Part shown: in pieces, positions 1 to 53,661 of the stretch
Layout: every line of letters starts with the position of its first letter
How positions within the stretch are numbered: the stretch's first letter is position 1
Source of the DNA: Oscillospiraceae bacterium
GTDB taxonomy: Bacteria > Bacillota > Clostridia > Oscillospirales > Acutalibacteraceae
NCBI GenBank assembly: GCA_910574935.1
Contig: CAJTCU010000003.1
Coordinates: 257,634-311,294 of the forward strand
Direction of reading: 5' to 3'
Length of the DNA: 53,661 nucleotides
The notes under the pieces: generated by a model
The model's input: the letters and a program-made list of their open reading frames with translations, nothing else
Databases searched by the model: none
What the model was told of the DNA's origin: nothing
Translations under genes and position numbers: made by a program

Positions 1-67
1 CACACCCTTCCCGGAAAGTCAACACCTTTTTTCAATTTTTTTCGATTTTTTTCTGAGTTTTTTTGCG

Positions 68-106
68 CATACTATATATTGAATTTTATTCCCGATATTT
101 TACAAT
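68..106 (+). promoter_or_regulatory. candidate sleB promoter region
   Basis: Two overlapping signals lie upstream of sleB. CATACTA at 68-74 is exactly the -10 element of forespore sigma-G/sigma-F promoters, but I see no convincing -35 partner. TTGAAT (79-84) and TACAAT (101-106), spaced by 16 bp, resemble a sigma-A promoter. A perfect 9-bp inverted repeat (TATATATTG at 73-81, CAATATATA at 103-111) overlaps both. sleB is under sigma-G in Bacillus subtilis, which favours the first reading, but the call is tentative. Confidence 0.35.
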
Positions 107-187
107 ATATAGATCAATTTCCAGGGCTTTCCAGACATAGTTTGTCCTGGACCGCATAGAATGATTTATAGAAAGGGGCGTCGCCGT

Positions 188-886
188 ATGAAAATTGATA
201 AAAAAAAGACGTTTATTCTTTTTTGGAGGGCCGGTGTGGTGCTCCTTGTCAACGTAATGGTTCTTCTTATGCTCATGGATTCCGGCGGCGCCAAGGCTCT
301 TTCCAAGTATGGTTCCACTGGCAGCGAAGTTACGCGGATTCAACAAAAACTGCAAAAGCTTGGCTACGACCCCGGCAATGCGGATGGAATTTACGGAACA
401 AAAACAAAAAATGCCGTGATCTCTTTTCAGCGAGACAACGGCCTGGATGACGATGGCATTGTGGGGCCAAAGACTTTAGAGGCTCTTGGACTCACGGGCG
501 GTGGTGGTTCTGGGGGCAACTATGGCGGCTTTTCTGAAAGCGACATACAGCTTATGGCCACCATTATCTCCGCCGAGGCCAGGGGCGAGCCCTATCAGGG
601 ACAGGTGGCGGTGGGCGCGGTCATTATGAACCGCATTGCCCACCCCTCCTTTCCCAATACTCTTTCAGGCGTCATATACCAGGAAGGGGCGTTTTCCTGT
701 TTATATGATGGCGGTGTGAACGCTCCGGTGGCGGACTCGGCCTATACGGCGGCCCGAGAGGCCATTAACGGCTGCGACCCCACCGGCGGCGCCATCTATT
801 ACTATAACCCGGCCAAGACCACCAATAAGTGGATCTGGTCCCGGCAGGTGGTAGCTGTCATCGGCGCCCACAACTTTGCGGTATAA
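188..886 (+). CDS. sleB: spore cortex-lytic enzyme SleB-like (cell wall hydrolase)
   Basis: Predicted lytic transglycosylase that degrades spore cortex peptidoglycan during germination. The 232-residue product has an N-terminal hydrophobic export segment (about residues 8-31), a PG_binding_1 domain (about 43-103, with the QQKLQKLGY and DGIYGTKT motifs), a Gly-rich linker, and a Hydrolase_2 catalytic domain (about 118-231) with the family Glu at about residue 130 in SAEARGEP. The start at 188 is preferred over the in-frame ATG at 161 because AAAGGGG sits about 10 bases upstream and the hydrophobic segment then begins near the N terminus. It is somewhat shorter than B. subtilis SleB. The usual partner ypeB is not adjacent, so a germination role is inferred from domain architecture. 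Confidence 0.85.
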   Translation: MKIDKKKTFILFWRAGVVLLVNVMVLLMLMDSGGAKALSKYGSTGSEVTRIQQKLQKLGYDPGNADGIYGTKTKNAVISFQRDNGLDDDGIVGPKTLEALGLTGGGGSGGNYGGFSESDIQLMATIISAEARGEPYQGQVAVGAVIMNRIAHPSFPNTLSGVIYQEGAFSCLYDGGVNAPVADSAYTAAREAINGCDPTGGAIYYYNPAKTTNKWIWSRQVVAVIGAHNFAV

Positions 887-1319
887 AATCAGTTTGGCTC
901 ATATCTTGCCATTAAGGGGCCTCTCTCCACGGCTCAAATCGCCATTTTCACAGCGTTCTTTTCTTAATATAGGAAAATATTGGCGGTCCTTTTCGGTCTT
1001 TTGGGTCTATAAAGCCCGATCCCGCATCCCCCAGGACCAGTCCATTTTTCTTTAATATATTGAATCATTGAACCAAAGATATCTGGTTCCTGGGTGAAGA
1101 AGCGCTCCTCCCTATGGCGCAAAGCTACGAACCAGGTCGTTGTGGCTCCCCATATGCCCGTCAGCCCTCCAACCCTATTGGGTCTTTCCAAAACCCATAC
1201 CTCAATATTAAAGATAAGGGGAATGTTTACGCCCTCCCATAACCACTGGGTGTATCCCGAGCTCTGGGCCGTGTTGCCGTCCTTTCCTAAAATACTGGGA
1301 AGGATGGTTTTCTTTCCCC
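887..1319. other. intergenic region, no supported gene
   Basis: This stretch separates convergent sleB and the AraC-type gene. A minus-strand frame of about 110 codons runs through 964-1330, but it overlaps the end of the AraC gene, lacks a convincing ribosome-binding site and resembles nothing I recognise. I see no clear U-tract terminator either. It may be a decayed gene. Confidence 0.4.
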
Positions 1320-2225
1320 TCAATTTTCCTGGTCCGCCTCTTTCTCCGTAACCGGCAGCCAAATGTAGCACCGGTAGCCAGCGCTGCCGGTATCCCCCGA
1401 GTCATATAGTTCCAGATTCACCGGAAAAGCCAGCTCATAGTCTGGGTTGCCGGGAAGCCACTCCTGGAAAATTTGGGTGTTTATGCTCTGTAACGATCCC
1501 GGCAGCGGACCCACTGCCCGGAACTTGGCCCAAGTGGCAGCGGGAATCTCCCGCACGGTCAAGCCATCCGGCACGGGCCCGCCATTATAGGGACCTGCCA
1601 CCATGTAGGTAAAACTACTGGGGTCCGCTTCATCCTCAATACATACCCCGAACATGCCAATATTATTCTCCATAATAGCCCGCTCTATGGCTGTCTCCGG
1701 TTTTTTCCCCTGACAAACCGCATGAAAATGTTCCTCCTTCAGCTTATCCCAGAACTTTGGGCACTGCTCATAGCCTTTCCCCTCGGGGATGCTCTCCGCA
1801 AAACCAATAAACGTTTTGGGGCCTTCCCTTTCAATGACATAGTCCATGCTGGTTCCTCCTTGAATGGATATTTTTATTTTCAGAGGCAGAAAGGGCTTTA
1901 TGTCCATGCGTTTCCCCTTCACTTGGGAGGGAGGGAAACCATGGAACCGGACAAAGGCCTTTGTAAAGCTTTCCGGGGTCTGGTAGCAGTATTTAAAGGC
2001 AGTGTCAATAACCTTCTCCCCTGCCACCAGGTCCATGGCTGCCATATACAACCGGCGGTTGCGGATATACTCGCTAATAGAGTATTCAGTGATGATCTGA
2101 AATCCCTTTTGGAGATAAAAAGGTGAGATGTTCACCGCTCTGGCTACTTCCACAGGGCCCATGGGCTCTGTCATGTGCCCTTCCATATACTCTATTGCAC
2201 CCCGCAAACTTCTCATCCAGTCCAT
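1320..2225 (-). CDS. AraC-family regulator with GyrI-like effector domain
   Basis: Transcription factor of about 301 residues. The N-terminal third is a double helix-turn-helix AraC DNA-binding domain (about residues 5-100, ending in the typical FTKAFVRFHGFPPSQVK pattern). The C-terminal half (about 125-295) looks like the GyrI/SOUL-type ligand-binding fold found in Rob/BltR/AraE-type regulators, which usually bind small hydrophobic or cationic compounds. The start at 2225 (MDWMRSL) is chosen because AGAGGTGA lies 5-12 bases upstream; a GTG three codons earlier (2234) is possible. It is followed on the same strand, about 240 bp upstream, by an aldo/keto reductase gene that could be a target, but a repeat element lies between them. 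Confidence 0.85.
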   Translation of the reverse strand: MDWMRSLRGAIEYMEGHMTEPMGPVEVARAVNISPFYLQKGFQIITEYSISEYIRNRRLYMAAMDLVAGEKVIDTAFKYCYQTPESFTKAFVRFHGFPPSQVKGKRMDIKPFLPLKIKISIQGGTSMDYVIEREGPKTFIGFAESIPEGKGYEQCPKFWDKLKEEHFHAVCQGKKPETAIERAIMENNIGMFGVCIEDEADPSSFTYMVAGPYNGGPVPDGLTVREIPAATWAKFRAVGPLPGSLQSINTQIFQEWLPGNPDYELAFPVNLELYDSGDTGSAGYRCYIWLPVTEKEADQEN

Positions 2226-2333
2226 TTCTGTCACCTCTTTGACTGATTTATACCTGATCTCCCGCCGCTTGTCCTGTCACAAACTGCTTGCGTTTGTCCA
2301 AAACCACCACACTGAAGAATATTTTTGATAGGC

Positions 2334-2448
2334 TTAGAGTCTGTTTTAAATTCGGAGAAACGCTGGCGCCTTTCGAGACTTTTTGACGCCGAAGCTACCA
2401 TTTCTGGGCAAAACAGACCCTGTTTCCGAGTTTTCACACAGACTCTAA
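2334..2448. repeat. dispersed MITE-like repeat, copy A
   Basis: Intergenic element of 115 bp with terminal inverted repeats TTAGAGTCTGT...ACAGACTCTAA. It is nearly identical over its length to the copy at 37540-37654 (shared interior TTTTTGACGCCGAAG and CCATTTCTGGGCAAAAC). Short open frames across it are by-products of the repeat. Confidence 0.8.
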
Positions 2449-2475
2449 GGTTTCCGCTGCCGGAAATTTTTGTGT

Positions 2476-3621
2476 TTATACAAACAGCTTCGCGGCCTTT
2501 TCCATGCGCTCTGCGATCTTCACGCCAAAGGGACAGCGTTCCTCACAGCTCCGGCAGCCAATGCACTGGTCGGCGCCATGTGCCAGCCCCCGGTAGTGTT
2601 CCCGAATAGACGCGGGAACATCCTCCTGCATCAGGGCCAGGTCGTAGTATTTGTTCACCATGGCGATGTCAATCTCTGCGGGGCAGGGCTTGCAGTGGCC
2701 GCAGTATGTACACTCCCCCTGGCTAAACCGGTGCTGGGGGGCCGCCGCCAGCACACTGGCATAGTCCCGCTCTTCCGGTGTGGCGGTCTCATAGGCCACG
2801 GCTGCGTCCACCTGCTCCACGGTTTCGCAGCCGGGCAGCACCGCCGCCACGCCGGGACGGGTGAGGCAGTAATGGATGCACTGCACAGGAGTCAAGGCCG
2901 TGCCAAAGGGGGACTGCTCCGCCTGGAACAGCCTTCCCCCCGCATAGGGCTTCATCACTGTAAGCGCCACGCCCTTGCTCTCGCACAGGTTATATAGCTC
3001 TGTCCGGGCGGGGTCGATGCCGGAGAGCTCCGGGGCATATTCCTTTACAAAATAGTTGTCCAGATTGTCCGTGGGCGGCAGCAGGTCAAAAGCTGGATTC
3101 ACACTGAACAGAATGACCTCAATCCACCCGCTTTCTACGGCCTTTTTGGCCATATCCGGGTTATGGGTGCTCATGCCCACATGGCGGATCCTCCCGGTGT
3201 TTTTCAGCTCCTGGACCAGGTCATAAAACGGGCCTTTTGTCACCGCCTCCCAGTCCTCTGCCCGGTCCACGAAATGGATCATCCCCAGGTCGATATAGTC
3301 CGTCTCCATCCGGGCCAGCAGGTCCTCAAAGCCCTGCCGACACAGTTTTACGTCCCGTGTGCGGGTATACTGGCCGTCTACCCAGACAGAGCCGATATGC
3401 CCCTGGATGATCCACTTTTCCCGGCGTCCGGCAATGGCCCTGCCGATATTGGAGCGCACGTTTGGCTCGCACATCCAGCAGTCCAGCAAGTTAATCCCCC
3501 GCTCCTCTGCGTGGAGGATAACCTCCCGGCACTCTTGGGTGTTATGCCGCTCCAACCACTCGCCGCCCAGGGCGATCTCACTGACCTTTAGGCCGGTCTT
3601 GCCAAGTTCCCGATACTGCAT
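2476..3621 (-). CDS. aldo/keto reductase with C-terminal 4Fe-4S ferredoxin domain
   Basis: Cytoplasmic oxidoreductase of 381 residues. The N-terminal part is an AKR TIM barrel (MQYRELGKTGLKVSEIALGG start, YIDLGMIHFVD strand). The C-terminal part carries two cysteine clusters, CTYCGHCKPCP near residue 304 and CIGCRSCEERCP near residue 353, predicted to bind two 4Fe-4S clusters. The canonical AKR DTA-x-x-Y catalytic segment is replaced by DCWMCEPNVRSNIG, so the usual catalytic Tyr is absent there. I recall this form from other clostridial Fe-S AKRs, so it is likely a subfamily trait rather than damage. The ribosome-binding site GGAGGC lies 5 bases before the ATG. Substrate unknown. Confidence 0.88.
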   Translation of the reverse strand: MQYRELGKTGLKVSEIALGGEWLERHNTQECREVILHAEERGINLLDCWMCEPNVRSNIGRAIAGRREKWIIQGHIGSVWVDGQYTRTRDVKLCRQGFEDLLARMETDYIDLGMIHFVDRAEDWEAVTKGPFYDLVQELKNTGRIRHVGMSTHNPDMAKKAVESGWIEVILFSVNPAFDLLPPTDNLDNYFVKEYAPELSGIDPARTELYNLCESKGVALTVMKPYAGGRLFQAEQSPFGTALTPVQCIHYCLTRPGVAAVLPGCETVEQVDAAVAYETATPEERDYASVLAAAPQHRFSQGECTYCGHCKPCPAEIDIAMVNKYYDLALMQEDVPASIREHYRGLAHGADQCIGCRSCEERCPFGVKIAERMEKAAKLFV

Positions 3622-3644
3622 AAGGCGCCTCCTAAAAATAAAAT

Positions 3645-3726
3645 AGGAGCCTGTTTAAAATATGGAAAACACTGTCTTTTCTGTAAGAATAGAAGCAGCC
3701 ATTTTCTCTTCTCAAACAAGCTCTAG
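3645..3726. repeat. dispersed MITE-like repeat, copy B (short form)
   Basis: Short 82-bp version of the family. The left end AGGAGCCTGTTTAAAAT and right end CTCAAACAAGCTCTAGA form the terminal inverted repeat, and TGGAAAACACTGTCTTTTCTG matches the subterminal part of the longer copies. The interior appears deleted. Confidence 0.6.
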
Positions 3727-3872
3727 AAAATATGTTCTTATTATACCAGAGCGGCCAGGTGCTGTCAAGCAAAGACCAGGAAGTGCCCAGCGGCCACGCC
3801 TGCTCGTCTCTCCACTACCATTCTACCCGACTCCCCCCCTAAACTGTAAAAAAACTTCGTCACTTCTCCCAC

Positions 3873-3901
3873 TTGAAAAGATCTTCCTTTGGTGCTATAA
3901 T
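3873..3901 (+). promoter_or_regulatory. sigma-A promoter for guaB
   Basis: TTGAAA (3873-3878), a 17-bp spacer and TATAAT (3896-3901) form a near-consensus housekeeping promoter about 90 bp before the guaB start. I see no purine riboswitch between it and the gene. Confidence 0.8.
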
Positions 3902-3966
3902 TTTTTGTTAATAACATCCCCGCTCCACTCGCGGAAAAGGAACGGAAAACAAGGAAAGAGGTTTAA

Positions 3967-5469
<1,503 letters not shown>

Positions 5470-5486
5470 AATTTCTCGAAAACCCC

Positions 5487-5515
5487 TTGACATTCTCTTT
5501 TTCATCCATTATAAT
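5487..5515 (+). promoter_or_regulatory. perfect-consensus sigma-A promoter for the tRNA pair
   Basis: TTGACA (5487-5492), exactly 17 bp, then TATAAT (5510-5515). A perfect 8-bp-stem hairpin (GCGTCCCG at 5521-5528, CGGGACGC at 5536-5543) follows, at or just after the expected transcription start and before the first tRNA. Confidence 0.88.
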
Positions 5516-5549
5516 AATGAGCGTCCCGTTCATGGCGGGACGCATATGT

Positions 5550-5626
5550 GGCGGTATAGCTCAGCTGGCTAGAGCATTCGGTTCATACCCGAAGTGTCGA
5601 TGGTTCAAGTCCATTTACCGCTACCA
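5550..5626 (+). tRNA. tRNA-Met (CAT)
   Basis: Cloverleaf of 77 nt including encoded CCA. Acceptor GGCGGTA pairs with TACCGCT (one G-U), the D arm is GCTCAGCTGGCTAGAGC, the anticodon arm TTCGG-TTCATAC-CCGAA gives CAT, and the T loop is TTCAAGT. It lacks the three G-C pairs of an initiator anticodon stem, so elongator Met is most likely; an Ile2 (lysidine) tRNA also has a CAT anticodon and is not fully excluded. Confidence 0.93.
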
Positions 5627-5629
5627 AAT

Positions 5630-5704
5630 GGCCCGGTGGTCAAGCGGCTAAGACACCGCCCTTTCACGGCGGTAACACGAGTTCGATTCTCGTCCGGGTC
5701 ACCA
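5630..5704 (+). tRNA. tRNA-Glu (TTC)
   Basis: Cloverleaf of 75 nt with encoded CCA. Acceptor GGCCCGG pairs with CCGGGTC, the anticodon arm CCGCC-CTTTCAC-GGCGG gives TTC, and the T arm is ACGAG-TTCGATT-CTCGT. It is only 3 nt downstream of tRNA-Met, so the two are co-transcribed. Confidence 0.95.
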
Positions 5705-5755
5705 AGTTCGGCGGGTTTCAGTCAAGAGGCCCCTGGGAATATATTTGAGGGAAGG

Positions 5756-5790
5756 GCGCTGGGCAGTTTGCTGCGGCGCTTTTCTTTTTA
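5756..5790 (+). terminator. possible terminator after the tRNA pair
   Basis: Imperfect hairpin GCGC-tgg-GCAG-tttg-CTGC-g-GCGC followed by TTTTCTTTTT. The stem has an asymmetric internal loop, so strength is uncertain. The next gene begins at 5809. Confidence 0.4.
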
Positions 5791-5808
5791 CAAAAAGGAT
5801 GATAAAAC

Positions 5809-6315
5809 ATGTTGAAAAAACTGATTATGTTCATGGGTGCCGCTGCCCTGGCCCTATCCCTTTCTGCCTGCGGCGGCGGCCCCACCCAGTCTGTGGCAGT
5901 CCTGGAGAGCGCTTCTTCCGGCATTACCCAAGAGGCAGTGGAGGACACAGGTTATGAGGATAACCTGGAGGGCCTGTGTGGTTATCTCTCTGCCAACAAG
6001 GCCATTGCTGGGGACCCGGTGGAGATGTCCTATAAGGAGATCGGCGCTATAGCTGGCTGCCGGTACAGCTTCCGCTTTGGAGGCAGCACCATTCAGGCGG
6101 AATTTTATGAGTTCGACCTGGACAACCTGGACCAGAAGGGAAAAGAATGTGTGGACAGCGTACAGACCAAGGGCTTTTTTACCATTTTGGGAAATGAGGT
6201 TCACGCACAGCTTAATGGAAAATACCTGATGATCTATGTAGACAAAAGTCGCGAAGATGCTAATATAGCGCATACTGCCCAGGTGGAGGAGTTGTTTCTA
6301 GGTTTTAAGCAGTAA
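5809..6315 (+). CDS. small lipoprotein of unknown function
   Basis: The 168-residue product starts with a lipoprotein signal peptide (MLKKLIMFMGAAALALSLSA) and a lipobox LSAC with the lipidated cysteine at residue 21, so it is predicted to be anchored on the outer face of the membrane. The mature part is a small acidic domain (about 50-165) with no motif I recognise. The ribosome-binding site AAAGGATG lies before the ATG. The VOC-fold gene starts 16 bp downstream on the same strand, suggesting co-transcription. Confidence 0.8.
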   Translation: MLKKLIMFMGAAALALSLSACGGGPTQSVAVLESASSGITQEAVEDTGYEDNLEGLCGYLSANKAIAGDPVEMSYKEIGAIAGCRYSFRFGGSTIQAEFYEFDLDNLDQKGKECVDSVQTKGFFTILGNEVHAQLNGKYLMIYVDKSREDANIAHTAQVEELFLGFKQ

Positions 6316-6331
6316 AACGGAGGTTGTATTT

Positions 6332-6739
6332 ATGAGTCTTGGCGTTGGCCTTTATGTAAAAAACAGCCGGGAAGCGGTGAAGCTCTATCAGGCCGCTTTT
6401 GGAGCGGAACTTGGGTATCATGTACTTAACGAGGACGGCGGATATTTTCATTCCGAACTTATGGTAGACGGTGACCCATTGGTCTCGGTTTGTGAGGCAG
6501 GAGACGCTATTGAGCCTAGAGGAAACCCTGTAGAGCTGGGGGTGTTTTTCCAGACTCGGGAAGAGGTTGACCGAGCTTTTTCGCTGCTGCGTCAGGGCGC
6601 GCATATAATCATAGAGCCCAAGCAGCTGCCCTGGAGCCCATGGGCCGCCTGTCTGGTGGACCGCTTTGGAGTGCGCTGGTTTCTCTCACTGCCTAATCAT
6701 CGTCCGCCGGAAGATTTTAAGCCCGGAGATGAACAATAA
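6332..6739 (+). CDS. VOC (glyoxalase/PhnB-like) family protein
   Basis: Small cytoplasmic protein of 135 residues with the vicinal-oxygen-chelate beta-alpha-beta-beta-beta pattern: N-terminal GVGLYVKNSREAVKLYQAAFGAELGY, a central FHSELMVDGDPLVSV strand pair and C-terminal PWSPWAACLVDRFGVRWFLSL, typical of PhnB/3-demethylubiquinone-type VOC proteins in Firmicutes. The substrate is unknown; such proteins include resistance and metal-binding members. It follows the lipoprotein gene closely and ends before a clear terminator. Confidence 0.85.
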   Translation: MSLGVGLYVKNSREAVKLYQAAFGAELGYHVLNEDGGYFHSELMVDGDPLVSVCEAGDAIEPRGNPVELGVFFQTREEVDRAFSLLRQGAHIIIEPKQLPWSPWAACLVDRFGVRWFLSLPNHRPPEDFKPGDEQ

Positions 6740-6767
6740 AGTATAACGTATGTATACCATATTTAAG

Positions 6768-6803
6768 GCCATCCGAGGTTTTCTCTTGGATGGCTTTTTT
6801 CTT
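6768..6803 (+). terminator. Rho-independent terminator after the VOC gene
   Basis: The hairpin GCCATCCgAGG / CTTGGATGGC with a short T-rich loop is followed directly by TTTTTTCTTTT. It lies 30 bp after the VOC stop codon. Confidence 0.88.
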
Positions 6804-7273
6804 TTGCGGCTTCCTCACTCTTCCAGACTCTATGGACAATTCTCTACAAAAGGTAATAAACCAGCATGTAGCCTGTCCGCTATGGACAGAAATGCCAGCA
6901 GTTTTCTAAGCATATATCATGATGTATTTTTTAGAATTCCTTTTTAATCATTCTGTGCCGCAAAGTGCGTTTTCCTGGAAGGGGGTTTTTTCTTCTTCTG
7001 GTATGCGTTGTCGTTAACCCGGTTCAAACAGAGATTTCTTGGCTCTTTTGAACCGGAGCTTTATTGCCCAGCTTAAAAATCCCTATCTACCGATTTTTAA
7101 CTGGGTTTACGCTACTGGGCAAAATCCGGAGCTTGGACATAATCGGGAATTAAACTTTTACTTCTCTCCCTGCTATTCCCACCGCAATTCTCTTCTATGC
7201 CAGGACCTCACTCTATCTCCCTGTTAGGATACATATCTAAGTACAGCCAGCTGCACTTTTCTTCAATCCTATC
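6804..7273. other. gene-free region with nested inverted repeats
   Basis: No credible gene is seen. The stretch 7019-7128 is rich in structure. CCGGTTCAAA (7019-7028) pairs with TTTGAACCGG (7047-7056). CCCAGcTTAAAAATC pairs with GATTTTTAAcTGGG around 7068-7107. TTGCCCAG near 7065 also matches CTGGGCAA near 7119, competing with the inner hairpin. This could be a structured RNA or the remains of a mobile hairpin element. Confidence 0.5.
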
Positions 7274-7303
7274 AAAAAAGAAAGCTGACTTTTAGCCAGC
7301 TTT
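7274..7303 (-). terminator. Rho-independent terminator of the serS-membrane protein unit
   Basis: Read on the minus strand, GAAAGCTGGC-taaaa-GTCAGCTTTC is followed by TTTTTTGAT. It lies about 50 bp after the stop of the small membrane protein. Confidence 0.8.
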
Positions 7304-7353
7304 CCTCTCTTTGATCTTGTAATCTTATTTCCTTTTTTATTCTACAAAAGAGA

Positions 7354-7704
7354 TCAACCTTTTTTCAAAATTACCTGCCGGACCAAGATTGTGGAAACCA
7401 TCCCCACAATGCCTAGCAGAAAGTTGATTCCAGCATAAATTAGGAAGTCCATTTCAAGGGCAAAAAAGATCCATTCTGCGCACAGTGCCAGCAGGGGACC
7501 ACTCAAAAGCAGCCACCACCGGGCCCTTATATCCAGCCCGGCAAAAATCCCCATTCCCAAAGAGCAGGTGGGGTGAATGACCAGAAGAATTAATATGTCC
7601 ACCGCAAAGTATATATCCAGACTACCAAAGATCAGGTTTAGAGCAGGCAGTCCGGCTAGGACTACTACTTGAACCACTAATGCGATTAAGCCCGACTTTT
7701 TCAT
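7354..7704 (-). CDS. small four-helix membrane protein, unknown function
   Basis: The 116-residue product is almost entirely hydrophobic, with about four predicted transmembrane helices (LIALVVQVVVLAGLPALNLIF, then IYFAVDILILLVI, WWLLLSGPLLALCAEWIFF and IYAGINFLLGIVGMVSTILV). The start at 7704 is one base after the serS stop (TAA-A-ATG), with GGGAG in the end of serS as ribosome-binding site, so it is translationally coupled to serS. Earlier in-frame ATG codons lie inside serS and are unlikely. I do not recognise the family. Confidence 0.7.
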   Translation of the reverse strand: MKKSGLIALVVQVVVLAGLPALNLIFGSLDIYFAVDILILLVIHPTCSLGMGIFAGLDIRARWWLLLSGPLLALCAEWIFFALEMDFLIYAGINFLLGIVGMVSTILVRQVILKKG

Positions 7705-7705
7705 T

Positions 7706-9001
7706 TTACTCTCCCATAGGGGTCCCGATGGCGGCCTTTCCCCCCATATACATGCGCAGTGGTTCTGGAATACGAATGCTTCCATCAGCCTGCAAATTAT
7801 TCTCTAAGAAAGCAATGAGCATCCTGGGCGGGGCTACCACAGTGTTGTTTAAGGTGTGGGGGAAGTAATTCTCCTCCTTGTTCTTCACCCGAATGCCCAG
7901 CCGCCTGGCTTGGGCATCTCCCATATTTGAGCAACTGCACACCTCAAAATATTTCTTCTGTCTGGGAGACCAGGCCTCAATATCTACACTCTTTACCTTT
8001 AGATCTGCCAAGTCTCCCGAACAGCACTCTAGGGTGCGTACCGGAATATCAAGGGAGCGGAAGAACTCCACCGAGTAGCTCCACATCTTATGGTACCACT
8101 CCATGCTGTCCTGGGGCTTACAGACCACAATCATCTCCTGCTTCTCAAACTGATGAATACGATAAACGCCCCTCTCCTCAATGCCATGGGCGCCCACCTC
8201 CTTGCGGAAGCAGGGGGAATAACTGGTAAGGGTTTGAGGTAACTGGTCTTCGGTGAGCAACTCGCCGGCAAACTTACCAATCATCGAGTGCTCGCTGGTG
8301 CCAATCAGGTATAGGTCCTCCCCTTCAATCTTATACATCATGTTTTCCATCTCGGCGAAGCTCATGACCCCAGTGACCACATCGCTGCGGATCATAAAGG
8401 GCGGAATGCAGTAGGTAAAGCCCTTCTTATCTACCATAAAGTCCCGGGCGTAGGCCAAGATACCCTCGTGCAGCCGGGCAATGTCCCCCATCAGATAATA
8501 GAAACCGTTTCCGCTCGTGCGCCGGGCACTGTCCAAATCAATGCCGTTTAGGCGCTCCATAATCTCCGTATGATAGGGTACCTCAAACTCCGGTACAACA
8601 GGATCGCCAAAGCGCTCCAGCTCAACATTTTCACTGTCGTCCCTGCCTACGGGCACACTGCTGTCAATGATGTTTGGAATCACCATCATGCGCTTTTTGA
8701 TCTCGGCGGTCATCTCCGCCTCTTTCTGCTCCATTTCAGCCAGTTCGCCGGCAATTTCGGCCACCTTCTTCTTGGTCTGCTCTGCCTCTTCCTTTTTGCC
8801 CTGGCCCATGAGCTTTCCAATTTCCTTGCTGATGGTATTGCGCTGGCGGCGAAGCTCGTCGCCCCGAGCCTTACTGGCCCGGAACTTTGCGTCTAGATCC
8901 AGAACTTCATCCACCAGGGGCAGCTTTTCTTCTTGAAATTTCTTCTTGATATTTTCCTTTACCAGGTCCGGGTTAGTACGGACCAGTCGAATATCTAGCA
9001 T
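7706..9001 (-). CDS. serS: seryl-tRNA synthetase
   Basis: Class II aminoacyl-tRNA synthetase that charges tRNA-Ser. The 431-residue product has the N-terminal long antiparallel coiled-coil tRNA-binding arm (about residues 30-100), then the catalytic core with the TSEHSMIG loop, motif 2 (FRKEVGAHG) and motif 3 (MLIAFLENNLQADGSIRIPEPLRMYMGG region at the end). The length is normal. It lies 222 bp downstream of spo0J with a leader containing some hairpins but no convincing T-box. A small membrane protein follows 1 bp after its stop. Confidence 0.97.
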   Translation of the reverse strand: MLDIRLVRTNPDLVKENIKKKFQEEKLPLVDEVLDLDAKFRASKARGDELRRQRNTISKEIGKLMGQGKKEEAEQTKKKVAEIAGELAEMEQKEAEMTAEIKKRMMVIPNIIDSSVPVGRDDSENVELERFGDPVVPEFEVPYHTEIMERLNGIDLDSARRTSGNGFYYLMGDIARLHEGILAYARDFMVDKKGFTYCIPPFMIRSDVVTGVMSFAEMENMMYKIEGEDLYLIGTSEHSMIGKFAGELLTEDQLPQTLTSYSPCFRKEVGAHGIEERGVYRIHQFEKQEMIVVCKPQDSMEWYHKMWSYSVEFFRSLDIPVRTLECCSGDLADLKVKSVDIEAWSPRQKKYFEVCSCSNMGDAQARRLGIRVKNKEENYFPHTLNNTVVAPPRMLIAFLENNLQADGSIRIPEPLRMYMGGKAAIGTPMGE

Positions 9002-9223
9002 AATGATTCCTCCAATTTTTAAGCACTAATCTTTCAAAGAGACCAACCTAAAGTAAAAGCTATCCTTCCATTTTTCAAGTAATAGAAACCAGGGATAGAC
9101 TCTCTAGCTGCCAGAGGATCTCTTGTACTTTGCGCATAACAAGGGGCTGCCTGCCCAAATCCTGTCAGGAACTAGCATCCCTGCACCCACGCATCATGGC
9201 GCGGCGTTCCATCTTTTTTCCTA

Positions 9224-10084
9224 CTATTCCTTTAGTTTTAGTTCACTAAGCAGGTTTTGCAGGTCCTCTTCCCCATAAAATTCAATCTGCAAAACACCCT
9301 TTTTCTTTGAGCCCGCCACCTTTACCTTTCGGCCCAGGTAATCGCTCACTGCCAACTGGGCCTCTGCGTAAAACTGGCTGGGCTGGCTAGATCGGGGTAT
9401 CGCCTGGGGCTCCTTTGTCTCCGCGCTTTTCTTGGCTAATGCCTCCAGCTCCCGCACAGAAGCGCCCTCTTTCGCTCTCTGGGCTGCCGCCAGCATATCC
9501 TCCTGGTTCTTAAAGCTTAGCAGGGTTCTGGCATGTCCGGCGGAGAGTTCTCCTCTTTCTACCATCTGCTGAATCTCCTCCGGCAGGTTCAACAGCCGCA
9601 GCGCGTTGGCCACGGCGGGCCGGGATTTTCCCACTGCTTCTGCCGCCTTCTCCTGGGTAAAGCCCTGGGCCTCTATCAGCTGTTGGTACCCCCTGGCCTC
9701 TTCCAGGGGGCTTAAGTCCTCCCGCTGTAGGTTCTCGATGAGAGCGAAGAGCATCTCTTCCCCATCGCTCATTTCCCGCACCACTGCGGGCACCTCGGAA
9801 AGGCCAGCCATGCGTGCCGCCCGCCACCGGCGTTCCCCAGCCACAATACGGTATCCGCCACTGACCATGGGCCGCAGCAAAATAGGTTGAAGCACCCCGT
9901 GCTGCGCTATGGACTCTGCCAATTCTGAAAGAGCGGCCGGGTCAAATTCTTTTCTGGGCTGGTCCCGGTTTGGCTCGATTTCACTGATGCGCACTGCCAC
10001 CGTTCCCTCGCCGTTTTCCGCCGCGTTTTCCGCGAAGATGGCGTCTAGCCCCTTGCCCAGTCCACGTTTTTTCACGCTCATCAT
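9224..10084 (-). CDS. parB: chromosome-partitioning protein ParB/Spo0J
   Basis: CTP-dependent DNA clamp that loads at parS and recruits SMC near the origin. The 286-residue product has the conserved N-terminal tail KKRGLGKGLDAIFAE, the catalytic box (NRDQPRKEFD, GYRIVAGERRWRAARMAGL), the parS-binding helix-turn-helix (about 135-160, TQEKAAEAVGKSRPAVANALRLLNLP) and a C-terminal dimerisation domain. It is the second gene after soj, with about 247 bp between them. A paralogue (noc) lies upstream. The ATG has AAAGGATTTT before it; the next codon is also ATG. Confidence 0.96.
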   Translation of the reverse strand: MMSVKKRGLGKGLDAIFAENAAENGEGTVAVRISEIEPNRDQPRKEFDPAALSELAESIAQHGVLQPILLRPMVSGGYRIVAGERRWRAARMAGLSEVPAVVREMSDGEEMLFALIENLQREDLSPLEEARGYQQLIEAQGFTQEKAAEAVGKSRPAVANALRLLNLPEEIQQMVERGELSAGHARTLLSFKNQEDMLAAAQRAKEGASVRELEALAKKSAETKEPQAIPRSSQPSQFYAEAQLAVSDYLGRKVKVAGSKKKGVLQIEFYGEEDLQNLLSELKLKE

Positions 10085-10331
10085 AAAATCCTTTCTAAAA
10101 AATGTTCATGCAGGCCTGATGTAAATATTGTGCAGTAGAGGGACCCCACCGCAACTTTTGAATGAGGCACTGCCGGTTACTTTGGCGGCCTCAAGCAATT
10201 TGGGTCATGTAACATAGATCAAGCTGGCAGCGGAAAATAGTAAAACTTTTACTGTCTCATTACCGAGACTTTCATGCCACCTTTAAACATTTCCCTTTAC
10301 CATCCTAATTCTTTCCTGCGCTCGCTCTCTA

Positions 10332-11096
10332 TCATGTCTTACTTTTCAGCAGCTCCTCTGCCAGTTCCTGATAGGCCCGGGCGCCCTTTGAGCTTTTATC
10401 ATAATACATCACCGGCTGGCCAAAACCCGGAGCCTCTGAAAGCCGCACAGCCCGGGGAATAACTGTTTTAAAGACCTTTCGTGGAAAGTACTTCTTCACT
10501 TCCTCTACCACCTGTTGGGTCAGGTTTAGCCGGCCGTCGTACATAGTCAGTAATACTCCCTCTAACTCCAGCATATTGTTATATTGGCGCTTTACCCGGC
10601 GAATGGTGTTCATTAGCTGAGAAAGCCCCTCCAAAGCGTAGTATTCGCATTGGATTGGGATAAGGATGGTATCTGAAGCGTTTAGAGAATTCGTGGTGAT
10701 CAGTCCTAAAGAAGGGGGGCAGTCAATGAAGATATAGTCATATTTGCTCCGCACCCCAGCCAATGGCTCCTTTAACCGCTCCTCTCGTTTTTCCACCGAG
10801 GCCAACTCAATCTCTGCCGCCGCCATGTCAATACTGGCAGGCAGCAGCTCCAGGTTCTCGAATTCTGTTTTCACAATGGCATCCGCCGCCTTTGCTCCCC
10901 CGATAACTACCTGATACATTGTCACCGGGCAGTTGCGTCGGTCCACCCCCACGCCGCTGGTGGTATTGCCCTGGGGGTCCGCATCGGCCAAAAGTATCTT
11001 TTTGCCCATACTGCCCAGCGCTGCCGCCAAGTTGACCGCTGTGGTGGTTTTCCCCACGCCGCCCTTTTGGTTAGCCACGGCAATAATTTTTCCCAT
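10332..11096 (-). CDS. parA: ParA-family ATPase Soj
   Basis: Deviant Walker ATPase that works with Spo0J in origin segregation and, in Bacillus, regulates DnaA. The 254-residue product opens with MGKIIAVANQKGGVGKTTTAVNL, the deviant Walker A (KGGVGKTT), followed by the ADADPQGN switch and DYIFIDCPPSLGL. The start at ATG 11096 is chosen because AAAGAGAG sits 8 bases upstream; a GTG three codons earlier (11105) is possible. A parS site lies about 170 bp upstream between noc and soj. Confidence 0.96.
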   Translation of the reverse strand: MGKIIAVANQKGGVGKTTTAVNLAAALGSMGKKILLADADPQGNTTSGVGVDRRNCPVTMYQVVIGGAKAADAIVKTEFENLELLPASIDMAAAEIELASVEKREERLKEPLAGVRSKYDYIFIDCPPSLGLITTNSLNASDTILIPIQCEYYALEGLSQLMNTIRRVKRQYNNMLELEGVLLTMYDGRLNLTQQVVEEVKKYFPRKVFKTVIPRAVRLSEAPGFGQPVMYYDKSSKGARAYQELAEELLKSKT

Positions 11097-11153
11097 TTTC
11101 TTCACTCTCTTTAGTTGTTTGTTGCCTTTCTAAAAATCCAGTAATTCACTCAC

Positions 11154-11182
11154 ATTATAACACAGAATGGGGCTTTTTTCCA
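11154..11182 (-). promoter_or_regulatory. candidate soj promoter
   Basis: On the minus strand TATAAT (11159-11154) lies about 58 bp before the soj start, with TGGAAA at a 17-bp spacing as a weak -35. Confidence 0.5.
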
Positions 11183-11263
11183 GTCCCAATATTTTGTAGA
11201 TTTATTAAAAGAATGTCGCCCTATTCCTATTTTGTTTCTTGCTCTGCCCGTCTACTTTTTCTC

Positions 11264-11279
11264 TGTTCCACGTGAAACA
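11264..11279. promoter_or_regulatory. parS centromere site
   Basis: TGTTCCACGTGAAACA matches the Firmicutes parS consensus TGTTNCACGTGAAACA. It lies between noc and soj, the usual origin-proximal position, and is the predicted loading site for the ParB encoded at 9224-10084. Confidence 0.92.
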
Positions 11280-11317
11280 AAAGCTGACGGCCGGAGCTTT
11301 TCAGCCCCGGCCGCCTT
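11280..11317 (-). terminator. possible terminator after noc
   Basis: On the minus strand GGCCGGgGCT-gaaa-AGCtCCGGCC forms a strong GC-rich stem shortly after the noc stop, but the nearest T-run (TTTTG) is 6 bases beyond the stem and merges with the parS site. Confidence 0.4.
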
Positions 11318-11343
11318 CTGTGGGAAATGAATAAGGGAATGGG

Positions 11344-12144
11344 TTAAACTTGTACTCGTGATAATTTAGGAATGCGCACCACACACTCGATATAGTCTTC
11401 CGTCTCCTTTTTCTCCGTATGGGCCTGTATCCCAGCTGTCTTCATGGCGTCCACCGCATGGTCAATGGTATTAATAAATAAGCGGATATCCTTTGCCACA
11501 AAAGTACGCTTGGGCCGCCGCACTGGTTCTCGCGGCTTTAAAGCCTCTAAAATCAGCTCTTCCGTCTGGGCCACATTCAGGTTTCGCATAATGACGGTGC
11601 GCAAAATTCTCTGCCGCAGTTCAATATCGTCTACCCGCAGCAGCGCCCTAGCATGGCGCTCTGTTAAGTTATTATTAATAATCTCAGACTGTTCCTCTGG
11701 GCTCAATTTCAGCAGCCGAATCTTATTCGCTAAATAGGATTGGCTCATTCCCAGCCGCCGGGCCGCCTCTTCTTGGGTGATTTGCCATTCTCGTAATAAT
11801 GCTAGAATGGCGTTGGCCTGTTCAAACATTTGCAGGTCCCTGCGTTGAACATTTTCCAAAAGAGCTAGCACTGCGCTATCTTCAGGTTCGCAATCTGATA
11901 AAATCGCAGGTATTTCCTTTAATCCTGCCAGCTTACAGGCCCGAAGCCGACGCTCTCCCGCCACCAAAAAGTATGCGCCGCTCTCTCGCCTGACTGTCAC
12001 TGGCTGAAGCAGGCCATTTTCGACGATACTTTGGGCCAAGCTCTGCAATTCGTCCTCACGAAATATCTTTCTCGGCTGGGACGGGTTTGGCAAGATTTTA
12101 TTAATGGGAAGTTTAATCAGTTTCAGCTTGTCCTTTGTGAACAT
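11344..12144 (-). CDS. noc: nucleoid occlusion protein Noc (ParB paralogue)
   Basis: ParB-like CTPase/DNA-binding protein of 266 residues that in Bacillus prevents division over the nucleoid. It has the ParB N-domain (LPNPSQPRKIFREDELQSLAQSI, GAYFLVAGERRLRACKLAGL) and an HTH (about 121-145, TQEEAARRLGMSQSYLANKIRLLKL), but lacks the KRGLGKGLDALF N-terminal Soj-stimulating tail seen in the ParB encoded at 9224. Its position between rsmG and soj is diagnostic of noc. The N terminus (MFTKDKLKLIKLPI) is less clearly amphipathic than in Bacillus, so membrane binding is uncertain. The ribosome-binding site AAAGGAGG is strong. I found no convincing Noc-binding palindrome in the window. Confidence 0.88.
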   Translation of the reverse strand: MFTKDKLKLIKLPINKILPNPSQPRKIFREDELQSLAQSIVENGLLQPVTVRRESGAYFLVAGERRLRACKLAGLKEIPAILSDCEPEDSAVLALLENVQRRDLQMFEQANAILALLREWQITQEEAARRLGMSQSYLANKIRLLKLSPEEQSEIINNNLTERHARALLRVDDIELRQRILRTVIMRNLNVAQTEELILEALKPREPVRRPKRTFVAKDIRLFINTIDHAVDAMKTAGIQAHTEKKETEDYIECVVRIPKLSRVQV

Positions 12145-12218
12145 CCTGCCTTACCTCCTTTGCAAGACCTATTTTACTACAAACCAAGCGCGAGTTTTGT
12201 TGCTACTTGTCGGCGGGG

Positions 12219-12264
12219 CAAAAAAAGAACAATTCCTGAAGGATGCTCTCTAAGAATTGTTCTT
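12219..12264 (-). terminator. Rho-independent terminator of the small secreted protein gene
   Basis: On the minus strand AAGAACAATTC and GAATTGTTCTT form an 11-bp stem followed by TTTTTTG. It separates the upstream unit from noc, which therefore needs its own promoter. Confidence 0.85.
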
Positions 12265-12288
12265 GTGGCTAGTGAAGGATTTATTATA

Positions 12289-12630
12289 TTAATATTCCGG
12301 ATTGATTGGCTTCCAATCAGCAGGAAACAACTCGTGAAAATTTGGGACCCGCTCTTTTGTCCCATCAGGACTGAGGATGTAACCCTCAATCCCATCTTGC
12401 GACCAAGCGTCCACTCGGTTAATAATCCGTTTCCTTGCTTCAAGAATCACGGGCTTCATTGCTTCTTCTGCCTGCTCCAAATTCATATAAGCATAATATT
12501 CCGGGTCATGAAGCGAAAAGGCCTGTTCCATGGTTTGCGGTGCTTGTTTTTGAAATGTCCTGGGCAGATTTGGAGTAGAAGCAATTGCAGTAACACAGCC
12601 TAGACATATTACTAAAGCTTTTACATTCAT
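12289..12630 (-). CDS. small putative secreted protein, unknown function
   Basis: The 113-residue product begins with a short hydrophobic leader (MNVKALVICLGCVTAIAST) that looks like a signal peptide, possibly with Cys12 as a non-canonical lipid site. The rest is a soluble, Tyr-, Glu- and Pro-containing domain (HDPEYYAYMNLEQAEEAM, DAWSQDGIEGYIL, ELFPADWKPINPEY). The start at 12630 has an ideal GGAGGTGA 5 bases upstream. It sits between rsmG and noc, where Firmicutes usually have no gene, and has its own strong terminator. I do not recognise the family. Confidence 0.7.
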   Translation of the reverse strand: MNVKALVICLGCVTAIASTPNLPRTFQKQAPQTMEQAFSLHDPEYYAYMNLEQAEEAMKPVILEARKRIINRVDAWSQDGIEGYILSPDGTKERVPNFHELFPADWKPINPEY

Positions 12631-12698
12631 TTTGTCACCTCCTCTCTGAAACAATTATAACATCATAAATAACAAATGTCAATAACAAAACAAAAAAT

Positions 12699-13412
12699 TT
12701 ATAGAGGATGCTTCACAATTGTCCCACCATGTCTTGGGTAACTCTTGGGAGTAAAGGCCAGCTTTCGCACCACCACCAGGTTTCGCTCCCCAGCATGGGG
12801 CAATAAGACCGGCTTTAACTCCACCTGACTGCCGCCCAGAATCTCTAAAGCTTGCTTCGCCTCATTCAATTCTTTCTCAGCCCCTGGTCCCTTCATGGCT
12901 ACAAAAAGGCCCTTCATTTTTACCAGGGGTAAACAGTATTCACTAAGTACATTCAGCGCTGCCACTGCCCGAGCAGTCACCAAATCGAAGCTCTCTCTCA
13001 TGTCTTTATCCCGTCCAGCCTCTTCGGCCCGCTTATGCACCCGAGGGCAATCCAGTCCCAGCCGCCCGCAAACCTCCTCCAAAAAACAAAGCCGTTTATT
13101 TGCTCCATCCATTAGTGTAACTTCCAAATCTGGCCGGAGAATCTTCATGGGCATCCCAGGAAATCCAGCCCCTGTCCCTACATCTAGGACCCTGGCTCCC
13201 TCCTTAAGGTTACAAACACTTAAAACTGTTAAGCTGTCAAGAAAATGCTTTTCTACAATTTCTTCTGGCTGGGTAATAGCGGTTAAATTCAATTTTTCAT
13301 TCCATTCCAGCAGCTGTTCCATATAAATTTGGAATTTCTCTCCCTGTTCCCTGGTCAAACGCAGTCCAAAAGATTTTGCCATTTCCAGCAGCTGTTCCAT
13401 TATGTTTACCAA
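12699..13412 (-). CDS. rsmG: 16S rRNA (guanine-527 N7) methyltransferase RsmG
   Basis: SAM-dependent methyltransferase (GidB) that modifies G527 of 16S rRNA; its loss confers low-level streptomycin resistance in other bacteria. The 237-residue product has the SAM motif VLDVGTGAGFPGMPMKIL, followed by LEVTLMDGANKRLCFLEEV and DLVTARAVAALNVL. It lies downstream of mnmG (96-bp gap), its usual neighbour. Start codon choice between 13412 and the in-frame ATG at 13400 is open. Confidence 0.95.
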   Translation of the reverse strand: MVNIMEQLLEMAKSFGLRLTREQGEKFQIYMEQLLEWNEKLNLTAITQPEEIVEKHFLDSLTVLSVCNLKEGARVLDVGTGAGFPGMPMKILRPDLEVTLMDGANKRLCFLEEVCGRLGLDCPRVHKRAEEAGRDKDMRESFDLVTARAVAALNVLSEYCLPLVKMKGLFVAMKGPGAEKELNEAKQALEILGGSQVELKPVLLPHAGERNLVVVRKLAFTPKSYPRHGGTIVKHPL

Positions 13413-13508
13413 TATTCTCTACTCCTTTTTCTTGTAATTAAATCCTTCTATTCCTCTCTAGCTCCAGCATATTAAGTCAGCCTTGAGCACCTATATTTTC
13501 CAAAGTCT

Positions 13509-15398
13509 TTATGTGTTTTTTCTATCCCCCTCTTGGGCCGCCAGCCAGATCATCAGCACTGAGATGTCTGCTGGACTCACTCCCGACACACGCCCTGCCT
13601 GGCCTAAATTAGCAGGCCGGACTTTCTCAAGCTTTTCTATTGCCTCTAAGCGAAGGCCAACAATAGCTTGATAATTTATATCGGGCGGCAGTTCCTTTCG
13701 CTCCACTCTCCGCATTTCTTCAATATCAGCCATTTGTCTGCGGATATATCCCTCATACTTCAGCTCAATTTCAACACTCTCCAAGACTGCTTTGGGAAGC
13801 AAAGGACGGTTCGTATCCACTGGTTCTAAAGCCGCGTAAGTAACTTGGGGACGTCTCAAAAGCTCCGCCAAACGAACACCCGTGGAAACAGCTGTTGTTT
13901 CACATGAAACAAGTATTTGATTCAGCAGATCTGTGGGCGGAAAAATAGTAGCATTAGCTCGCTGCAGCTCCCGTCGTTTCTGCTCTTGCTTTTCATTAAA
14001 TTTGTCCCATCTCCAATCCGAAATCAGGCCCAGCTGCCGGCCCACCGGGGTCAGCCTTTCGTCCGCATTATCCTGCCGCAATACCAGCCGGTACTCAGAA
14101 CGAGAAGTCATCATTCGATAAGGGTCTGAAACGCCTTTTGTAATTAAATCATCAATCAAAGTACCGATATAAGAGCCTGCCCGGTCCAGGACCAAAGGAG
14201 GCTTTCCCTGCACTTTTAAAGCCGCGTTAATTCCTGCCACCAGTCCTTGGGCTGCGGCCTCTTCATAGCCAGAACTGCCGTTAAACTGTCCCGCTCCATA
14301 TAGCCCAGGCCAATCGCGGAATTCTAAGGTTCCTTGCAGCTGCAAAGGGTCACAGCAGTCGTATTCAATGGCATAAGCAGTACGCATAATCTGTACCCGC
14401 TCCAACCCTGGAATGGTACGATAAAAGGCCACCTGCACCTCTTCTGGCAAAGAAGAACTCATACCTTGCAGATACATTTCCTCCGTATTTAAGCCACAAG
14501 GCTCAATAAACAGCTGATGCCTTGTTTTATCGGGAAAACGCTTGACTTTATCCTCAATACTGGGACAATACCTGGGCCCTACCCCATCAATCATCCCCGA
14601 ATACATAGGAGACCGATGAAAATTTTCTCGAATTACCCGATGGGTTCCTTCATTCGTCCAGCTGACATAGCAGTCCACCTTATTTGCCAGCGGTTCCACT
14701 GTTTCAAAGGAAAAGGGTTCCACTGGCTCATCTCCCTGCTGGATCTCTAATCCAGAAAAATCAATAGAGGAGCGCAGTACTCGGGCCGGAGTACCCGTCT
14801 TGAATCGACGCAAAGAGATACCTAGCTCTCGCAGAGAATCCGGCAAAAAGGCAGAGGGAAACATTCCGTCTGGGCCACTGTCCATTACTACCTCGCCCAC
14901 ATAAATCTTGCCGCCTAAAAAAGTTCCCGTACAGATAATCACCGTCTTTGCCTGAAAAACAGCACCAAATCGTGTAAATATCTTCCAGTCCCTTTCCTCT
15001 CTCTTCAGACTGACCACCTCCGCCTGCCGAAGAGTAAGATTTTCACAACGTTCCAGCTTCTGTTTCATCATTTGAGAATAGCGGTTTCGATCAATCTGCG
15101 CCCGCAAGGAATGCACAGCAGGTCCTTTTCCCAGGTTCAGCATCCGGCTTTGCAGCATACATGCGTCCGCTGTCTTTCCCATCTCTCCCCCCAAAGCGTC
15201 AATCTCCCGCACTAAGTGGCCTTTAGCGGTTCCACCAATACTAGGATTACAGGGACAGTTTCCCACAGCATCCAAGTTAATCGTAAACACAGTAGTTTTG
15301 CAACCCAGACGGGCTGCGGATAAACCGGCCTCAATTCCCGCATGGCCCGCGCCTATTACAGCCACATCCAAATATCCAGCAAAATATGTTGATACCAT
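13509..15398 (-). CDS. mnmG: tRNA uridine 5-carboxymethylaminomethyl modification enzyme MnmG
   Basis: FAD-dependent enzyme (GidA) that with MnmE modifies the wobble U34 of several tRNAs. The 629-residue product has the N-terminal FAD-binding GAGHAGIEAGLSAARLG, the CNPSIGGTAKGHLVREIDALGG signature, VIICTGTFLGGKIYVG, and the MTSRSEYRLVLRQDNADERLTPVGRQLGL segment, with the C-terminal MnmE/tRNA-binding helical domain. The ribosome-binding site TAAGGAG precedes the ATG. It follows mnmE with an exonuclease gene in between. A near-parS sequence lies inside the gene. Confidence 0.97.
   Translation of the reverse strand: MVSTYFAGYLDVAVIGAGHAGIEAGLSAARLGCKTTVFTINLDAVGNCPCNPSIGGTAKGHLVREIDALGGEMGKTADACMLQSRMLNLGKGPAVHSLRAQIDRNRYSQMMKQKLERCENLTLRQAEVVSLKREERDWKIFTRFGAVFQAKTVIICTGTFLGGKIYVGEVVMDSGPDGMFPSAFLPDSLRELGISLRRFKTGTPARVLRSSIDFSGLEIQQGDEPVEPFSFETVEPLANKVDCYVSWTNEGTHRVIRENFHRSPMYSGMIDGVGPRYCPSIEDKVKRFPDKTRHQLFIEPCGLNTEEMYLQGMSSSLPEEVQVAFYRTIPGLERVQIMRTAYAIEYDCCDPLQLQGTLEFRDWPGLYGAGQFNGSSGYEEAAAQGLVAGINAALKVQGKPPLVLDRAGSYIGTLIDDLITKGVSDPYRMMTSRSEYRLVLRQDNADERLTPVGRQLGLISDWRWDKFNEKQEQKRRELQRANATIFPPTDLLNQILVSCETTAVSTGVRLAELLRRPQVTYAALEPVDTNRPLLPKAVLESVEIELKYEGYIRRQMADIEEMRRVERKELPPDINYQAIVGLRLEAIEKLEKVRPANLGQAGRVSGVSPADISVLMIWLAAQEGDRKNT
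13896..13911. promoter_or_regulatory. parS-like site inside mnmG
   Basis: TGTTTCACATGAAACA differs from the parS consensus TGTTTCACGTGAAACA at one central base. It lies in coding sequence 2.6 kb from the consensus site, consistent with the clustered, sometimes degenerate parS sites near Firmicutes origins. Confidence 0.65.
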
Positions 15399-15492
15399 AA
15401 ACAGAACTCCTTAATAACATGAATAAATTATTCTTAGCCCGGATCTGACCCCAAATCTCCAAAATGATCCATAAGTAAGATTCACATCAAAG

Positions 15493-16344
15493 TTACTTCA
15501 GGCCAATCCCATGTAAAACTTCCCAAGTAGTAAAAACGACATCAGAAAATTCCATTTCCGATAGTTCAAAAGGCAGTTCCGCATAACCACTTAAGCGAAT
15601 CAACTGATCATTCAAAAGCAGACGCTCAGTATTTTCCAAAACAGTGGTCCTTAATCTAGGGTTAGAAATGTGTACAGCATTCTCAATCAGCTGAGAAAGA
15701 CTACCAAACTCACGCAATAGAGCAGCGGCCGTTTTCGGCCCTATTCCCCGTACACCATTAATATGATCCGAGGAATCCCCTATTAACGACTTAAAATCCG
15801 CATACTGGCATGGCTCAATTCCAAAACGATCTCGAAGATATTCTATTCCACAAAAATAAGATTTTTTACCGCGATAGCGAAAAACCTTCACATTTGCACT
15901 AAGCAGCTGAAAAAAATCACTGTCAAAGGAGGAAATTATAATCTCATCTTCCACACCATATCGGCTTACATAACCAGCCATCCAGTCGTCAGCTTCACAA
16001 TCAATGGTTTCTTTATAGGGGATTCCTAAATAATCAAGGGAAGCATACACCCAAGGCAATTGGGAATAAGGATTATCTTCTTCCGGAACATCCTGATAAT
16101 CAACCCGGTTGCATTTATACCCAGCATATAATTTATTACGAGGATTTTCATGTTCTCCATCAAACAAAACCGCGACATGGGTAGGCTTTGTGTACCGGAA
16201 AATCTTCAAAAGTGCCCCCACAAATCCTAAAACACCCCAAATACCTATTCCATTCGCATCCGTTATCCTGGCAGGGATTCCAAAGAACATTTGAAATAAC
16301 AGATTATTTCCATCCACTAAAAGAATTCGTCGCTTATCATCCAT
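15493..16344 (-). CDS. stand-alone 5'-3' exonuclease / flap endonuclease
   Basis: Divalent-metal nuclease of 283 residues, equivalent to the N-terminal nuclease domain of DNA polymerase I. Metal-site acidic residues are present in order: LLVDGNNLLFQ at the start, LFDGEHENPRNKLYAGYK, DCEADDWMAGYV, SSFDSDFFQLL and IGDSSDHINGV, followed by the helix-3-turn-helix GVRGIGPKTAAALLREFGS. The start is 5 bp after the mnmE stop, so translation is probably coupled. Such a gene is not the usual filling of the mnmE-mnmG pair. Likely role: flap or RNA-primer removal or repair. Confidence 0.88.
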   Translation of the reverse strand: MDDKRRILLVDGNNLLFQMFFGIPARITDANGIGIWGVLGFVGALLKIFRYTKPTHVAVLFDGEHENPRNKLYAGYKCNRVDYQDVPEEDNPYSQLPWVYASLDYLGIPYKETIDCEADDWMAGYVSRYGVEDEIIISSFDSDFFQLLSANVKVFRYRGKKSYFCGIEYLRDRFGIEPCQYADFKSLIGDSSDHINGVRGIGPKTAAALLREFGSLSQLIENAVHISNPRLRTTVLENTERLLLNDQLIRLSGYAELPFELSEMEFSDVVFTTWEVLHGIGLK

Positions 16345-16349
16345 ATCAA

Positions 16350-17717
16350 TTATTTTCCCACACAGAACTGCTCAAAAACCTGATCCACAATTTCCTCTGA
16401 AACCCTTTTGCCTGTCAGTTCATAGAGAGCAGCCAAGGCATCTTCCACACAGACCGTTACCGCATCTAAAGTCATTCCTCCACTCAAAGCGCTTTCCCCT
16501 TCCATCAGGCTCTCAACGGCTCGCTGAACAGCCTTTCTCTGTCGTTCCGTAAACAACTCGCCATGATCTGGATCAAAGTCCTTTTCACTTAAAAGTTTCT
16601 CTAAGGCCTTACCCAGTTCCTCTATCCCCTGGCCCTCTCCAGCGGAAATCACTACAACCTGGCTAAAACGAGCATATATCTTTTCTAAATCCATCTTCTG
16701 CTCCAAATCTGTTTTATTAACTACAGCCAGTGCGGGGTAGCCCCTTAGACGCTTCATCAAAGCAATATCCTCTGCCTCTAATTCACAGGATCCATCAAAG
16801 ACAGCCAACACTAGCTGAGCGGAAGAAATCCGCTCCCGAGCAGCCGCTACCCCAATCTCTTCCACTGGGTCCTCTGTCTCACGCAAACCAGCAGTATCCG
16901 CAAGAATCAAGGGAATTCCCGCCAACATCACCGTTTCCTCCACCACATCCCGGGTAGTACCTGGATACTCTGTAACAATGGAACGCTGACAGCCTGCCAA
17001 AAGGTTCATCAAAGTTGATTTTCCCACATTCGGCCGACCAGCAATCACCGTACGAAGCCCCTCTCTATAAATCCGCCCCTGTTCAAAGCCTTTTAGCAGC
17101 TTTTCCAAATTCGCCCGGCAACCCGCCAGTGAAGCGGCCAACTCTTCATCTGCCAGTTCCTCCACATCTTCCTCAGGAAAATCTGCCCATGCAGCCAGAT
17201 GTGCCCCCAACTGGCCCAATGTAAAAGCGATTGCATCAACTTTTTTTGTCAATGCCCCTCTGCTGGCTGCTTCCGCCATACGTGCCGCCTGGTGGCCACT
17301 AGCATGGATCATCTCCATTACAGACTCTGCCTGAGCCAGATCCATTTTTCCATTTAAAAAAGCCCGCTTAGTAAATTCTCCAGGCCCTGCTGGCTGTGCA
17401 CCTGCAAAAAGCACCTCCTGTAAAACTCGACGAGTAATATACAGGCCTCCATGACAGGAAAGTTCTACTACATCCTCGCCCGTATAGCTTCTGGGAGCGG
17501 CAAAAACCGTGGCCACACAATCATCCAACTTATCCCCAGAAGAGGAATGTACCCACCCAAAGGCACAAGTGTAGCCATCCATTAAGCAAAGCCGCTTTCC
17601 TCTCATAGCGGAAAAAACCCTGTCCCCTACCCGCCGGGCCTCTGGACCTGATATACGAACTACACCAATTCCCCCCGGAGCCTGTCCGGTAGAGATAGCC
17701 GCAATAGTACTACTCAC
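16350..17717 (-). CDS. mnmE: tRNA modification GTPase MnmE
   Basis: GTPase (TrmE) that works with MnmG in U34 tRNA modification. The 455-residue product has the N-terminal folate-binding domain (TIAAISTGQAPGGIGVVRISG), the helical domain, an inserted G domain with GRPNVGKSTLMN (G1), DTAGLRETEDPVE (G3) and NKTD (G4), and the C-terminal catalytic CxGK motif as the last residues (FCVGK). It starts with GTG after an AGGAGG site. The gene order jag-mnmE-mnmG is canonical. Confidence 0.97.
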   Translation of the reverse strand: MSSTIAAISTGQAPGGIGVVRISGPEARRVGDRVFSAMRGKRLCLMDGYTCAFGWVHSSSGDKLDDCVATVFAAPRSYTGEDVVELSCHGGLYITRRVLQEVLFAGAQPAGPGEFTKRAFLNGKMDLAQAESVMEMIHASGHQAARMAEAASRGALTKKVDAIAFTLGQLGAHLAAWADFPEEDVEELADEELAASLAGCRANLEKLLKGFEQGRIYREGLRTVIAGRPNVGKSTLMNLLAGCQRSIVTEYPGTTRDVVEETVMLAGIPLILADTAGLRETEDPVEEIGVAAARERISSAQLVLAVFDGSCELEAEDIALMKRLRGYPALAVVNKTDLEQKMDLEKIYARFSQVVVISAGEGQGIEELGKALEKLLSEKDFDPDHGELFTERQRKAVQRAVESLMEGESALSGGMTLDAVTVCVEDALAALYELTGKRVSEEIVDQVFEQFCVGK

Positions 17718-17859
17718 AAAAAATCCTCCTACAACAATAGTATCTATAAATTATCATACTAAAATTATCAAATAATTGTACCAACAATTTAATCTATTAC
17801 CAATACACTTATGATGATAATCCATTCAATTCAAAATGCTCAAATCATAGAATGCAGTC
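17718..17859. other. AT-rich spacer between jag and mnmE
   Basis: AT-rich, with no gene. It should hold the mnmE promoter because a terminator closes the upstream jag gene; I cannot pick a single -35/-10 pair confidently. Confidence 0.35.
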
Positions 17860-17896
17860 AAAAAAGAAAAGCGGGACCGCACAAAGCCGCCCCGCT
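17860..17896 (-). terminator. Rho-independent terminator after jag
   Basis: On the minus strand AGCGGGgcggc and its partner CCCGCT enclose a small loop and are followed by TTTTCTTTTTT. It overlaps the region immediately after the jag stop. Confidence 0.75.
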
Positions 17897-17903
17897 AAAA
17901 ATC

Positions 17904-18860
17904 TCACTTTTTTGCTTCAATTTTCCCGTAAATCGGCGCACCGGGATCATCTGCCTTTGGACCCTCAGCACGCGGAGCCGCACTAGACTGACTGCCCTTT
18001 TGGGGCCGGCCGCCCCGGCGGTCCCGATCATAACCCCGGTTATTATAACCGCCTCTGCCGCCGCCCCGGCGATTCCGGAACTGAGAGCGCTCGCCGCCCT
18101 CTGGCCCAATCACCACATGCCTGCCCTGGTTCTCTCCTTCGCTCCAGGACTTAGCCCCTTCCACAGTTTGAACCGCTGTATGGATAATTCTCCGCTCATA
18201 AGGATTCATAGGTTCCAAAGAAGCATTACGACCAGTCTTTACCGCCCGATAAGCCATCTTCCTGCCCAAAGCCTCTAAAGTCTCCTTGCGCTTCTCCCTA
18301 TAATTCCCTACGTCAAGCGTTAGACGGAAATAGGAGCCATCTGTGTGGTTGGCTACTAAAGAAGCCAGATATTGCAGGGCGTCCAGGGTCTCCCCCCGGT
18401 GACCAATCACAAAACCAATATCTTCGCCGCCCAAAGTAAGAGCCGCTCCAGACTCCATTTCCTTTATACTAACCGTTGCATCATGCAGGCCCATACAACT
18501 TAATACCTGCTTTAGATAATCCGCCGCTTTCCGCGCAAGATCTTCTCCCCCACTAGAGGGCACAGCAACCGACGCCTCCTCTACAGGCTTTGAAACAGGA
18601 ATGGCCTTGGGAGCCAGATTCTTTGGAACAGGCTGCTCCAAAACCTTCGCCGGAGCAGGAACTGATACAGAATGTGCTTCCTCCACCTCAATATAAGCCC
18701 GCACTTTAGCTGGCCGGCCTCCAAAAAGTCCAAGAGTCTTTTTCTGAGGCATTTCTAAAACTTCACACCCGGCGTCAATAGTATCCACGCCCAATTGTTT
18801 GCAAGCGTTTGCAAAAGCAACCTCTACGCTTTCACCTGTGGCTACGGCCTCTTTAATCAT
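17904..18860 (-). CDS. jag: RNA-binding protein Jag/KhpB with RG-rich tail
   Basis: SpoIIIJ-associated RNA-binding protein (KhpB/EloR) linked to cell elongation and division. The 318-residue product has Jag_N (about 1-55, with KKTLGLFGGRPAKVRAYIE), a KH domain with GFVIGHRGETLDALQYLASLV (about 170-195), and an R3H domain (RKETLEALGRKMAYRAVKTG to NQGRHVVI). After R3H there is an arginine/glycine-rich extension (FRNRRGGGRGGYNNRGYDRD and on) of about 60 residues, which resembles RGG-box RNA-binding tails and is absent from shorter Jag proteins such as that of B. subtilis. It lies directly downstream of yidC, the conserved arrangement. Confidence 0.94.
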   Translation of the reverse strand: MIKEAVATGESVEVAFANACKQLGVDTIDAGCEVLEMPQKKTLGLFGGRPAKVRAYIEVEEAHSVSVPAPAKVLEQPVPKNLAPKAIPVSKPVEEASVAVPSSGGEDLARKAADYLKQVLSCMGLHDATVSIKEMESGAALTLGGEDIGFVIGHRGETLDALQYLASLVANHTDGSYFRLTLDVGNYREKRKETLEALGRKMAYRAVKTGRNASLEPMNPYERRIIHTAVQTVEGAKSWSEGENQGRHVVIGPEGGERSQFRNRRGGGRGGYNNRGYDRDRRGGRPQKGSQSSAAPRAEGPKADDPGAPIYGKIEAKK

Positions 18861-18882
18861 GGTTATTCCTCCTTTATAAAGA

Positions 18883-18911
18883 GCGCGCCCTTATTCACCA
18901 CAAAGGCGCGC
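18883..18911. other. hairpin between yidC and jag
   Basis: Perfect 7-bp GC-only arms GCGCGCC and GGCGCGC flank a 15-base loop in the short yidC-jag gap. On the minus strand it lacks a T-run, so it may be an RNA processing or stability element rather than a terminator. Confidence 0.5.
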
Positions 18912-18944
18912 AAAAAATCAAAACATTTCTAATTGGCACAAAGT

Positions 18945-20015
18945 TTACTTCTTACTACCCATATAATTAGCCGTATCACCAGAACCAGACTTCTTCTTTT
19001 TTTGTGTCTGTTTCTGCTGCTTCTGCACTGCTTTTTCAGCCTTTTGTTGAGGCACATGGCTTAACTTTTCCGCAATCATCCTCTGCTGGGCTGCGGTCAA
19101 AGGGGTAACATTTGCCTCTGCCTGCTCCAGGGAAACCGCCCTTCGAGCTTCCGCCATAGAGGCCATCTGGTCATTACTAAAGTACTTGTTCATAATGATT
19201 GTCTGCAAAAAGCTTGCCAACAAAGAAATGATATTATACATACCCACAGCCGCTGGCATGATAAAAGCCCAGTACACGCTAATAAGCGGGAAAACGTACA
19301 TCATCACTTTTGTGCAGCCCTTTCCCGCGCCCTGGGGAGCCCCATTCATCTTACTAGTATAAAATTGGAACCCAAAGCTCAATACAAGAGACAGCACGGG
19401 AATCATCCAAAGGAAGGTCCAAAAACTAGACTCCTGGGGAGAAGCCAACATATCCAGGCCCATAAACCGAAAACCTTGGGAAAAGAATTCAATACGCGCC
19501 AGATCATCCTGGGAAAACATGGTCAGGTTGTCCTTCAGAACATCAAAATGGCGGATAATTTGCAGTTCGGTGTACATCCCCATACCACTGCTGGAACCAA
19601 TACCCGGAATCTTCATAATATAGTCCGTGGCTTTTGCCACAGCCTCACTGGCAATATGAAGCGTATTGGAAAGAGGCATAATTACACTATAGAAAATACC
19701 CAGCATAATGGGAAAGGGAATCAAGGTAGTCAGACACCCGGAACCAGGGTTAACCCCTTCCTTTTCATAGAGCTTCATCAGCTCCTCATTATATTTCTGT
19801 TGATTATTCGCGTATCGCTTTTGCAGTTCCTGCTGTTTGCCAGTCAGCTTGGTCTGAGCAGACATACTGCGCTGCTGCTTGACGGACATGGGGAACATAA
19901 CTGCCTTGAGAATAAGGGTAAACAAAACAATTGCTACGCCATAGTTCCGGAAGATCGTATACAAAAACCATAACAAATAACCTAATATGCTGCCAAAAAA
20001 ATTAAAAATTCCCAT
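18945..20015 (-). CDS. yidC: membrane protein insertase YidC/SpoIIIJ
   Basis: Membrane insertase of 356 residues. It has the YidC/Oxa1 core: an N-terminal membrane segment, LFTLILKAVMFPMSVKQQRS with the conserved basic residue in the hydrophilic groove, a cytosolic coiled hairpin (KLTGKQQELQKRYANNQQKYN), the GCLTTLIPFPIMLGIFYSVI helix, and later helices (SFWTFLWMIPVLSLVLSFGF, MMYVFPLISVYWAFIMPAAVG). The C-terminal tail is strongly basic (QKQQKQTQKKKKSG), as in ribosome-binding YidC proteins. No lipobox is seen at the N terminus, unlike B. subtilis SpoIIIJ. Confidence 0.95.
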   Translation of the reverse strand: MGIFNFFGSILGYLLWFLYTIFRNYGVAIVLFTLILKAVMFPMSVKQQRSMSAQTKLTGKQQELQKRYANNQQKYNEELMKLYEKEGVNPGSGCLTTLIPFPIMLGIFYSVIMPLSNTLHIASEAVAKATDYIMKIPGIGSSSGMGMYTELQIIRHFDVLKDNLTMFSQDDLARIEFFSQGFRFMGLDMLASPQESSFWTFLWMIPVLSLVLSFGFQFYTSKMNGAPQGAGKGCTKVMMYVFPLISVYWAFIMPAAVGMYNIISLLASFLQTIIMNKYFSNDQMASMAEARRAVSLEQAEANVTPLTAAQQRMIAEKLSHVPQQKAEKAVQKQQKQTQKKKKSGSGDTANYMGSKK

Positions 20016-20035
20016 TCGGTGTTATTAACCCTTCT

Positions 20036-20209
20036 TTACTCTTTCATAAGGTAGTAAGCCTTTTTCTCGCGAAATTCAAATAATACAGAATAGCCTCCAT
20101 GTTCAAGATCTCCAGAAGCTTTTAAGCATCCACAAGTTCCTTCTACATGAACCGGCAATTCCTGGCCTGTCCGCCACAGACAAAGACTTGCTAAAAAACC
20201 AACGCCTTT
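20036..20209 (-). pseudogene. possible short gene or gene remnant between yidD and yidC
   Basis: A 57-codon open frame on the minus strand ends 20 bp before yidC. Its C-terminal half reads protein-like (GDLEHGGYSVLFEFREKKAY, then YLMKE), but there is no ATG or clear ribosome-binding site at its 5' end. A TTTTTT run near 20190 could mark a frameshift joining it to a frame further upstream. It may be a decayed small gene of the rpmH-yidC operon or a chance frame. Confidence 0.3.
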
Positions 20210-20261
20210 TCACTGCGCTTCGCTCAACACGGTTTAAAAAAACTCTTTTTTCGAAAGCCTG

Positions 20262-20486
20262 TTAATATTTCTTCTTTTCCGGTACCGGATCATACCCGCC
20301 CCGACCCCAAGGGTTGCAGCGCAATATTCTCCACACAGTCAGAGCCATACCCTTTAAAGCGCCAAAACGCTGGATTGCTTCTAACCCATACTGGGAGCAG
20401 GTGGGAATAAACTTACAAGAAGGCTGGGTATGCGGCGAAATGTGATTTCTATAAAATTTAATCAGCCATATCAAAATGAACTTCAT
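20262..20486 (-). CDS. yidD: membrane protein insertion efficiency factor YidD
   Basis: Small membrane-associated protein of 74 residues with the family signature: amphipathic N terminus ([22 protein letters not shown]), [21 protein letters not shown] and [17 protein letters not shown]. It overlaps the end of rnpA by four bases (ATGA), indicating translational coupling, and lies upstream of yidC in the canonical order. Confidence 0.96.
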
Positions 20487-20833
20487 CTGCTCTTTGCTTT
20501 TTCCGCCTCATTCCACAAACCAGCGGCTTTCAGCTGCCGCCCCAAATGCGCCTGCACTTCTGTGCTTTTTACAAAAGGCGTACGACCCCTGGCCACAAAA
20601 ACTAGGTCATAGCCAGTGTGAACCTCTGGGGCCAGCGGTCGAAAAGCCTCACGAATAACACGCCGGGCACGGTTGCGCTGCACAGCGTTACCAATCTTCT
20701 TACTGGTGGTAATGCCTACCCGCAGGACCCGCTGCCGGTTTTTCAGCACATAAAGCACCACCACTGGAGAAACATAGCTCTTTCCCCGGGAATAAACCCG
20801 GCGAAAATCATTGTTCCTGCAAAGCGAAATCAT
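20483..20833 (-). CDS. rnpA: ribonuclease P protein component
   Basis: Basic protein subunit of RNase P, which matures tRNA 5' ends. The product of about 116 residues carries [17 protein letters not shown] at the N terminus and the RNR-type signature [20 protein letters not shown], with a conserved DLVFVARG strand. The start is uncertain: ATG at 20833 fits the family N terminus, while TTG at 20842 has GAGGAAGG about 10 bases upstream; B. subtilis rnpA also uses TTG. The frame stays open to 20974, but that part overlaps a repeat element and is unlikely to be coding. Confidence 0.94.
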
Positions 20834-20899
20834 CTTGTCCAAAAACAGCCTGCCTTCCTCTTTCTCGGGGCCCTCTTTATAACAAATAAAGGCCACAAC

Positions 20900-21063
20900 A
20901 AGAGCCTGTTTCAAAAACCAGAAAACGCTGCCTTTTTTTTCAACAAAAACGGGATATTCGCGTGAAGCATCCAAGAAATACGGAAGTATTTCTCAAAGGT
21001 TGTTCTGAAATACCACGCACTTGGAAAAGATCCAGCATTTCCTCGGTTTTAAAACAGCCTCCC
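20900..21063. repeat. dispersed MITE-like repeat, copy C
   Basis: Terminal inverted repeats AGAGCCTGTTTCAAAAACC...GGTTTTAAAACAGCCTCCC, with the subterminal AGAAAACGCTG/CAGCATTTCCT matched as well. The interior holds a perfect hairpin AGAAATAC-ggaa-GTATTTCT near 20970. It lies just upstream of rnpA, between rpmH and rnpA. Confidence 0.65.
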
Positions 21064-21083
21064 GGTGGCCTTTATAGTCGACT

Positions 21084-21238
21084 CACTTGAAAAATAGCTT
21101 TTCAAGTGGCAGGCAGAGTTTATAAAACTCCACCCGCGTAATGGTCTTGTTCAAAAATAAAACCATTACGACTCATGCAGTTAAGAAGCACTATAACGTA
21201 CAAAAGTTTCTTAACCATAAGCGCCGGATAAAACTGCA
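21084..21238. repeat. array of hairpins between rpmH and rnpA
   Basis: Four consecutive inverted repeats: CACTTGAAAA/TTTTCAAGTG (21084-21108), GAGTTT/AAACTC (21116-21130), CGTAATGGT/ACCATTACG (21137-21170) and GTTAAGAA/TTCTTAAC (21180-21215). A further pair, TGCAGTT (21176-21182) and AACTGCA (21232-21238), encloses the last. None has a terminator-like T-run on the minus strand. rpmH and rnpA are usually close together; here they are 426 bp apart. Confidence 0.6.
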
Positions 21239-21259
21239 CCCGCCAAAATAAAAGGCAAA

Positions 21260-21394
21260 TTAATAAGACAGGCGGGCCCTGCCCTTTGCCCGGCGGCGCG
21301 CCAAAACCTTGCGTCCGTTTCTGTCAGACATGCGCTTGCGGAAGCCGTGCTCCTTTTTTCTGTGGAGCTTCTTCGGCTGATAGGTTCTCAGCAT
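21260..21394 (-). CDS. rpmH: 50S ribosomal protein L34
   Basis: Short basic ribosomal protein of 44 residues, reading [20 protein letters not shown] and then [19 protein letters not shown] and ARLSY. This is the universal L34 pattern ([22 protein letters not shown]). GGAGGG lies before the ATG and a strong promoter upstream. It marks the left flank of the origin as in most bacteria. Confidence 0.97.
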
Positions 21395-21434
21395 AGAAAG
21401 TCCCTCCTTTCGGACTAATCCCTTGCAATTAAGA

Positions 21435-21464
21435 ATTATACCTTACCAAGGGGCCTTATGTCAA
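21435..21464 (-). promoter_or_regulatory. sigma-A promoter for rpmH
   Basis: On the minus strand TTGACA (21464-21459), an 18-bp spacer and TATAAT (21440-21435), about 40 bp before the rpmH start. Confidence 0.85.
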
Positions 21465-21520
21465 CAGAAAAATTTCAGGAATTCAACAAATACATATATA
21501 ACGTGGAAAAGGGGCGGCGC

Positions 21521-21823
21521 CTATGCCACCCCCAGCTCCTCCACGGCTTTTTTCAGGGCCCGCCACTGGTCTAACAGCGCCTCATAAGCCTTGAGTCCTT
21601 CTGTTGTCAGCCGGTAATACTTTCTAGCCGGGCCTCCAGAAACCTCCCCCCGGTAAATCTCTGTCCAGCCCGACCTGCACAGTCCCCGCAGCAGGGCATA
21701 AATAGCGCTCTCTTGGGTATCGGGAAAAGCGCTGTGCAAAAGGGACAGCATCTCATAACCATACCGGTCCTCCACAGTAAGCAGGTGGAGCATACACAGC
21801 TCCATCAGCTCCTTTTTCAGCAT
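21521..21823 (-). CDS. PadR-family transcriptional regulator
   Basis: The 100-residue product has the PadR winged-helix pattern: KKELMELCMLHLLTVEDRYGYEMLSLL, then ESAIYALLRGLCRSGW and the wing GPARKYYRLTTEGLKAY. PadR proteins usually repress neighbouring membrane-protein or transporter genes. Its start overlaps the end of the upstream membrane-protein gene by 7 bp, so the two form one transcription unit. This arrangement is the usual PadR-DUF1700 type pair but with the membrane gene first. Confidence 0.9.
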   Translation of the reverse strand: MLKKELMELCMLHLLTVEDRYGYEMLSLLHSAFPDTQESAIYALLRGLCRSGWTEIYRGEVSGGPARKYYRLTTEGLKAYEALLDQWRALKKAVEELGVA

Positions 21824-22629
21824 AACCCCACCCCCGCAACTAGAATTCCCGCCGCTCCAATGAACAAACTGCTAGACGCACTGACATGTATCCAGCTCAT
21901 TAAATTAGCCGGTCCAGCATTAGTATAATAATTGAAAATGGATAGAAGAAAGCCAGCCTCCTGAAAGTCAGGAAGAGCAGTAGGCCCCATATAACCCAAT
22001 ATGGACATGACGTTGATACTCAGGCAGACCAGCGTCATACATAGAATCGCCACGGCCCGCCAACCCCTGTGAAAAAGCTTAGCCAGTAATACAAAACCGA
22101 AACTCAATAGAGAAAGAACCGGTACACTGCTCCGAAGGACATCCTGGACAATCCATACCGCGTCGAGATGGATAGCACTGGTCACAATACTGGGCAGAAA
22201 GAACATGGACCCGCAGAACAGGGCCACCAACACAGCCATTGCCGCCGCAACTGCCAGCAGAAGCTTGTTCTTCTGGTAAAAGGGCCGCAGTGGGCGCTCC
22301 ACACCAAACCAAAACAGCAGGGTCCCGGCCGCCACCGCTGCCATAACCAAAGCTTCTATAGAGTAATAGCAGCTGTGCATGACCCAGTGGGCTGGGAAAA
22401 AAATCAAAAGCAGAATTCCGACCAGCAAGATATGCCAAATTACTACCTGCCGCCGGTTCGCAGCGGCCAGAACCGCCTTTTTAGGCGGACCAAAACGTTG
22501 GCAGGCTTGTTCTTCCCCAACTTCACCCAAGATTTCCCGATAGTCCTCCATCATTTCCCTGGCTTCTTCCTGGGGCAAAAACCACCGGGCCGCCAAAGAG
22601 AGCATTTGAAAGTAACCAAACCGTTTCAT
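21817..22629 (-). CDS. multi-pass membrane protein paired with PadR (DUF1700-like N terminus)
   Basis: The 270-residue product has an N-terminal cytosolic helix-rich part (FLPQEEAREMMEDYREILGE, then EACQRFGPP-like text EQACQRFGPPKKAVL) that resembles the start of DUF1700/YoaT-type sensors, in which a short acidic repeat binds the PadR partner's context. Six or seven hydrophobic helices follow (from VVIWHILLVGILLLIFF to SSLFIGAAGILVAGVGLC). The function is unknown; with PadR it may form a membrane-stress or envelope-sensing switch. The pair sits between rpmH and dnaA, an unusual place for an accessory operon. Confidence 0.7.
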   Translation of the reverse strand: MKRFGYFQMLSLAARWFLPQEEAREMMEDYREILGEVGEEQACQRFGPPKKAVLAAANRRQVVIWHILLVGILLLIFFPAHWVMHSCYYSIEALVMAAVAAGTLLFWFGVERPLRPFYQKNKLLLAVAAAMAVLVALFCGSMFFLPSIVTSAIHLDAVWIVQDVLRSSVPVLSLLSFGFVLLAKLFHRGWRAVAILCMTLVCLSINVMSILGYMGPTALPDFQEAGFLLSIFNYYTNAGPANLMSWIHVSASSSLFIGAAGILVAGVGLC

Positions 22630-22665
22630 AAAAAATCCTCCATTCTTCTTATTTTTTCACTCTGC

Positions 22666-22830
22666 TAGAGCTGGTTTGAAACATCCAAAACGCCGTCTTT
22701 TTGCCCAAAAGCGGCCATCTTCCGCATCAAAAATCCTCGTCAACCGGCCGGTTGACTTGCGGTTTTTCCTGGGATCTGACCACTTCTGACCCAAAATTCC
22801 TCATCCCCGCCATGTTCCAACAAGCCCTAA
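22666..22830. repeat. dispersed MITE-like repeat, copy D
   Basis: The left end TAGAGCTGGTTTGAAACATC and right end TGTTCCAACAAGCCCTAA form the terminal inverted repeat. The interior matches copy G (shared CGCCGTCTTTTT-GCCCA, ATCCT-GTCAACCG, CATGTTCCAACAAGCCCTAA). At its centre, 22739-22756, is a perfect 18-bp palindrome GTCAACCGGCCGGTTGAC. It lies about 110 bp upstream of the dnaA promoter. Confidence 0.75.
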
Positions 22831-22929
22831 AAACCTGCCAAAAAAGATCATCTTTGCTCTACCAACTACTGATAAAAGCATTACTGATAAAAATATAATA
22901 GCATTCCGTTTTGGAAAAGTCAAGAGGAG

Positions 22930-22938
22930 TGTGGAAAA
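22930..22938 (-). promoter_or_regulatory. DnaA-box candidate upstream of dnaA
   Basis: TTTTCCACA on the minus strand, one mismatch from TTATCCACA. It ends 4 bp before the dnaA -35 element, so it could serve in autoregulation as well as in origin function. Confidence 0.6.
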
Positions 22939-22942
22939 ATAT

Positions 22943-22971
22943 TTGAAAATGAGCCGGAGATATGATATACT
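22943..22971 (+). promoter_or_regulatory. sigma-A promoter for dnaA
   Basis: TTGAAA (22943-22948), a 17-bp spacer and TATACT (22966-22971). The resulting leader to the TTG start at 23094 is about 115 nt. Confidence 0.8.
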
Positions 22972-23093
22972 ATTTTCTGTAAACCATTTTTACGGGGGAT
23001 TGCGCGGAGGCAGCTTGAGGGCCGCCGCGCAGAGGAGACGCACGGCAAAAATAGGCCGGGCCGCCCAAAACGATTATTACGGAGGGTATATTC

Positions 23094-24401
23094 TTGGATT
23101 CTTTCAATCAAGCTTGGGAAATTATTTGCGAGTACTGCAAGAGCCAAATCACAGACGTGGCGTATAAGACCTGGTTTAGCCGGCTAAAGCCTGTTTCCAT
23201 GGACTTTGAAAACGGGGTAGCCATTATCGAGGCGCCCAACGACTTTCACAGACAGACCTTATTGCGCTGTTATAGCGACCTTTTAGAACAGGCGCTGAAA
23301 AACGTGTTTGGGAACAACATTGGTTTTTCCTTGATAATACAAGAGGACAAGCCACAGCCCGCTGAAAAGAATATTCCCCAGGACGACGGCTATGAACTGA
23401 CTTTTGAAACCTTTGTGGTAGGCCCTTCCAACCGCTTTGCCCATGCCGCTTGCCAGGCCGTGGCCAGCAAACCCGCCATTCTATATAATCCTCTATTCAT
23501 ATACGGAAACTCTGGTCTAGGCAAAACCCACCTGCTCTCCGCCATCTCAAAAGAATTCACCAATAATTTTCCAGGCCAAAGCGTGGTCTATGTAAAAAGC
23601 GAGGACTTTACCAACGAAGTCATCGAGGCAATTGCCCGGGGCACCACCTCCTCTCTGCGAAATAAATACCGCAACGCCGACCTTTTCCTGGTCGATGACA
23701 TTCAGTTCATTGGCGGAAAGGTTTCTACCCAAGAGGAATTCTTTCATACCTTTAACACGCTTTATGAGGCCAAAAAGCAGATTGTTCTCACTTCGGACCG
23801 GCCTCCCAAAGACATCGCCACCTTAGAGGACCGGCTAAAAACCCGGTTTGAATGGGGCCTGACAGCAGACGTACAAGAGCCAGAGTTTGAGACCCGGGTA
23901 GCCATTATCCGCCGGAAAGCGGAGAGCTTTGACTTCGACATGCCGGAAAACGTATGTGAATACATTGCCAACAAGCTAAAAAATAACATCCGCCAGCTAG
24001 AGGGCGCGGTAAAAAAGCTTCGGGCTTTCCATCTGTTGGAAAACCGGCCGGTAAATATTGCCACAGCGCAAACAGCTATTAGTGATATTATTAACAACTC
24101 CCAGCCCACTCCCGTGACAGTAGATAAGATTATTGAAGAGGTGGCCAGGACCTACCAGGTCTCTCCAGAGGATATTCGGTCTCAAAAACGAAATGCCTCT
24201 GTCTCTAAAGCCCGGCAGGTCTCCATGTACGTGGTGCGGGAGATCACCCAGATGTCTATGGTAGAGATTGGCCAGACCTTTGGGGGCCGGGACCACTCCA
24301 CGGTAGTGTATGCTATGCACCAGATGGAGCAGAGAATGGAAAAGGAATCCCACACCAAAGACACAGTGAACGATATTATCAAAAATATAAGGGACCGGTA
24401 A
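23094..24401 (+). CDS. dnaA: chromosomal replication initiator DnaA
   Basis: AAA+ initiator that binds DnaA boxes and opens oriC. The 435-residue product has domain I (NQAWEIICEYCKSQITDVAYKTWF), a short linker, the AAA+ core with Walker A GNSGLGKTHLL and Walker B FLVDDIQFIGGK, and domain IV with the DNA-binding signature GGRDHSTVVYAMHQMEQRM. It starts with TTG at 23094 behind GGAGGG. At 435 residues it is slightly shorter than B. subtilis DnaA, mainly in the linker. It is the first gene of the rightward origin block. Confidence 0.98.
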   Translation: MDSFNQAWEIICEYCKSQITDVAYKTWFSRLKPVSMDFENGVAIIEAPNDFHRQTLLRCYSDLLEQALKNVFGNNIGFSLIIQEDKPQPAEKNIPQDDGYELTFETFVVGPSNRFAHAACQAVASKPAILYNPLFIYGNSGLGKTHLLSAISKEFTNNFPGQSVVYVKSEDFTNEVIEAIARGTTSSLRNKYRNADLFLVDDIQFIGGKVSTQEEFFHTFNTLYEAKKQIVLTSDRPPKDIATLEDRLKTRFEWGLTADVQEPEFETRVAIIRRKAESFDFDMPENVCEYIANKLKNNIRQLEGAVKKLRAFHLLENRPVNIATAQTAISDIINNSQPTPVTVDKIIEEVARTYQVSPEDIRSQKRNASVSKARQVSMYVVREITQMSMVEIGQTFGGRDHSTVVYAMHQMEQRMEKESHTKDTVNDIIKNIRDR

Positions 24402-24797
24402 AAGCTGTTAAAAGATTCACAGGAAAAACGAGATCTTCTTAACTTTTCCCTAACATTCCACAAACAGGGATTCCACTGGCTGTTAAATGAATCAAGGGCT
24501 CTTCACCATTCCACCATCTTGTCCACAGTCTGTAGTGAAGTTTTCTAAAGCGATTTTCCTTGATTCTTCCAGGGCTTTCAAAAAAATTAACAGAATTAAC
24601 AGAGCCTATTACTGCTTCTATATCTCTTAATAAAGAAAAGAAAGAGAATCAGAAAGCGGCCGGTAATAGATAAGGTGGATAAAAATAATACTTTCTCTTA
24701 CAGCACGTAACATCCCTGGCCCAGAAAAGATGAATAAACCCATTTTGGTTTCTCCCAACAGCTTTCCATGGAATTTATTATTAAAGAGGTAACACTT
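24402..24797. other. dnaA-dnaN intergenic region, likely part of oriC
   Basis: 396 bp with DnaA-box candidates TTGTCCACA (24519-24527, +) and TTATCCACC (24682-24674, -), each one mismatch from consensus, plus weaker TTCCAC clusters at 24456-24515. An AT-rich stretch (about 24580-24700, with the repeat ATTAACAGAATTAACAGA) is a reasonable unwinding element. Firmicutes origins are often bipartite around dnaA, which fits. Confidence 0.65.
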
Positions 24798-25901
24798 ATG
24801 AAATTTTCCGTAAACAAAAAAGACATTACCGAAGCCGTCTCCAATATCCAACGGGCCGTCTCTACCAAAACCTCTATCCCCGCCCTGGAGGGGATTCTTC
24901 TCTCCAGCCAAGAGGAAAACCTGGAACTTAGCGCTTTTGACCTAGAATTGGGAATTACCACAGTGATTCCTGCCAAATTGACAGAGCCGGGACGGTCTGT
25001 GCTTAGCGCGAAGATATTTTTTGATATTGTGCGCCGTACCCCAGACGACACGATTACCATTGAAGTGGATGAAAAAAATATGGCCACCATTGAGAGCGGG
25101 TGCAGCCGGTTCTCCATTATTGGCATTCCCGCTGAGGAATTCCCCGAGCTTCCTAAGCTGACCGATTCCACAAAAATTGAACTTCCCTCCAATATTTTAA
25201 AGAGCATGATCCGCCAGACCGTTTTCGCTGTGGCTGAAAGCGACGCCAAACCCATTCATCAGGGGACTTTATTTAATCTTTCTGAAGGCCAGTTGGACTT
25301 AGTAGCTGTGGATGGCTACCGTCTGGCTAAACGCACCGAGCCTATAGGATTTGACGGAAATCTATCCTTTGTGGTGCCTGGAAAGACTTTGGTAGAGGTG
25401 TTGAAGCTGCTGAAGGAAACCGATGACTTGGTGGAGCTGTACGCCGGGCAGCGGCATATTCTCTTTAAAATTGACAACTATACCGTAATTTCCAGCCTGC
25501 TGGAAGGTGAATTTCTCAACTATAAGGCGGCCATTCCCACTAGCAGTAAAACCAGTGTAATGCTGCGCTCTCGAGAGGCTATTGAAAGTGTGGAACGTGT
25601 TTCGCTCTTAATCACGGACCGGATTAAAAGCCCCATCCGCTGTATTTTCTCAGACAATGAGATTAAGCTGCTGTGCACTACCTCCATGGGTAGGGCCAGC
25701 GACCAGATGCAGGTGGAGATAGCGGGGGAGGATGTGGAGATTGGCTTTAACAACCGTTATCTGCTGGACGCACTGCGGAACACGGAGTGTGACGAGGTAA
25801 AGGCCTGTCTTAGCGGCCCCCTTAGCCCCATGACCATCCACCCAAAAGAGGGAAACAGCTTTTTATTTCTAGTGCTGCCAGTGCGGCTGAAGAATAACTG
25901 A
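24798..25901 (+). CDS. dnaN: DNA polymerase III beta sliding clamp
   Basis: Ring-shaped processivity factor of 367 residues with three repeated clamp domains (MKFSVNKKDITEAVSNIQRA start; LVAVDGYRLAKR in domain two; the C-terminal MTIHPKEGNSFLFLVLPVRL). The start at 24798 is chosen because AGAGGT is 8 bases upstream and it gives the family's N terminus; the in-frame ATG at 24768 has no ribosome-binding site. It sits after dnaA as usual. Confidence 0.98.
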   Translation: MKFSVNKKDITEAVSNIQRAVSTKTSIPALEGILLSSQEENLELSAFDLELGITTVIPAKLTEPGRSVLSAKIFFDIVRRTPDDTITIEVDEKNMATIESGCSRFSIIGIPAEEFPELPKLTDSTKIELPSNILKSMIRQTVFAVAESDAKPIHQGTLFNLSEGQLDLVAVDGYRLAKRTEPIGFDGNLSFVVPGKTLVEVLKLLKETDDLVELYAGQRHILFKIDNYTVISSLLEGEFLNYKAAIPTSSKTSVMLRSREAIESVERVSLLITDRIKSPIRCIFSDNEIKLLCTTSMGRASDQMQVEIAGEDVEIGFNNRYLLDALRNTECDEVKACLSGPLSPMTIHPKEGNSFLFLVLPVRLKNN

Positions 25902-25947
25902 TTCCTTATTCATTAGAAGTAGGCCAGGCAGCCTTTAAGGAGGAAAA

Positions 25948-26160
25948 ATGGAAACCATTTTGATAGAGACAGACTATATCCGTCTGGACGCCTGTTTAAA
26001 GTTGACAGGTCTGGTGGATACCGGCGGCCAGGCAAAGATTGCCATTCAACAGGGGGAGGTCTCTGTGAACGGTGAAGTGTGTACAATGCGCGGCAAAAAG
26101 CTGCGCCCTGGGGATCAGGTAGAGGCCGGAGGAAAAAGCTTTAAAGTAGGAAAAAATTAA
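25948..26160 (+). CDS. yaaA: S4-domain RNA-binding protein YaaA (RlbA-like)
   Basis: Small protein of 70 residues consisting of an S4 domain ([24 protein letters not shown]-type fold with [21 protein letters not shown]). It occupies the conserved slot between dnaN and recF in Firmicutes. AAGGAGG lies 6 bases before the ATG. It is probably involved in ribosome or RNA binding; the precise role is not established from this sequence. Confidence 0.92.
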
Positions 26161-26231
26161 GAAAACTGGATATTAAATTTTTAGTTTTAGTCCTATAATT
26201 TTATAAGGATGATGGGAAGGAGGAGGCCCTC

Positions 26232-27356
26232 ATGTATGTAACCCGGCTTGCCACCAGGAATTATCGAAATTTGGCAGAGGGCGAGCTCTTTCCCTGTCAG
26301 GGCGTAAATGTGATCTATGGCGGTAACGCCCAGGGAAAAACTAACCTGCTGGAAAGTATCTGGCTTTTTACCGGTGGTCATTCCTTTCGAGGAGCAAAGG
26401 ACGCTGAGCTGCCCCGGCTAGACCCCGCTACTGGGAAAAATTCCAAGGCTACGGTTCTGGATTTGGATTTTTTCAGCCAGGGCCGGGAGCAGTCGGCCCG
26501 GCTTCAGATTGAGAATGGCCGCAGAGCCAGCATCATTAACGGGGTGAAAAAGAAAACTGGCGCGGCACTAATCGGCAAGGTACGGGCTGTGATCTTTTCC
26601 CCCGAACACCTTTTACTGGTAAAAGAAGGACCCAGCCGCCGCCGGGGCTTTATTGACGGAGCTATGTGCCAGCTAAGGCCTGGCTATGCGGCGCTGCTTA
26701 GCGACTATAAACGCACGCTGATGCAGCGCAATGCCCTGTTGAAAGAGATGCAAAAGCCGTCTCAAGGAATAGCGGATACCTTGGAAATATGGGACCTGCG
26801 TCTGGCCAGCCTGGGAGCTCAGGTCATGGCGGAGCGCAGGGCTTATACAGAAAAGATTGCCCCAATTATTGAGGAAATATATGATGGAATTGCCAGGGGA
26901 AAGGAGAAGATTCAGGTCCTTTTTTCTCCCTCCATTCAGGAAGGGGAAACTGTAAAAGAGATGGAAGAATCTTTTTTAGCCCAGTTAACCCGGTTTCGTC
27001 CCCAGGATGCTCGAACCGGGCATACCTCCTGTGGTCCCCATCGGGACGACTTAGAAATTATGATTGATAGTATTTCTGCCAAAGCTTTTGGCTCTCAGGG
27101 CCAGCAGCGCAGCGCGGTTTTGGCCATGAAGTTGGCAGAGGCGCAGGCTCTTTGCGACCACTCGGGAGAAACGCCTGTAATTCTTTTAGACGACGTAATG
27201 AGCGAGCTGGACCGGCAAAGACAGGACTACCTGCTAAACCATTTGCAGGGGCGGCAGGTATTCATTACCTGTTGCAGTCCAGAGACCGTGAACTTAATGG
27301 AGACCGGTATGCAGTTTCAGGTAGAGGCCGGGCAGGTGGCAGTAGAAAAGCTATGA
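26232..27356 (+). CDS. recF: DNA replication and repair protein RecF
   Basis: SMC-like ATPase of 374 residues that helps load RecA at gaps. Walker A is GGNAQGKTNLLES, the ABC signature region reads FGSQGQQRSAVLAMKLAEAQ, and Walker B is VILLDDVMSELDRQRQDYL. The ribosome-binding site AAGGAGGAGG is before the ATG. It is placed between yaaA and remB as in B. subtilis. Confidence 0.97.
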   Translation: MYVTRLATRNYRNLAEGELFPCQGVNVIYGGNAQGKTNLLESIWLFTGGHSFRGAKDAELPRLDPATGKNSKATVLDLDFFSQGREQSARLQIENGRRASIINGVKKKTGAALIGKVRAVIFSPEHLLLVKEGPSRRRGFIDGAMCQLRPGYAALLSDYKRTLMQRNALLKEMQKPSQGIADTLEIWDLRLASLGAQVMAERRAYTEKIAPIIEEIYDGIARGKEKIQVLFSPSIQEGETVKEMEESFLAQLTRFRPQDARTGHTSCGPHRDDLEIMIDSISAKAFGSQGQQRSAVLAMKLAEAQALCDHSGETPVILLDDVMSELDRQRQDYLLNHLQGRQVFITCCSPETVNLMETGMQFQVEAGQVAVEKL

Positions 27357-27407
27357 CCTGGAGCCCAAAGTTTTAAATCCCTTATTATCTAAAAAAAAGG
27401 AAGATTT

Positions 27408-27689
27408 ATGAAAATGTACCTGCATTTGGGGCAAGATACCATTGTAATGACCCAGAAGATCGTAGGGGTTTTCGATCTGGATAACTCCACAGTATCGAAA
27501 AAAACCAGAGATTTTTTGGCAAAGGCTCAAAGAGAGGGCAGGGTGATTACAGTAACCAATGAGTTACCCAAGTCCTTTATTGTTTGTGCTGGAGAGGAGA
27601 GAGAGACTGTTTATCTTTCTCAAATGTCCCCCGCCACTCTGTTGAGAAGAGCCCGGGATGGGTTCAAAAATCCCGAAAACACACATTAA
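27408..27689 (+). CDS. remB: extracellular matrix regulator RemB-like (DUF370)
   Basis: The 93-residue product matches the DUF370/RemA-RemB family that takes the slot between recF and gyrB (YaaB in B. subtilis). It reads MYLHLGQDTIVMTQKIVGVFDLDN, then STVSKKTRDFLAKAQREGRV and KSFIVCAGEERETVYLSQMSP. In Bacillus, Rem proteins regulate biofilm genes, but the role of RemB-type proteins in Clostridia is not known. The start may be ATG 27408 or the second ATG at 27414. Confidence 0.9.
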   Translation: MKMYLHLGQDTIVMTQKIVGVFDLDNSTVSKKTRDFLAKAQREGRVITVTNELPKSFIVCAGEERETVYLSQMSPATLLRRARDGFKNPENTH

Positions 27690-27732
27690 ATCAAATAGGC
27701 TCAAAGAAATCCTGTTGGATTTGACCAGTGTT

Positions 27733-27916
27733 TTAGAGCCTGTTCCCATAAAGTAGGGCGTTTGGATTTTCGCGGGGGTTTTGAGGCAGGTTCTAGGAGA
27801 AAAGACCCGGAAAACCCGGCTGTTTATGGTATTACAATTCTGGCAAGCTTTTTTGATGTGAAAACTGCCAAAATCCACAAAATATCAGACACGATTCCTT
27901 GTGTGAATAGGCTCTA
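27733..27916. repeat. MITE-like element with related termini, copy H
   Basis: 184 bp bounded by TTAGAGCCTGTTCCCA and TGTGTGAATAGGCTCTA, an inverted pair. The ends match the family's TAGAGCCTGTT type, but the interior differs from the other copies, so it may be a separate subfamily. It lies between remB and the next gene. Confidence 0.6.
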
Positions 27917-27941
27917 GTATAGAAAGGATGGAAAAACCGAT

Positions 27942-29375
27942 ATGCGATATTTTGGAGTACCTACCTGTCCATACTGTAAAAAAAGGGTAAATTTAATCAG
28001 GACCTGGTCGCTAAAGCGGCAGGGAGAATATCAGTGCCCAAGATGCGGGGGAATCTCAAATATATTTCTCTCTCCGCTGATTTATGTGATGGCGCTTTTA
28101 GCTGTGTTCGCGGGGGGAGCCCTATATTTTTTCCACAAGTTTGTGCTAGATGATATTGAGCTGAAAACGGCTATTTATGTGGTGATTCCCTTTGCTGTGT
28201 TCTTTTTGTTCAGCTTATTTATGGTGTATCTGGAAAAACCTGTCATTAAAAAAATTTCCAAAGAGGAATATAAACGTAACCGCCGCCAAAGACAGACATT
28301 AGATGAAAATCAGCCCCAGGCTACGCCAGTATCTCAAATAAACGATTCTCAGGAATTTATTCCTGTAATCAGAACGAACCGGGCTCTGCTGGAAAATACA
28401 GGGGAACGCCGCCGGGCTTCTGCCCAGCAGCCAAAGCCGAAAGCCCAGGGAGGCGAAACCGGCGTTTTGCCCCAGGCGCAGAACACGCAGCATAGTCCTG
28501 TACAGCAAAATGCTTTGCAGCATAACCCGGCCCAGCGCGGCATGGGAGAGAGCAGGCAAATTGACCTGGATAGTTTTAGCAGAGCTAAGCGGCAGGCAGC
28601 CCAAACTAATCTACAGCATAGCCAGCAAATTAGGCGCGGAGTGCGGCAGGACGCCTTAGAGGGTTCAACGACCCATATTGACCGCCCAACGATAGCTGCC
28701 CAGACGCAGGTTCAGTCAAAGGCAGGTCAGCCGGTTTCCCGGCGGCCGGCCCAGCCACAAAACCAGGCCCGGCCGGCCGGCGCTTCGCCACAAATGGTTC
28801 AGGCATTACGAGATTCAGGAGCGTATCCACCAGCCCGGCAGACTCCCCAGGATGCCCGGCAGGTTCCGGCAGATCCAGCCACCCAGGCTGCTGCCCGGGC
28901 TGAAACCGATTCCCGCAGGCGTACGCCTATTCAGCAGACCGCTTACAGTCAGCAGGGGGGCAATTTCCGCCAGCAGGCCCAGGCAATTCAACAGCACACA
29001 GCCGCCCAACAAAGGGCCTCTTCTTATCAGAGCGGCAATATGCAGCGGCCAGCTACGCCGAAAAATATTCCCCAGGCCTATCAGACTTCTGCCAATAGGC
29101 CCGCTGTCTCATCGGCACCTGCCCGGCCCACGGCCTATGTTCAGCAGCCAGCAGATTCCGCCCCTCCCAGGCAAGTACCGGCTGGATATCAACAGTATAG
29201 GGCCCAGCAGCAGGACGCAGCCTCTTCCCAGAGACAACCAGCGCCCCACCAGCAGTTTCGGTCATCCTATCAGCAGCAGAGATCCCAAAATCAGGGTGAA
29301 AATTCCAGAAGGAGTTCTCGTGTAATAGGTGGCATTGAAACGCCGCTGAATCATGACGATGTGATGAGAAGATAA
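27942..29375 (+). CDS. zinc-ribbon membrane protein with long Q/P-rich tail, unknown function
   Basis: The 477-residue product has an N-terminal zinc ribbon (CPYC at 9-12 and CPRC at 32-35), two transmembrane helices (about 44-67 and 77-98), a basic stretch (KKISKEEYKRNRRQRQ) and then about 360 residues of low-complexity sequence rich in Gln, Pro, Ala, Ser and Arg, with many QQ, RPA and AQP runs and no predicted fold. It ends VIGGIETPLNHDDVMRR, a more ordered-looking C terminus. The ribosome-binding site AAAGGATGG is upstream. The zinc ribbon and tail would both face the cytoplasm if the two helices form a hairpin. No homologue recognised; its position between remB and gyrB is unusual. A terminator follows. 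Confidence 0.8.
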   Translation: MRYFGVPTCPYCKKRVNLIRTWSLKRQGEYQCPRCGGISNIFLSPLIYVMALLAVFAGGALYFFHKFVLDDIELKTAIYVVIPFAVFFLFSLFMVYLEKPVIKKISKEEYKRNRRQRQTLDENQPQATPVSQINDSQEFIPVIRTNRALLENTGERRRASAQQPKPKAQGGETGVLPQAQNTQHSPVQQNALQHNPAQRGMGESRQIDLDSFSRAKRQAAQTNLQHSQQIRRGVRQDALEGSTTHIDRPTIAAQTQVQSKAGQPVSRRPAQPQNQARPAGASPQMVQALRDSGAYPPARQTPQDARQVPADPATQAAARAETDSRRRTPIQQTAYSQQGGNFRQQAQAIQQHTAAQQRASSYQSGNMQRPATPKNIPQAYQTSANRPAVSSAPARPTAYVQQPADSAPPRQVPAGYQQYRAQQQDAASSQRQPAPHQQFRSSYQQQRSQNQGENSRRSSRVIGGIETPLNHDDVMRR

Positions 29376-29418
29376 CAGCAGCTGGGGGAACAGCCAGGAG
29401 AGAAGTTGACAGAAAACC

Positions 29419-29447
29419 GGAAAAACGTCCCAACGGGGCGTTTTTCT
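29419..29447 (+). terminator. Rho-independent terminator
   Basis: AAAAACGtCCC-aac-GGGgCGTTTTT followed by CTTGAT, 45 bp after the zinc-ribbon gene stop. It isolates that gene from gyrB. Confidence 0.85.
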
Positions 29448-29627
29448 TGATATTTCATATATTAGCCGGGGGAATTTCTTATGTTTTGTAATAGGAAAGT
29501 GGAGGCAAGGTCCATACTGTAAAGGGAGTTCAAGGGGCGTGTTTATAGCCGAAACTTTTTCTGTTTCCTTACTGGAAACTTGCCAGTTTATCGACGGGAT
29601 TTAGGCACTCCCCACCTTGCCAGAGAC

Positions 29628-31713
<2,086 letters not shown>

Positions 31714-31776
31714 GATATAAGAAACGAAAAGCAAAAAAGCGGACAAAGATAAAGAAACAGAAAAAGGAGACCCCCC

Positions 31777-34329
31777 ATGGATGATTTTGAGAATACCGCC
31801 TCTCCTCCAGAAGAAGAATCCGGCGGAAGCGTTATCGACGTAGCGATTACCGACGAGATGGAACAGTCCTTTTTGGACTACTCTATGTCCGTGCTTGTGC
31901 AGCGGGCCCTGCCGGATGCCAGAGACGGCCTGAAGCCTGTGCATAGACGCATTCTTTACCAGATGTACCAGGACTCTCTGTGGCCCGACGGCGCTTACCG
32001 AAAGTGTATGGACACTGTGGGCAAAACCCTGGCCTCTTTTCACCCTCATGGCGACGCTGCGGTGTATGACGCTATGGTGCGCTTAGCCCAAGACTTTTCC
32101 ATGCGCTATATGCTGGTAGACGGTCACGGCAACTTTGGCTCTGTAGATGGCGATCCTCCGGCTGCCCCACGTTATACCGAGGCCAGAATGACAAAGCTCT
32201 CGGTAGCCATGCTGGATGACATTAATAAGGATACGGTAGAGTTTACCCTAAACTATGACGACCGTCTGAAAGAGCCCACTGTGCTGCCCAGCCACTTCCC
32301 TAACTTGCTGGTGAACGGAACCATTGGTATTGCCGTGGGTATGGCCACCAGTATTCCTCCCCACAATTTAGGGGAGGTGCTGGATGGTGTTTGTTGTATG
32401 ATCGATAACCCGGACGTTACCTTGGACGATCTGATGGAGCATATCAAGGGCCCAGACTTCCCCACTGGGGGCATTATCATGGGACGCAGCGGCATCCGTT
32501 CGGCCTACGCCACAGGCCGGGGAAAGGTAATTGTCCGGGCCCGGGCAGAGATTGAGGAGGACGAAAAAACCGGACGCTCCAAGATTATTGTAACGGAAAT
32601 TCCCTATAAGGTGAATAAGGCTGATCTGATTAAGCATATTGCCGACCTGGTAAAGGAAAAACGCATTGAGGGCATCTCCAATGTGGACGACCATTCTGAC
32701 CGGGAGGGTATGCGGATTGTAATTGATGTGAAGCGGGAGGCCTCGCCTCAGATCGTGCTGAACCACTTGTTTGCCCTGACCAAAATGCAGGACACCTTTG
32801 GGGTTATTATGCTGGCCATTGTGAACGGCCGGCCCCAAATGTTGAATTTGCAGCAGATCTTACAGGAATATATTAAGTTCCAGATGGACGTGATCGCCCG
32901 GCGCACCCGGTTCGACTTAAACAAAGCCCAAGAACGGGCCCATATTCTGGAGGGCCTAAAAAAAGCGATTGACATTGTAGATGAGATCATTGAGACCATC
33001 CGGGGTTGTAAGGGCGGCCGGGCAGAGGCAAAAGCCGCGCTGGTGGAACGCTTTGATTTTGATGAGGTGCAGGCAGAGGCCATCTGCCGGTTTCAGTTGG
33101 GACAGCTAGCCGGGCTGGAAATTCTCCGCATTGAGACAGAGCTCTCTGAACTGCACCAGCGTATTGCTGATCTGAGTGATATTTTGGCCAGTGAGGCCCG
33201 CCGTAAAGCCATTATCAAAGACGAGGCCATGGACATGAAAAACCGCTTTAATGACGAGCGCCGTACCGAAATCGCGGCCATCAGCGGCGAGGTGGATGTG
33301 GAGGACCTGATTCCTGTGGAGGAATGTGTGTTCACCCTGACCCAGTACGGGTATGTAAAGCGGCAAAAGCCAGATTCGTACCGAACCCAGAAGCGGGGCG
33401 GCAGGGGCATTTCTGCCATGAACCGCAAGGAGGAGGACGCGGCTACCCAGGTGTTTGTTACAGGCACCCACGACTATGTGCTGTTTTTCTCGGATATGGG
33501 CCGGATGTACCGGCTGAAGTGCTATGAAGTGCCGGAGGGCTCCCGGGCCAGCCGGGGCATGCATATCAAGAACCTGCTGCCTCTACAGGACGGGGAAAAG
33601 GTAACCTCGGTTCTTGGGCTCAGCGATTTGGACGATGATAAGTTCCTGGTGATGGTCACCTGCAGGGGTGTGGTGAAGCGCACCAAGCTCTCTGCTTTTA
33701 ACAATGTGCGCAAGGCGGGGCTTATTGCCGTGGACCTGGATGAAGGCGACCACCTGGCCTTGGTGCAGGTAACCAGTGGCGACGACCAGTTAATTGTATC
33801 TACCCGCAACGGCATGGCCCTGCGGATGCACGAGACTGAAATGCGAGAGTTGAGCCGCACTGCCCGGGGCGTGAAGATTATGACCTTGGATGAGAATGAT
33901 CAGATTGTGGGTCTGGATGTGGTACGCCCAGGCGGCATGGTGCTCACTGTCAGTGAAACAGGTTTTGGCCGCCTCTCCTCCCCCGAGGACTACCGCCTGC
34001 AAAAGCGGGGCGGTAAGGGGCTTATCAACTACCATGTGGAGAAGTTCGGCGCCGTGGCAGGCGTGAAGGTGGTCTTTGAGGATGAGGACGTGATCTTAAT
34101 TTCCGAGGACGGAGTGATTATCCGTATTCCAGTGGGTGAGATACGACAGTGCGCAAGGCCTAGTAAGGGTGTGCGGGTAATGAAAGTGCCGGAGGGCAGC
34201 CGGGTGGTCACCCTAGCCAGCGCGCCCAAGGAAGAGGCCGCGGAGGACCCGGAAGAATCTGCGGAAGAGATAGAAGAAACAGAAGCCCGGGATCTTCCCA
34301 GCAAGCCAGAAGAAGAGGAAGAAATTTAA
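31777..34329 (+). CDS. gyrA: DNA gyrase subunit A
   Basis: Breakage-reunion subunit, 850 residues. The catalytic tyrosine is Tyr133 in AAPRYTEARM; the GyrA-box-like QKRGGRG (about 542) and LQKRGGKGL confirm gyrase rather than topoisomerase IV. The quinolone-resistance region reads HPHGDAAVYDAM, so the position equivalent to E. coli Ser83 is Ala94, while Asp87 is conserved as Asp98. The last about 35 residues form a strongly acidic tail. AAAAGGAGA lies before the ATG. Co-transcribed with gyrB. Confidence 0.97.
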   Translation: MDDFENTASPPEEESGGSVIDVAITDEMEQSFLDYSMSVLVQRALPDARDGLKPVHRRILYQMYQDSLWPDGAYRKCMDTVGKTLASFHPHGDAAVYDAMVRLAQDFSMRYMLVDGHGNFGSVDGDPPAAPRYTEARMTKLSVAMLDDINKDTVEFTLNYDDRLKEPTVLPSHFPNLLVNGTIGIAVGMATSIPPHNLGEVLDGVCCMIDNPDVTLDDLMEHIKGPDFPTGGIIMGRSGIRSAYATGRGKVIVRARAEIEEDEKTGRSKIIVTEIPYKVNKADLIKHIADLVKEKRIEGISNVDDHSDREGMRIVIDVKREASPQIVLNHLFALTKMQDTFGVIMLAIVNGRPQMLNLQQILQEYIKFQMDVIARRTRFDLNKAQERAHILEGLKKAIDIVDEIIETIRGCKGGRAEAKAALVERFDFDEVQAEAICRFQLGQLAGLEILRIETELSELHQRIADLSDILASEARRKAIIKDEAMDMKNRFNDERRTEIAAISGEVDVEDLIPVEECVFTLTQYGYVKRQKPDSYRTQKRGGRGISAMNRKEEDAATQVFVTGTHDYVLFFSDMGRMYRLKCYEVPEGSRASRGMHIKNLLPLQDGEKVTSVLGLSDLDDDKFLVMVTCRGVVKRTKLSAFNNVRKAGLIAVDLDEGDHLALVQVTSGDDQLIVSTRNGMALRMHETEMRELSRTARGVKIMTLDENDQIVGLDVVRPGGMVLTVSETGFGRLSSPEDYRLQKRGGKGLINYHVEKFGAVAGVKVVFEDEDVILISEDGVIIRIPVGEIRQCARPSKGVRVMKVPEGSRVVTLASAPKEEAAEDPEESAEEIEETEARDLPSKPEEEEEI

Positions 34330-34577
34330 AGGCAGGGGCAGCTAAGATCGCTCTTTGTGAACGTATCAAAGTCCAAAGGGTCCGCCCGCTGAACAGCGAA
34401 AGCAAATTTTTACAGGGGCTTGCCCGTTATCACTTAAAAAAGAGAACTTGAATAAGAAGGTATTCCCCAGGCGCCTGTGATAAGAAAGTAGATACCCGCT
34501 GAAGAGAAGTTGCTTTTTGGCGGGTACTATTTATAGTGAACGAACCAAGAAATCGAAGTTTTATAGAGGAGGCTATC
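34330..34577. other. gyrA downstream region with hairpins
   Basis: No gene is seen. TACCCGC (34493-34499) and GCGGGTA (34520-34526) form a hairpin without a T-run, and a 10-bp palindrome CAGGCGCCTG is at 34468-34477. No unambiguous gyrA terminator is visible. Confidence 0.4.
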
Positions 34578-35003
34578 ATGCTTGATATAATCCCTGACGC
34601 AGAACAATTGAAAACCTTAGTTGGAAAACCTTTATATGAGGTCTGGGAAAAATTATGTGCTTTAATTGATGAAAAATATGATATGGATTGCTTATGGGAT
34701 AAAGGCGGTAAAGCGTGGACATATGAATATAAATACCGTCGCGGCGGCAAAACTCTATGTGCGTTATACGCAAGGGAAAACTGTATAGGCTTTATGATTA
34801 TATTTGGAAAGGATGAACGCTTAAAATTTGAAAAAGATAGAGAAAATTACTCAGAAGAAGTTCAACGGATTTATGATGAAGCCAGAACCTATCATGATGG
34901 AAAATGGATGATGTTTGAGCCAACAGATACTTCTCTATTTCAGGATTTTATCAGACTGTTGGGCATTAAAAGAAAATCAAACAGAAAAGGGAAAATTAAT
35001 TAG
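34578..35003 (+). CDS. DUF3788 family protein
   Basis: The 141-residue soluble product matches the DUF3788 pattern: LYEVWEKLCALIDEKYDM, LWDKGGKAWTYEYKYRRGGKTLC, GFMIIFGKDERLKFE and YHDGKWMMFEPTD. Function unknown. The start at 34578 has GAGGAGG 5-6 bases upstream; the frame is open from 34536 but without a site. Codon use is more A/T-rich than that of the origin genes around it, suggesting later acquisition. It is probably monocistronic, ended by the hairpins at 35065-35187. Confidence 0.82.
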   Translation: MLDIIPDAEQLKTLVGKPLYEVWEKLCALIDEKYDMDCLWDKGGKAWTYEYKYRRGGKTLCALYARENCIGFMIIFGKDERLKFEKDRENYSEEVQRIYDEARTYHDGKWMMFEPTDTSLFQDFIRLLGIKRKSNRKGKIN

Positions 35004-35064
35004 AAACTTTCCATTTATTGCTTTTCCCTGCGGAAAACTTTTCAAAGGATCCATAGGGAATTCT

Positions 35065-35130
35065 TAAGGCAATACCGCACAATTCTAAGTAGCGTATTGC
35101 GCAAGCCGCGAATTGTGCGGTGTTGCCTTA
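35065..35130. repeat. palindromic element with 20-bp arms
   Basis: AAGGCAATACCGCACAATTC is repeated inverted as GAATTGTGCGGTGTTGCCTT with one mismatch, around a 24-bp centre. It is too long and lacks a T-run for an ordinary terminator, and looks like a small mobile palindrome (MITE or REP type). It is distinct from the TAGRGCYTG family. Confidence 0.65.
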
Positions 35131-35137
35131 TAGCAAG

Positions 35138-35187
35138 AAGGGCAAGACAAACCATCTTCCGTGGCTTGTCTTGCCCTTAAATTTTTA
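35138..35187. terminator. bidirectional terminator between convergent genes
   Basis: AAGGGCAAGACAA and TTGTCTTGCCCTT form a 13-bp perfect stem with a 15-base loop, followed on + by AAATTTTTATAA. It can serve the DUF3788 gene on + and perhaps the transglutaminase-like gene on -. Confidence 0.8.
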
Positions 35188-35213
35188 TAAGATAGTCCTT
35201 GGAAAGGGCTTTT

Positions 35214-36134
35214 TTAGTGGGATGAGGAAGCTCCAAAATTATCATCATAGATATTTTGTGTAGCATTTGTCAAGTCGGTAAATTTCTCATTGTTCTGCCA
35301 TAAGCTTTCGATTTCGTCTATATTTTCGTCTGGGCGCAGCAGCAGCTCCGCTAAAGAATCAATCTCCCTTAATTCTGATTCAGGCAGGAGATGAATACCC
35401 TTTCGGATATACCTTGGCTGATAGGAATAGAAAATTTCGTTGTTCATTAAAGCGTGAAAATCCATAAAAAGATATTCGCCCACGCCATCCAGCTGGTTTG
35501 GGACAAACAAATTTAGGGATTTCCCAAAGGTGTGATTTCGTAACCCAAGCCATGCCTCTGCTGCGGGAATGAACTTTTGCCTTGGCAAATCGAATTGACT
35601 GTAGCCAAATCGTGATTCAAATTCATAATAGCCGTCTGTGTCTACCAGCACCCACCGCTTTTCCGTATCGTTCCAGTATTCGTTTACCCAGTGCTCTGTA
35701 TAACTGGCTCCGTCATTGCCAAAATCTATAAATCCAGCTCGAGAACGGCATGGAATACCTTTTGCCTTTAAGATGGAACTGAATAGTATAGAAGCGTGGC
35801 GGCAGGATACGGTGATTCTTTTGCTTACGTCTTTTCCTTCTGTAAAGCCTGATTCATCCAGCCGGAAAATTTCCGCTATCATACCAGCGGCAGTAATAAA
35901 TAATTCATCTTCATTTTTAAAACGGGTTTTTGGGTAAGAGGCGAATTTTCCAAAATATTTATTTTCCAAATAAGCAGAGGGCGGGGTAAAGTACATGGTT
36001 GGGTGTGTGATTTGGCCGCATACCAGCATGCCAATAGACGGAATATCATCTGGCAGAGATAAAAGATATTCTTTGTATGCGCCAGCATAGGTATAGGAAC
36101 TTACCTTTAAATACCGTAAATAATCCACAAGCAT
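35214..36134 (-). CDS. transglutaminase-like superfamily protein
   Basis: The 306-residue cytoplasmic product carries the transglutaminase-like catalytic triad: Cys in ITVSCRHASILFSSILKAKG, His in YTEHWVNEYWN and Asp in WVLVDTDGYYEF. The N-terminal part and the C-terminal about 100 residues are not recognisable. Members of this superfamily are often peptidases or amidases, and the substrate here is unknown. Codon use is A/T-richer than that of neighbouring core genes, like the DUF3788 gene facing it. Confidence 0.85.
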   Translation of the reverse strand: MLVDYLRYLKVSSYTYAGAYKEYLLSLPDDIPSIGMLVCGQITHPTMYFTPPSAYLENKYFGKFASYPKTRFKNEDELFITAAGMIAEIFRLDESGFTEGKDVSKRITVSCRHASILFSSILKAKGIPCRSRAGFIDFGNDGASYTEHWVNEYWNDTEKRWVLVDTDGYYEFESRFGYSQFDLPRQKFIPAAEAWLGLRNHTFGKSLNLFVPNQLDGVGEYLFMDFHALMNNEIFYSYQPRYIRKGIHLLPESELREIDSLAELLLRPDENIDEIESLWQNNEKFTDLTNATQNIYDDNFGASSSH

Positions 36135-36184
36135 GGCCGTCTCCTTAATGTTGAAAAGTGGTTAATACTGTGGGGAATGCGTTT

Positions 36185-36781
36185 TTAGCCCTTTGCCTTG
36201 TCTGCCAAAGCCTCTTCAAAATCCGGCAGTTCGCCGGTTTGACGGTAATAAACCTCGCTGACCTTTAGGGCCATACTTCGATATAGCTCCATAACCTCTT
36301 TGGCGGCATCAATTTGACTATCCATGTCCTCCTCCAGGTCTGTGTAAATTTCATCAATCTGACCCTCTATGCTGTTCCTCCAGCTGTCCACCTCCTCCTG
36401 CAAAGTTTTTGCCGCATCGCTGGGCAAAACTTCCATGGCGGCCTGAGAAACAGAATTGATGATCCGTTCCCAGTTCTGATTGGCTTCTTTATAAACTTTA
36501 CCAATAGCATTGGCAGAAGAGGCGAACCGCAGGTCCTCTTTTATTTTAGAGTCTACCAGATTATGTTGCGTAAATAACTGGGCAAAGTCTTGGTCTGAAG
36601 TGGGTTCAGGGGTAGCCGTGGCTTCTGGTGTAGGGCTGGATGTGGGTTCTTCGGTAGGTACGGCAGTGGCCTGGGGTGTGGAGGAGGAGATGGAAGAGGG
36701 CGGAGCTTCTTGACAACCAGTCAAAAGGGCCATAAAAACTAACCCGGCCGCGGCCAGGCTGAGAAAGATTTTATTTTTCAT
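36185..36781 (-). CDS. lipoprotein with Pro/Thr/Ser spacer, unknown function
   Basis: The 198-residue product has a lipoprotein signal peptide (MKNKIFLSLAAAGLVFMAL, then lipobox LTGC), a disordered spacer of about 45 residues rich in Thr, Pro, Ser and Glu, and a helical C-terminal domain (about 70-195: FAQLFTQHNLVDSKIKEDLR, ILEEDMDSQ-type text LEEDMDSQIDAAKEVMELYR). The start at 36781 is preferred over 36799 because GAAAGGAA lies 8 bases before... the ATG at 36799 is reached only by a weaker site, and the signal peptide begins at MKNK. Function unknown. Confidence 0.72.
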   Translation of the reverse strand: MKNKIFLSLAAAGLVFMALLTGCQEAPPSSISSSTPQATAVPTEEPTSSPTPEATATPEPTSDQDFAQLFTQHNLVDSKIKEDLRFASSANAIGKVYKEANQNWERIINSVSQAAMEVLPSDAAKTLQEEVDSWRNSIEGQIDEIYTDLEEDMDSQIDAAKEVMELYRSMALKVSEVYYRQTGELPDFEEALADKAKG

Positions 36782-36810
36782 GGAACAGGTTCCTTTCAAA
36801 AAACGATATT

Positions 36811-37359
36811 TTATAACAAACCTTTTTCTACCAAATGGGCAGTTTTTAAAATGCCAATTTGGGTTTTGGCGTCGGGAATCTCAAGGTTGTAAACCATCTC
36901 CACAGCCTTTTCCAGGGGAATACGCTCTGTAGAGAGAAACTCATCCTCATCCAGATGAAGGCTATGCTGGTCGCCGCGGACCCGGCAGGCCCAAAGGCGG
37001 ATGATCTCCCCGCAATAGCCGCCAGTAGGGTATACTTCACCTAAAGAAATATAGTTTTCGCCTGTGGTGCCAGTTTCTTCCATTTGTTCCCGCTTCATGG
37101 CTTCAAATGGGTCCTCCCCGGGTTCCAGCTTGCCCGCGGGGAGTTCTAGCAAAACTTTCTTATAAGGATAGCGGAACTGACGGACAAAGATTAGCTGGTT
37201 CTCTGGGGTAAGCGCTGCCACGCTAACGCCGCCCGGATGATCGACTACCTCCCGCATAGCGGTTTTTCCGTTTTCCAGCTCCACTTGATCTAAGCGGACG
37301 TGGATAATCTTTCCATCATAGATGGACTCAGAACTAAGGGTTTTTTCATATAGTTTCAT
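36811..37359 (-). CDS. Nudix hydrolase, ADP-ribose pyrophosphatase type
   Basis: Cytoplasmic hydrolase of about 182 residues. The Nudix box is complete: G-K-L-E-P-G-E-D-P-F-E-A-M-K-R-E-Q-M-E-E-T-G, matching GX5EX7REUXEEXG, followed by GEVYPTGGYCGEIIRLW, typical of the ADP-ribose pyrophosphatase (NudF/YqkG) group. It probably cleaves ADP-ribose or related sugar nucleotides. The start at 37359 has AAAGGAAT 6 bases upstream. Confidence 0.92.
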   Translation of the reverse strand: MKLYEKTLSSESIYDGKIIHVRLDQVELENGKTAMREVVDHPGGVSVAALTPENQLIFVRQFRYPYKKVLLELPAGKLEPGEDPFEAMKREQMEETGTTGENYISLGEVYPTGGYCGEIIRLWACRVRGDQHSLHLDEDEFLSTERIPLEKAVEMVYNLEIPDAKTQIGILKTAHLVEKGLL

Positions 37360-37411
37360 ATGGGATTCCTTTCTATAAACCAGATACAACAACCTAAAAT
37401 ATGTGGACAGT

Positions 37412-37543
37412 TTAGGGCTTGTTTGAAAATAGAGGGAATGGGGTTTTCTACTCAGAAGCGGTGGATTTCAAGGAGTTTCTACGGGGAAAGCGGCCTCTTC
37501 TGGGAAAAAAGACGGCGTTTCCGATCTTTCAAACCAGCCCTAG
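37412..37543. repeat. dispersed MITE-like repeat, copy E1
   Basis: TTAGGGCTTGTTTGAAAA at the left and TTTCAAACCAGCCCTA at the right. It aligns with the reverse complement of copy F (shared ATAGAGGGAATG-GGT, TTTCAAGGAG and GGCCTCTTCTGGG), but lacks about 25 bp of the interior. It abuts E2. Confidence 0.8.
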
Positions 37544-37654
37544 AGTCCGTTTTAAAATCGGAGAAATGCCGGCGCCTTTCCAGGGTTTTTGACGCCGAAG
37601 CCACCATTTCTGGGCAAAACTGACCCTGTTTCGGAGTTTTCAAACAGACTCTAG
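37540..37654. repeat. dispersed MITE-like repeat, copy E2
   Basis: CTAGAGTCCGTTTTAAAATC at the left and GAGTTTTCAAACAGACTCTAG at the right; near-identical to copy A at 2334-2448 over 115 bp. E1 and E2 share the CCTAGAG junction, so one may have inserted at the other's end. Confidence 0.85.
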
Positions 37655-37686
37655 GATCGACTTACTTTATTTAAAAATTGATAAAA

Positions 37687-38976
37687 TTACTGGCTGCTTA
37701 GATCATTCATCACCAGTCCTGTGATAAGCTTTGGATAAAAATATGTGGACTTCTGGGGCATTTTTTCCCCACTGGCAGCCACCGCGCCAATTTCTTCTAC
37801 CCGGGTGGGATTCAAAAGGAAACAGCAGTTGGCCTTGCCGCTCTCCACTGCTTCCACCGCTTCCTCTGCCGAGCGGGTGTAGGTCAGGTTTACCTGATTG
37901 GCCATATTTTCTTTATCAATACCCAGCAGCCGCTCTAAAATAAGAGAATGCAGAATGGTCACATCCAGGCTCCGATAAGCGGAGCTCATGGCAGGCAGCA
38001 GAGCTTCTACGGCGGAAGGGTCTTTCAGCGTTAGAATCTGCCAGTACGCGCCATCAAAGTAGGCGAAAGCATGCTCCCCCTGGGCATACGCATGATCAAG
38101 GGAATTCTGAATTTGATCCATGGTATGTTTCTCTGCTGGAGAAAGGGTAAAGTACTCTTTACAGGCGTCTAAAAGGGCTGTGCCGCTGAAATCAGTTAAA
38201 CCACGAACTAGGCGGTGGGTGGGAAAAACCACTAGGCCAGGATCTGCCATGTCCGCTAGGAACATCATTACATACCCGGCCCCAGGGATATATTGACCCT
38301 GCTCTTGTAGGTGCCGGCGGTAATTAAGGGCGGTTTCATAACGGTGGTGGCCGTCGGCAATGTATAGCTTTCGAGGGGCAAAGTCCTCCTGCAAGGCCGC
38401 TATGGCCTCAGGATCGTTGATGACCCACAGCCGGTGGGTCACCAGACCATCGGAAAATTCATAGCGGGGAACCGTGCACTGACAAAGATGGTCCAGCCGC
38501 TGGCGGGTGGTGTGGGCATGGTCCTGATACAGGGAATAGATTTGGCTGAAATTGCAGTTTGTGGCCTGCATTAGCTGAAAGCGGTCCTCTTTCGCTTTGC
38601 TTAGGGTCTCCTCATGGGGCAGCACTACTCCGGCAGTGAATTCTTCCAGCCGGACCCGGCAGATCAGGCCCCGAAGCTTTTTTACCTCTCCCCTATCTAC
38701 CCGGCTGAGGAATTCCTCCTCATAAATATACATACCTGGGTCCATATCATGGGTCAAGGATTCTTCCTCCAGCCAGGAGGAAAGAGTAGCCTTTGCCGCG
38801 GCATAGGGCTCTTCTCCCTTGGGTAGTTCCAGACGGATGACGTTATGGGGATTTGCGTTAATAAAGGCCTGGCGCTGTTCTTCACTGATAATATCATAGG
38901 GCGGGCAGGTGAGCTCTTCTATTTTACCGGCCTGGCTGGTGTAGCGCAGGGCGCGGAAGGGTTGAATGTCTGCCAT
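37687..38976 (-). CDS. DUF1015 family protein
   Basis: The 429-residue cytoplasmic product has the DUF1015 signature: MADIQPFRALRYTSQAGKIE at the start, CPPYDIISEEQR, NPHNVIRLELP, VLPHEETLSKAKEDR, and LYIADGHHRYETALNYR. The conserved HHR suggests a catalytic or ligand role; the family lacks a settled function, though in clostridia it often lies near serine or phosphoserine metabolism genes. The start at 38976 has AAAGGAGG upstream and lies downstream of a near-consensus promoter, whereas the longer frame to 39066 would begin inside that promoter. Confidence 0.9.
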   Translation of the reverse strand: MADIQPFRALRYTSQAGKIEELTCPPYDIISEEQRQAFINANPHNVIRLELPKGEEPYAAAKATLSSWLEEESLTHDMDPGMYIYEEEFLSRVDRGEVKKLRGLICRVRLEEFTAGVVLPHEETLSKAKEDRFQLMQATNCNFSQIYSLYQDHAHTTRQRLDHLCQCTVPRYEFSDGLVTHRLWVINDPEAIAALQEDFAPRKLYIADGHHRYETALNYRRHLQEQGQYIPGAGYVMMFLADMADPGLVVFPTHRLVRGLTDFSGTALLDACKEYFTLSPAEKHTMDQIQNSLDHAYAQGEHAFAYFDGAYWQILTLKDPSAVEALLPAMSSAYRSLDVTILHSLILERLLGIDKENMANQVNLTYTRSAEEAVEAVESGKANCCFLLNPTRVEEIGAVAASGEKMPQKSTYFYPKLITGLVMNDLSSQ

Positions 38977-39037
38977 AATTCCGTTGCCTCCTTTTTCATT
39001 CAGTGCGCTAAGTCTATATAGGTACACACCTTTGTCT

Positions 39038-39066
39038 ATTTTAACCGCTACATGGCCTTGCGTCAA
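39038..39066 (-). promoter_or_regulatory. sigma-A promoter for the DUF1015 gene
   Basis: On the minus strand TTGACG (39066-39061), a 17-bp spacer and TAAAAT (39043-39038), about 62 bp before the chosen start. Confidence 0.75.
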
Positions 39067-39222
39067 GCAAGAATCACCAGGTATTCACGTAATATTCACA
39101 ATTGGGGGGTATACTGGTGGCGAAAAAACTAGAGGCGTATCAGGCCTTTAGGGTACTGTTTTTACAGCGGGACCGTGGTAGGATAGAGAAAGGAATCAAG
39201 CTTGATAGAGGGAGATTTGCCA

Positions 39223-39777
39223 ATGGAACGGATTATAAAATCTATGGAAAAAGGCTACCTTCTTCCAGCGCTGGATCTGATAGAAGAGGTGTTTACAGAA
39301 TATGACAGCCCGGAAGAGGGAAAGATGGTCCGTCGGCTGGTGGAAGAAATTCGGGCGAAAAAGTATTATATCCCCCAGCTGGAGCTCATCATGGTAAATG
39401 AAGAGCGGGCGGTTATTGGGTATGCGATGTTTTCTGGATTCCATCTGGAAGGAAAATATGAAGAGGAGTTGTTGATTCTTACCCCTGTAGCAGTGAAAAC
39501 CCAGTTGCAGCGACAGCATATTTCAAAAGGACTAATAGAATATGGCTTTGAAAAAGCCAAGAAACTGGGGTATCAAGCGGTGCTGGTGGAAGGTAACCCG
39601 AAAAATTATGCTTCCCGGGGCTTTCGGCCCAGCTATACGGTGGGCATAGAGGCGGGGCCGAAGATTAAGCTGCCCCACCCAGACTGCCTGATGGTGAAGG
39701 AGCTGGAAGAAGGGGCGCTGAAAAAAATAAGCGGCTGGGTAGACTACTCTTTTTATGAAACATTATGTGAAGGGTAG
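39223..39777 (+). CDS. GNAT-family N-acetyltransferase
   Basis: Acetyl-CoA-dependent acyltransferase of about 184 residues. It follows the YhbS-like GNAT pattern: ALDLIEEVF near the start, VIGYAMFSGF strand, LLILTPVAVKTQLQRQHISK (the acetyl-CoA loop, here QLQRQHIS in place of the more usual QGKGIG) and GYQAVLVEGNPKNYASRGFRPS. The start at ATG 39223 has GAGGGAG 8 bases upstream; TTG 39202 is an in-frame alternative. Substrate unknown. Confidence 0.87.
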   Translation: MERIIKSMEKGYLLPALDLIEEVFTEYDSPEEGKMVRRLVEEIRAKKYYIPQLELIMVNEERAVIGYAMFSGFHLEGKYEEELLILTPVAVKTQLQRQHISKGLIEYGFEKAKKLGYQAVLVEGNPKNYASRGFRPSYTVGIEAGPKIKLPHPDCLMVKELEEGALKKISGWVDYSFYETLCEG

Positions 39778-39858
39778 TTTTTTTCTCCTGCTTTGGCCCA
39801 ATTATTTAAAAAATCCCCTAAAGCGGCAGGAAATATACGGTGAACAGGCCCTATCTAC

Positions 39859-39887
39859 TTGACAAATTGGCAATATTTTGCCATACT
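39859..39887 (+). promoter_or_regulatory. promoter with embedded palindromic operator before the ABC operon
   Basis: TTGACA (39859-39864), a 17-bp spacer and CATACT (39882-39887). The spacer holds the perfect inverted repeat TGGCAA-tatt-TTGCCA (39868-39883), a good size and place for a repressor site. A hairpin GAAGCCGcCC/GGaCGGCTTC follows at 39893-39917. Confidence 0.55.
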
Positions 39888-40052
39888 ATAAAGAAGCCGC
39901 CCTAAATGGACGGCTTCCCAAATGATGAGGGGAAAAAGGCGGAATGGGAGTATTTGGAGCCGCCGCGGACCTTTGACAAAAGTAGTTTTTGGAATAAGCA
40001 GCTTTGTGCTATTTATTTTGTAGAAAGTCATAAAACAGGAGGAATCACAGAA

Positions 40053-41015
40053 ATGGTAGAGGTCAGGAACCTTACAAAGCGCTACGGCGCAAACCTGGCA
40101 GTGGACCACGTGAGCTTTACCATAGAGGAAGGCTCTATAGTGGGTTTCCTGGGGCCAAATGGCGCGGGAAAATCCACTACCATGAATATTGTCACAGGGT
40201 ATCTATCCGCCAGCGAGGGCAGTGTGGCTGTTTCCGGCAAAAACACTTTGGACGATCCCAACGAGGTGAAACGCCTCATCGGGTATTTACCAGAGCAGCC
40301 TCCCCTTTATATGGATATGACGGTAAAGGAGTATCTGGATTTCGTCTACGAGCTGAAAAAGGCCGCCCAGCCCAAAAAACAGCATATCCAGGAAATTTGC
40401 CAACTGGTGAAGATTGAAAATGTGTACGGCCGTATTATTGGTAACCTCTCCAAGGGCTACAAACAGCGGGTGGGCATTGCCCAGGCGTTAATCGGCAATC
40501 CGCCGGTACTGATTTTGGACGAGCCCACCGTGGGCCTGGACCCCAAGCAGATTATTGAGATTCGCACTTTGATCAAGAACCTGGGGCGCAACCACACGAT
40601 TATTCTCAGCTCTCATATTTTGCCCGAGGTGCAGGCAGTGTGCGAACGCATTATTGTGATCAATAATGGTAAATTGGTGGCCGACGGCGCCACCGATACC
40701 CTGGCCCATGACCTTTCTCAGGACCACCGGCTGATTATGCGGGCCGAGGGGCCGGAAAAGGAAATTCTGCACGCCATTGAGGCTTTAGAGCATGTGGAGG
40801 ACGTATATTCTCTGGGTGAGAAGGAGCCTGGCGCCTATGACTTTAGCATTGAGTCCGCCCTGGATGTGGACATCCGCCGGGACCTGTTCGCCCTGATGGC
40901 CCGTAACGGCTGGCCGGTGCTGGCCCTGAAGAATACGGACCTGACCCTGGAGGACCTGTTCCTACAGCTGACTAGTTCAGACGAAGCACATTCTGAAAGC
41001 AAGGGGGAGGACTGA
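40053..41015 (+). CDS. ABC transporter ATP-binding protein (GldA-like)
   Basis: ATPase of about 320 residues. Walker A GPNGAGKSTTMN, Q loop near GYLPEQPPLYMDMTV, ABC signature LSKGYKQRVGIAQAL, Walker B VLILDEPTVGLDPKQI and H-loop SSHILPEV are intact. A C-terminal extension of about 95 residues follows, as in GldA/CcmA-type exporters. The start at 40053 has AGGAGG 10 bases upstream; the frame is open from 39906 but overlaps a hairpin. The permease starts 2 bp downstream, so this is one operon. Confidence 0.93.
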   Translation: MVEVRNLTKRYGANLAVDHVSFTIEEGSIVGFLGPNGAGKSTTMNIVTGYLSASEGSVAVSGKNTLDDPNEVKRLIGYLPEQPPLYMDMTVKEYLDFVYELKKAAQPKKQHIQEICQLVKIENVYGRIIGNLSKGYKQRVGIAQALIGNPPVLILDEPTVGLDPKQIIEIRTLIKNLGRNHTIILSSHILPEVQAVCERIIVINNGKLVADGATDTLAHDLSQDHRLIMRAEGPEKEILHAIEALEHVEDVYSLGEKEPGAYDFSIESALDVDIRRDLFALMARNGWPVLALKNTDLTLEDLFLQLTSSDEAHSESKGED

Positions 41016-41017
41016 AG

Positions 41018-41725
41018 ATGAAGGCAATTTTTAAGCGGGAGCTGCGCTCGTATTTCAGCTCGCCGATCGGCTATGTCTGCGTGGCCGCCCTGGCCGCCCT
41101 GTACGGCTTTTTCTATTTCTTTGTGATGGCCAGGGGCTATTCCAGCTATATTCCCAGCGTGGTGTACGGCACCATGTTCAGCTTTTCCATGCTGATTATT
41201 CCCGTTATCACCATGAAGAGCATGACCGACGACCAGAAGAACAAAACCGACCAAATTTTGCTGACAGCCCCGGTAGGGGTCACCTCCATTGTGGTGGGAA
41301 AGTTCCTGGCCTGCTACCTGGTGTATATTATCGCCTCTACCATCGGCCTGCTGCCCGCCATTGCCATGAGCTTCTTCTCCACTCCGCCCTGGGGCGAGAT
41401 CCTCGGAAACTATATTGGCACTCTGCTGTACGGTGGGGCTATGGTCTCTATTGGCGTGTTTATCTCCAGCCTGACGATCAGCCAGATTATCGCGGCCATC
41501 GGCACTTTTGCGGTCTCGGTGTTCCTAATGTATATCGACTCCCTGGCCTCTTCCATTAACAACGCCGTGGTGGCCACGTTTGTCAGCTGGATTTCCTTTA
41601 GTAACCGCTACAGCACTTTTACCCAGGGGCTGTTCAGCGTACCCAGCACCATATTCTTTATTAGCGTGATGGCTATCTTTGTGTTCCTGACGGCACGCAG
41701 GCTGGAGAGCCGCCGTTGGTCGTAA
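41018..41725 (+). CDS. ABC transporter permease (GldF-like)
   Basis: Membrane subunit of 235 residues with six predicted helices (for example YVCVAALAALYGFFYFFVMA, MLIIPVITMKSMTDDQKNKT and IIAAIGTFAVSVFLMYI). It opens with FKRELRSYFSSPIGYV, the hallmark of ABC-2 permeases of the GldF/YhaP group. It partners the ATPase encoded 2 bp upstream and the Gld-like protein downstream. Confidence 0.92.
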   Translation: MKAIFKRELRSYFSSPIGYVCVAALAALYGFFYFFVMARGYSSYIPSVVYGTMFSFSMLIIPVITMKSMTDDQKNKTDQILLTAPVGVTSIVVGKFLACYLVYIIASTIGLLPAIAMSFFSTPPWGEILGNYIGTLLYGGAMVSIGVFISSLTISQIIAAIGTFAVSVFLMYIDSLASSINNAVVATFVSWISFSNRYSTFTQGLFSVPSTIFFISVMAIFVFLTARRLESRRWS

Positions 41726-41914
41726 AAGTCCTAATCTTGTAAAAGAACGTCAGCAAGAGCGCGGTCCAGGGTCCACTCTTGGCCCCTGGCAGAGTTTGGG
41801 GCAAAGCCCCAAAGGTCTTGCGGCAGCCGGCAATTTATGCCAGCGGAGGCAGATCCGTATTATGATAAAAATCCCTTTAACTTTGCCCCACAGGAAAGGA
41901 AGGTAGCAATTCTA
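41726..41914. other. spacer within the Gld-like operon with REP-like stem
   Basis: It contains a GC-rich imperfect hairpin, GGTCCAGGGTC...GGCCCCTGG and TTTGGGGC-aaa-GCCCCAAA (41794-41813). No T-run follows, so transcription probably continues. Confidence 0.4.
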
Positions 41915-43519
41915 ATGGACGAAAACAACAAGGAAAATTTGGAAATAGAAGAGCAAGAGGCGGCCCAGCCCCCAGAGACCGTTGAGGAAAATACGCCGGA
42001 GAAAGCGCCCGTTTCCACAAAGCCCGGTTCTAAGGGCAAGAAGCCCTCTTTCTTCAGCGGCAGCAAGTTTAAGCGCGGAGGCATGGCTACGGCTTTGACC
42101 GTGGTATTCATTGCCATTGTGGTGGTAGTTAACGTACTGGTCTCTGTTTTGGCGGACCGATTTCCCTCAATGAACGTGGACCTGACCGCCAAAAAGATGA
42201 ATACCCTTTCTGAGCAGGCCCTGGAAGTGGCTGGCAAGGTGGAGAACAAAACCGAGATCTTCCTCATTGGCGAAGAGTCCGCTTACCGGAACGACGCCAT
42301 TTTCTCCAACTACGGCATCAAGTACAGCCAGGTGGCTAACTTGGCCGAGCGCCTGGAAGAGGCAAACGGTAACATCCACACTGAATTTTTGGACCCAGAC
42401 ACGAACCCTACCTTTGCCAATGAATATCCTAACGAGAGTTTGACCAGCGGCAAGGTGCTGGTGCGCACAGAGAAGCGCTATAAGCTTTTGACCCTAAACG
42501 ACATGTTTTCCCGGTCCCAGGACCAGACTACAGGCGAGACAAATATGTTTTCTAATGCGGACAGCGCCCTGGCCGCAGCCATTGAGGTGGTGAATATGGA
42601 CAAGGTGCCGGTGCTTACCGTTGCTACCGGCCATGAGGAGATTCTTACCAGCAGCATTATGTCCTACTTCCTGGAGCTGATGGAGAAGCAAAACTTTGAA
42701 GTGCGGGAGATTAACATTCTTACCGAGGAAATTCCTGAGGAAACTCAGCTGCTGATGATTCCCACCCCAAAAAATGACTACACCGACGCGGAGCTGGACA
42801 AGCTGCGGGCCTACTTGGGAAACAGCGAGCGGCTGGAAGATCTGGCGTTGATTGTCACTTGTTTCCCAGGCCAGGGCAGTCTGCCTAAGCTGGAGGGATT
42901 TTTAGAGGAGTGGGGTGTTTCTGCCAACACGGACGCCGTGGTGGCGGAAACCGACGCGGACCGGTACTTCTCCAGTCCCATTAATGTGCGGGTGAATCCT
43001 TCGGAAGAGGTTTTGGAAGGAAATTACGGTTGGGTGGTCTCTCCCCAAAGCGTGCCCTTGGAGGTGCTGTTCTCCGGCAACGGAGAGATTACTGCTAAGG
43101 CCCTGTGGACCACCGCGGACAGTGCCTATACCGCTACTGCCGATGATACGGAAGATACAGACCCAGATACTTCCGAGCAGGTGGTGGCAACCATGTCTAA
43201 TACCTTTATTCAAAAGGATAATAAGATCTATAACCGGGATGTATTTGTGTTTGGTTCTTCCCATGTGTTTGCCGATTCCTTCATAGCCGCCCCCGCCTTT
43301 GGCAATGGAAACTATGTAATGGACCTGATGAAGCAGGCCACCGGCACGGACGGAAGCAATGTTTCTGTATATACCGAGCGGGTGCAGACCAATGTGCGGG
43401 ACGTAACGGCTTCTCAGAACACCGTTGTGGTGCTGGGGCTGTTTGTGTTCACCATTGCCCTGCCAGTGCTGATTTTGGCGGCGGGCCTTGTGATCTTCTT
43501 GAAGAGGAGGCACCTGTAA
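41915..43519 (+). CDS. GldG-like ABC auxiliary protein
   Basis: The 534-residue product has a long acidic cytosolic N terminus, one transmembrane helix (about 65-87, ALTVVFIAIVVVVNVLVSVLA), the GldG-type extracytoplasmic domain (LTAKKMNTLSEQALEVAGKV, VPVLTVATGHEEIL, LLMIPTPKNDYTDAELDKLR) and a C-terminal helix (VVLGLFVFTIALPVLILAAG). GldG proteins form a complex with GldA and GldF; in Flavobacteria this is tied to gliding, but in Clostridia the transported substrate is unknown. The start at 41915 has GGAAGG upstream. Confidence 0.88.
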   Translation: MDENNKENLEIEEQEAAQPPETVEENTPEKAPVSTKPGSKGKKPSFFSGSKFKRGGMATALTVVFIAIVVVVNVLVSVLADRFPSMNVDLTAKKMNTLSEQALEVAGKVENKTEIFLIGEESAYRNDAIFSNYGIKYSQVANLAERLEEANGNIHTEFLDPDTNPTFANEYPNESLTSGKVLVRTEKRYKLLTLNDMFSRSQDQTTGETNMFSNADSALAAAIEVVNMDKVPVLTVATGHEEILTSSIMSYFLELMEKQNFEVREINILTEEIPEETQLLMIPTPKNDYTDAELDKLRAYLGNSERLEDLALIVTCFPGQGSLPKLEGFLEEWGVSANTDAVVAETDADRYFSSPINVRVNPSEEVLEGNYGWVVSPQSVPLEVLFSGNGEITAKALWTTADSAYTATADDTEDTDPDTSEQVVATMSNTFIQKDNKIYNRDVFVFGSSHVFADSFIAAPAFGNGNYVMDLMKQATGTDGSNVSVYTERVQTNVRDVTASQNTVVVLGLFVFTIALPVLILAAGLVIFLKRRHL

Positions 43520-43523
43520 GCCT

Positions 43524-44972
43524 ATGAAAAAAACCGGAAAATATATTGTTATTATGCTGGTGGTTCTGGCCCTTTTGGGGGGCGCGGTGGCTGTGCTAGT
43601 GAATTTGCCCACAGAGGAGGGCAATGAGGAGAGCTCTGCTCCCTCTTCCAGCCAGGCCGGCGAGACCCTGCTGGAGGTGGAAGAAGCCAAGGTGGACTCT
43701 ATTGAAATAGAGAACGCCAAGGGCGGCTTTGTTGTGGTGCCCACTGACTCCGACAGCGAAGGGAATGTGAATTTTACGATCCAGAACTGTGAAAAGTATA
43801 ATATGAACCTGGGGCAGATTACTGCCAACGCCCGCAGTGTCTTAAAGATCACCGCTTCAAAAAACCTGGGCAGCCGGGATGATTTGGAGGCCTTTGGGCT
43901 GAAAGGAGAGGACGCCGCCCAGGTGACCATTCACTGTGGCTCTGAGAGCCACAGCATGACCCTGGGCGCCAGTACGCCGGAATCGGGCGGAAGGTATGTG
44001 CTAATAGACGGCCAGGTTTATGTGGTTTCCAACGTGCCCGCCAACTTTTTTGGCAGCCCCATGGCCTACTTTAGCACAGAGGTTTATACCATAGAAAACC
44101 GCAAGGAAGAGACCATAGACGAAGAGGGAAACAAGACGGAGACCGACGGAATAGACATTCTCTATGAGATCACCTTCAGCGGCAAGCAGTATCCAGACCC
44201 CATTCATATTGAGTATTCCAGCAAGTCTACCAGTGGATATCTGATTACAGAGCCCATTGTGGCAGAGTCGGCCAATAACCGCTTTAACGAGCTGCTGACT
44301 ACCCTAAAAAGCCTGACCGCTACCAGCGTTAGCAGCATAGGGGACTCGGACGAGGACCTGGAGGCCCATGGCCTGCTGGAGCCAGAGGCCGAGATTTCCT
44401 TTAACATGAACAATAGCCAGCACAGGCTGGCGGTGAGCGCCAAAGACAGCGAGGGATACCGGTATTTAATCAGCGATACCAGCGACGTAATCTACGTGGT
44501 GGAAAATAGTTTGGTCTCTGGCTGGGCCGAGGCCAACCTGCTGGGCCTGCGTATGAGCTATGTTTGGATTCCCAATATTAAAGAAGTACAGCAGCTGACC
44601 CTGACCGTGGAAAAAGACCAGGTGTACCAGTATGACGTGACTCGCCAGGTAAACGAGGAGAAGTCTACCGAACAGCTGACCAGCTATGACTTAACCATTG
44701 TAAATGCGGGCGGCGAAAATGTGGATTATTCCGAGGCCTACCAGCCCTTCTTCCAGAAGCTGATTAGCCTGGCGGTGTTCTCTCAAGATAAGGTAGAGGT
44801 AAGCGGCGCTCCAGCCCTAGAGGTGGTCTATAAGTACTTTGACGGGGGCAGCGATACCCTAGAGCTGTACCGGATGGAGGACCAGAACCGCTATGCCGCT
44901 TTTTTGAACGGCACGTTTAACGGGCAGATTCGGGGCACAGAAGTAAGCGGAGTGCTGGAGATCATTCCATAA
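43524..44972 (+). CDS. DUF4340 domain membrane-anchored protein
   Basis: The 482-residue product has one N-terminal membrane anchor (YIVIMLVVLALLGGAVAVLV), a Ser/Glu-rich linker and two DUF4340-like beta-rich repeats (LEAFGLKGEDAAQVTIHCGS and DLEAHGLLEPEAEISFNMN). It lies outside the membrane and is the usual fourth gene after the GldA-F-G type set in Firmicutes, so it probably acts with them on an envelope process. The start codon is 4 bp after the stop of the GldG-like gene. Confidence 0.87.
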   Translation: MKKTGKYIVIMLVVLALLGGAVAVLVNLPTEEGNEESSAPSSSQAGETLLEVEEAKVDSIEIENAKGGFVVVPTDSDSEGNVNFTIQNCEKYNMNLGQITANARSVLKITASKNLGSRDDLEAFGLKGEDAAQVTIHCGSESHSMTLGASTPESGGRYVLIDGQVYVVSNVPANFFGSPMAYFSTEVYTIENRKEETIDEEGNKTETDGIDILYEITFSGKQYPDPIHIEYSSKSTSGYLITEPIVAESANNRFNELLTTLKSLTATSVSSIGDSDEDLEAHGLLEPEAEISFNMNNSQHRLAVSAKDSEGYRYLISDTSDVIYVVENSLVSGWAEANLLGLRMSYVWIPNIKEVQQLTLTVEKDQVYQYDVTRQVNEEKSTEQLTSYDLTIVNAGGENVDYSEAYQPFFQKLISLAVFSQDKVEVSGAPALEVVYKYFDGGSDTLELYRMEDQNRYAAFLNGTFNGQIRGTEVSGVLEIIP

Positions 44973-45102
44973 ATGCGGAGCCAAAAAGGCTTTGTGCACA
45001 ACAATAGAAAGAAATTCTTTGCATAACCAGGACCGGACCTTGCGCTTGCGAAAAAAAGACAGCAGGTCTAAGGCCGGTATCGCAAAAAGGAGATGATGCC
45101 CC

Positions 45103-46125
45103 ATGAAGAAGTTCCTTTGCCTGCTTTTGGTGCTAGGGTTGGCCATAGGTGGACTGGCGGGGTGTAGTAAAAAGGAAGAAGAGAACCAGGGCCCCTCCTC
45201 AGTGGAGAATTCCTCTTCCCCAGTGGAGCAAGAGAAGAGAGTGCTTCAAATTGGCCTAGTGCAATATATGGAGTATGCTCCCCTGGACCAGGCCCGAGAG
45301 GCCTTTATCAGCCGATTGGACGAATGGGGATACGACGATGGCAAGCTGGCGGTTGATTATCAGAATGCCGGGGGCGACCGGGGAAAGGTCACGGAGATTT
45401 GCGAAAAATTTATAAAGAATAAAGTAGATGTAATTGTTGCCATTTCTCCGCCCGCGGCTAAAGGCGCGGTGGAGGCTGCCAAAAAAGACGGCACAAAAGT
45501 AGTGTTCTTGGGAGTTGGCGACCCGAAAACCGAGCTTGGTATTGCCAACCCGGAGCAACCGGAAGGTAGTGTGACAGGTGTCGCGGACGCAGCCCAGGCC
45601 CGGGCTGCTGTGGACTTTGCCCTACAGGTAAATCCAGAACTGAAAACCATGGGGCTGCTCTTTGACCCCAGTGGAGCTTTGGGTACCATCACGGTGGAGG
45701 AGCTGCGAAAGGTTTGCGGAGAGAAGTCCATCACAGTAGTAGAGGGCCAGGTCAGTGGTATTGGAGAGGTGAAGCAGCGGATGACAGAACTCTGCTCTCA
45801 AGCAGACGCTGTGTTTAGCCCCATGGACAATACTGTGGCGGCGGTGGCCCAAGAAGCAGCCCAGGTTGCCCGGGATGCTGGAAAGCCTTGGTATGTCTCT
45901 TCTGAGGACCTTGTACAGCAGGGTGCTTTGGCTGGGGTAAGTGTAGACTATACCGAGGCGGGTAATCAGGCTGCTGATATGGCAGTGCAGATGATCGCTG
46001 GGCGTGCAGTGGAGCAGCTGCCGGTATGGACTCCTACCGGGCGGATTAGTGTGAACCAAGAGACTATGTCCATCCTGGCGGCACAGGTGCCGGAGGAAGT
46101 GCTGGAGCAGGCTAGTTATTATTAA
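45103..46125 (+). CDS. ABC substrate-binding lipoprotein (ABC_sub_bind / TrpX type)
   Basis: Predicted extracellular ligand-binding lipoprotein of 340 residues. The lipobox is LAGC (Cys21); the spacer is Ser/Glu-rich; the two-lobed PF04392 fold follows (IGLVQYMEYAPLDQAREAF, NKVDVIVAISPPAAKGAVEA, TMGLLFDPSGALGTITVEELRK, VFSPMDNTVAAVAQEA, GALAGVSVDYTEAGNQAADM). Members bind aromatic amino acids or similar ligands, but no permease or ATPase of this type is adjacent. The ribosome-binding site is AAAGGAGATG. Confidence 0.9.
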   Translation: MKKFLCLLLVLGLAIGGLAGCSKKEEENQGPSSVENSSSPVEQEKRVLQIGLVQYMEYAPLDQAREAFISRLDEWGYDDGKLAVDYQNAGGDRGKVTEICEKFIKNKVDVIVAISPPAAKGAVEAAKKDGTKVVFLGVGDPKTELGIANPEQPEGSVTGVADAAQARAAVDFALQVNPELKTMGLLFDPSGALGTITVEELRKVCGEKSITVVEGQVSGIGEVKQRMTELCSQADAVFSPMDNTVAAVAQEAAQVARDAGKPWYVSSEDLVQQGALAGVSVDYTEAGNQAADMAVQMIAGRAVEQLPVWTPTGRISVNQETMSILAAQVPEEVLEQASYY

Positions 46126-46138
46126 GGATAGCAAAAGG

Positions 46139-46182
46139 GAAAGCAGCGTTTGTGCCAAAAGGTACAGCGCTGCTTTTTACTT
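46139..46182 (+). terminator. Rho-independent terminator
   Basis: AAAGCAGCG and CGCTGCTTT enclose a 19-base loop and are followed by TTACTTTC. It ends the substrate-binding protein gene. Confidence 0.8.
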
Positions 46183-46209
46183 TCTTTCATGAAAATGGTT
46201 TTAAAATAT

Positions 46210-46366
46210 GGGCTCGTTTGAAAAACCGGAAACACCGTCTTATTGCCCAGAAGAGGCCGGCCGGTTTCTGCGTCGAAAATGGCAGAACGGCTTACGGTTT
46301 TCTCCTTGAAAGTCACCCCTTCTGGGCAAAAAGACCTCATTCCCTCTATTTTCAAGCAAGCCCTAA
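46210..46366. repeat. dispersed MITE-like repeat, copy F
   Basis: GGGCTCGTTTGAAAAACCGG at the left and TATTTTCAAGCAAGCCCTAA at the right. It is the longest form of this subtype (157 bp) and matches copy E1 in reverse and copy G in the same orientation (shared ACCGTCTTATTGCCCAGAAG-type and GGTTTTCTCCTTG segments). It lies 200 bp from the end of the recombinase gene. Confidence 0.82.
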
Positions 46367-46566
46367 ATAATTTCGAAAGTTTCAATTTAAAAAATGCTCA
46401 TGGGAAATTGTTTGAAAATGGATGGCGTTTTCACTTTTTCAAAAGAACCTTAGATAGATGATATTTCTTTTAGGCAAATCATGATTGATAGTAGCCAGTC
46501 TGATCGGATCGAAACAGACATGCAATGTGGCCATAATAATGCTATGATGTATTTGCCAAGTGATTC

Positions 46567-47985
46567 TCATGTATCGCTCTCTCGCTTTGCTTCACTTTTA
46601 GCCCGGGTGATAATTTCTTCTATTCTGCCGCTGATACGCTCTTCTGCCTGCCGCATTAGGTGCCCGTATATATTTGTGGTGGTAGCCACGCTGGAATGTC
46701 CCAGCCGGTGGCTAACACTGATGCTGTCCACTCCGCTAAATAAAAGCAGACTGGTCATGGTGTGCCGGAAAGCATGAGGATTTAGATGGGGTAAACCATG
46801 ACGCTTTTCAAAGCGGGTCAGCCAGTTTCCCAATTGAGAGGGGTTCATAGGTCCGCCATGTTCGCCTGTAAAAATGTACGGAGATTCCTTCCAACGCGCA
46901 CCCTGCGAGGTGATTTCTTCCAGTTGCCACAACCGGTATTCCTGGAGCAGTTCCATGGTTTCCTCAGGCAGACGCAGGGTACGTACAGAGTCTCGGGTTT
47001 TTGGGGGGCCCTCATACAGTCCCCGGTCGGCAGCGTAGTGCATAGCACAGTCAATGCGGATAGTCCGCCGGACCCAATCCACTTTCTCCCATTTCAGTCC
47101 TAAAAGCTCCCCGCGGCGACAGCCAGAGGCCAACAGCAGATTGACGGCGGCCTGCCATTTGATAGGCTCTGATTCCAGGGCGTTTAGAATGGCCCCCACC
47201 TGATCCTCTTGAAAATAGTTGGGGTCTATGCCTTCGCCCCGCTTGGGAGGTACGGCCCGCCTTGCTGGATTATAGGGAATTAACATCTCTTTTTCTGCCT
47301 GGCCCAGCACAGCGGAGACCAGCAGATGACAGTTCATCACAGTGCGGGAGCTTAGGGTTTTTTCCTTGCGCACTGGGGTAAATAGATCGCTGACTGGCAT
47401 ATCTAAACTTTCGGCAATACGTTGGGCGGTGGCAGGCTTTACAGGATGTCCAGCCCGAAGCCGGGCCAAACTGATCCGCCCGCCTCCTTTTACCGGTAGG
47501 TCGCCAAAAATTCCCTGCTTTTCAAGTGTTTTCCACAGAATGGGTTTATCTTGTTCCATTTCGTTATCATTTCTGGCCTGGGGAGAGGAAAGGGATTGGT
47601 ACAGCAGATTAAGATGCTGGGGTTTAATGTCACAGAGTTTCATGGGGCCTAAAATGGGCATAACCCGCTGGAGGCTTTGTCGGTAGTGTATTTCGGTCAA
47701 GTGTTTCATGCCCATCGTAATTTTACAGGAGAGCACGTATTCCGCATACTCGGCAAAGGTTTGAGTCCCGTTTGAGATACCCTGGCGGCATCGGCGTTCA
47801 AAAAGGACGGCCTGCTTTTCCGCTTCTTTACGGGCGCGTCTTTCGCCCCACCCATCTGGGACCCGCCAGGTACAGGTGTAGGGGGTTAGCTGTTTGCCGG
47901 TTTTTGGGTCTCGCCCCCTGTATACTCTGATACAGTAGGAAATGACCCGTCCTTCCTTGTTGGTTCTTGCCTGGATATTAGCCAT
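46567..47985 (-). CDS. tyrosine recombinase/phage-type integrase with inserted HTH-like segment
   Basis: Site-specific recombinase of 472 residues. It has an AP2-like arm-binding start (IQARTNKEGRVISYCIRVYR), a SAM-like core-binding domain (about 75-235) and a C-terminal catalytic domain with Arg290 (SGCRRGELLGLKW), Lys329 (PPKTRDSVRTL), His404-x-x-Arg407 (HAFRH), His430 (HRLGH) and nucleophile Tyr440 (NIYGH). Within the core-binding domain, about residues 164-206 read like an XRE-type HTH (ISLARLRAGH, ATAQRIAESLDMPVSDLF). No other phage or ICE gene is nearby, so it is an orphan. Confidence 0.93.
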   Translation of the reverse strand: MANIQARTNKEGRVISYCIRVYRGRDPKTGKQLTPYTCTWRVPDGWGERRARKEAEKQAVLFERRCRQGISNGTQTFAEYAEYVLSCKITMGMKHLTEIHYRQSLQRVMPILGPMKLCDIKPQHLNLLYQSLSSPQARNDNEMEQDKPILWKTLEKQGIFGDLPVKGGGRISLARLRAGHPVKPATAQRIAESLDMPVSDLFTPVRKEKTLSSRTVMNCHLLVSAVLGQAEKEMLIPYNPARRAVPPKRGEGIDPNYFQEDQVGAILNALESEPIKWQAAVNLLLASGCRRGELLGLKWEKVDWVRRTIRIDCAMHYAADRGLYEGPPKTRDSVRTLRLPEETMELLQEYRLWQLEEITSQGARWKESPYIFTGEHGGPMNPSQLGNWLTRFEKRHGLPHLNPHAFRHTMTSLLLFSGVDSISVSHRLGHSSVATTTNIYGHLMRQAEERISGRIEEIITRAKSEAKRESDT

Positions 47986-48219
47986 ATTGCTTTACACTCC
48001 TTTTTTAGCGGGGCATGGCATCACCCAGACAGTGTGGGGTGATGCCATGTCCATTTCTTTTCATATCTTGTTAAGAAATGAACAGACTTCGCCCGCCTGT
48101 GCAAATTTTTACCGTTGTCCAGACTTTGCGGGACTACGGAACTATTATATAGGATAACAGGATGTGCACATCATTGTCAAAACTAGAGAGAAATAATTGC
48201 CGCATAATCCCAAGAAAAG
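47986..48219. other. upstream region of the recombinase with inverted repeats
   Basis: No gene. CATGGCATCACCC (48014-48026) and GGGTGATGCCATG (48037-48049) are perfect 13-bp arms, 28 bp before the recombinase start; a 12-bp palindrome GATGTGCACATC lies at 48161-48172. Both are candidates for recombinase-binding or operator sites. Confidence 0.5.
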
Positions 48220-48366
48220 AAGTACGCCGTCTTTTTTGCCCAGAAGAGGCCCCTTTCCGTGCAAAAAATCCTTGTCAACCGCCCGGTTAACTTGCGGTGT
48301 TCTCCTTGCAATGGACCTTCCCTGGTCAGAAATTTGTCTTTTTCTCCATGTTCCAACAAGCCCTAA
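48220..48366. repeat. dispersed MITE-like repeat, copy G
   Basis: The left end is degenerate; the right end is TGTTCCAACAAGCCCTAA as in copy D. It shares long interior stretches with copy D (ACGCCGTCTTTTTTGCCCA, GTCAACCG-CCGGTT, ACTTGCGGT) and parts with copy F. It lies between the recombinase and the S-layer gene. Confidence 0.75.
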
Positions 48367-48374
48367 CCAGGTCT

Positions 48375-48489
48375 GTTGAATAAAAGTTGAACTATGGATA
48401 AGAAATTCATTTTTTGCTATAATTCGACAAAATACTTCAATTTTCCACTTTTTTCCAGAAGGTGTGGGATAAGAGTTGAATAAAAGTTG
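48375..48489 (+). promoter_or_regulatory. S-layer gene promoter region with spaced direct repeats
   Basis: An extended -10, TGCTATAAT (48416-48424), is the best core promoter; its -35 is weak. GTTGAATAAAAGTTG occurs at 48375-48389 and again at 48475-48489, a perfect 15-bp direct repeat exactly 100 bp apart that brackets the -10. The leader is about 215 nt. Confidence 0.5.
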
Positions 48490-48593
48490 CATTCTTACAA
48501 CTGCTTGGCGGAAAAAGGGATGAAATACTTTAGAAATGATGGGAAATGCATGAAAATATGGTAGAACAAAGTGCAGTATATAGTTAACTTCCA

Positions 48594-48619
48594 CTCAGCG
48601 GCGAAAAAGGCCGGCTGAG
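48594..48619 (+). promoter_or_regulatory. leader hairpin before the S-layer gene start
   Basis: CTCAGCgGC-gaaaaag-GCcGGCTGAG type stem (arms CTCAGC and GCTGAG) ends about 12 bases before the AGAGGG ribosome-binding site. A stabilising 5' UTR stem is typical of highly expressed S-layer mRNAs, which fits the strongly biased codon use. Confidence 0.5.
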
Positions 48620-48646
48620 AATCTAAAATTTAAGAGGGTTGAAATC

Positions 48647-51600
48647 ATGAACAAAAGCAAGTTTCTGAAGAAATCACTTGCGATGCTTCTGGCCATCATG
48701 ATGGTCGTCGCAATGATTCCGCTCAGTGCTGCGGCGGAGGATGCTCCCACAGATCCCGCACCGACTCCGGAGCTAAAGCATCCGGACGTCACCGCGAACA
48801 ACCGCACAGCAACCTATGCTGACGGCAAATATACTGTGACGGTATATGATACCACCACAGTAAGCCTGGCATGGGTCACCGAGCCTGACTACGAGCTAAC
48901 CATTACCACAGCTCGTAACGTCAAGCGCAAGCTTCCGGTGAACGGCATTGACCTGCTCACCGAGGCTACCAAGGTCTCCGACAATGTTTATACCATTGAC
49001 CTGGAGATTAAGGACACTGCTAAGGAGAACGCGGTGGAGAATACCACCATCGAGTTCACCGTGGGGACCACCGTGCCCAACGACGACACCACTCTGCGCG
49101 CCATCCGGCCCAACCAGAGCTGGCGCGAGGACACCACGGACTACACCTTTAAGGGCATTAAGGGCACTGTGGATAACGAGAACGCGGTTATCACCATTGT
49201 GCTGCCTCTGGGCATGACCCGCGAGAATGTCGGTCTGGGTGATGGCACCGCTTTTGGTAACGCTAGTGCTACCTCTGGCGACATCCAGTTCCGCCGAGTG
49301 TTCGTTCCCTCCTCCGCTCATGCCGAGATCAGCTACAAGGACGGCGCAAACCAGATGGAGAGCATCGTCACCGTAACCGCTCCCGACAAGCACACCAAAA
49401 ACTACACCGTAAAGTTTGTGCATGAGGCCGCTTTGAGCGACGTGGGTGTAAAGCTGGTTGCTGGCAAGGACCATTACAACACTGTTCTCCCTGCCGACGA
49501 GGGCGTGCTGGACAGCGATGGCAAGACCTTGGTCTACACCATTTTGGTGCCTGACTTCAACATTACCAACACCCAGGCCCATGTGCTCTTTAATCATGAC
49601 GAGAACGTTCTGCGGGTAGAGGACCCCAATAATGGCACTGATAATTCCGCCGTTACTTGGAGCAACGCTGCTTCTGCCACCAACGATGAGCCCATTAAGA
49701 GTGAGCAGAACACCATCACCTTTACTGCCGAGAATGGCACCCTGGTTGCCTACCTCAACGTAAAGACCGAGGCTAACTACGACGATGGCGTTACCACCGA
49801 TCCTTCTTACTTTAAGAACGTGAAAATCGTCCTGCGTGACAAGGCTGCCACCACCGCAGGCACTCCCGAGATGATCACCTTCCAGCTGAACGGCTACGAG
49901 GCCAAGTGGAACTTTGGCGGCCTGCCCACCAGCTTTGACTACATGGTAGACAGCAACTATATCTACCGTGACGGCGCTGGCGTGCATCCTGCCCGTATCA
50001 GCCTGCGCACCGACAGCGAGGCTGTTATCTCTGTGCCTGCCCAGGACGACGATGGCGATGGAAGCTACTGGAAGGTAGTGGCCACTGCTACCGGGGCTGA
50101 CCTGTATCTGAATAAGCCCAACCTCAACTCCGCTACCTACATCGACAACCTGGACACCGGCGACGGCAGCTTTACCATTCGCGTGGCAAATCCGTCTGAC
50201 GCCGCCAAGTTTACGGATTATAAGATCACCATTAAGCGTGCCCAGAACGCCGGTACCGACATTCAGCGCGCCTACCTAGTGAACGGCAAGGGCGAGATGG
50301 TCTACGAAGCCACCAAGACCGCTGGCACCCAGGACTTTGTGTTCCGGGTACCGGAGAGTGTTTATGCGGCTAACAGCACAATCGTTGATGTTCCCGCTGT
50401 TCAAAAGAAGATTAACAACGCCCCTACTGAAATTCTGTTCCCTAAAACAGCTACTGCCAATAAGTTCACTATATCAGTGAATGGTGGTGGCGATTTCGCA
50501 GCAAATCTAGCTACAGTTCTTGCTGATATAGGCATTGATGATGGAAGTGATCTGAAGATTGTTTGGAACGATACTTCATCCTGTATGGATCTTCAGGCTA
50601 AGAAAAATGGTGCCTATGTAGTAATTGCTGAAGGTGAAGGCAGCGCTGCGGATAAGAGAGTTATTACATTTACTGGTCTGGATACAGATGATACTGAGAT
50701 TTGTACTATTACAAACACGAATGCCTCTTTGGGTACTGCCAATCCTAGTGTTGCCACATGGCTGAAGCAATTTGTGGGTAGTGGGTATATTCTGAAAGAC
50801 AGCGCAGGTAAGACCACTACGTTTACTGCACCGAAGGACGCTACTTATATACAGACCCTGCACAGCAACCTGACCGGTCTGTACCTCATTCTGGAGTCCA
50901 GCGACGGCGCTGTGGTAACCCCCGGCGGCCTGTGGCGCGGCACCAACACCTACACCAATACCCTTGGTGACAGCGTGTGGACCGTAGACCCCGGTGTGCG
51001 CTACTGGAGCAAGTTTGCCAACTCCAACTACTACACCGAGACTGAGAACGGCAAAACCACCCTGGGCAGCCTGTGGAACACCAACTATCTGCTGAACAAG
51101 ACCCGCAACGCCCCTGGCACCACTGCTAACACCGACGTGCTGATTCTAAGCGTTAGCAACAACAACGACGAGACCCACAAGGGCGTGTGGACCATCTCCT
51201 TTGAGAAGGACAACGGCAGCTCCTCCAACAACAAGGAAGCAGAGCTGGATCTGATCGGCGCTTCTACTGCCCTGGAGGAGGACCTGCTCCACGGTGGCCG
51301 GACCATGACCGACTTTGCTGATCTGGCAAACCGTTATGCTGCTACTCCTACCGCAGCCCCTGACGTAAATCGTGCCGACGCTCCTTACATCGGTACCATG
51401 GGCGGCCACAACTACTATGCCAAGGCTGACCAGAAGATTGAGATTCTGCCCATCCCCAATGGCAACGGCAAGGAATACGCCATTAAGATCCATGTGCCCG
51501 AGGACTTCGGCGTAGACGCGGCTACTAACACTGCCGTTGACGAGACCATTTACCTGGATGGCCTGACCTCTTCCGCCAATTCCACTGTGTACCGTGCAAA

Positions 51601-53653
51601 TGCCAATACTCCCACTACCTATGACGCATATGCCAATGATGATGATAACTGGTATGTACCTTATCTGGTGGATGGCATAAGCCTGGATATGGATGATCAG
51701 ACTAAGGCTGGTAACGGTGTTGCTGCCAAGAAGTTCGCGATCGACTGCACAACTTCAAATGCCGATTTGGCCGCTTGGTCTGCCGACGGCAAGGGCTTTA
51801 CTCCCAGCCGTGTTTCTGAAACTAACAAACTGTACGTGGTAAGCCAGGACGACGCCGCTAAGTGGGCTGCTGCCAGTGTAGGCAACGACCCCAATAAGGC
51901 CGCTGCTGCCGCCACCCGCGTGTACTATGTGACCGTGGTGAAGGATAAAGCCAAGACTGGCGACAGCCTGGTGAACGTTTCCGGCAATGACAAGGTGAAT
52001 GCTACTGCTGGCCGTTACTACAAGACCATCAACATCGACGTTCCCTATAGCTACAACTGGAACACTTACCGCGACAACGATAGCAAAGACTTCAAACTGA
52101 CCTGGACTGTGGACGACGGCGCTGTTCTGCTGAACGCTGCCGACGATACCACCCGCAAGCCCTTTAATACTACTGACGCGGCCCTGGATCCCTATTTCAC
52201 CAAGATGAACGACCAGAACCGTGTGGACAATTCCATCGACAGCGACACTACTTTCTTTGTAAAGGACAACGAGCTGTGGATTATTGACCCCCTGACCGGC
52301 GATGAGACCCAGGTAACCGGCATGGGCGCCAACACCAAGTACCTCTACCAGCTGTGGGGCACCATTCTGGGCAAAGAGGCCGAGCTCCATGTGTACAACG
52401 AGAACCAGCACACCATGGATAACTACCGCTTGCAGCTGACCATTAACGGCATTGACAAGCAGGCCAATATCCTCAGCCTGCGCGTGGACGAAACTCCCGC
52501 CGAGCTGGACGTTGACACCCTCACCGCCAAGGTTGACCTGACCCATGCGGAAGAAGTAGATATTACCAAGGTGCGCCTGGACATTACCGTGTCTCCTATG
52601 GCCACCATTGAGAGTGTGGACGGCGAGGAATATGACCCTGCCGACCACTTGAAGACCTTTAACCTGAGCAATCCCATTCCCATTGTTGTGGTTGCCGAGG
52701 ATGGCGTGACCAAGAATGTGTGGACCCTGTCCGCCAATGAAATCATCGAGCCCACCCCGAGCCCGACGCCCAGCGAGAAACCGAGCCCGAGCCCGACGCC
52801 GGACTTTGACGTGCTTGAGAAGTACCCCGACCTGGCTGGCATTAGTGCCGGAACATTGGAAGAAATCTCTCGTGCCGTACAGGCAGGCCTGGTGAATGGT
52901 GTTAGCGCCAACGAGTTCGCTCCCAAAGCCACCATGCCTCGCTGGCAGTTTGCCGTGCTGATTGCCCGTGCGAAGCTGCTGGAGGAGGGCGTAACTGGCA
53001 CCACCGCCGAGCTAAATGCCATGCTGGTGGAGCGCTATGGGACTGACTTGCCCTTCAGCGATACTGAAAACCTGTCTGACTACCGCAAGGCCGCTATCGC
53101 CTACTGCTTGGATAATGGCTATATGGAGGGTATTCCTGGCAACAAGTTTGACACTTATGCTCCCATTACCCGTCAGCAGGCTGCCGTGGCTATGGCACGT
53201 GTGGCTGGTCTGACCATGGACAACACGGATGTATCCATGTTCAAGGACGGCGACAAGATCGCCAACTGGGCTAAGGCCGGTGTGCGTGCCGCCTATGATG
53301 CGAAGCTAATTAATGGCCGCACCGACGGTACTTTCGACCCGAAGGCCAACCTGAACCGTGCCGAGGGTGCTTGCCTGATGACTCGTAACTTCCTGAAGGA
53401 CGACGAGCCGGAGAATCCGGATGACGGCGATGAGCCCAGCAACCCGGACGATGGCGATGAGCCCAGCAATCCCGACGACGGCGATGAGCCCAGCAATCCT
53501 GACGAGGGAGACGAACCCAGCAACCCCGACGAGGGAAGCGAGCCCAGCAATCCTGATGAGGGAAGCGAGCCCAGCAACCCCGACGAGGGCGGCGACACTA
53601 GCGAACCCAGCACTCCGGACGAGGGTGGGGACACTAGCGAGCCCACTGAATAA
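48647..53653 (+). CDS. S-layer-like surface protein with three SLH domains
   Basis: Large secreted surface protein of 1668 residues. It has a Sec signal peptide (MNKSKFLKKSLAMLLAIMM to about residue 30, cleavage after SAAA), about 1330 residues of Thr/Asn/Asp-rich beta-type sequence without a domain I recognise, a Pro/Ser linker (TPSPTPSEKPSPSPTPDF, about 1368-1386), three SLH cell-wall-anchoring domains (about 1400-1445, 1469-1525, 1531-1585) and an 80-residue acidic tail of tandem NPDxGDEPS repeats. No sortase signal is present, so attachment is through SLH and secondary wall polymer. Strong codon bias over most of its length implies very high expression. Codon use shifts to A/T-ending codons in about 50380-50850. 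AGAGGG lies 10 bases before the ATG. Confidence 0.9.
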   Translation: MNKSKFLKKSLAMLLAIMMVVAMIPLSAAAEDAPTDPAPTPELKHPDVTANNRTATYADGKYTVTVYDTTTVSLAWVTEPDYELTITTARNVKRKLPVNGIDLLTEATKVSDNVYTIDLEIKDTAKENAVENTTIEFTVGTTVPNDDTTLRAIRPNQSWREDTTDYTFKGIKGTVDNENAVITIVLPLGMTRENVGLGDGTAFGNASATSGDIQFRRVFVPSSAHAEISYKDGANQMESIVTVTAPDKHTKNYTVKFVHEAALSDVGVKLVAGKDHYNTVLPADEGVLDSDGKTLVYTILVPDFNITNTQAHVLFNHDENVLRVEDPNNGTDNSAVTWSNAASATNDEPIKSEQNTITFTAENGTLVAYLNVKTEANYDDGVTTDPSYFKNVKIVLRDKAATTAGTPEMITFQLNGYEAKWNFGGLPTSFDYMVDSNYIYRDGAGVHPARISLRTDSEAVISVPAQDDDGDGSYWKVVATATGADLYLNKPNLNSATYIDNLDTGDGSFTIRVANPSDAAKFTDYKITIKRAQNAGTDIQRAYLVNGKGEMVYEATKTAGTQDFVFRVPESVYAANSTIVDVPAVQKKINNAPTEILFPKTATANKFTISVNGGGDFAANLATVLADIGIDDGSDLKIVWNDTSSCMDLQAKKNGAYVVIAEGEGSAADKRVITFTGLDTDDTEICTITNTNASLGTANPSVATWLKQFVGSGYILKDSAGKTTTFTAPKDATYIQTLHSNLTGLYLILESSDGAVVTPGGLWRGTNTYTNTLGDSVWTVDPGVRYWSKFANSNYYTETENGKTTLGSLWNTNYLLNKTRNAPGTTANTDVLILSVSNNNDETHKGVWTISFEKDNGSSSNNKEAELDLIGASTALEEDLLHGGRTMTDFADLANRYAATPTAAPDVNRADAPYIGTMGGHNYYAKADQKIEILPIPNGNGKEYAIKIHVPEDFGVDAATNTAVDETIYLDGLTSSANSTVYRANANTPTTYDAYANDDDNWYVPYLVDGISLDMDDQTKAGNGVAAKKFAIDCTTSNADLAAWSADGKGFTPSRVSETNKLYVVSQDDAAKWAAASVGNDPNKAAAAATRVYYVTVVKDKAKTGDSLVNVSGNDKVNATAGRYYKTINIDVPYSYNWNTYRDNDSKDFKLTWTVDDGAVLLNAADDTTRKPFNTTDAALDPYFTKMNDQNRVDNSIDSDTTFFVKDNELWIIDPLTGDETQVTGMGANTKYLYQLWGTILGKEAELHVYNENQHTMDNYRLQLTINGIDKQANILSLRVDETPAELDVDTLTAKVDLTHAEEVDITKVRLDITVSPMATIESVDGEEYDPADHLKTFNLSNPIPIVVVAEDGVTKNVWTLSANEIIEPTPSPTPSEKPSPSPTPDFDVLEKYPDLAGISAGTLEEISRAVQAGLVNGVSANEFAPKATMPRWQFAVLIARAKLLEEGVTGTTAELNAMLVERYGTDLPFSDTENLSDYRKAAIAYCLDNGYMEGIPGNKFDTYAPITRQQAAVAMARVAGLTMDNTDVSMFKDGDKIANWAKAGVRAAYDAKLINGRTDGTFDPKANLNRAEGACLMTRNFLKDDEPENPDDGDEPSNPDDGDEPSNPDDGDEPSNPDEGDEPSNPDEGSEPSNPDEGSEPSNPDEGGDTSEPSTPDEGGDTSEPTE
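53405..53640 (+). repeat. in-frame tandem repeat at the S-layer gene 3' end
   Basis: A 27-bp unit encoding nine residues (N-P-D-D/E-G-D/S-E-P-S) is repeated about seven times, then changes to a GGDTSEPS(T) variant repeated twice. Codons vary among units (AAC/AAT, GAC/GAT), so the repeat is not a very recent expansion throughout. It follows the last SLH domain. Confidence 0.85.
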
Positions 53654-53661
53654 GGTTTCAA

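Follow-up and report, generated by a model that had tools for sequence, protein, structure and literature searches.

Among described systems, the mobile sequences considered here come closest to insertion sequences (IS) of the IS5 family, IS427 group. Those of Paracoccus are given as 832-865 bp long, with 2-bp repeats in every element except one, and two overlapping ORFs are reported for the group (PMC3281130); ISPsp10 of Pseudomonas is described as duplicating TA on insertion (PMC4133298). Set against these published descriptions of size, duplication and ORFs, the full-size IS that share ends with the repeats in our locus are alike in length (823-862 bp, apart from decayed copies of 1,025, 839 and 722 bp), TA duplication, overlapping ORFs and a DDE transposase. 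Unlike the overlapping ORFs of the group as described there, the two ORFs at two IS loci (L262 and L320) connect only through a +1 (or -2) shift of frame, and those at a third (L300) through a -1 change. The IS427 group also carry genes, whereas the short repeats in our locus carry none. In this they resemble bacterial MITEs as described in general (PMC10969869), being gene-less and short, with terminal repeats, many copies and IS-like ends; they would differ in end sequence, host group and the frequency with which they form tandems sharing a TA. Among the titles listed in searches of an open-licence library, none dealt with MITEs of this kind in Acutalibacter.

The window, the whole 53.7-kb stretch of DNA that was analysed, spans positions 257634-311294 of contig C3 in the 4.17-Mb genome of an Acutalibacter-like gut member of the Clostridia. 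An earlier note had assigned nine places in it to one family of MITE-like hairpins. Inverted-repeat elements do occupy these places, exactly or to within a few bases, far above chance, and profile HMMs, built on genome copies retrieved with three window elements, recovered eight of the nine. The ninth, listed at 27733, falls outside the family: it is a 183-bp inverted-repeat element (27734..27916, no strand assigned) with ends TAGAGCCTRTTC at a TTAG site, which matches neither HMM, finds only itself in a search of its own genome and has one 69% relative, in genome G020.

The proposed division into two subtypes, here t1 and t2, agreed with the HMM assignments. Element A (2335..2447, plus strand; HMM t1 1.1e-36) is a 113-bp t1 MITE at a TTAA target with TA at both ends, and element E2 (37541..37653, plus strand; HMM t1 2.7e-39) is a second t1 MITE of 113 bp. 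These two had been called near identical, which overstates their 90% identity over 113 bp. The t2 MITEs are D (22666..22829, plus strand, 164 bp, in a CTAA target on the upstream side of dnaA; HMM t2 2.3e-48), E1 (37413..37542, minus strand, 130 bp; HMM t2 8.4e-25), F (46208..46365, plus strand, about 158 bp, left TA gone; HMM t2 1.2e-32) and G (48217..48365, plus strand, about 149 bp; HMM t2 6.2e-34). E1 stands in tandem with E2, the two having one TA in common (37541-37542). G, listed as a copy at 48220, is a t2 member that has lost its left end, beginning at position 18 of the t2 model (18-166). Damaged ends mark the places at 3645, 20900 and 46210. Element B (3645..3725, no strand assigned) is short, old and t2-like with a damaged left end, its weak match covering t2 model positions 3-58 (6.7e-6) alongside BLAST matches to other copies, and element C (20900..21063, no strand assigned; HMM 6.8e-8) is diverged, with both TA ends lost and a right arm nearest t1.

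None of these elements encodes a transposase, as the earlier note had said: all are too small for one, and none is covered by an ORF that matches Pfam. The places at 3645, 20900, 27733 and 48217 are overlapped by ORFs of 104-163 aa, and among five overlapping ORFs compared with Pfam a family was found only in ORF 20483-20974. There the RNase P protein domain occupies residues 47-150 and stops short of element C, so the element sits between rpmH (L34) and rnpA. The description of the copies as long hairpins held in part, since single-strand folding exceeded that of shuffled sequences in A (z -2.95), E1 (z -2.52) and E2 (z -2.30) and did not in G (z -0.28), the four elements compared.

The searches showed a family spread throughout the genome, neither absent outside the window nor reducible to short end words shared by chance. 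The end TAGRGCYTGTTTGAAA, with at most one mismatch, occurs 211 times (108 forward and 103 reverse), against a single occurrence (1 + 0) of a control in which it is read backward. At least 128 HMM matches, at least 89 of them full length (73 t2 and 16 t1), were collected at loci that three window elements had retrieved, in extra stretches and on contig C3, with at most 40 candidates scored per DNA query, so that total copy number is known through the end counts alone. Most full copies measure 113-187 bp and have terminal repeats of 16-20 bases. The t1 copies are mostly 113 bp, forms of about 165 bp carrying an extra stretch, and t2 lengths run from 130 to 187 bp, mainly 164-167 or 186-187. Single linkage at 97% identity yields t2 groups of 11, 7, 6 and 4 copies, and 12 identical pairs occur among the 89; these groups of near-identical t2 copies point to recent amplification.

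This genome-wide spread bears on whether the hairpins are structured RNAs or origin-linked regulatory elements kept by selection. Eight copies do lie near dnaA and gyrBA, and copy C is identical at 163 of 164 bases to its counterpart in a close relative (locus L095), where the surroundings are only about 94% identical. The high density beside oriC that the earlier note had inferred was not borne out, however: contig C3 (311 kb) holds 26 elements, 8 inside the window and 18 in the remaining 257.6 kb, an excess that is not significant (binomial P(>=8)=0.066), and origin-specific enrichment was set aside on this ground. Element D, upstream of dnaA, is missing from the same relative. An RNA family was likewise rejected, Rfam at gathering thresholds finding just two tRNAs in the window. 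We regard selection for an RNA or origin role as very unlikely to account for the family, though single copies such as C may have acquired a secondary use. A link of the family to the replication origin is not supported, nor has the window been shown to be special. Mobile elements suffice to explain the hairpins next to dnaA and in the rpmH-rnpA interval, with no appeal to an origin function.

Comparison with close relatives defines the target. A t2 copy in genome G014 reads CCT[TA...TA]A where our genome reads CCTTAA, a clean filled and empty pair that gives a two-base TA duplication, as the search for target-site duplications proposed in the earlier note had sought. At a second site G014 carries a t2-t1 tandem and our genome is empty with the left T lost; at a third (L272) our genome is again empty, with flanks diverged and the duplication not visible. 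Of 20 G014 loci, 5 had flank matches in our sequence: L288 and L278 are empty in our genome, L272 is empty with diverged flanks, L270 is a shared site, and the flanks of L269 match two different contigs. The match of a further locus, L276, lies mainly in the element. At the empty site of D in L095 about 10 flanking bases also differ, and the duplication is not visible there. Clear TA ends are missing in 10 of the 89 full copies, and setting aside these and 17 that adjoin another end leaves 62 isolated copies, 54 of which occupy a YTAR site (TTAG 18, CTAA 17, TTAA 11, CTAG 8), compared with 16% of TA sites on the contig. Insertion is into Y-TA-R, with the TA duplicated.

These features also bear on a resemblance to REP or BIME palindromes spread by a RAYT (Y1) transposase, which are likewise short, palindromic, multi-copy and intergenic. 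REP units are far shorter and produce no target duplication, whereas our family has long terminal repeats, duplicates TA and has DDE transposases between matching ends, which leaves this explanation with almost no probability. Taken together, terminal inverted repeats, TA duplication, presence or absence in close relatives, the near identity of some copies and the transposase genes that these ends enclose elsewhere identify the elements as MITE-like, the term first applied to them.

The transposase genes lie in elements of 823-1,025 bp from the genus and family, in which t1-like or exact t2 ends surround NCBIfam IS5_3 transposases. A DDE_Tnp_1 search of five genomes gave those of our own genome and G010, and protein searches covering 29 genomes in the genus gave those of G022, G017 and G009. 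G304, from a different genus within the family, carries an 852-bp element that terminates on both sides in TAGGGCTTGTTTGAAAAAT, the t2 end. Its second ORF is open and its first is interrupted by a stop codon; some 2 kb from it is a 166-bp MITE that shares its ends. G022 contains an 851-bp element whose ends are t2-like and whose two overlapping ORFs are both open, a decayed 722-bp element with t1-like ends, and four identical 823-bp copies with t1-like ends TAGAGTCTGTTCTC / TAGATTCTGTTCTC, all four flanked by Y-TA...TA-R. An 862-bp element in G017 is frame-broken, an 839-bp element in G010 is decayed, and a 351-bp remnant in G009 combines one t2-type end with one t1-type end. The TA duplication of these partners was read from the flanks of filled IS sites. 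Transposase pieces of L262, L320 and L300 match NF033580 (IS5_3) above its cut-off and fragments L240, L257 and L246 below it; the partner transposases also match PF01609 and PF13340. With the coding frame interrupted or shifted in G304, L262 and L320, activity of these IS is putative.

A putative autonomous element with the same ends, which the earlier note had suggested looking for, is present for the t2 type in relatives (G304 and G022), whereas our own genome yielded only decayed or contig-edge copies and no intact IS with TAGRGC ends. The C11 element there (1,025 bp) is bounded on each side by TAGAGTCTGTTTTAAA and encloses a decayed IS5 transposase; the t1-type partners in our genome, G010 and G022 are decayed. 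Relics that retain t2-type ends or IS sequence occur on C5, C21 and C11 and, on C1, next to a t1 copy. Another IS5-type copy, ending TAGAATCTGTTTAGCA, is cut by the starts of contigs C2 and C27. Two open DDE genes, at C2:143367 (455 aa) and C1:638341 (161 aa), are without such ends. The family itself seems unnamed, as had been suspected, but its ends are those of IS5-family (IS427-like) IS of the same genus and family, and in that sense its kind is known.

Judging from shared ends and target, the repeats are very probably MITEs moved in trans by the IS5-family (IS427-like) transposase of full-size IS with the same ends. A full-size IS with matching terminal repeats would supply the transposase, which would bind ends of the type TA-GRGYYTGTTTKAAAA, move the element and insert it into a YTAR site at its central TA, so that the TA becomes duplicated. 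MITEs, as ends plus a short core, would be moved by the same enzyme in trans. That an IS5/IS427-like transposase acted in trans on these particular copies, and the route by which the MITEs came about, we infer. As only decayed or contig-edge transposase copies occur in our own genome, present mobility there is putative. MITE and IS have about 17-21 terminal bases in common and cores that do not match. The idea that the t2 core is the relic of a transposase gene was rejected, the t2 consensus matching full-size IS at its ends only. At one locus in our genome (L263) a transposase remnant runs straight into t2 from model position 49; we treat this as a junction and not as proof of t2 origin.

The TA duplication and YTAR preference would also fit MITEs of an IS630/Tc1-mariner-type transposon, as such elements duplicate TA, and IS630-type genes (PF13358, 6 matches) are present in the genome. 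The IS630 copies there end in TATTACTCC-type sequences, however, unlike the ends of our family, and were rejected as parents for that reason, whereas IS5-type genes do sit between family ends. This makes an IS630-type source highly improbable, and an IS5-family source is retained.

Tandem pairs that share a TA recur in the genome. Among 46 candidates for t1 matches, the best 40 gave 34 own-genome matches, merged to 28 places, of which 27 were scored (C1:298574, which has no clear ends, was excluded); 12 of the 27 adjoin another element's end with one shared TA. C3:201990 was scored as non-adjoining, although HMM matches set it beside a t2 element, and the neighbour at one of the 12 (C1:708578) is an IS remnant and not a MITE. 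As a control on contig C3, 49 of 449 noncoding YTAR sites and 102 of 2,065 YTAR sites overall adjoin an end, an approximate comparison in which noncoding sites were defined by a crude ORF caller and the elements' own ends were counted in. The caller made several elements look coding and served these noncoding-site controls only. The binomial P for 12 of 27 is 2.7e-5 at a 12% base rate and 0.0035 at 20%. Pair orientations and t2 lengths vary, which the copying of a single composite unit would not account for. Each end (CCC-TA-R / Y-TA-GRG) rebuilds a YTAR target. The three tandem pairs among the 26 elements of contig C3 prove little by themselves.

IS30-type elements insert beside their own ends, and our elements may share such a preference, here by counts only, with a different transposase family and a different duplication. 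It is tempting to speculate that the transposase inserts preferentially at ends of its own family, a self-targeting habit that the TA-sharing pairs suggest and that we hold as a tentative reading, somewhat less probable than its absence. If it is true, end-targeting would amount to self-nucleating growth of hairpin arrays between genes.

For a very abundant repeat of Acutalibacter-like gut bacteria, the identity, the rule of target choice and a likely transposase are now at hand. Its distribution is patchy: exact TAGRGCYTGTTTGAAA occurs in 10 of 40 genomes in a set of relatives (10 of the 25 that belong to the same genus, our own included, and 0 of 15 from other families) and, in an even draw of the family, in 12 of 300 genomes and 8 of 135 genera. 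Family ends lie at contig edges in the fragmented relatives G024 and G190, so the repeats may break assemblies. By DnaA (99%), the closest named relative is the MAG Acutalibacter sp. ABMPRH_146_1, with about 94% DNA identity; its genome (G040) yields the same contig places as G014.

Element C, a diverged copy of the MITE family at 20900-21063, lies in the gap between rpmH and rnpA and is enclosed by an 11-base inverted repeat (ATAAAGGCCAC / GTGGCCTTTAT). It is identical to its counterpart in a close relative (L095) at 163 of 164 positions, against about 94% for the surrounding DNA. It is possible that element C has been retained as an intercistronic hairpin.

The first bases of two contigs of the window's own genome, C2 and C27 (loci L246 and L248), fall within near-identical copies of an IS5-type element that terminates in TAGAATCTGTTTAGCA; this is perhaps a live multi-copy IS that is missing through assembly gaps. 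A 351-bp IS5-type remnant in the related genome G009 (L296:1467-1817), intermediate in size between an IS and a MITE, has one end of the type of MITE subfamily t2 and the other of subfamily t1. An IS5-type element is present in G022 as four identical copies, and one of these (L300:1474-2296) separates two parts resembling a single histidine kinase gene. IS630-type elements in the window's own genome (L171-L174, two of them 99.9% identical) have the ends TATTACTCC, with TA adjoining as in the MITEs.

The single-copy, 183-bp inverted-repeat element at 27734-27916, predicted to form a strong hairpin, has ends (TAGAGCCTRTTC) unlike those of t1 and t2; G020 contains a 69% relative. The flanks of a t2 copy in the close relative G014 (L269, contig C96) correspond to separate contigs of the window's genome, C8 and C5, which may reflect rearrangement or a chimeric MAG contig. 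Rfam places two consecutive tRNA genes at 5550-5701 of the window.
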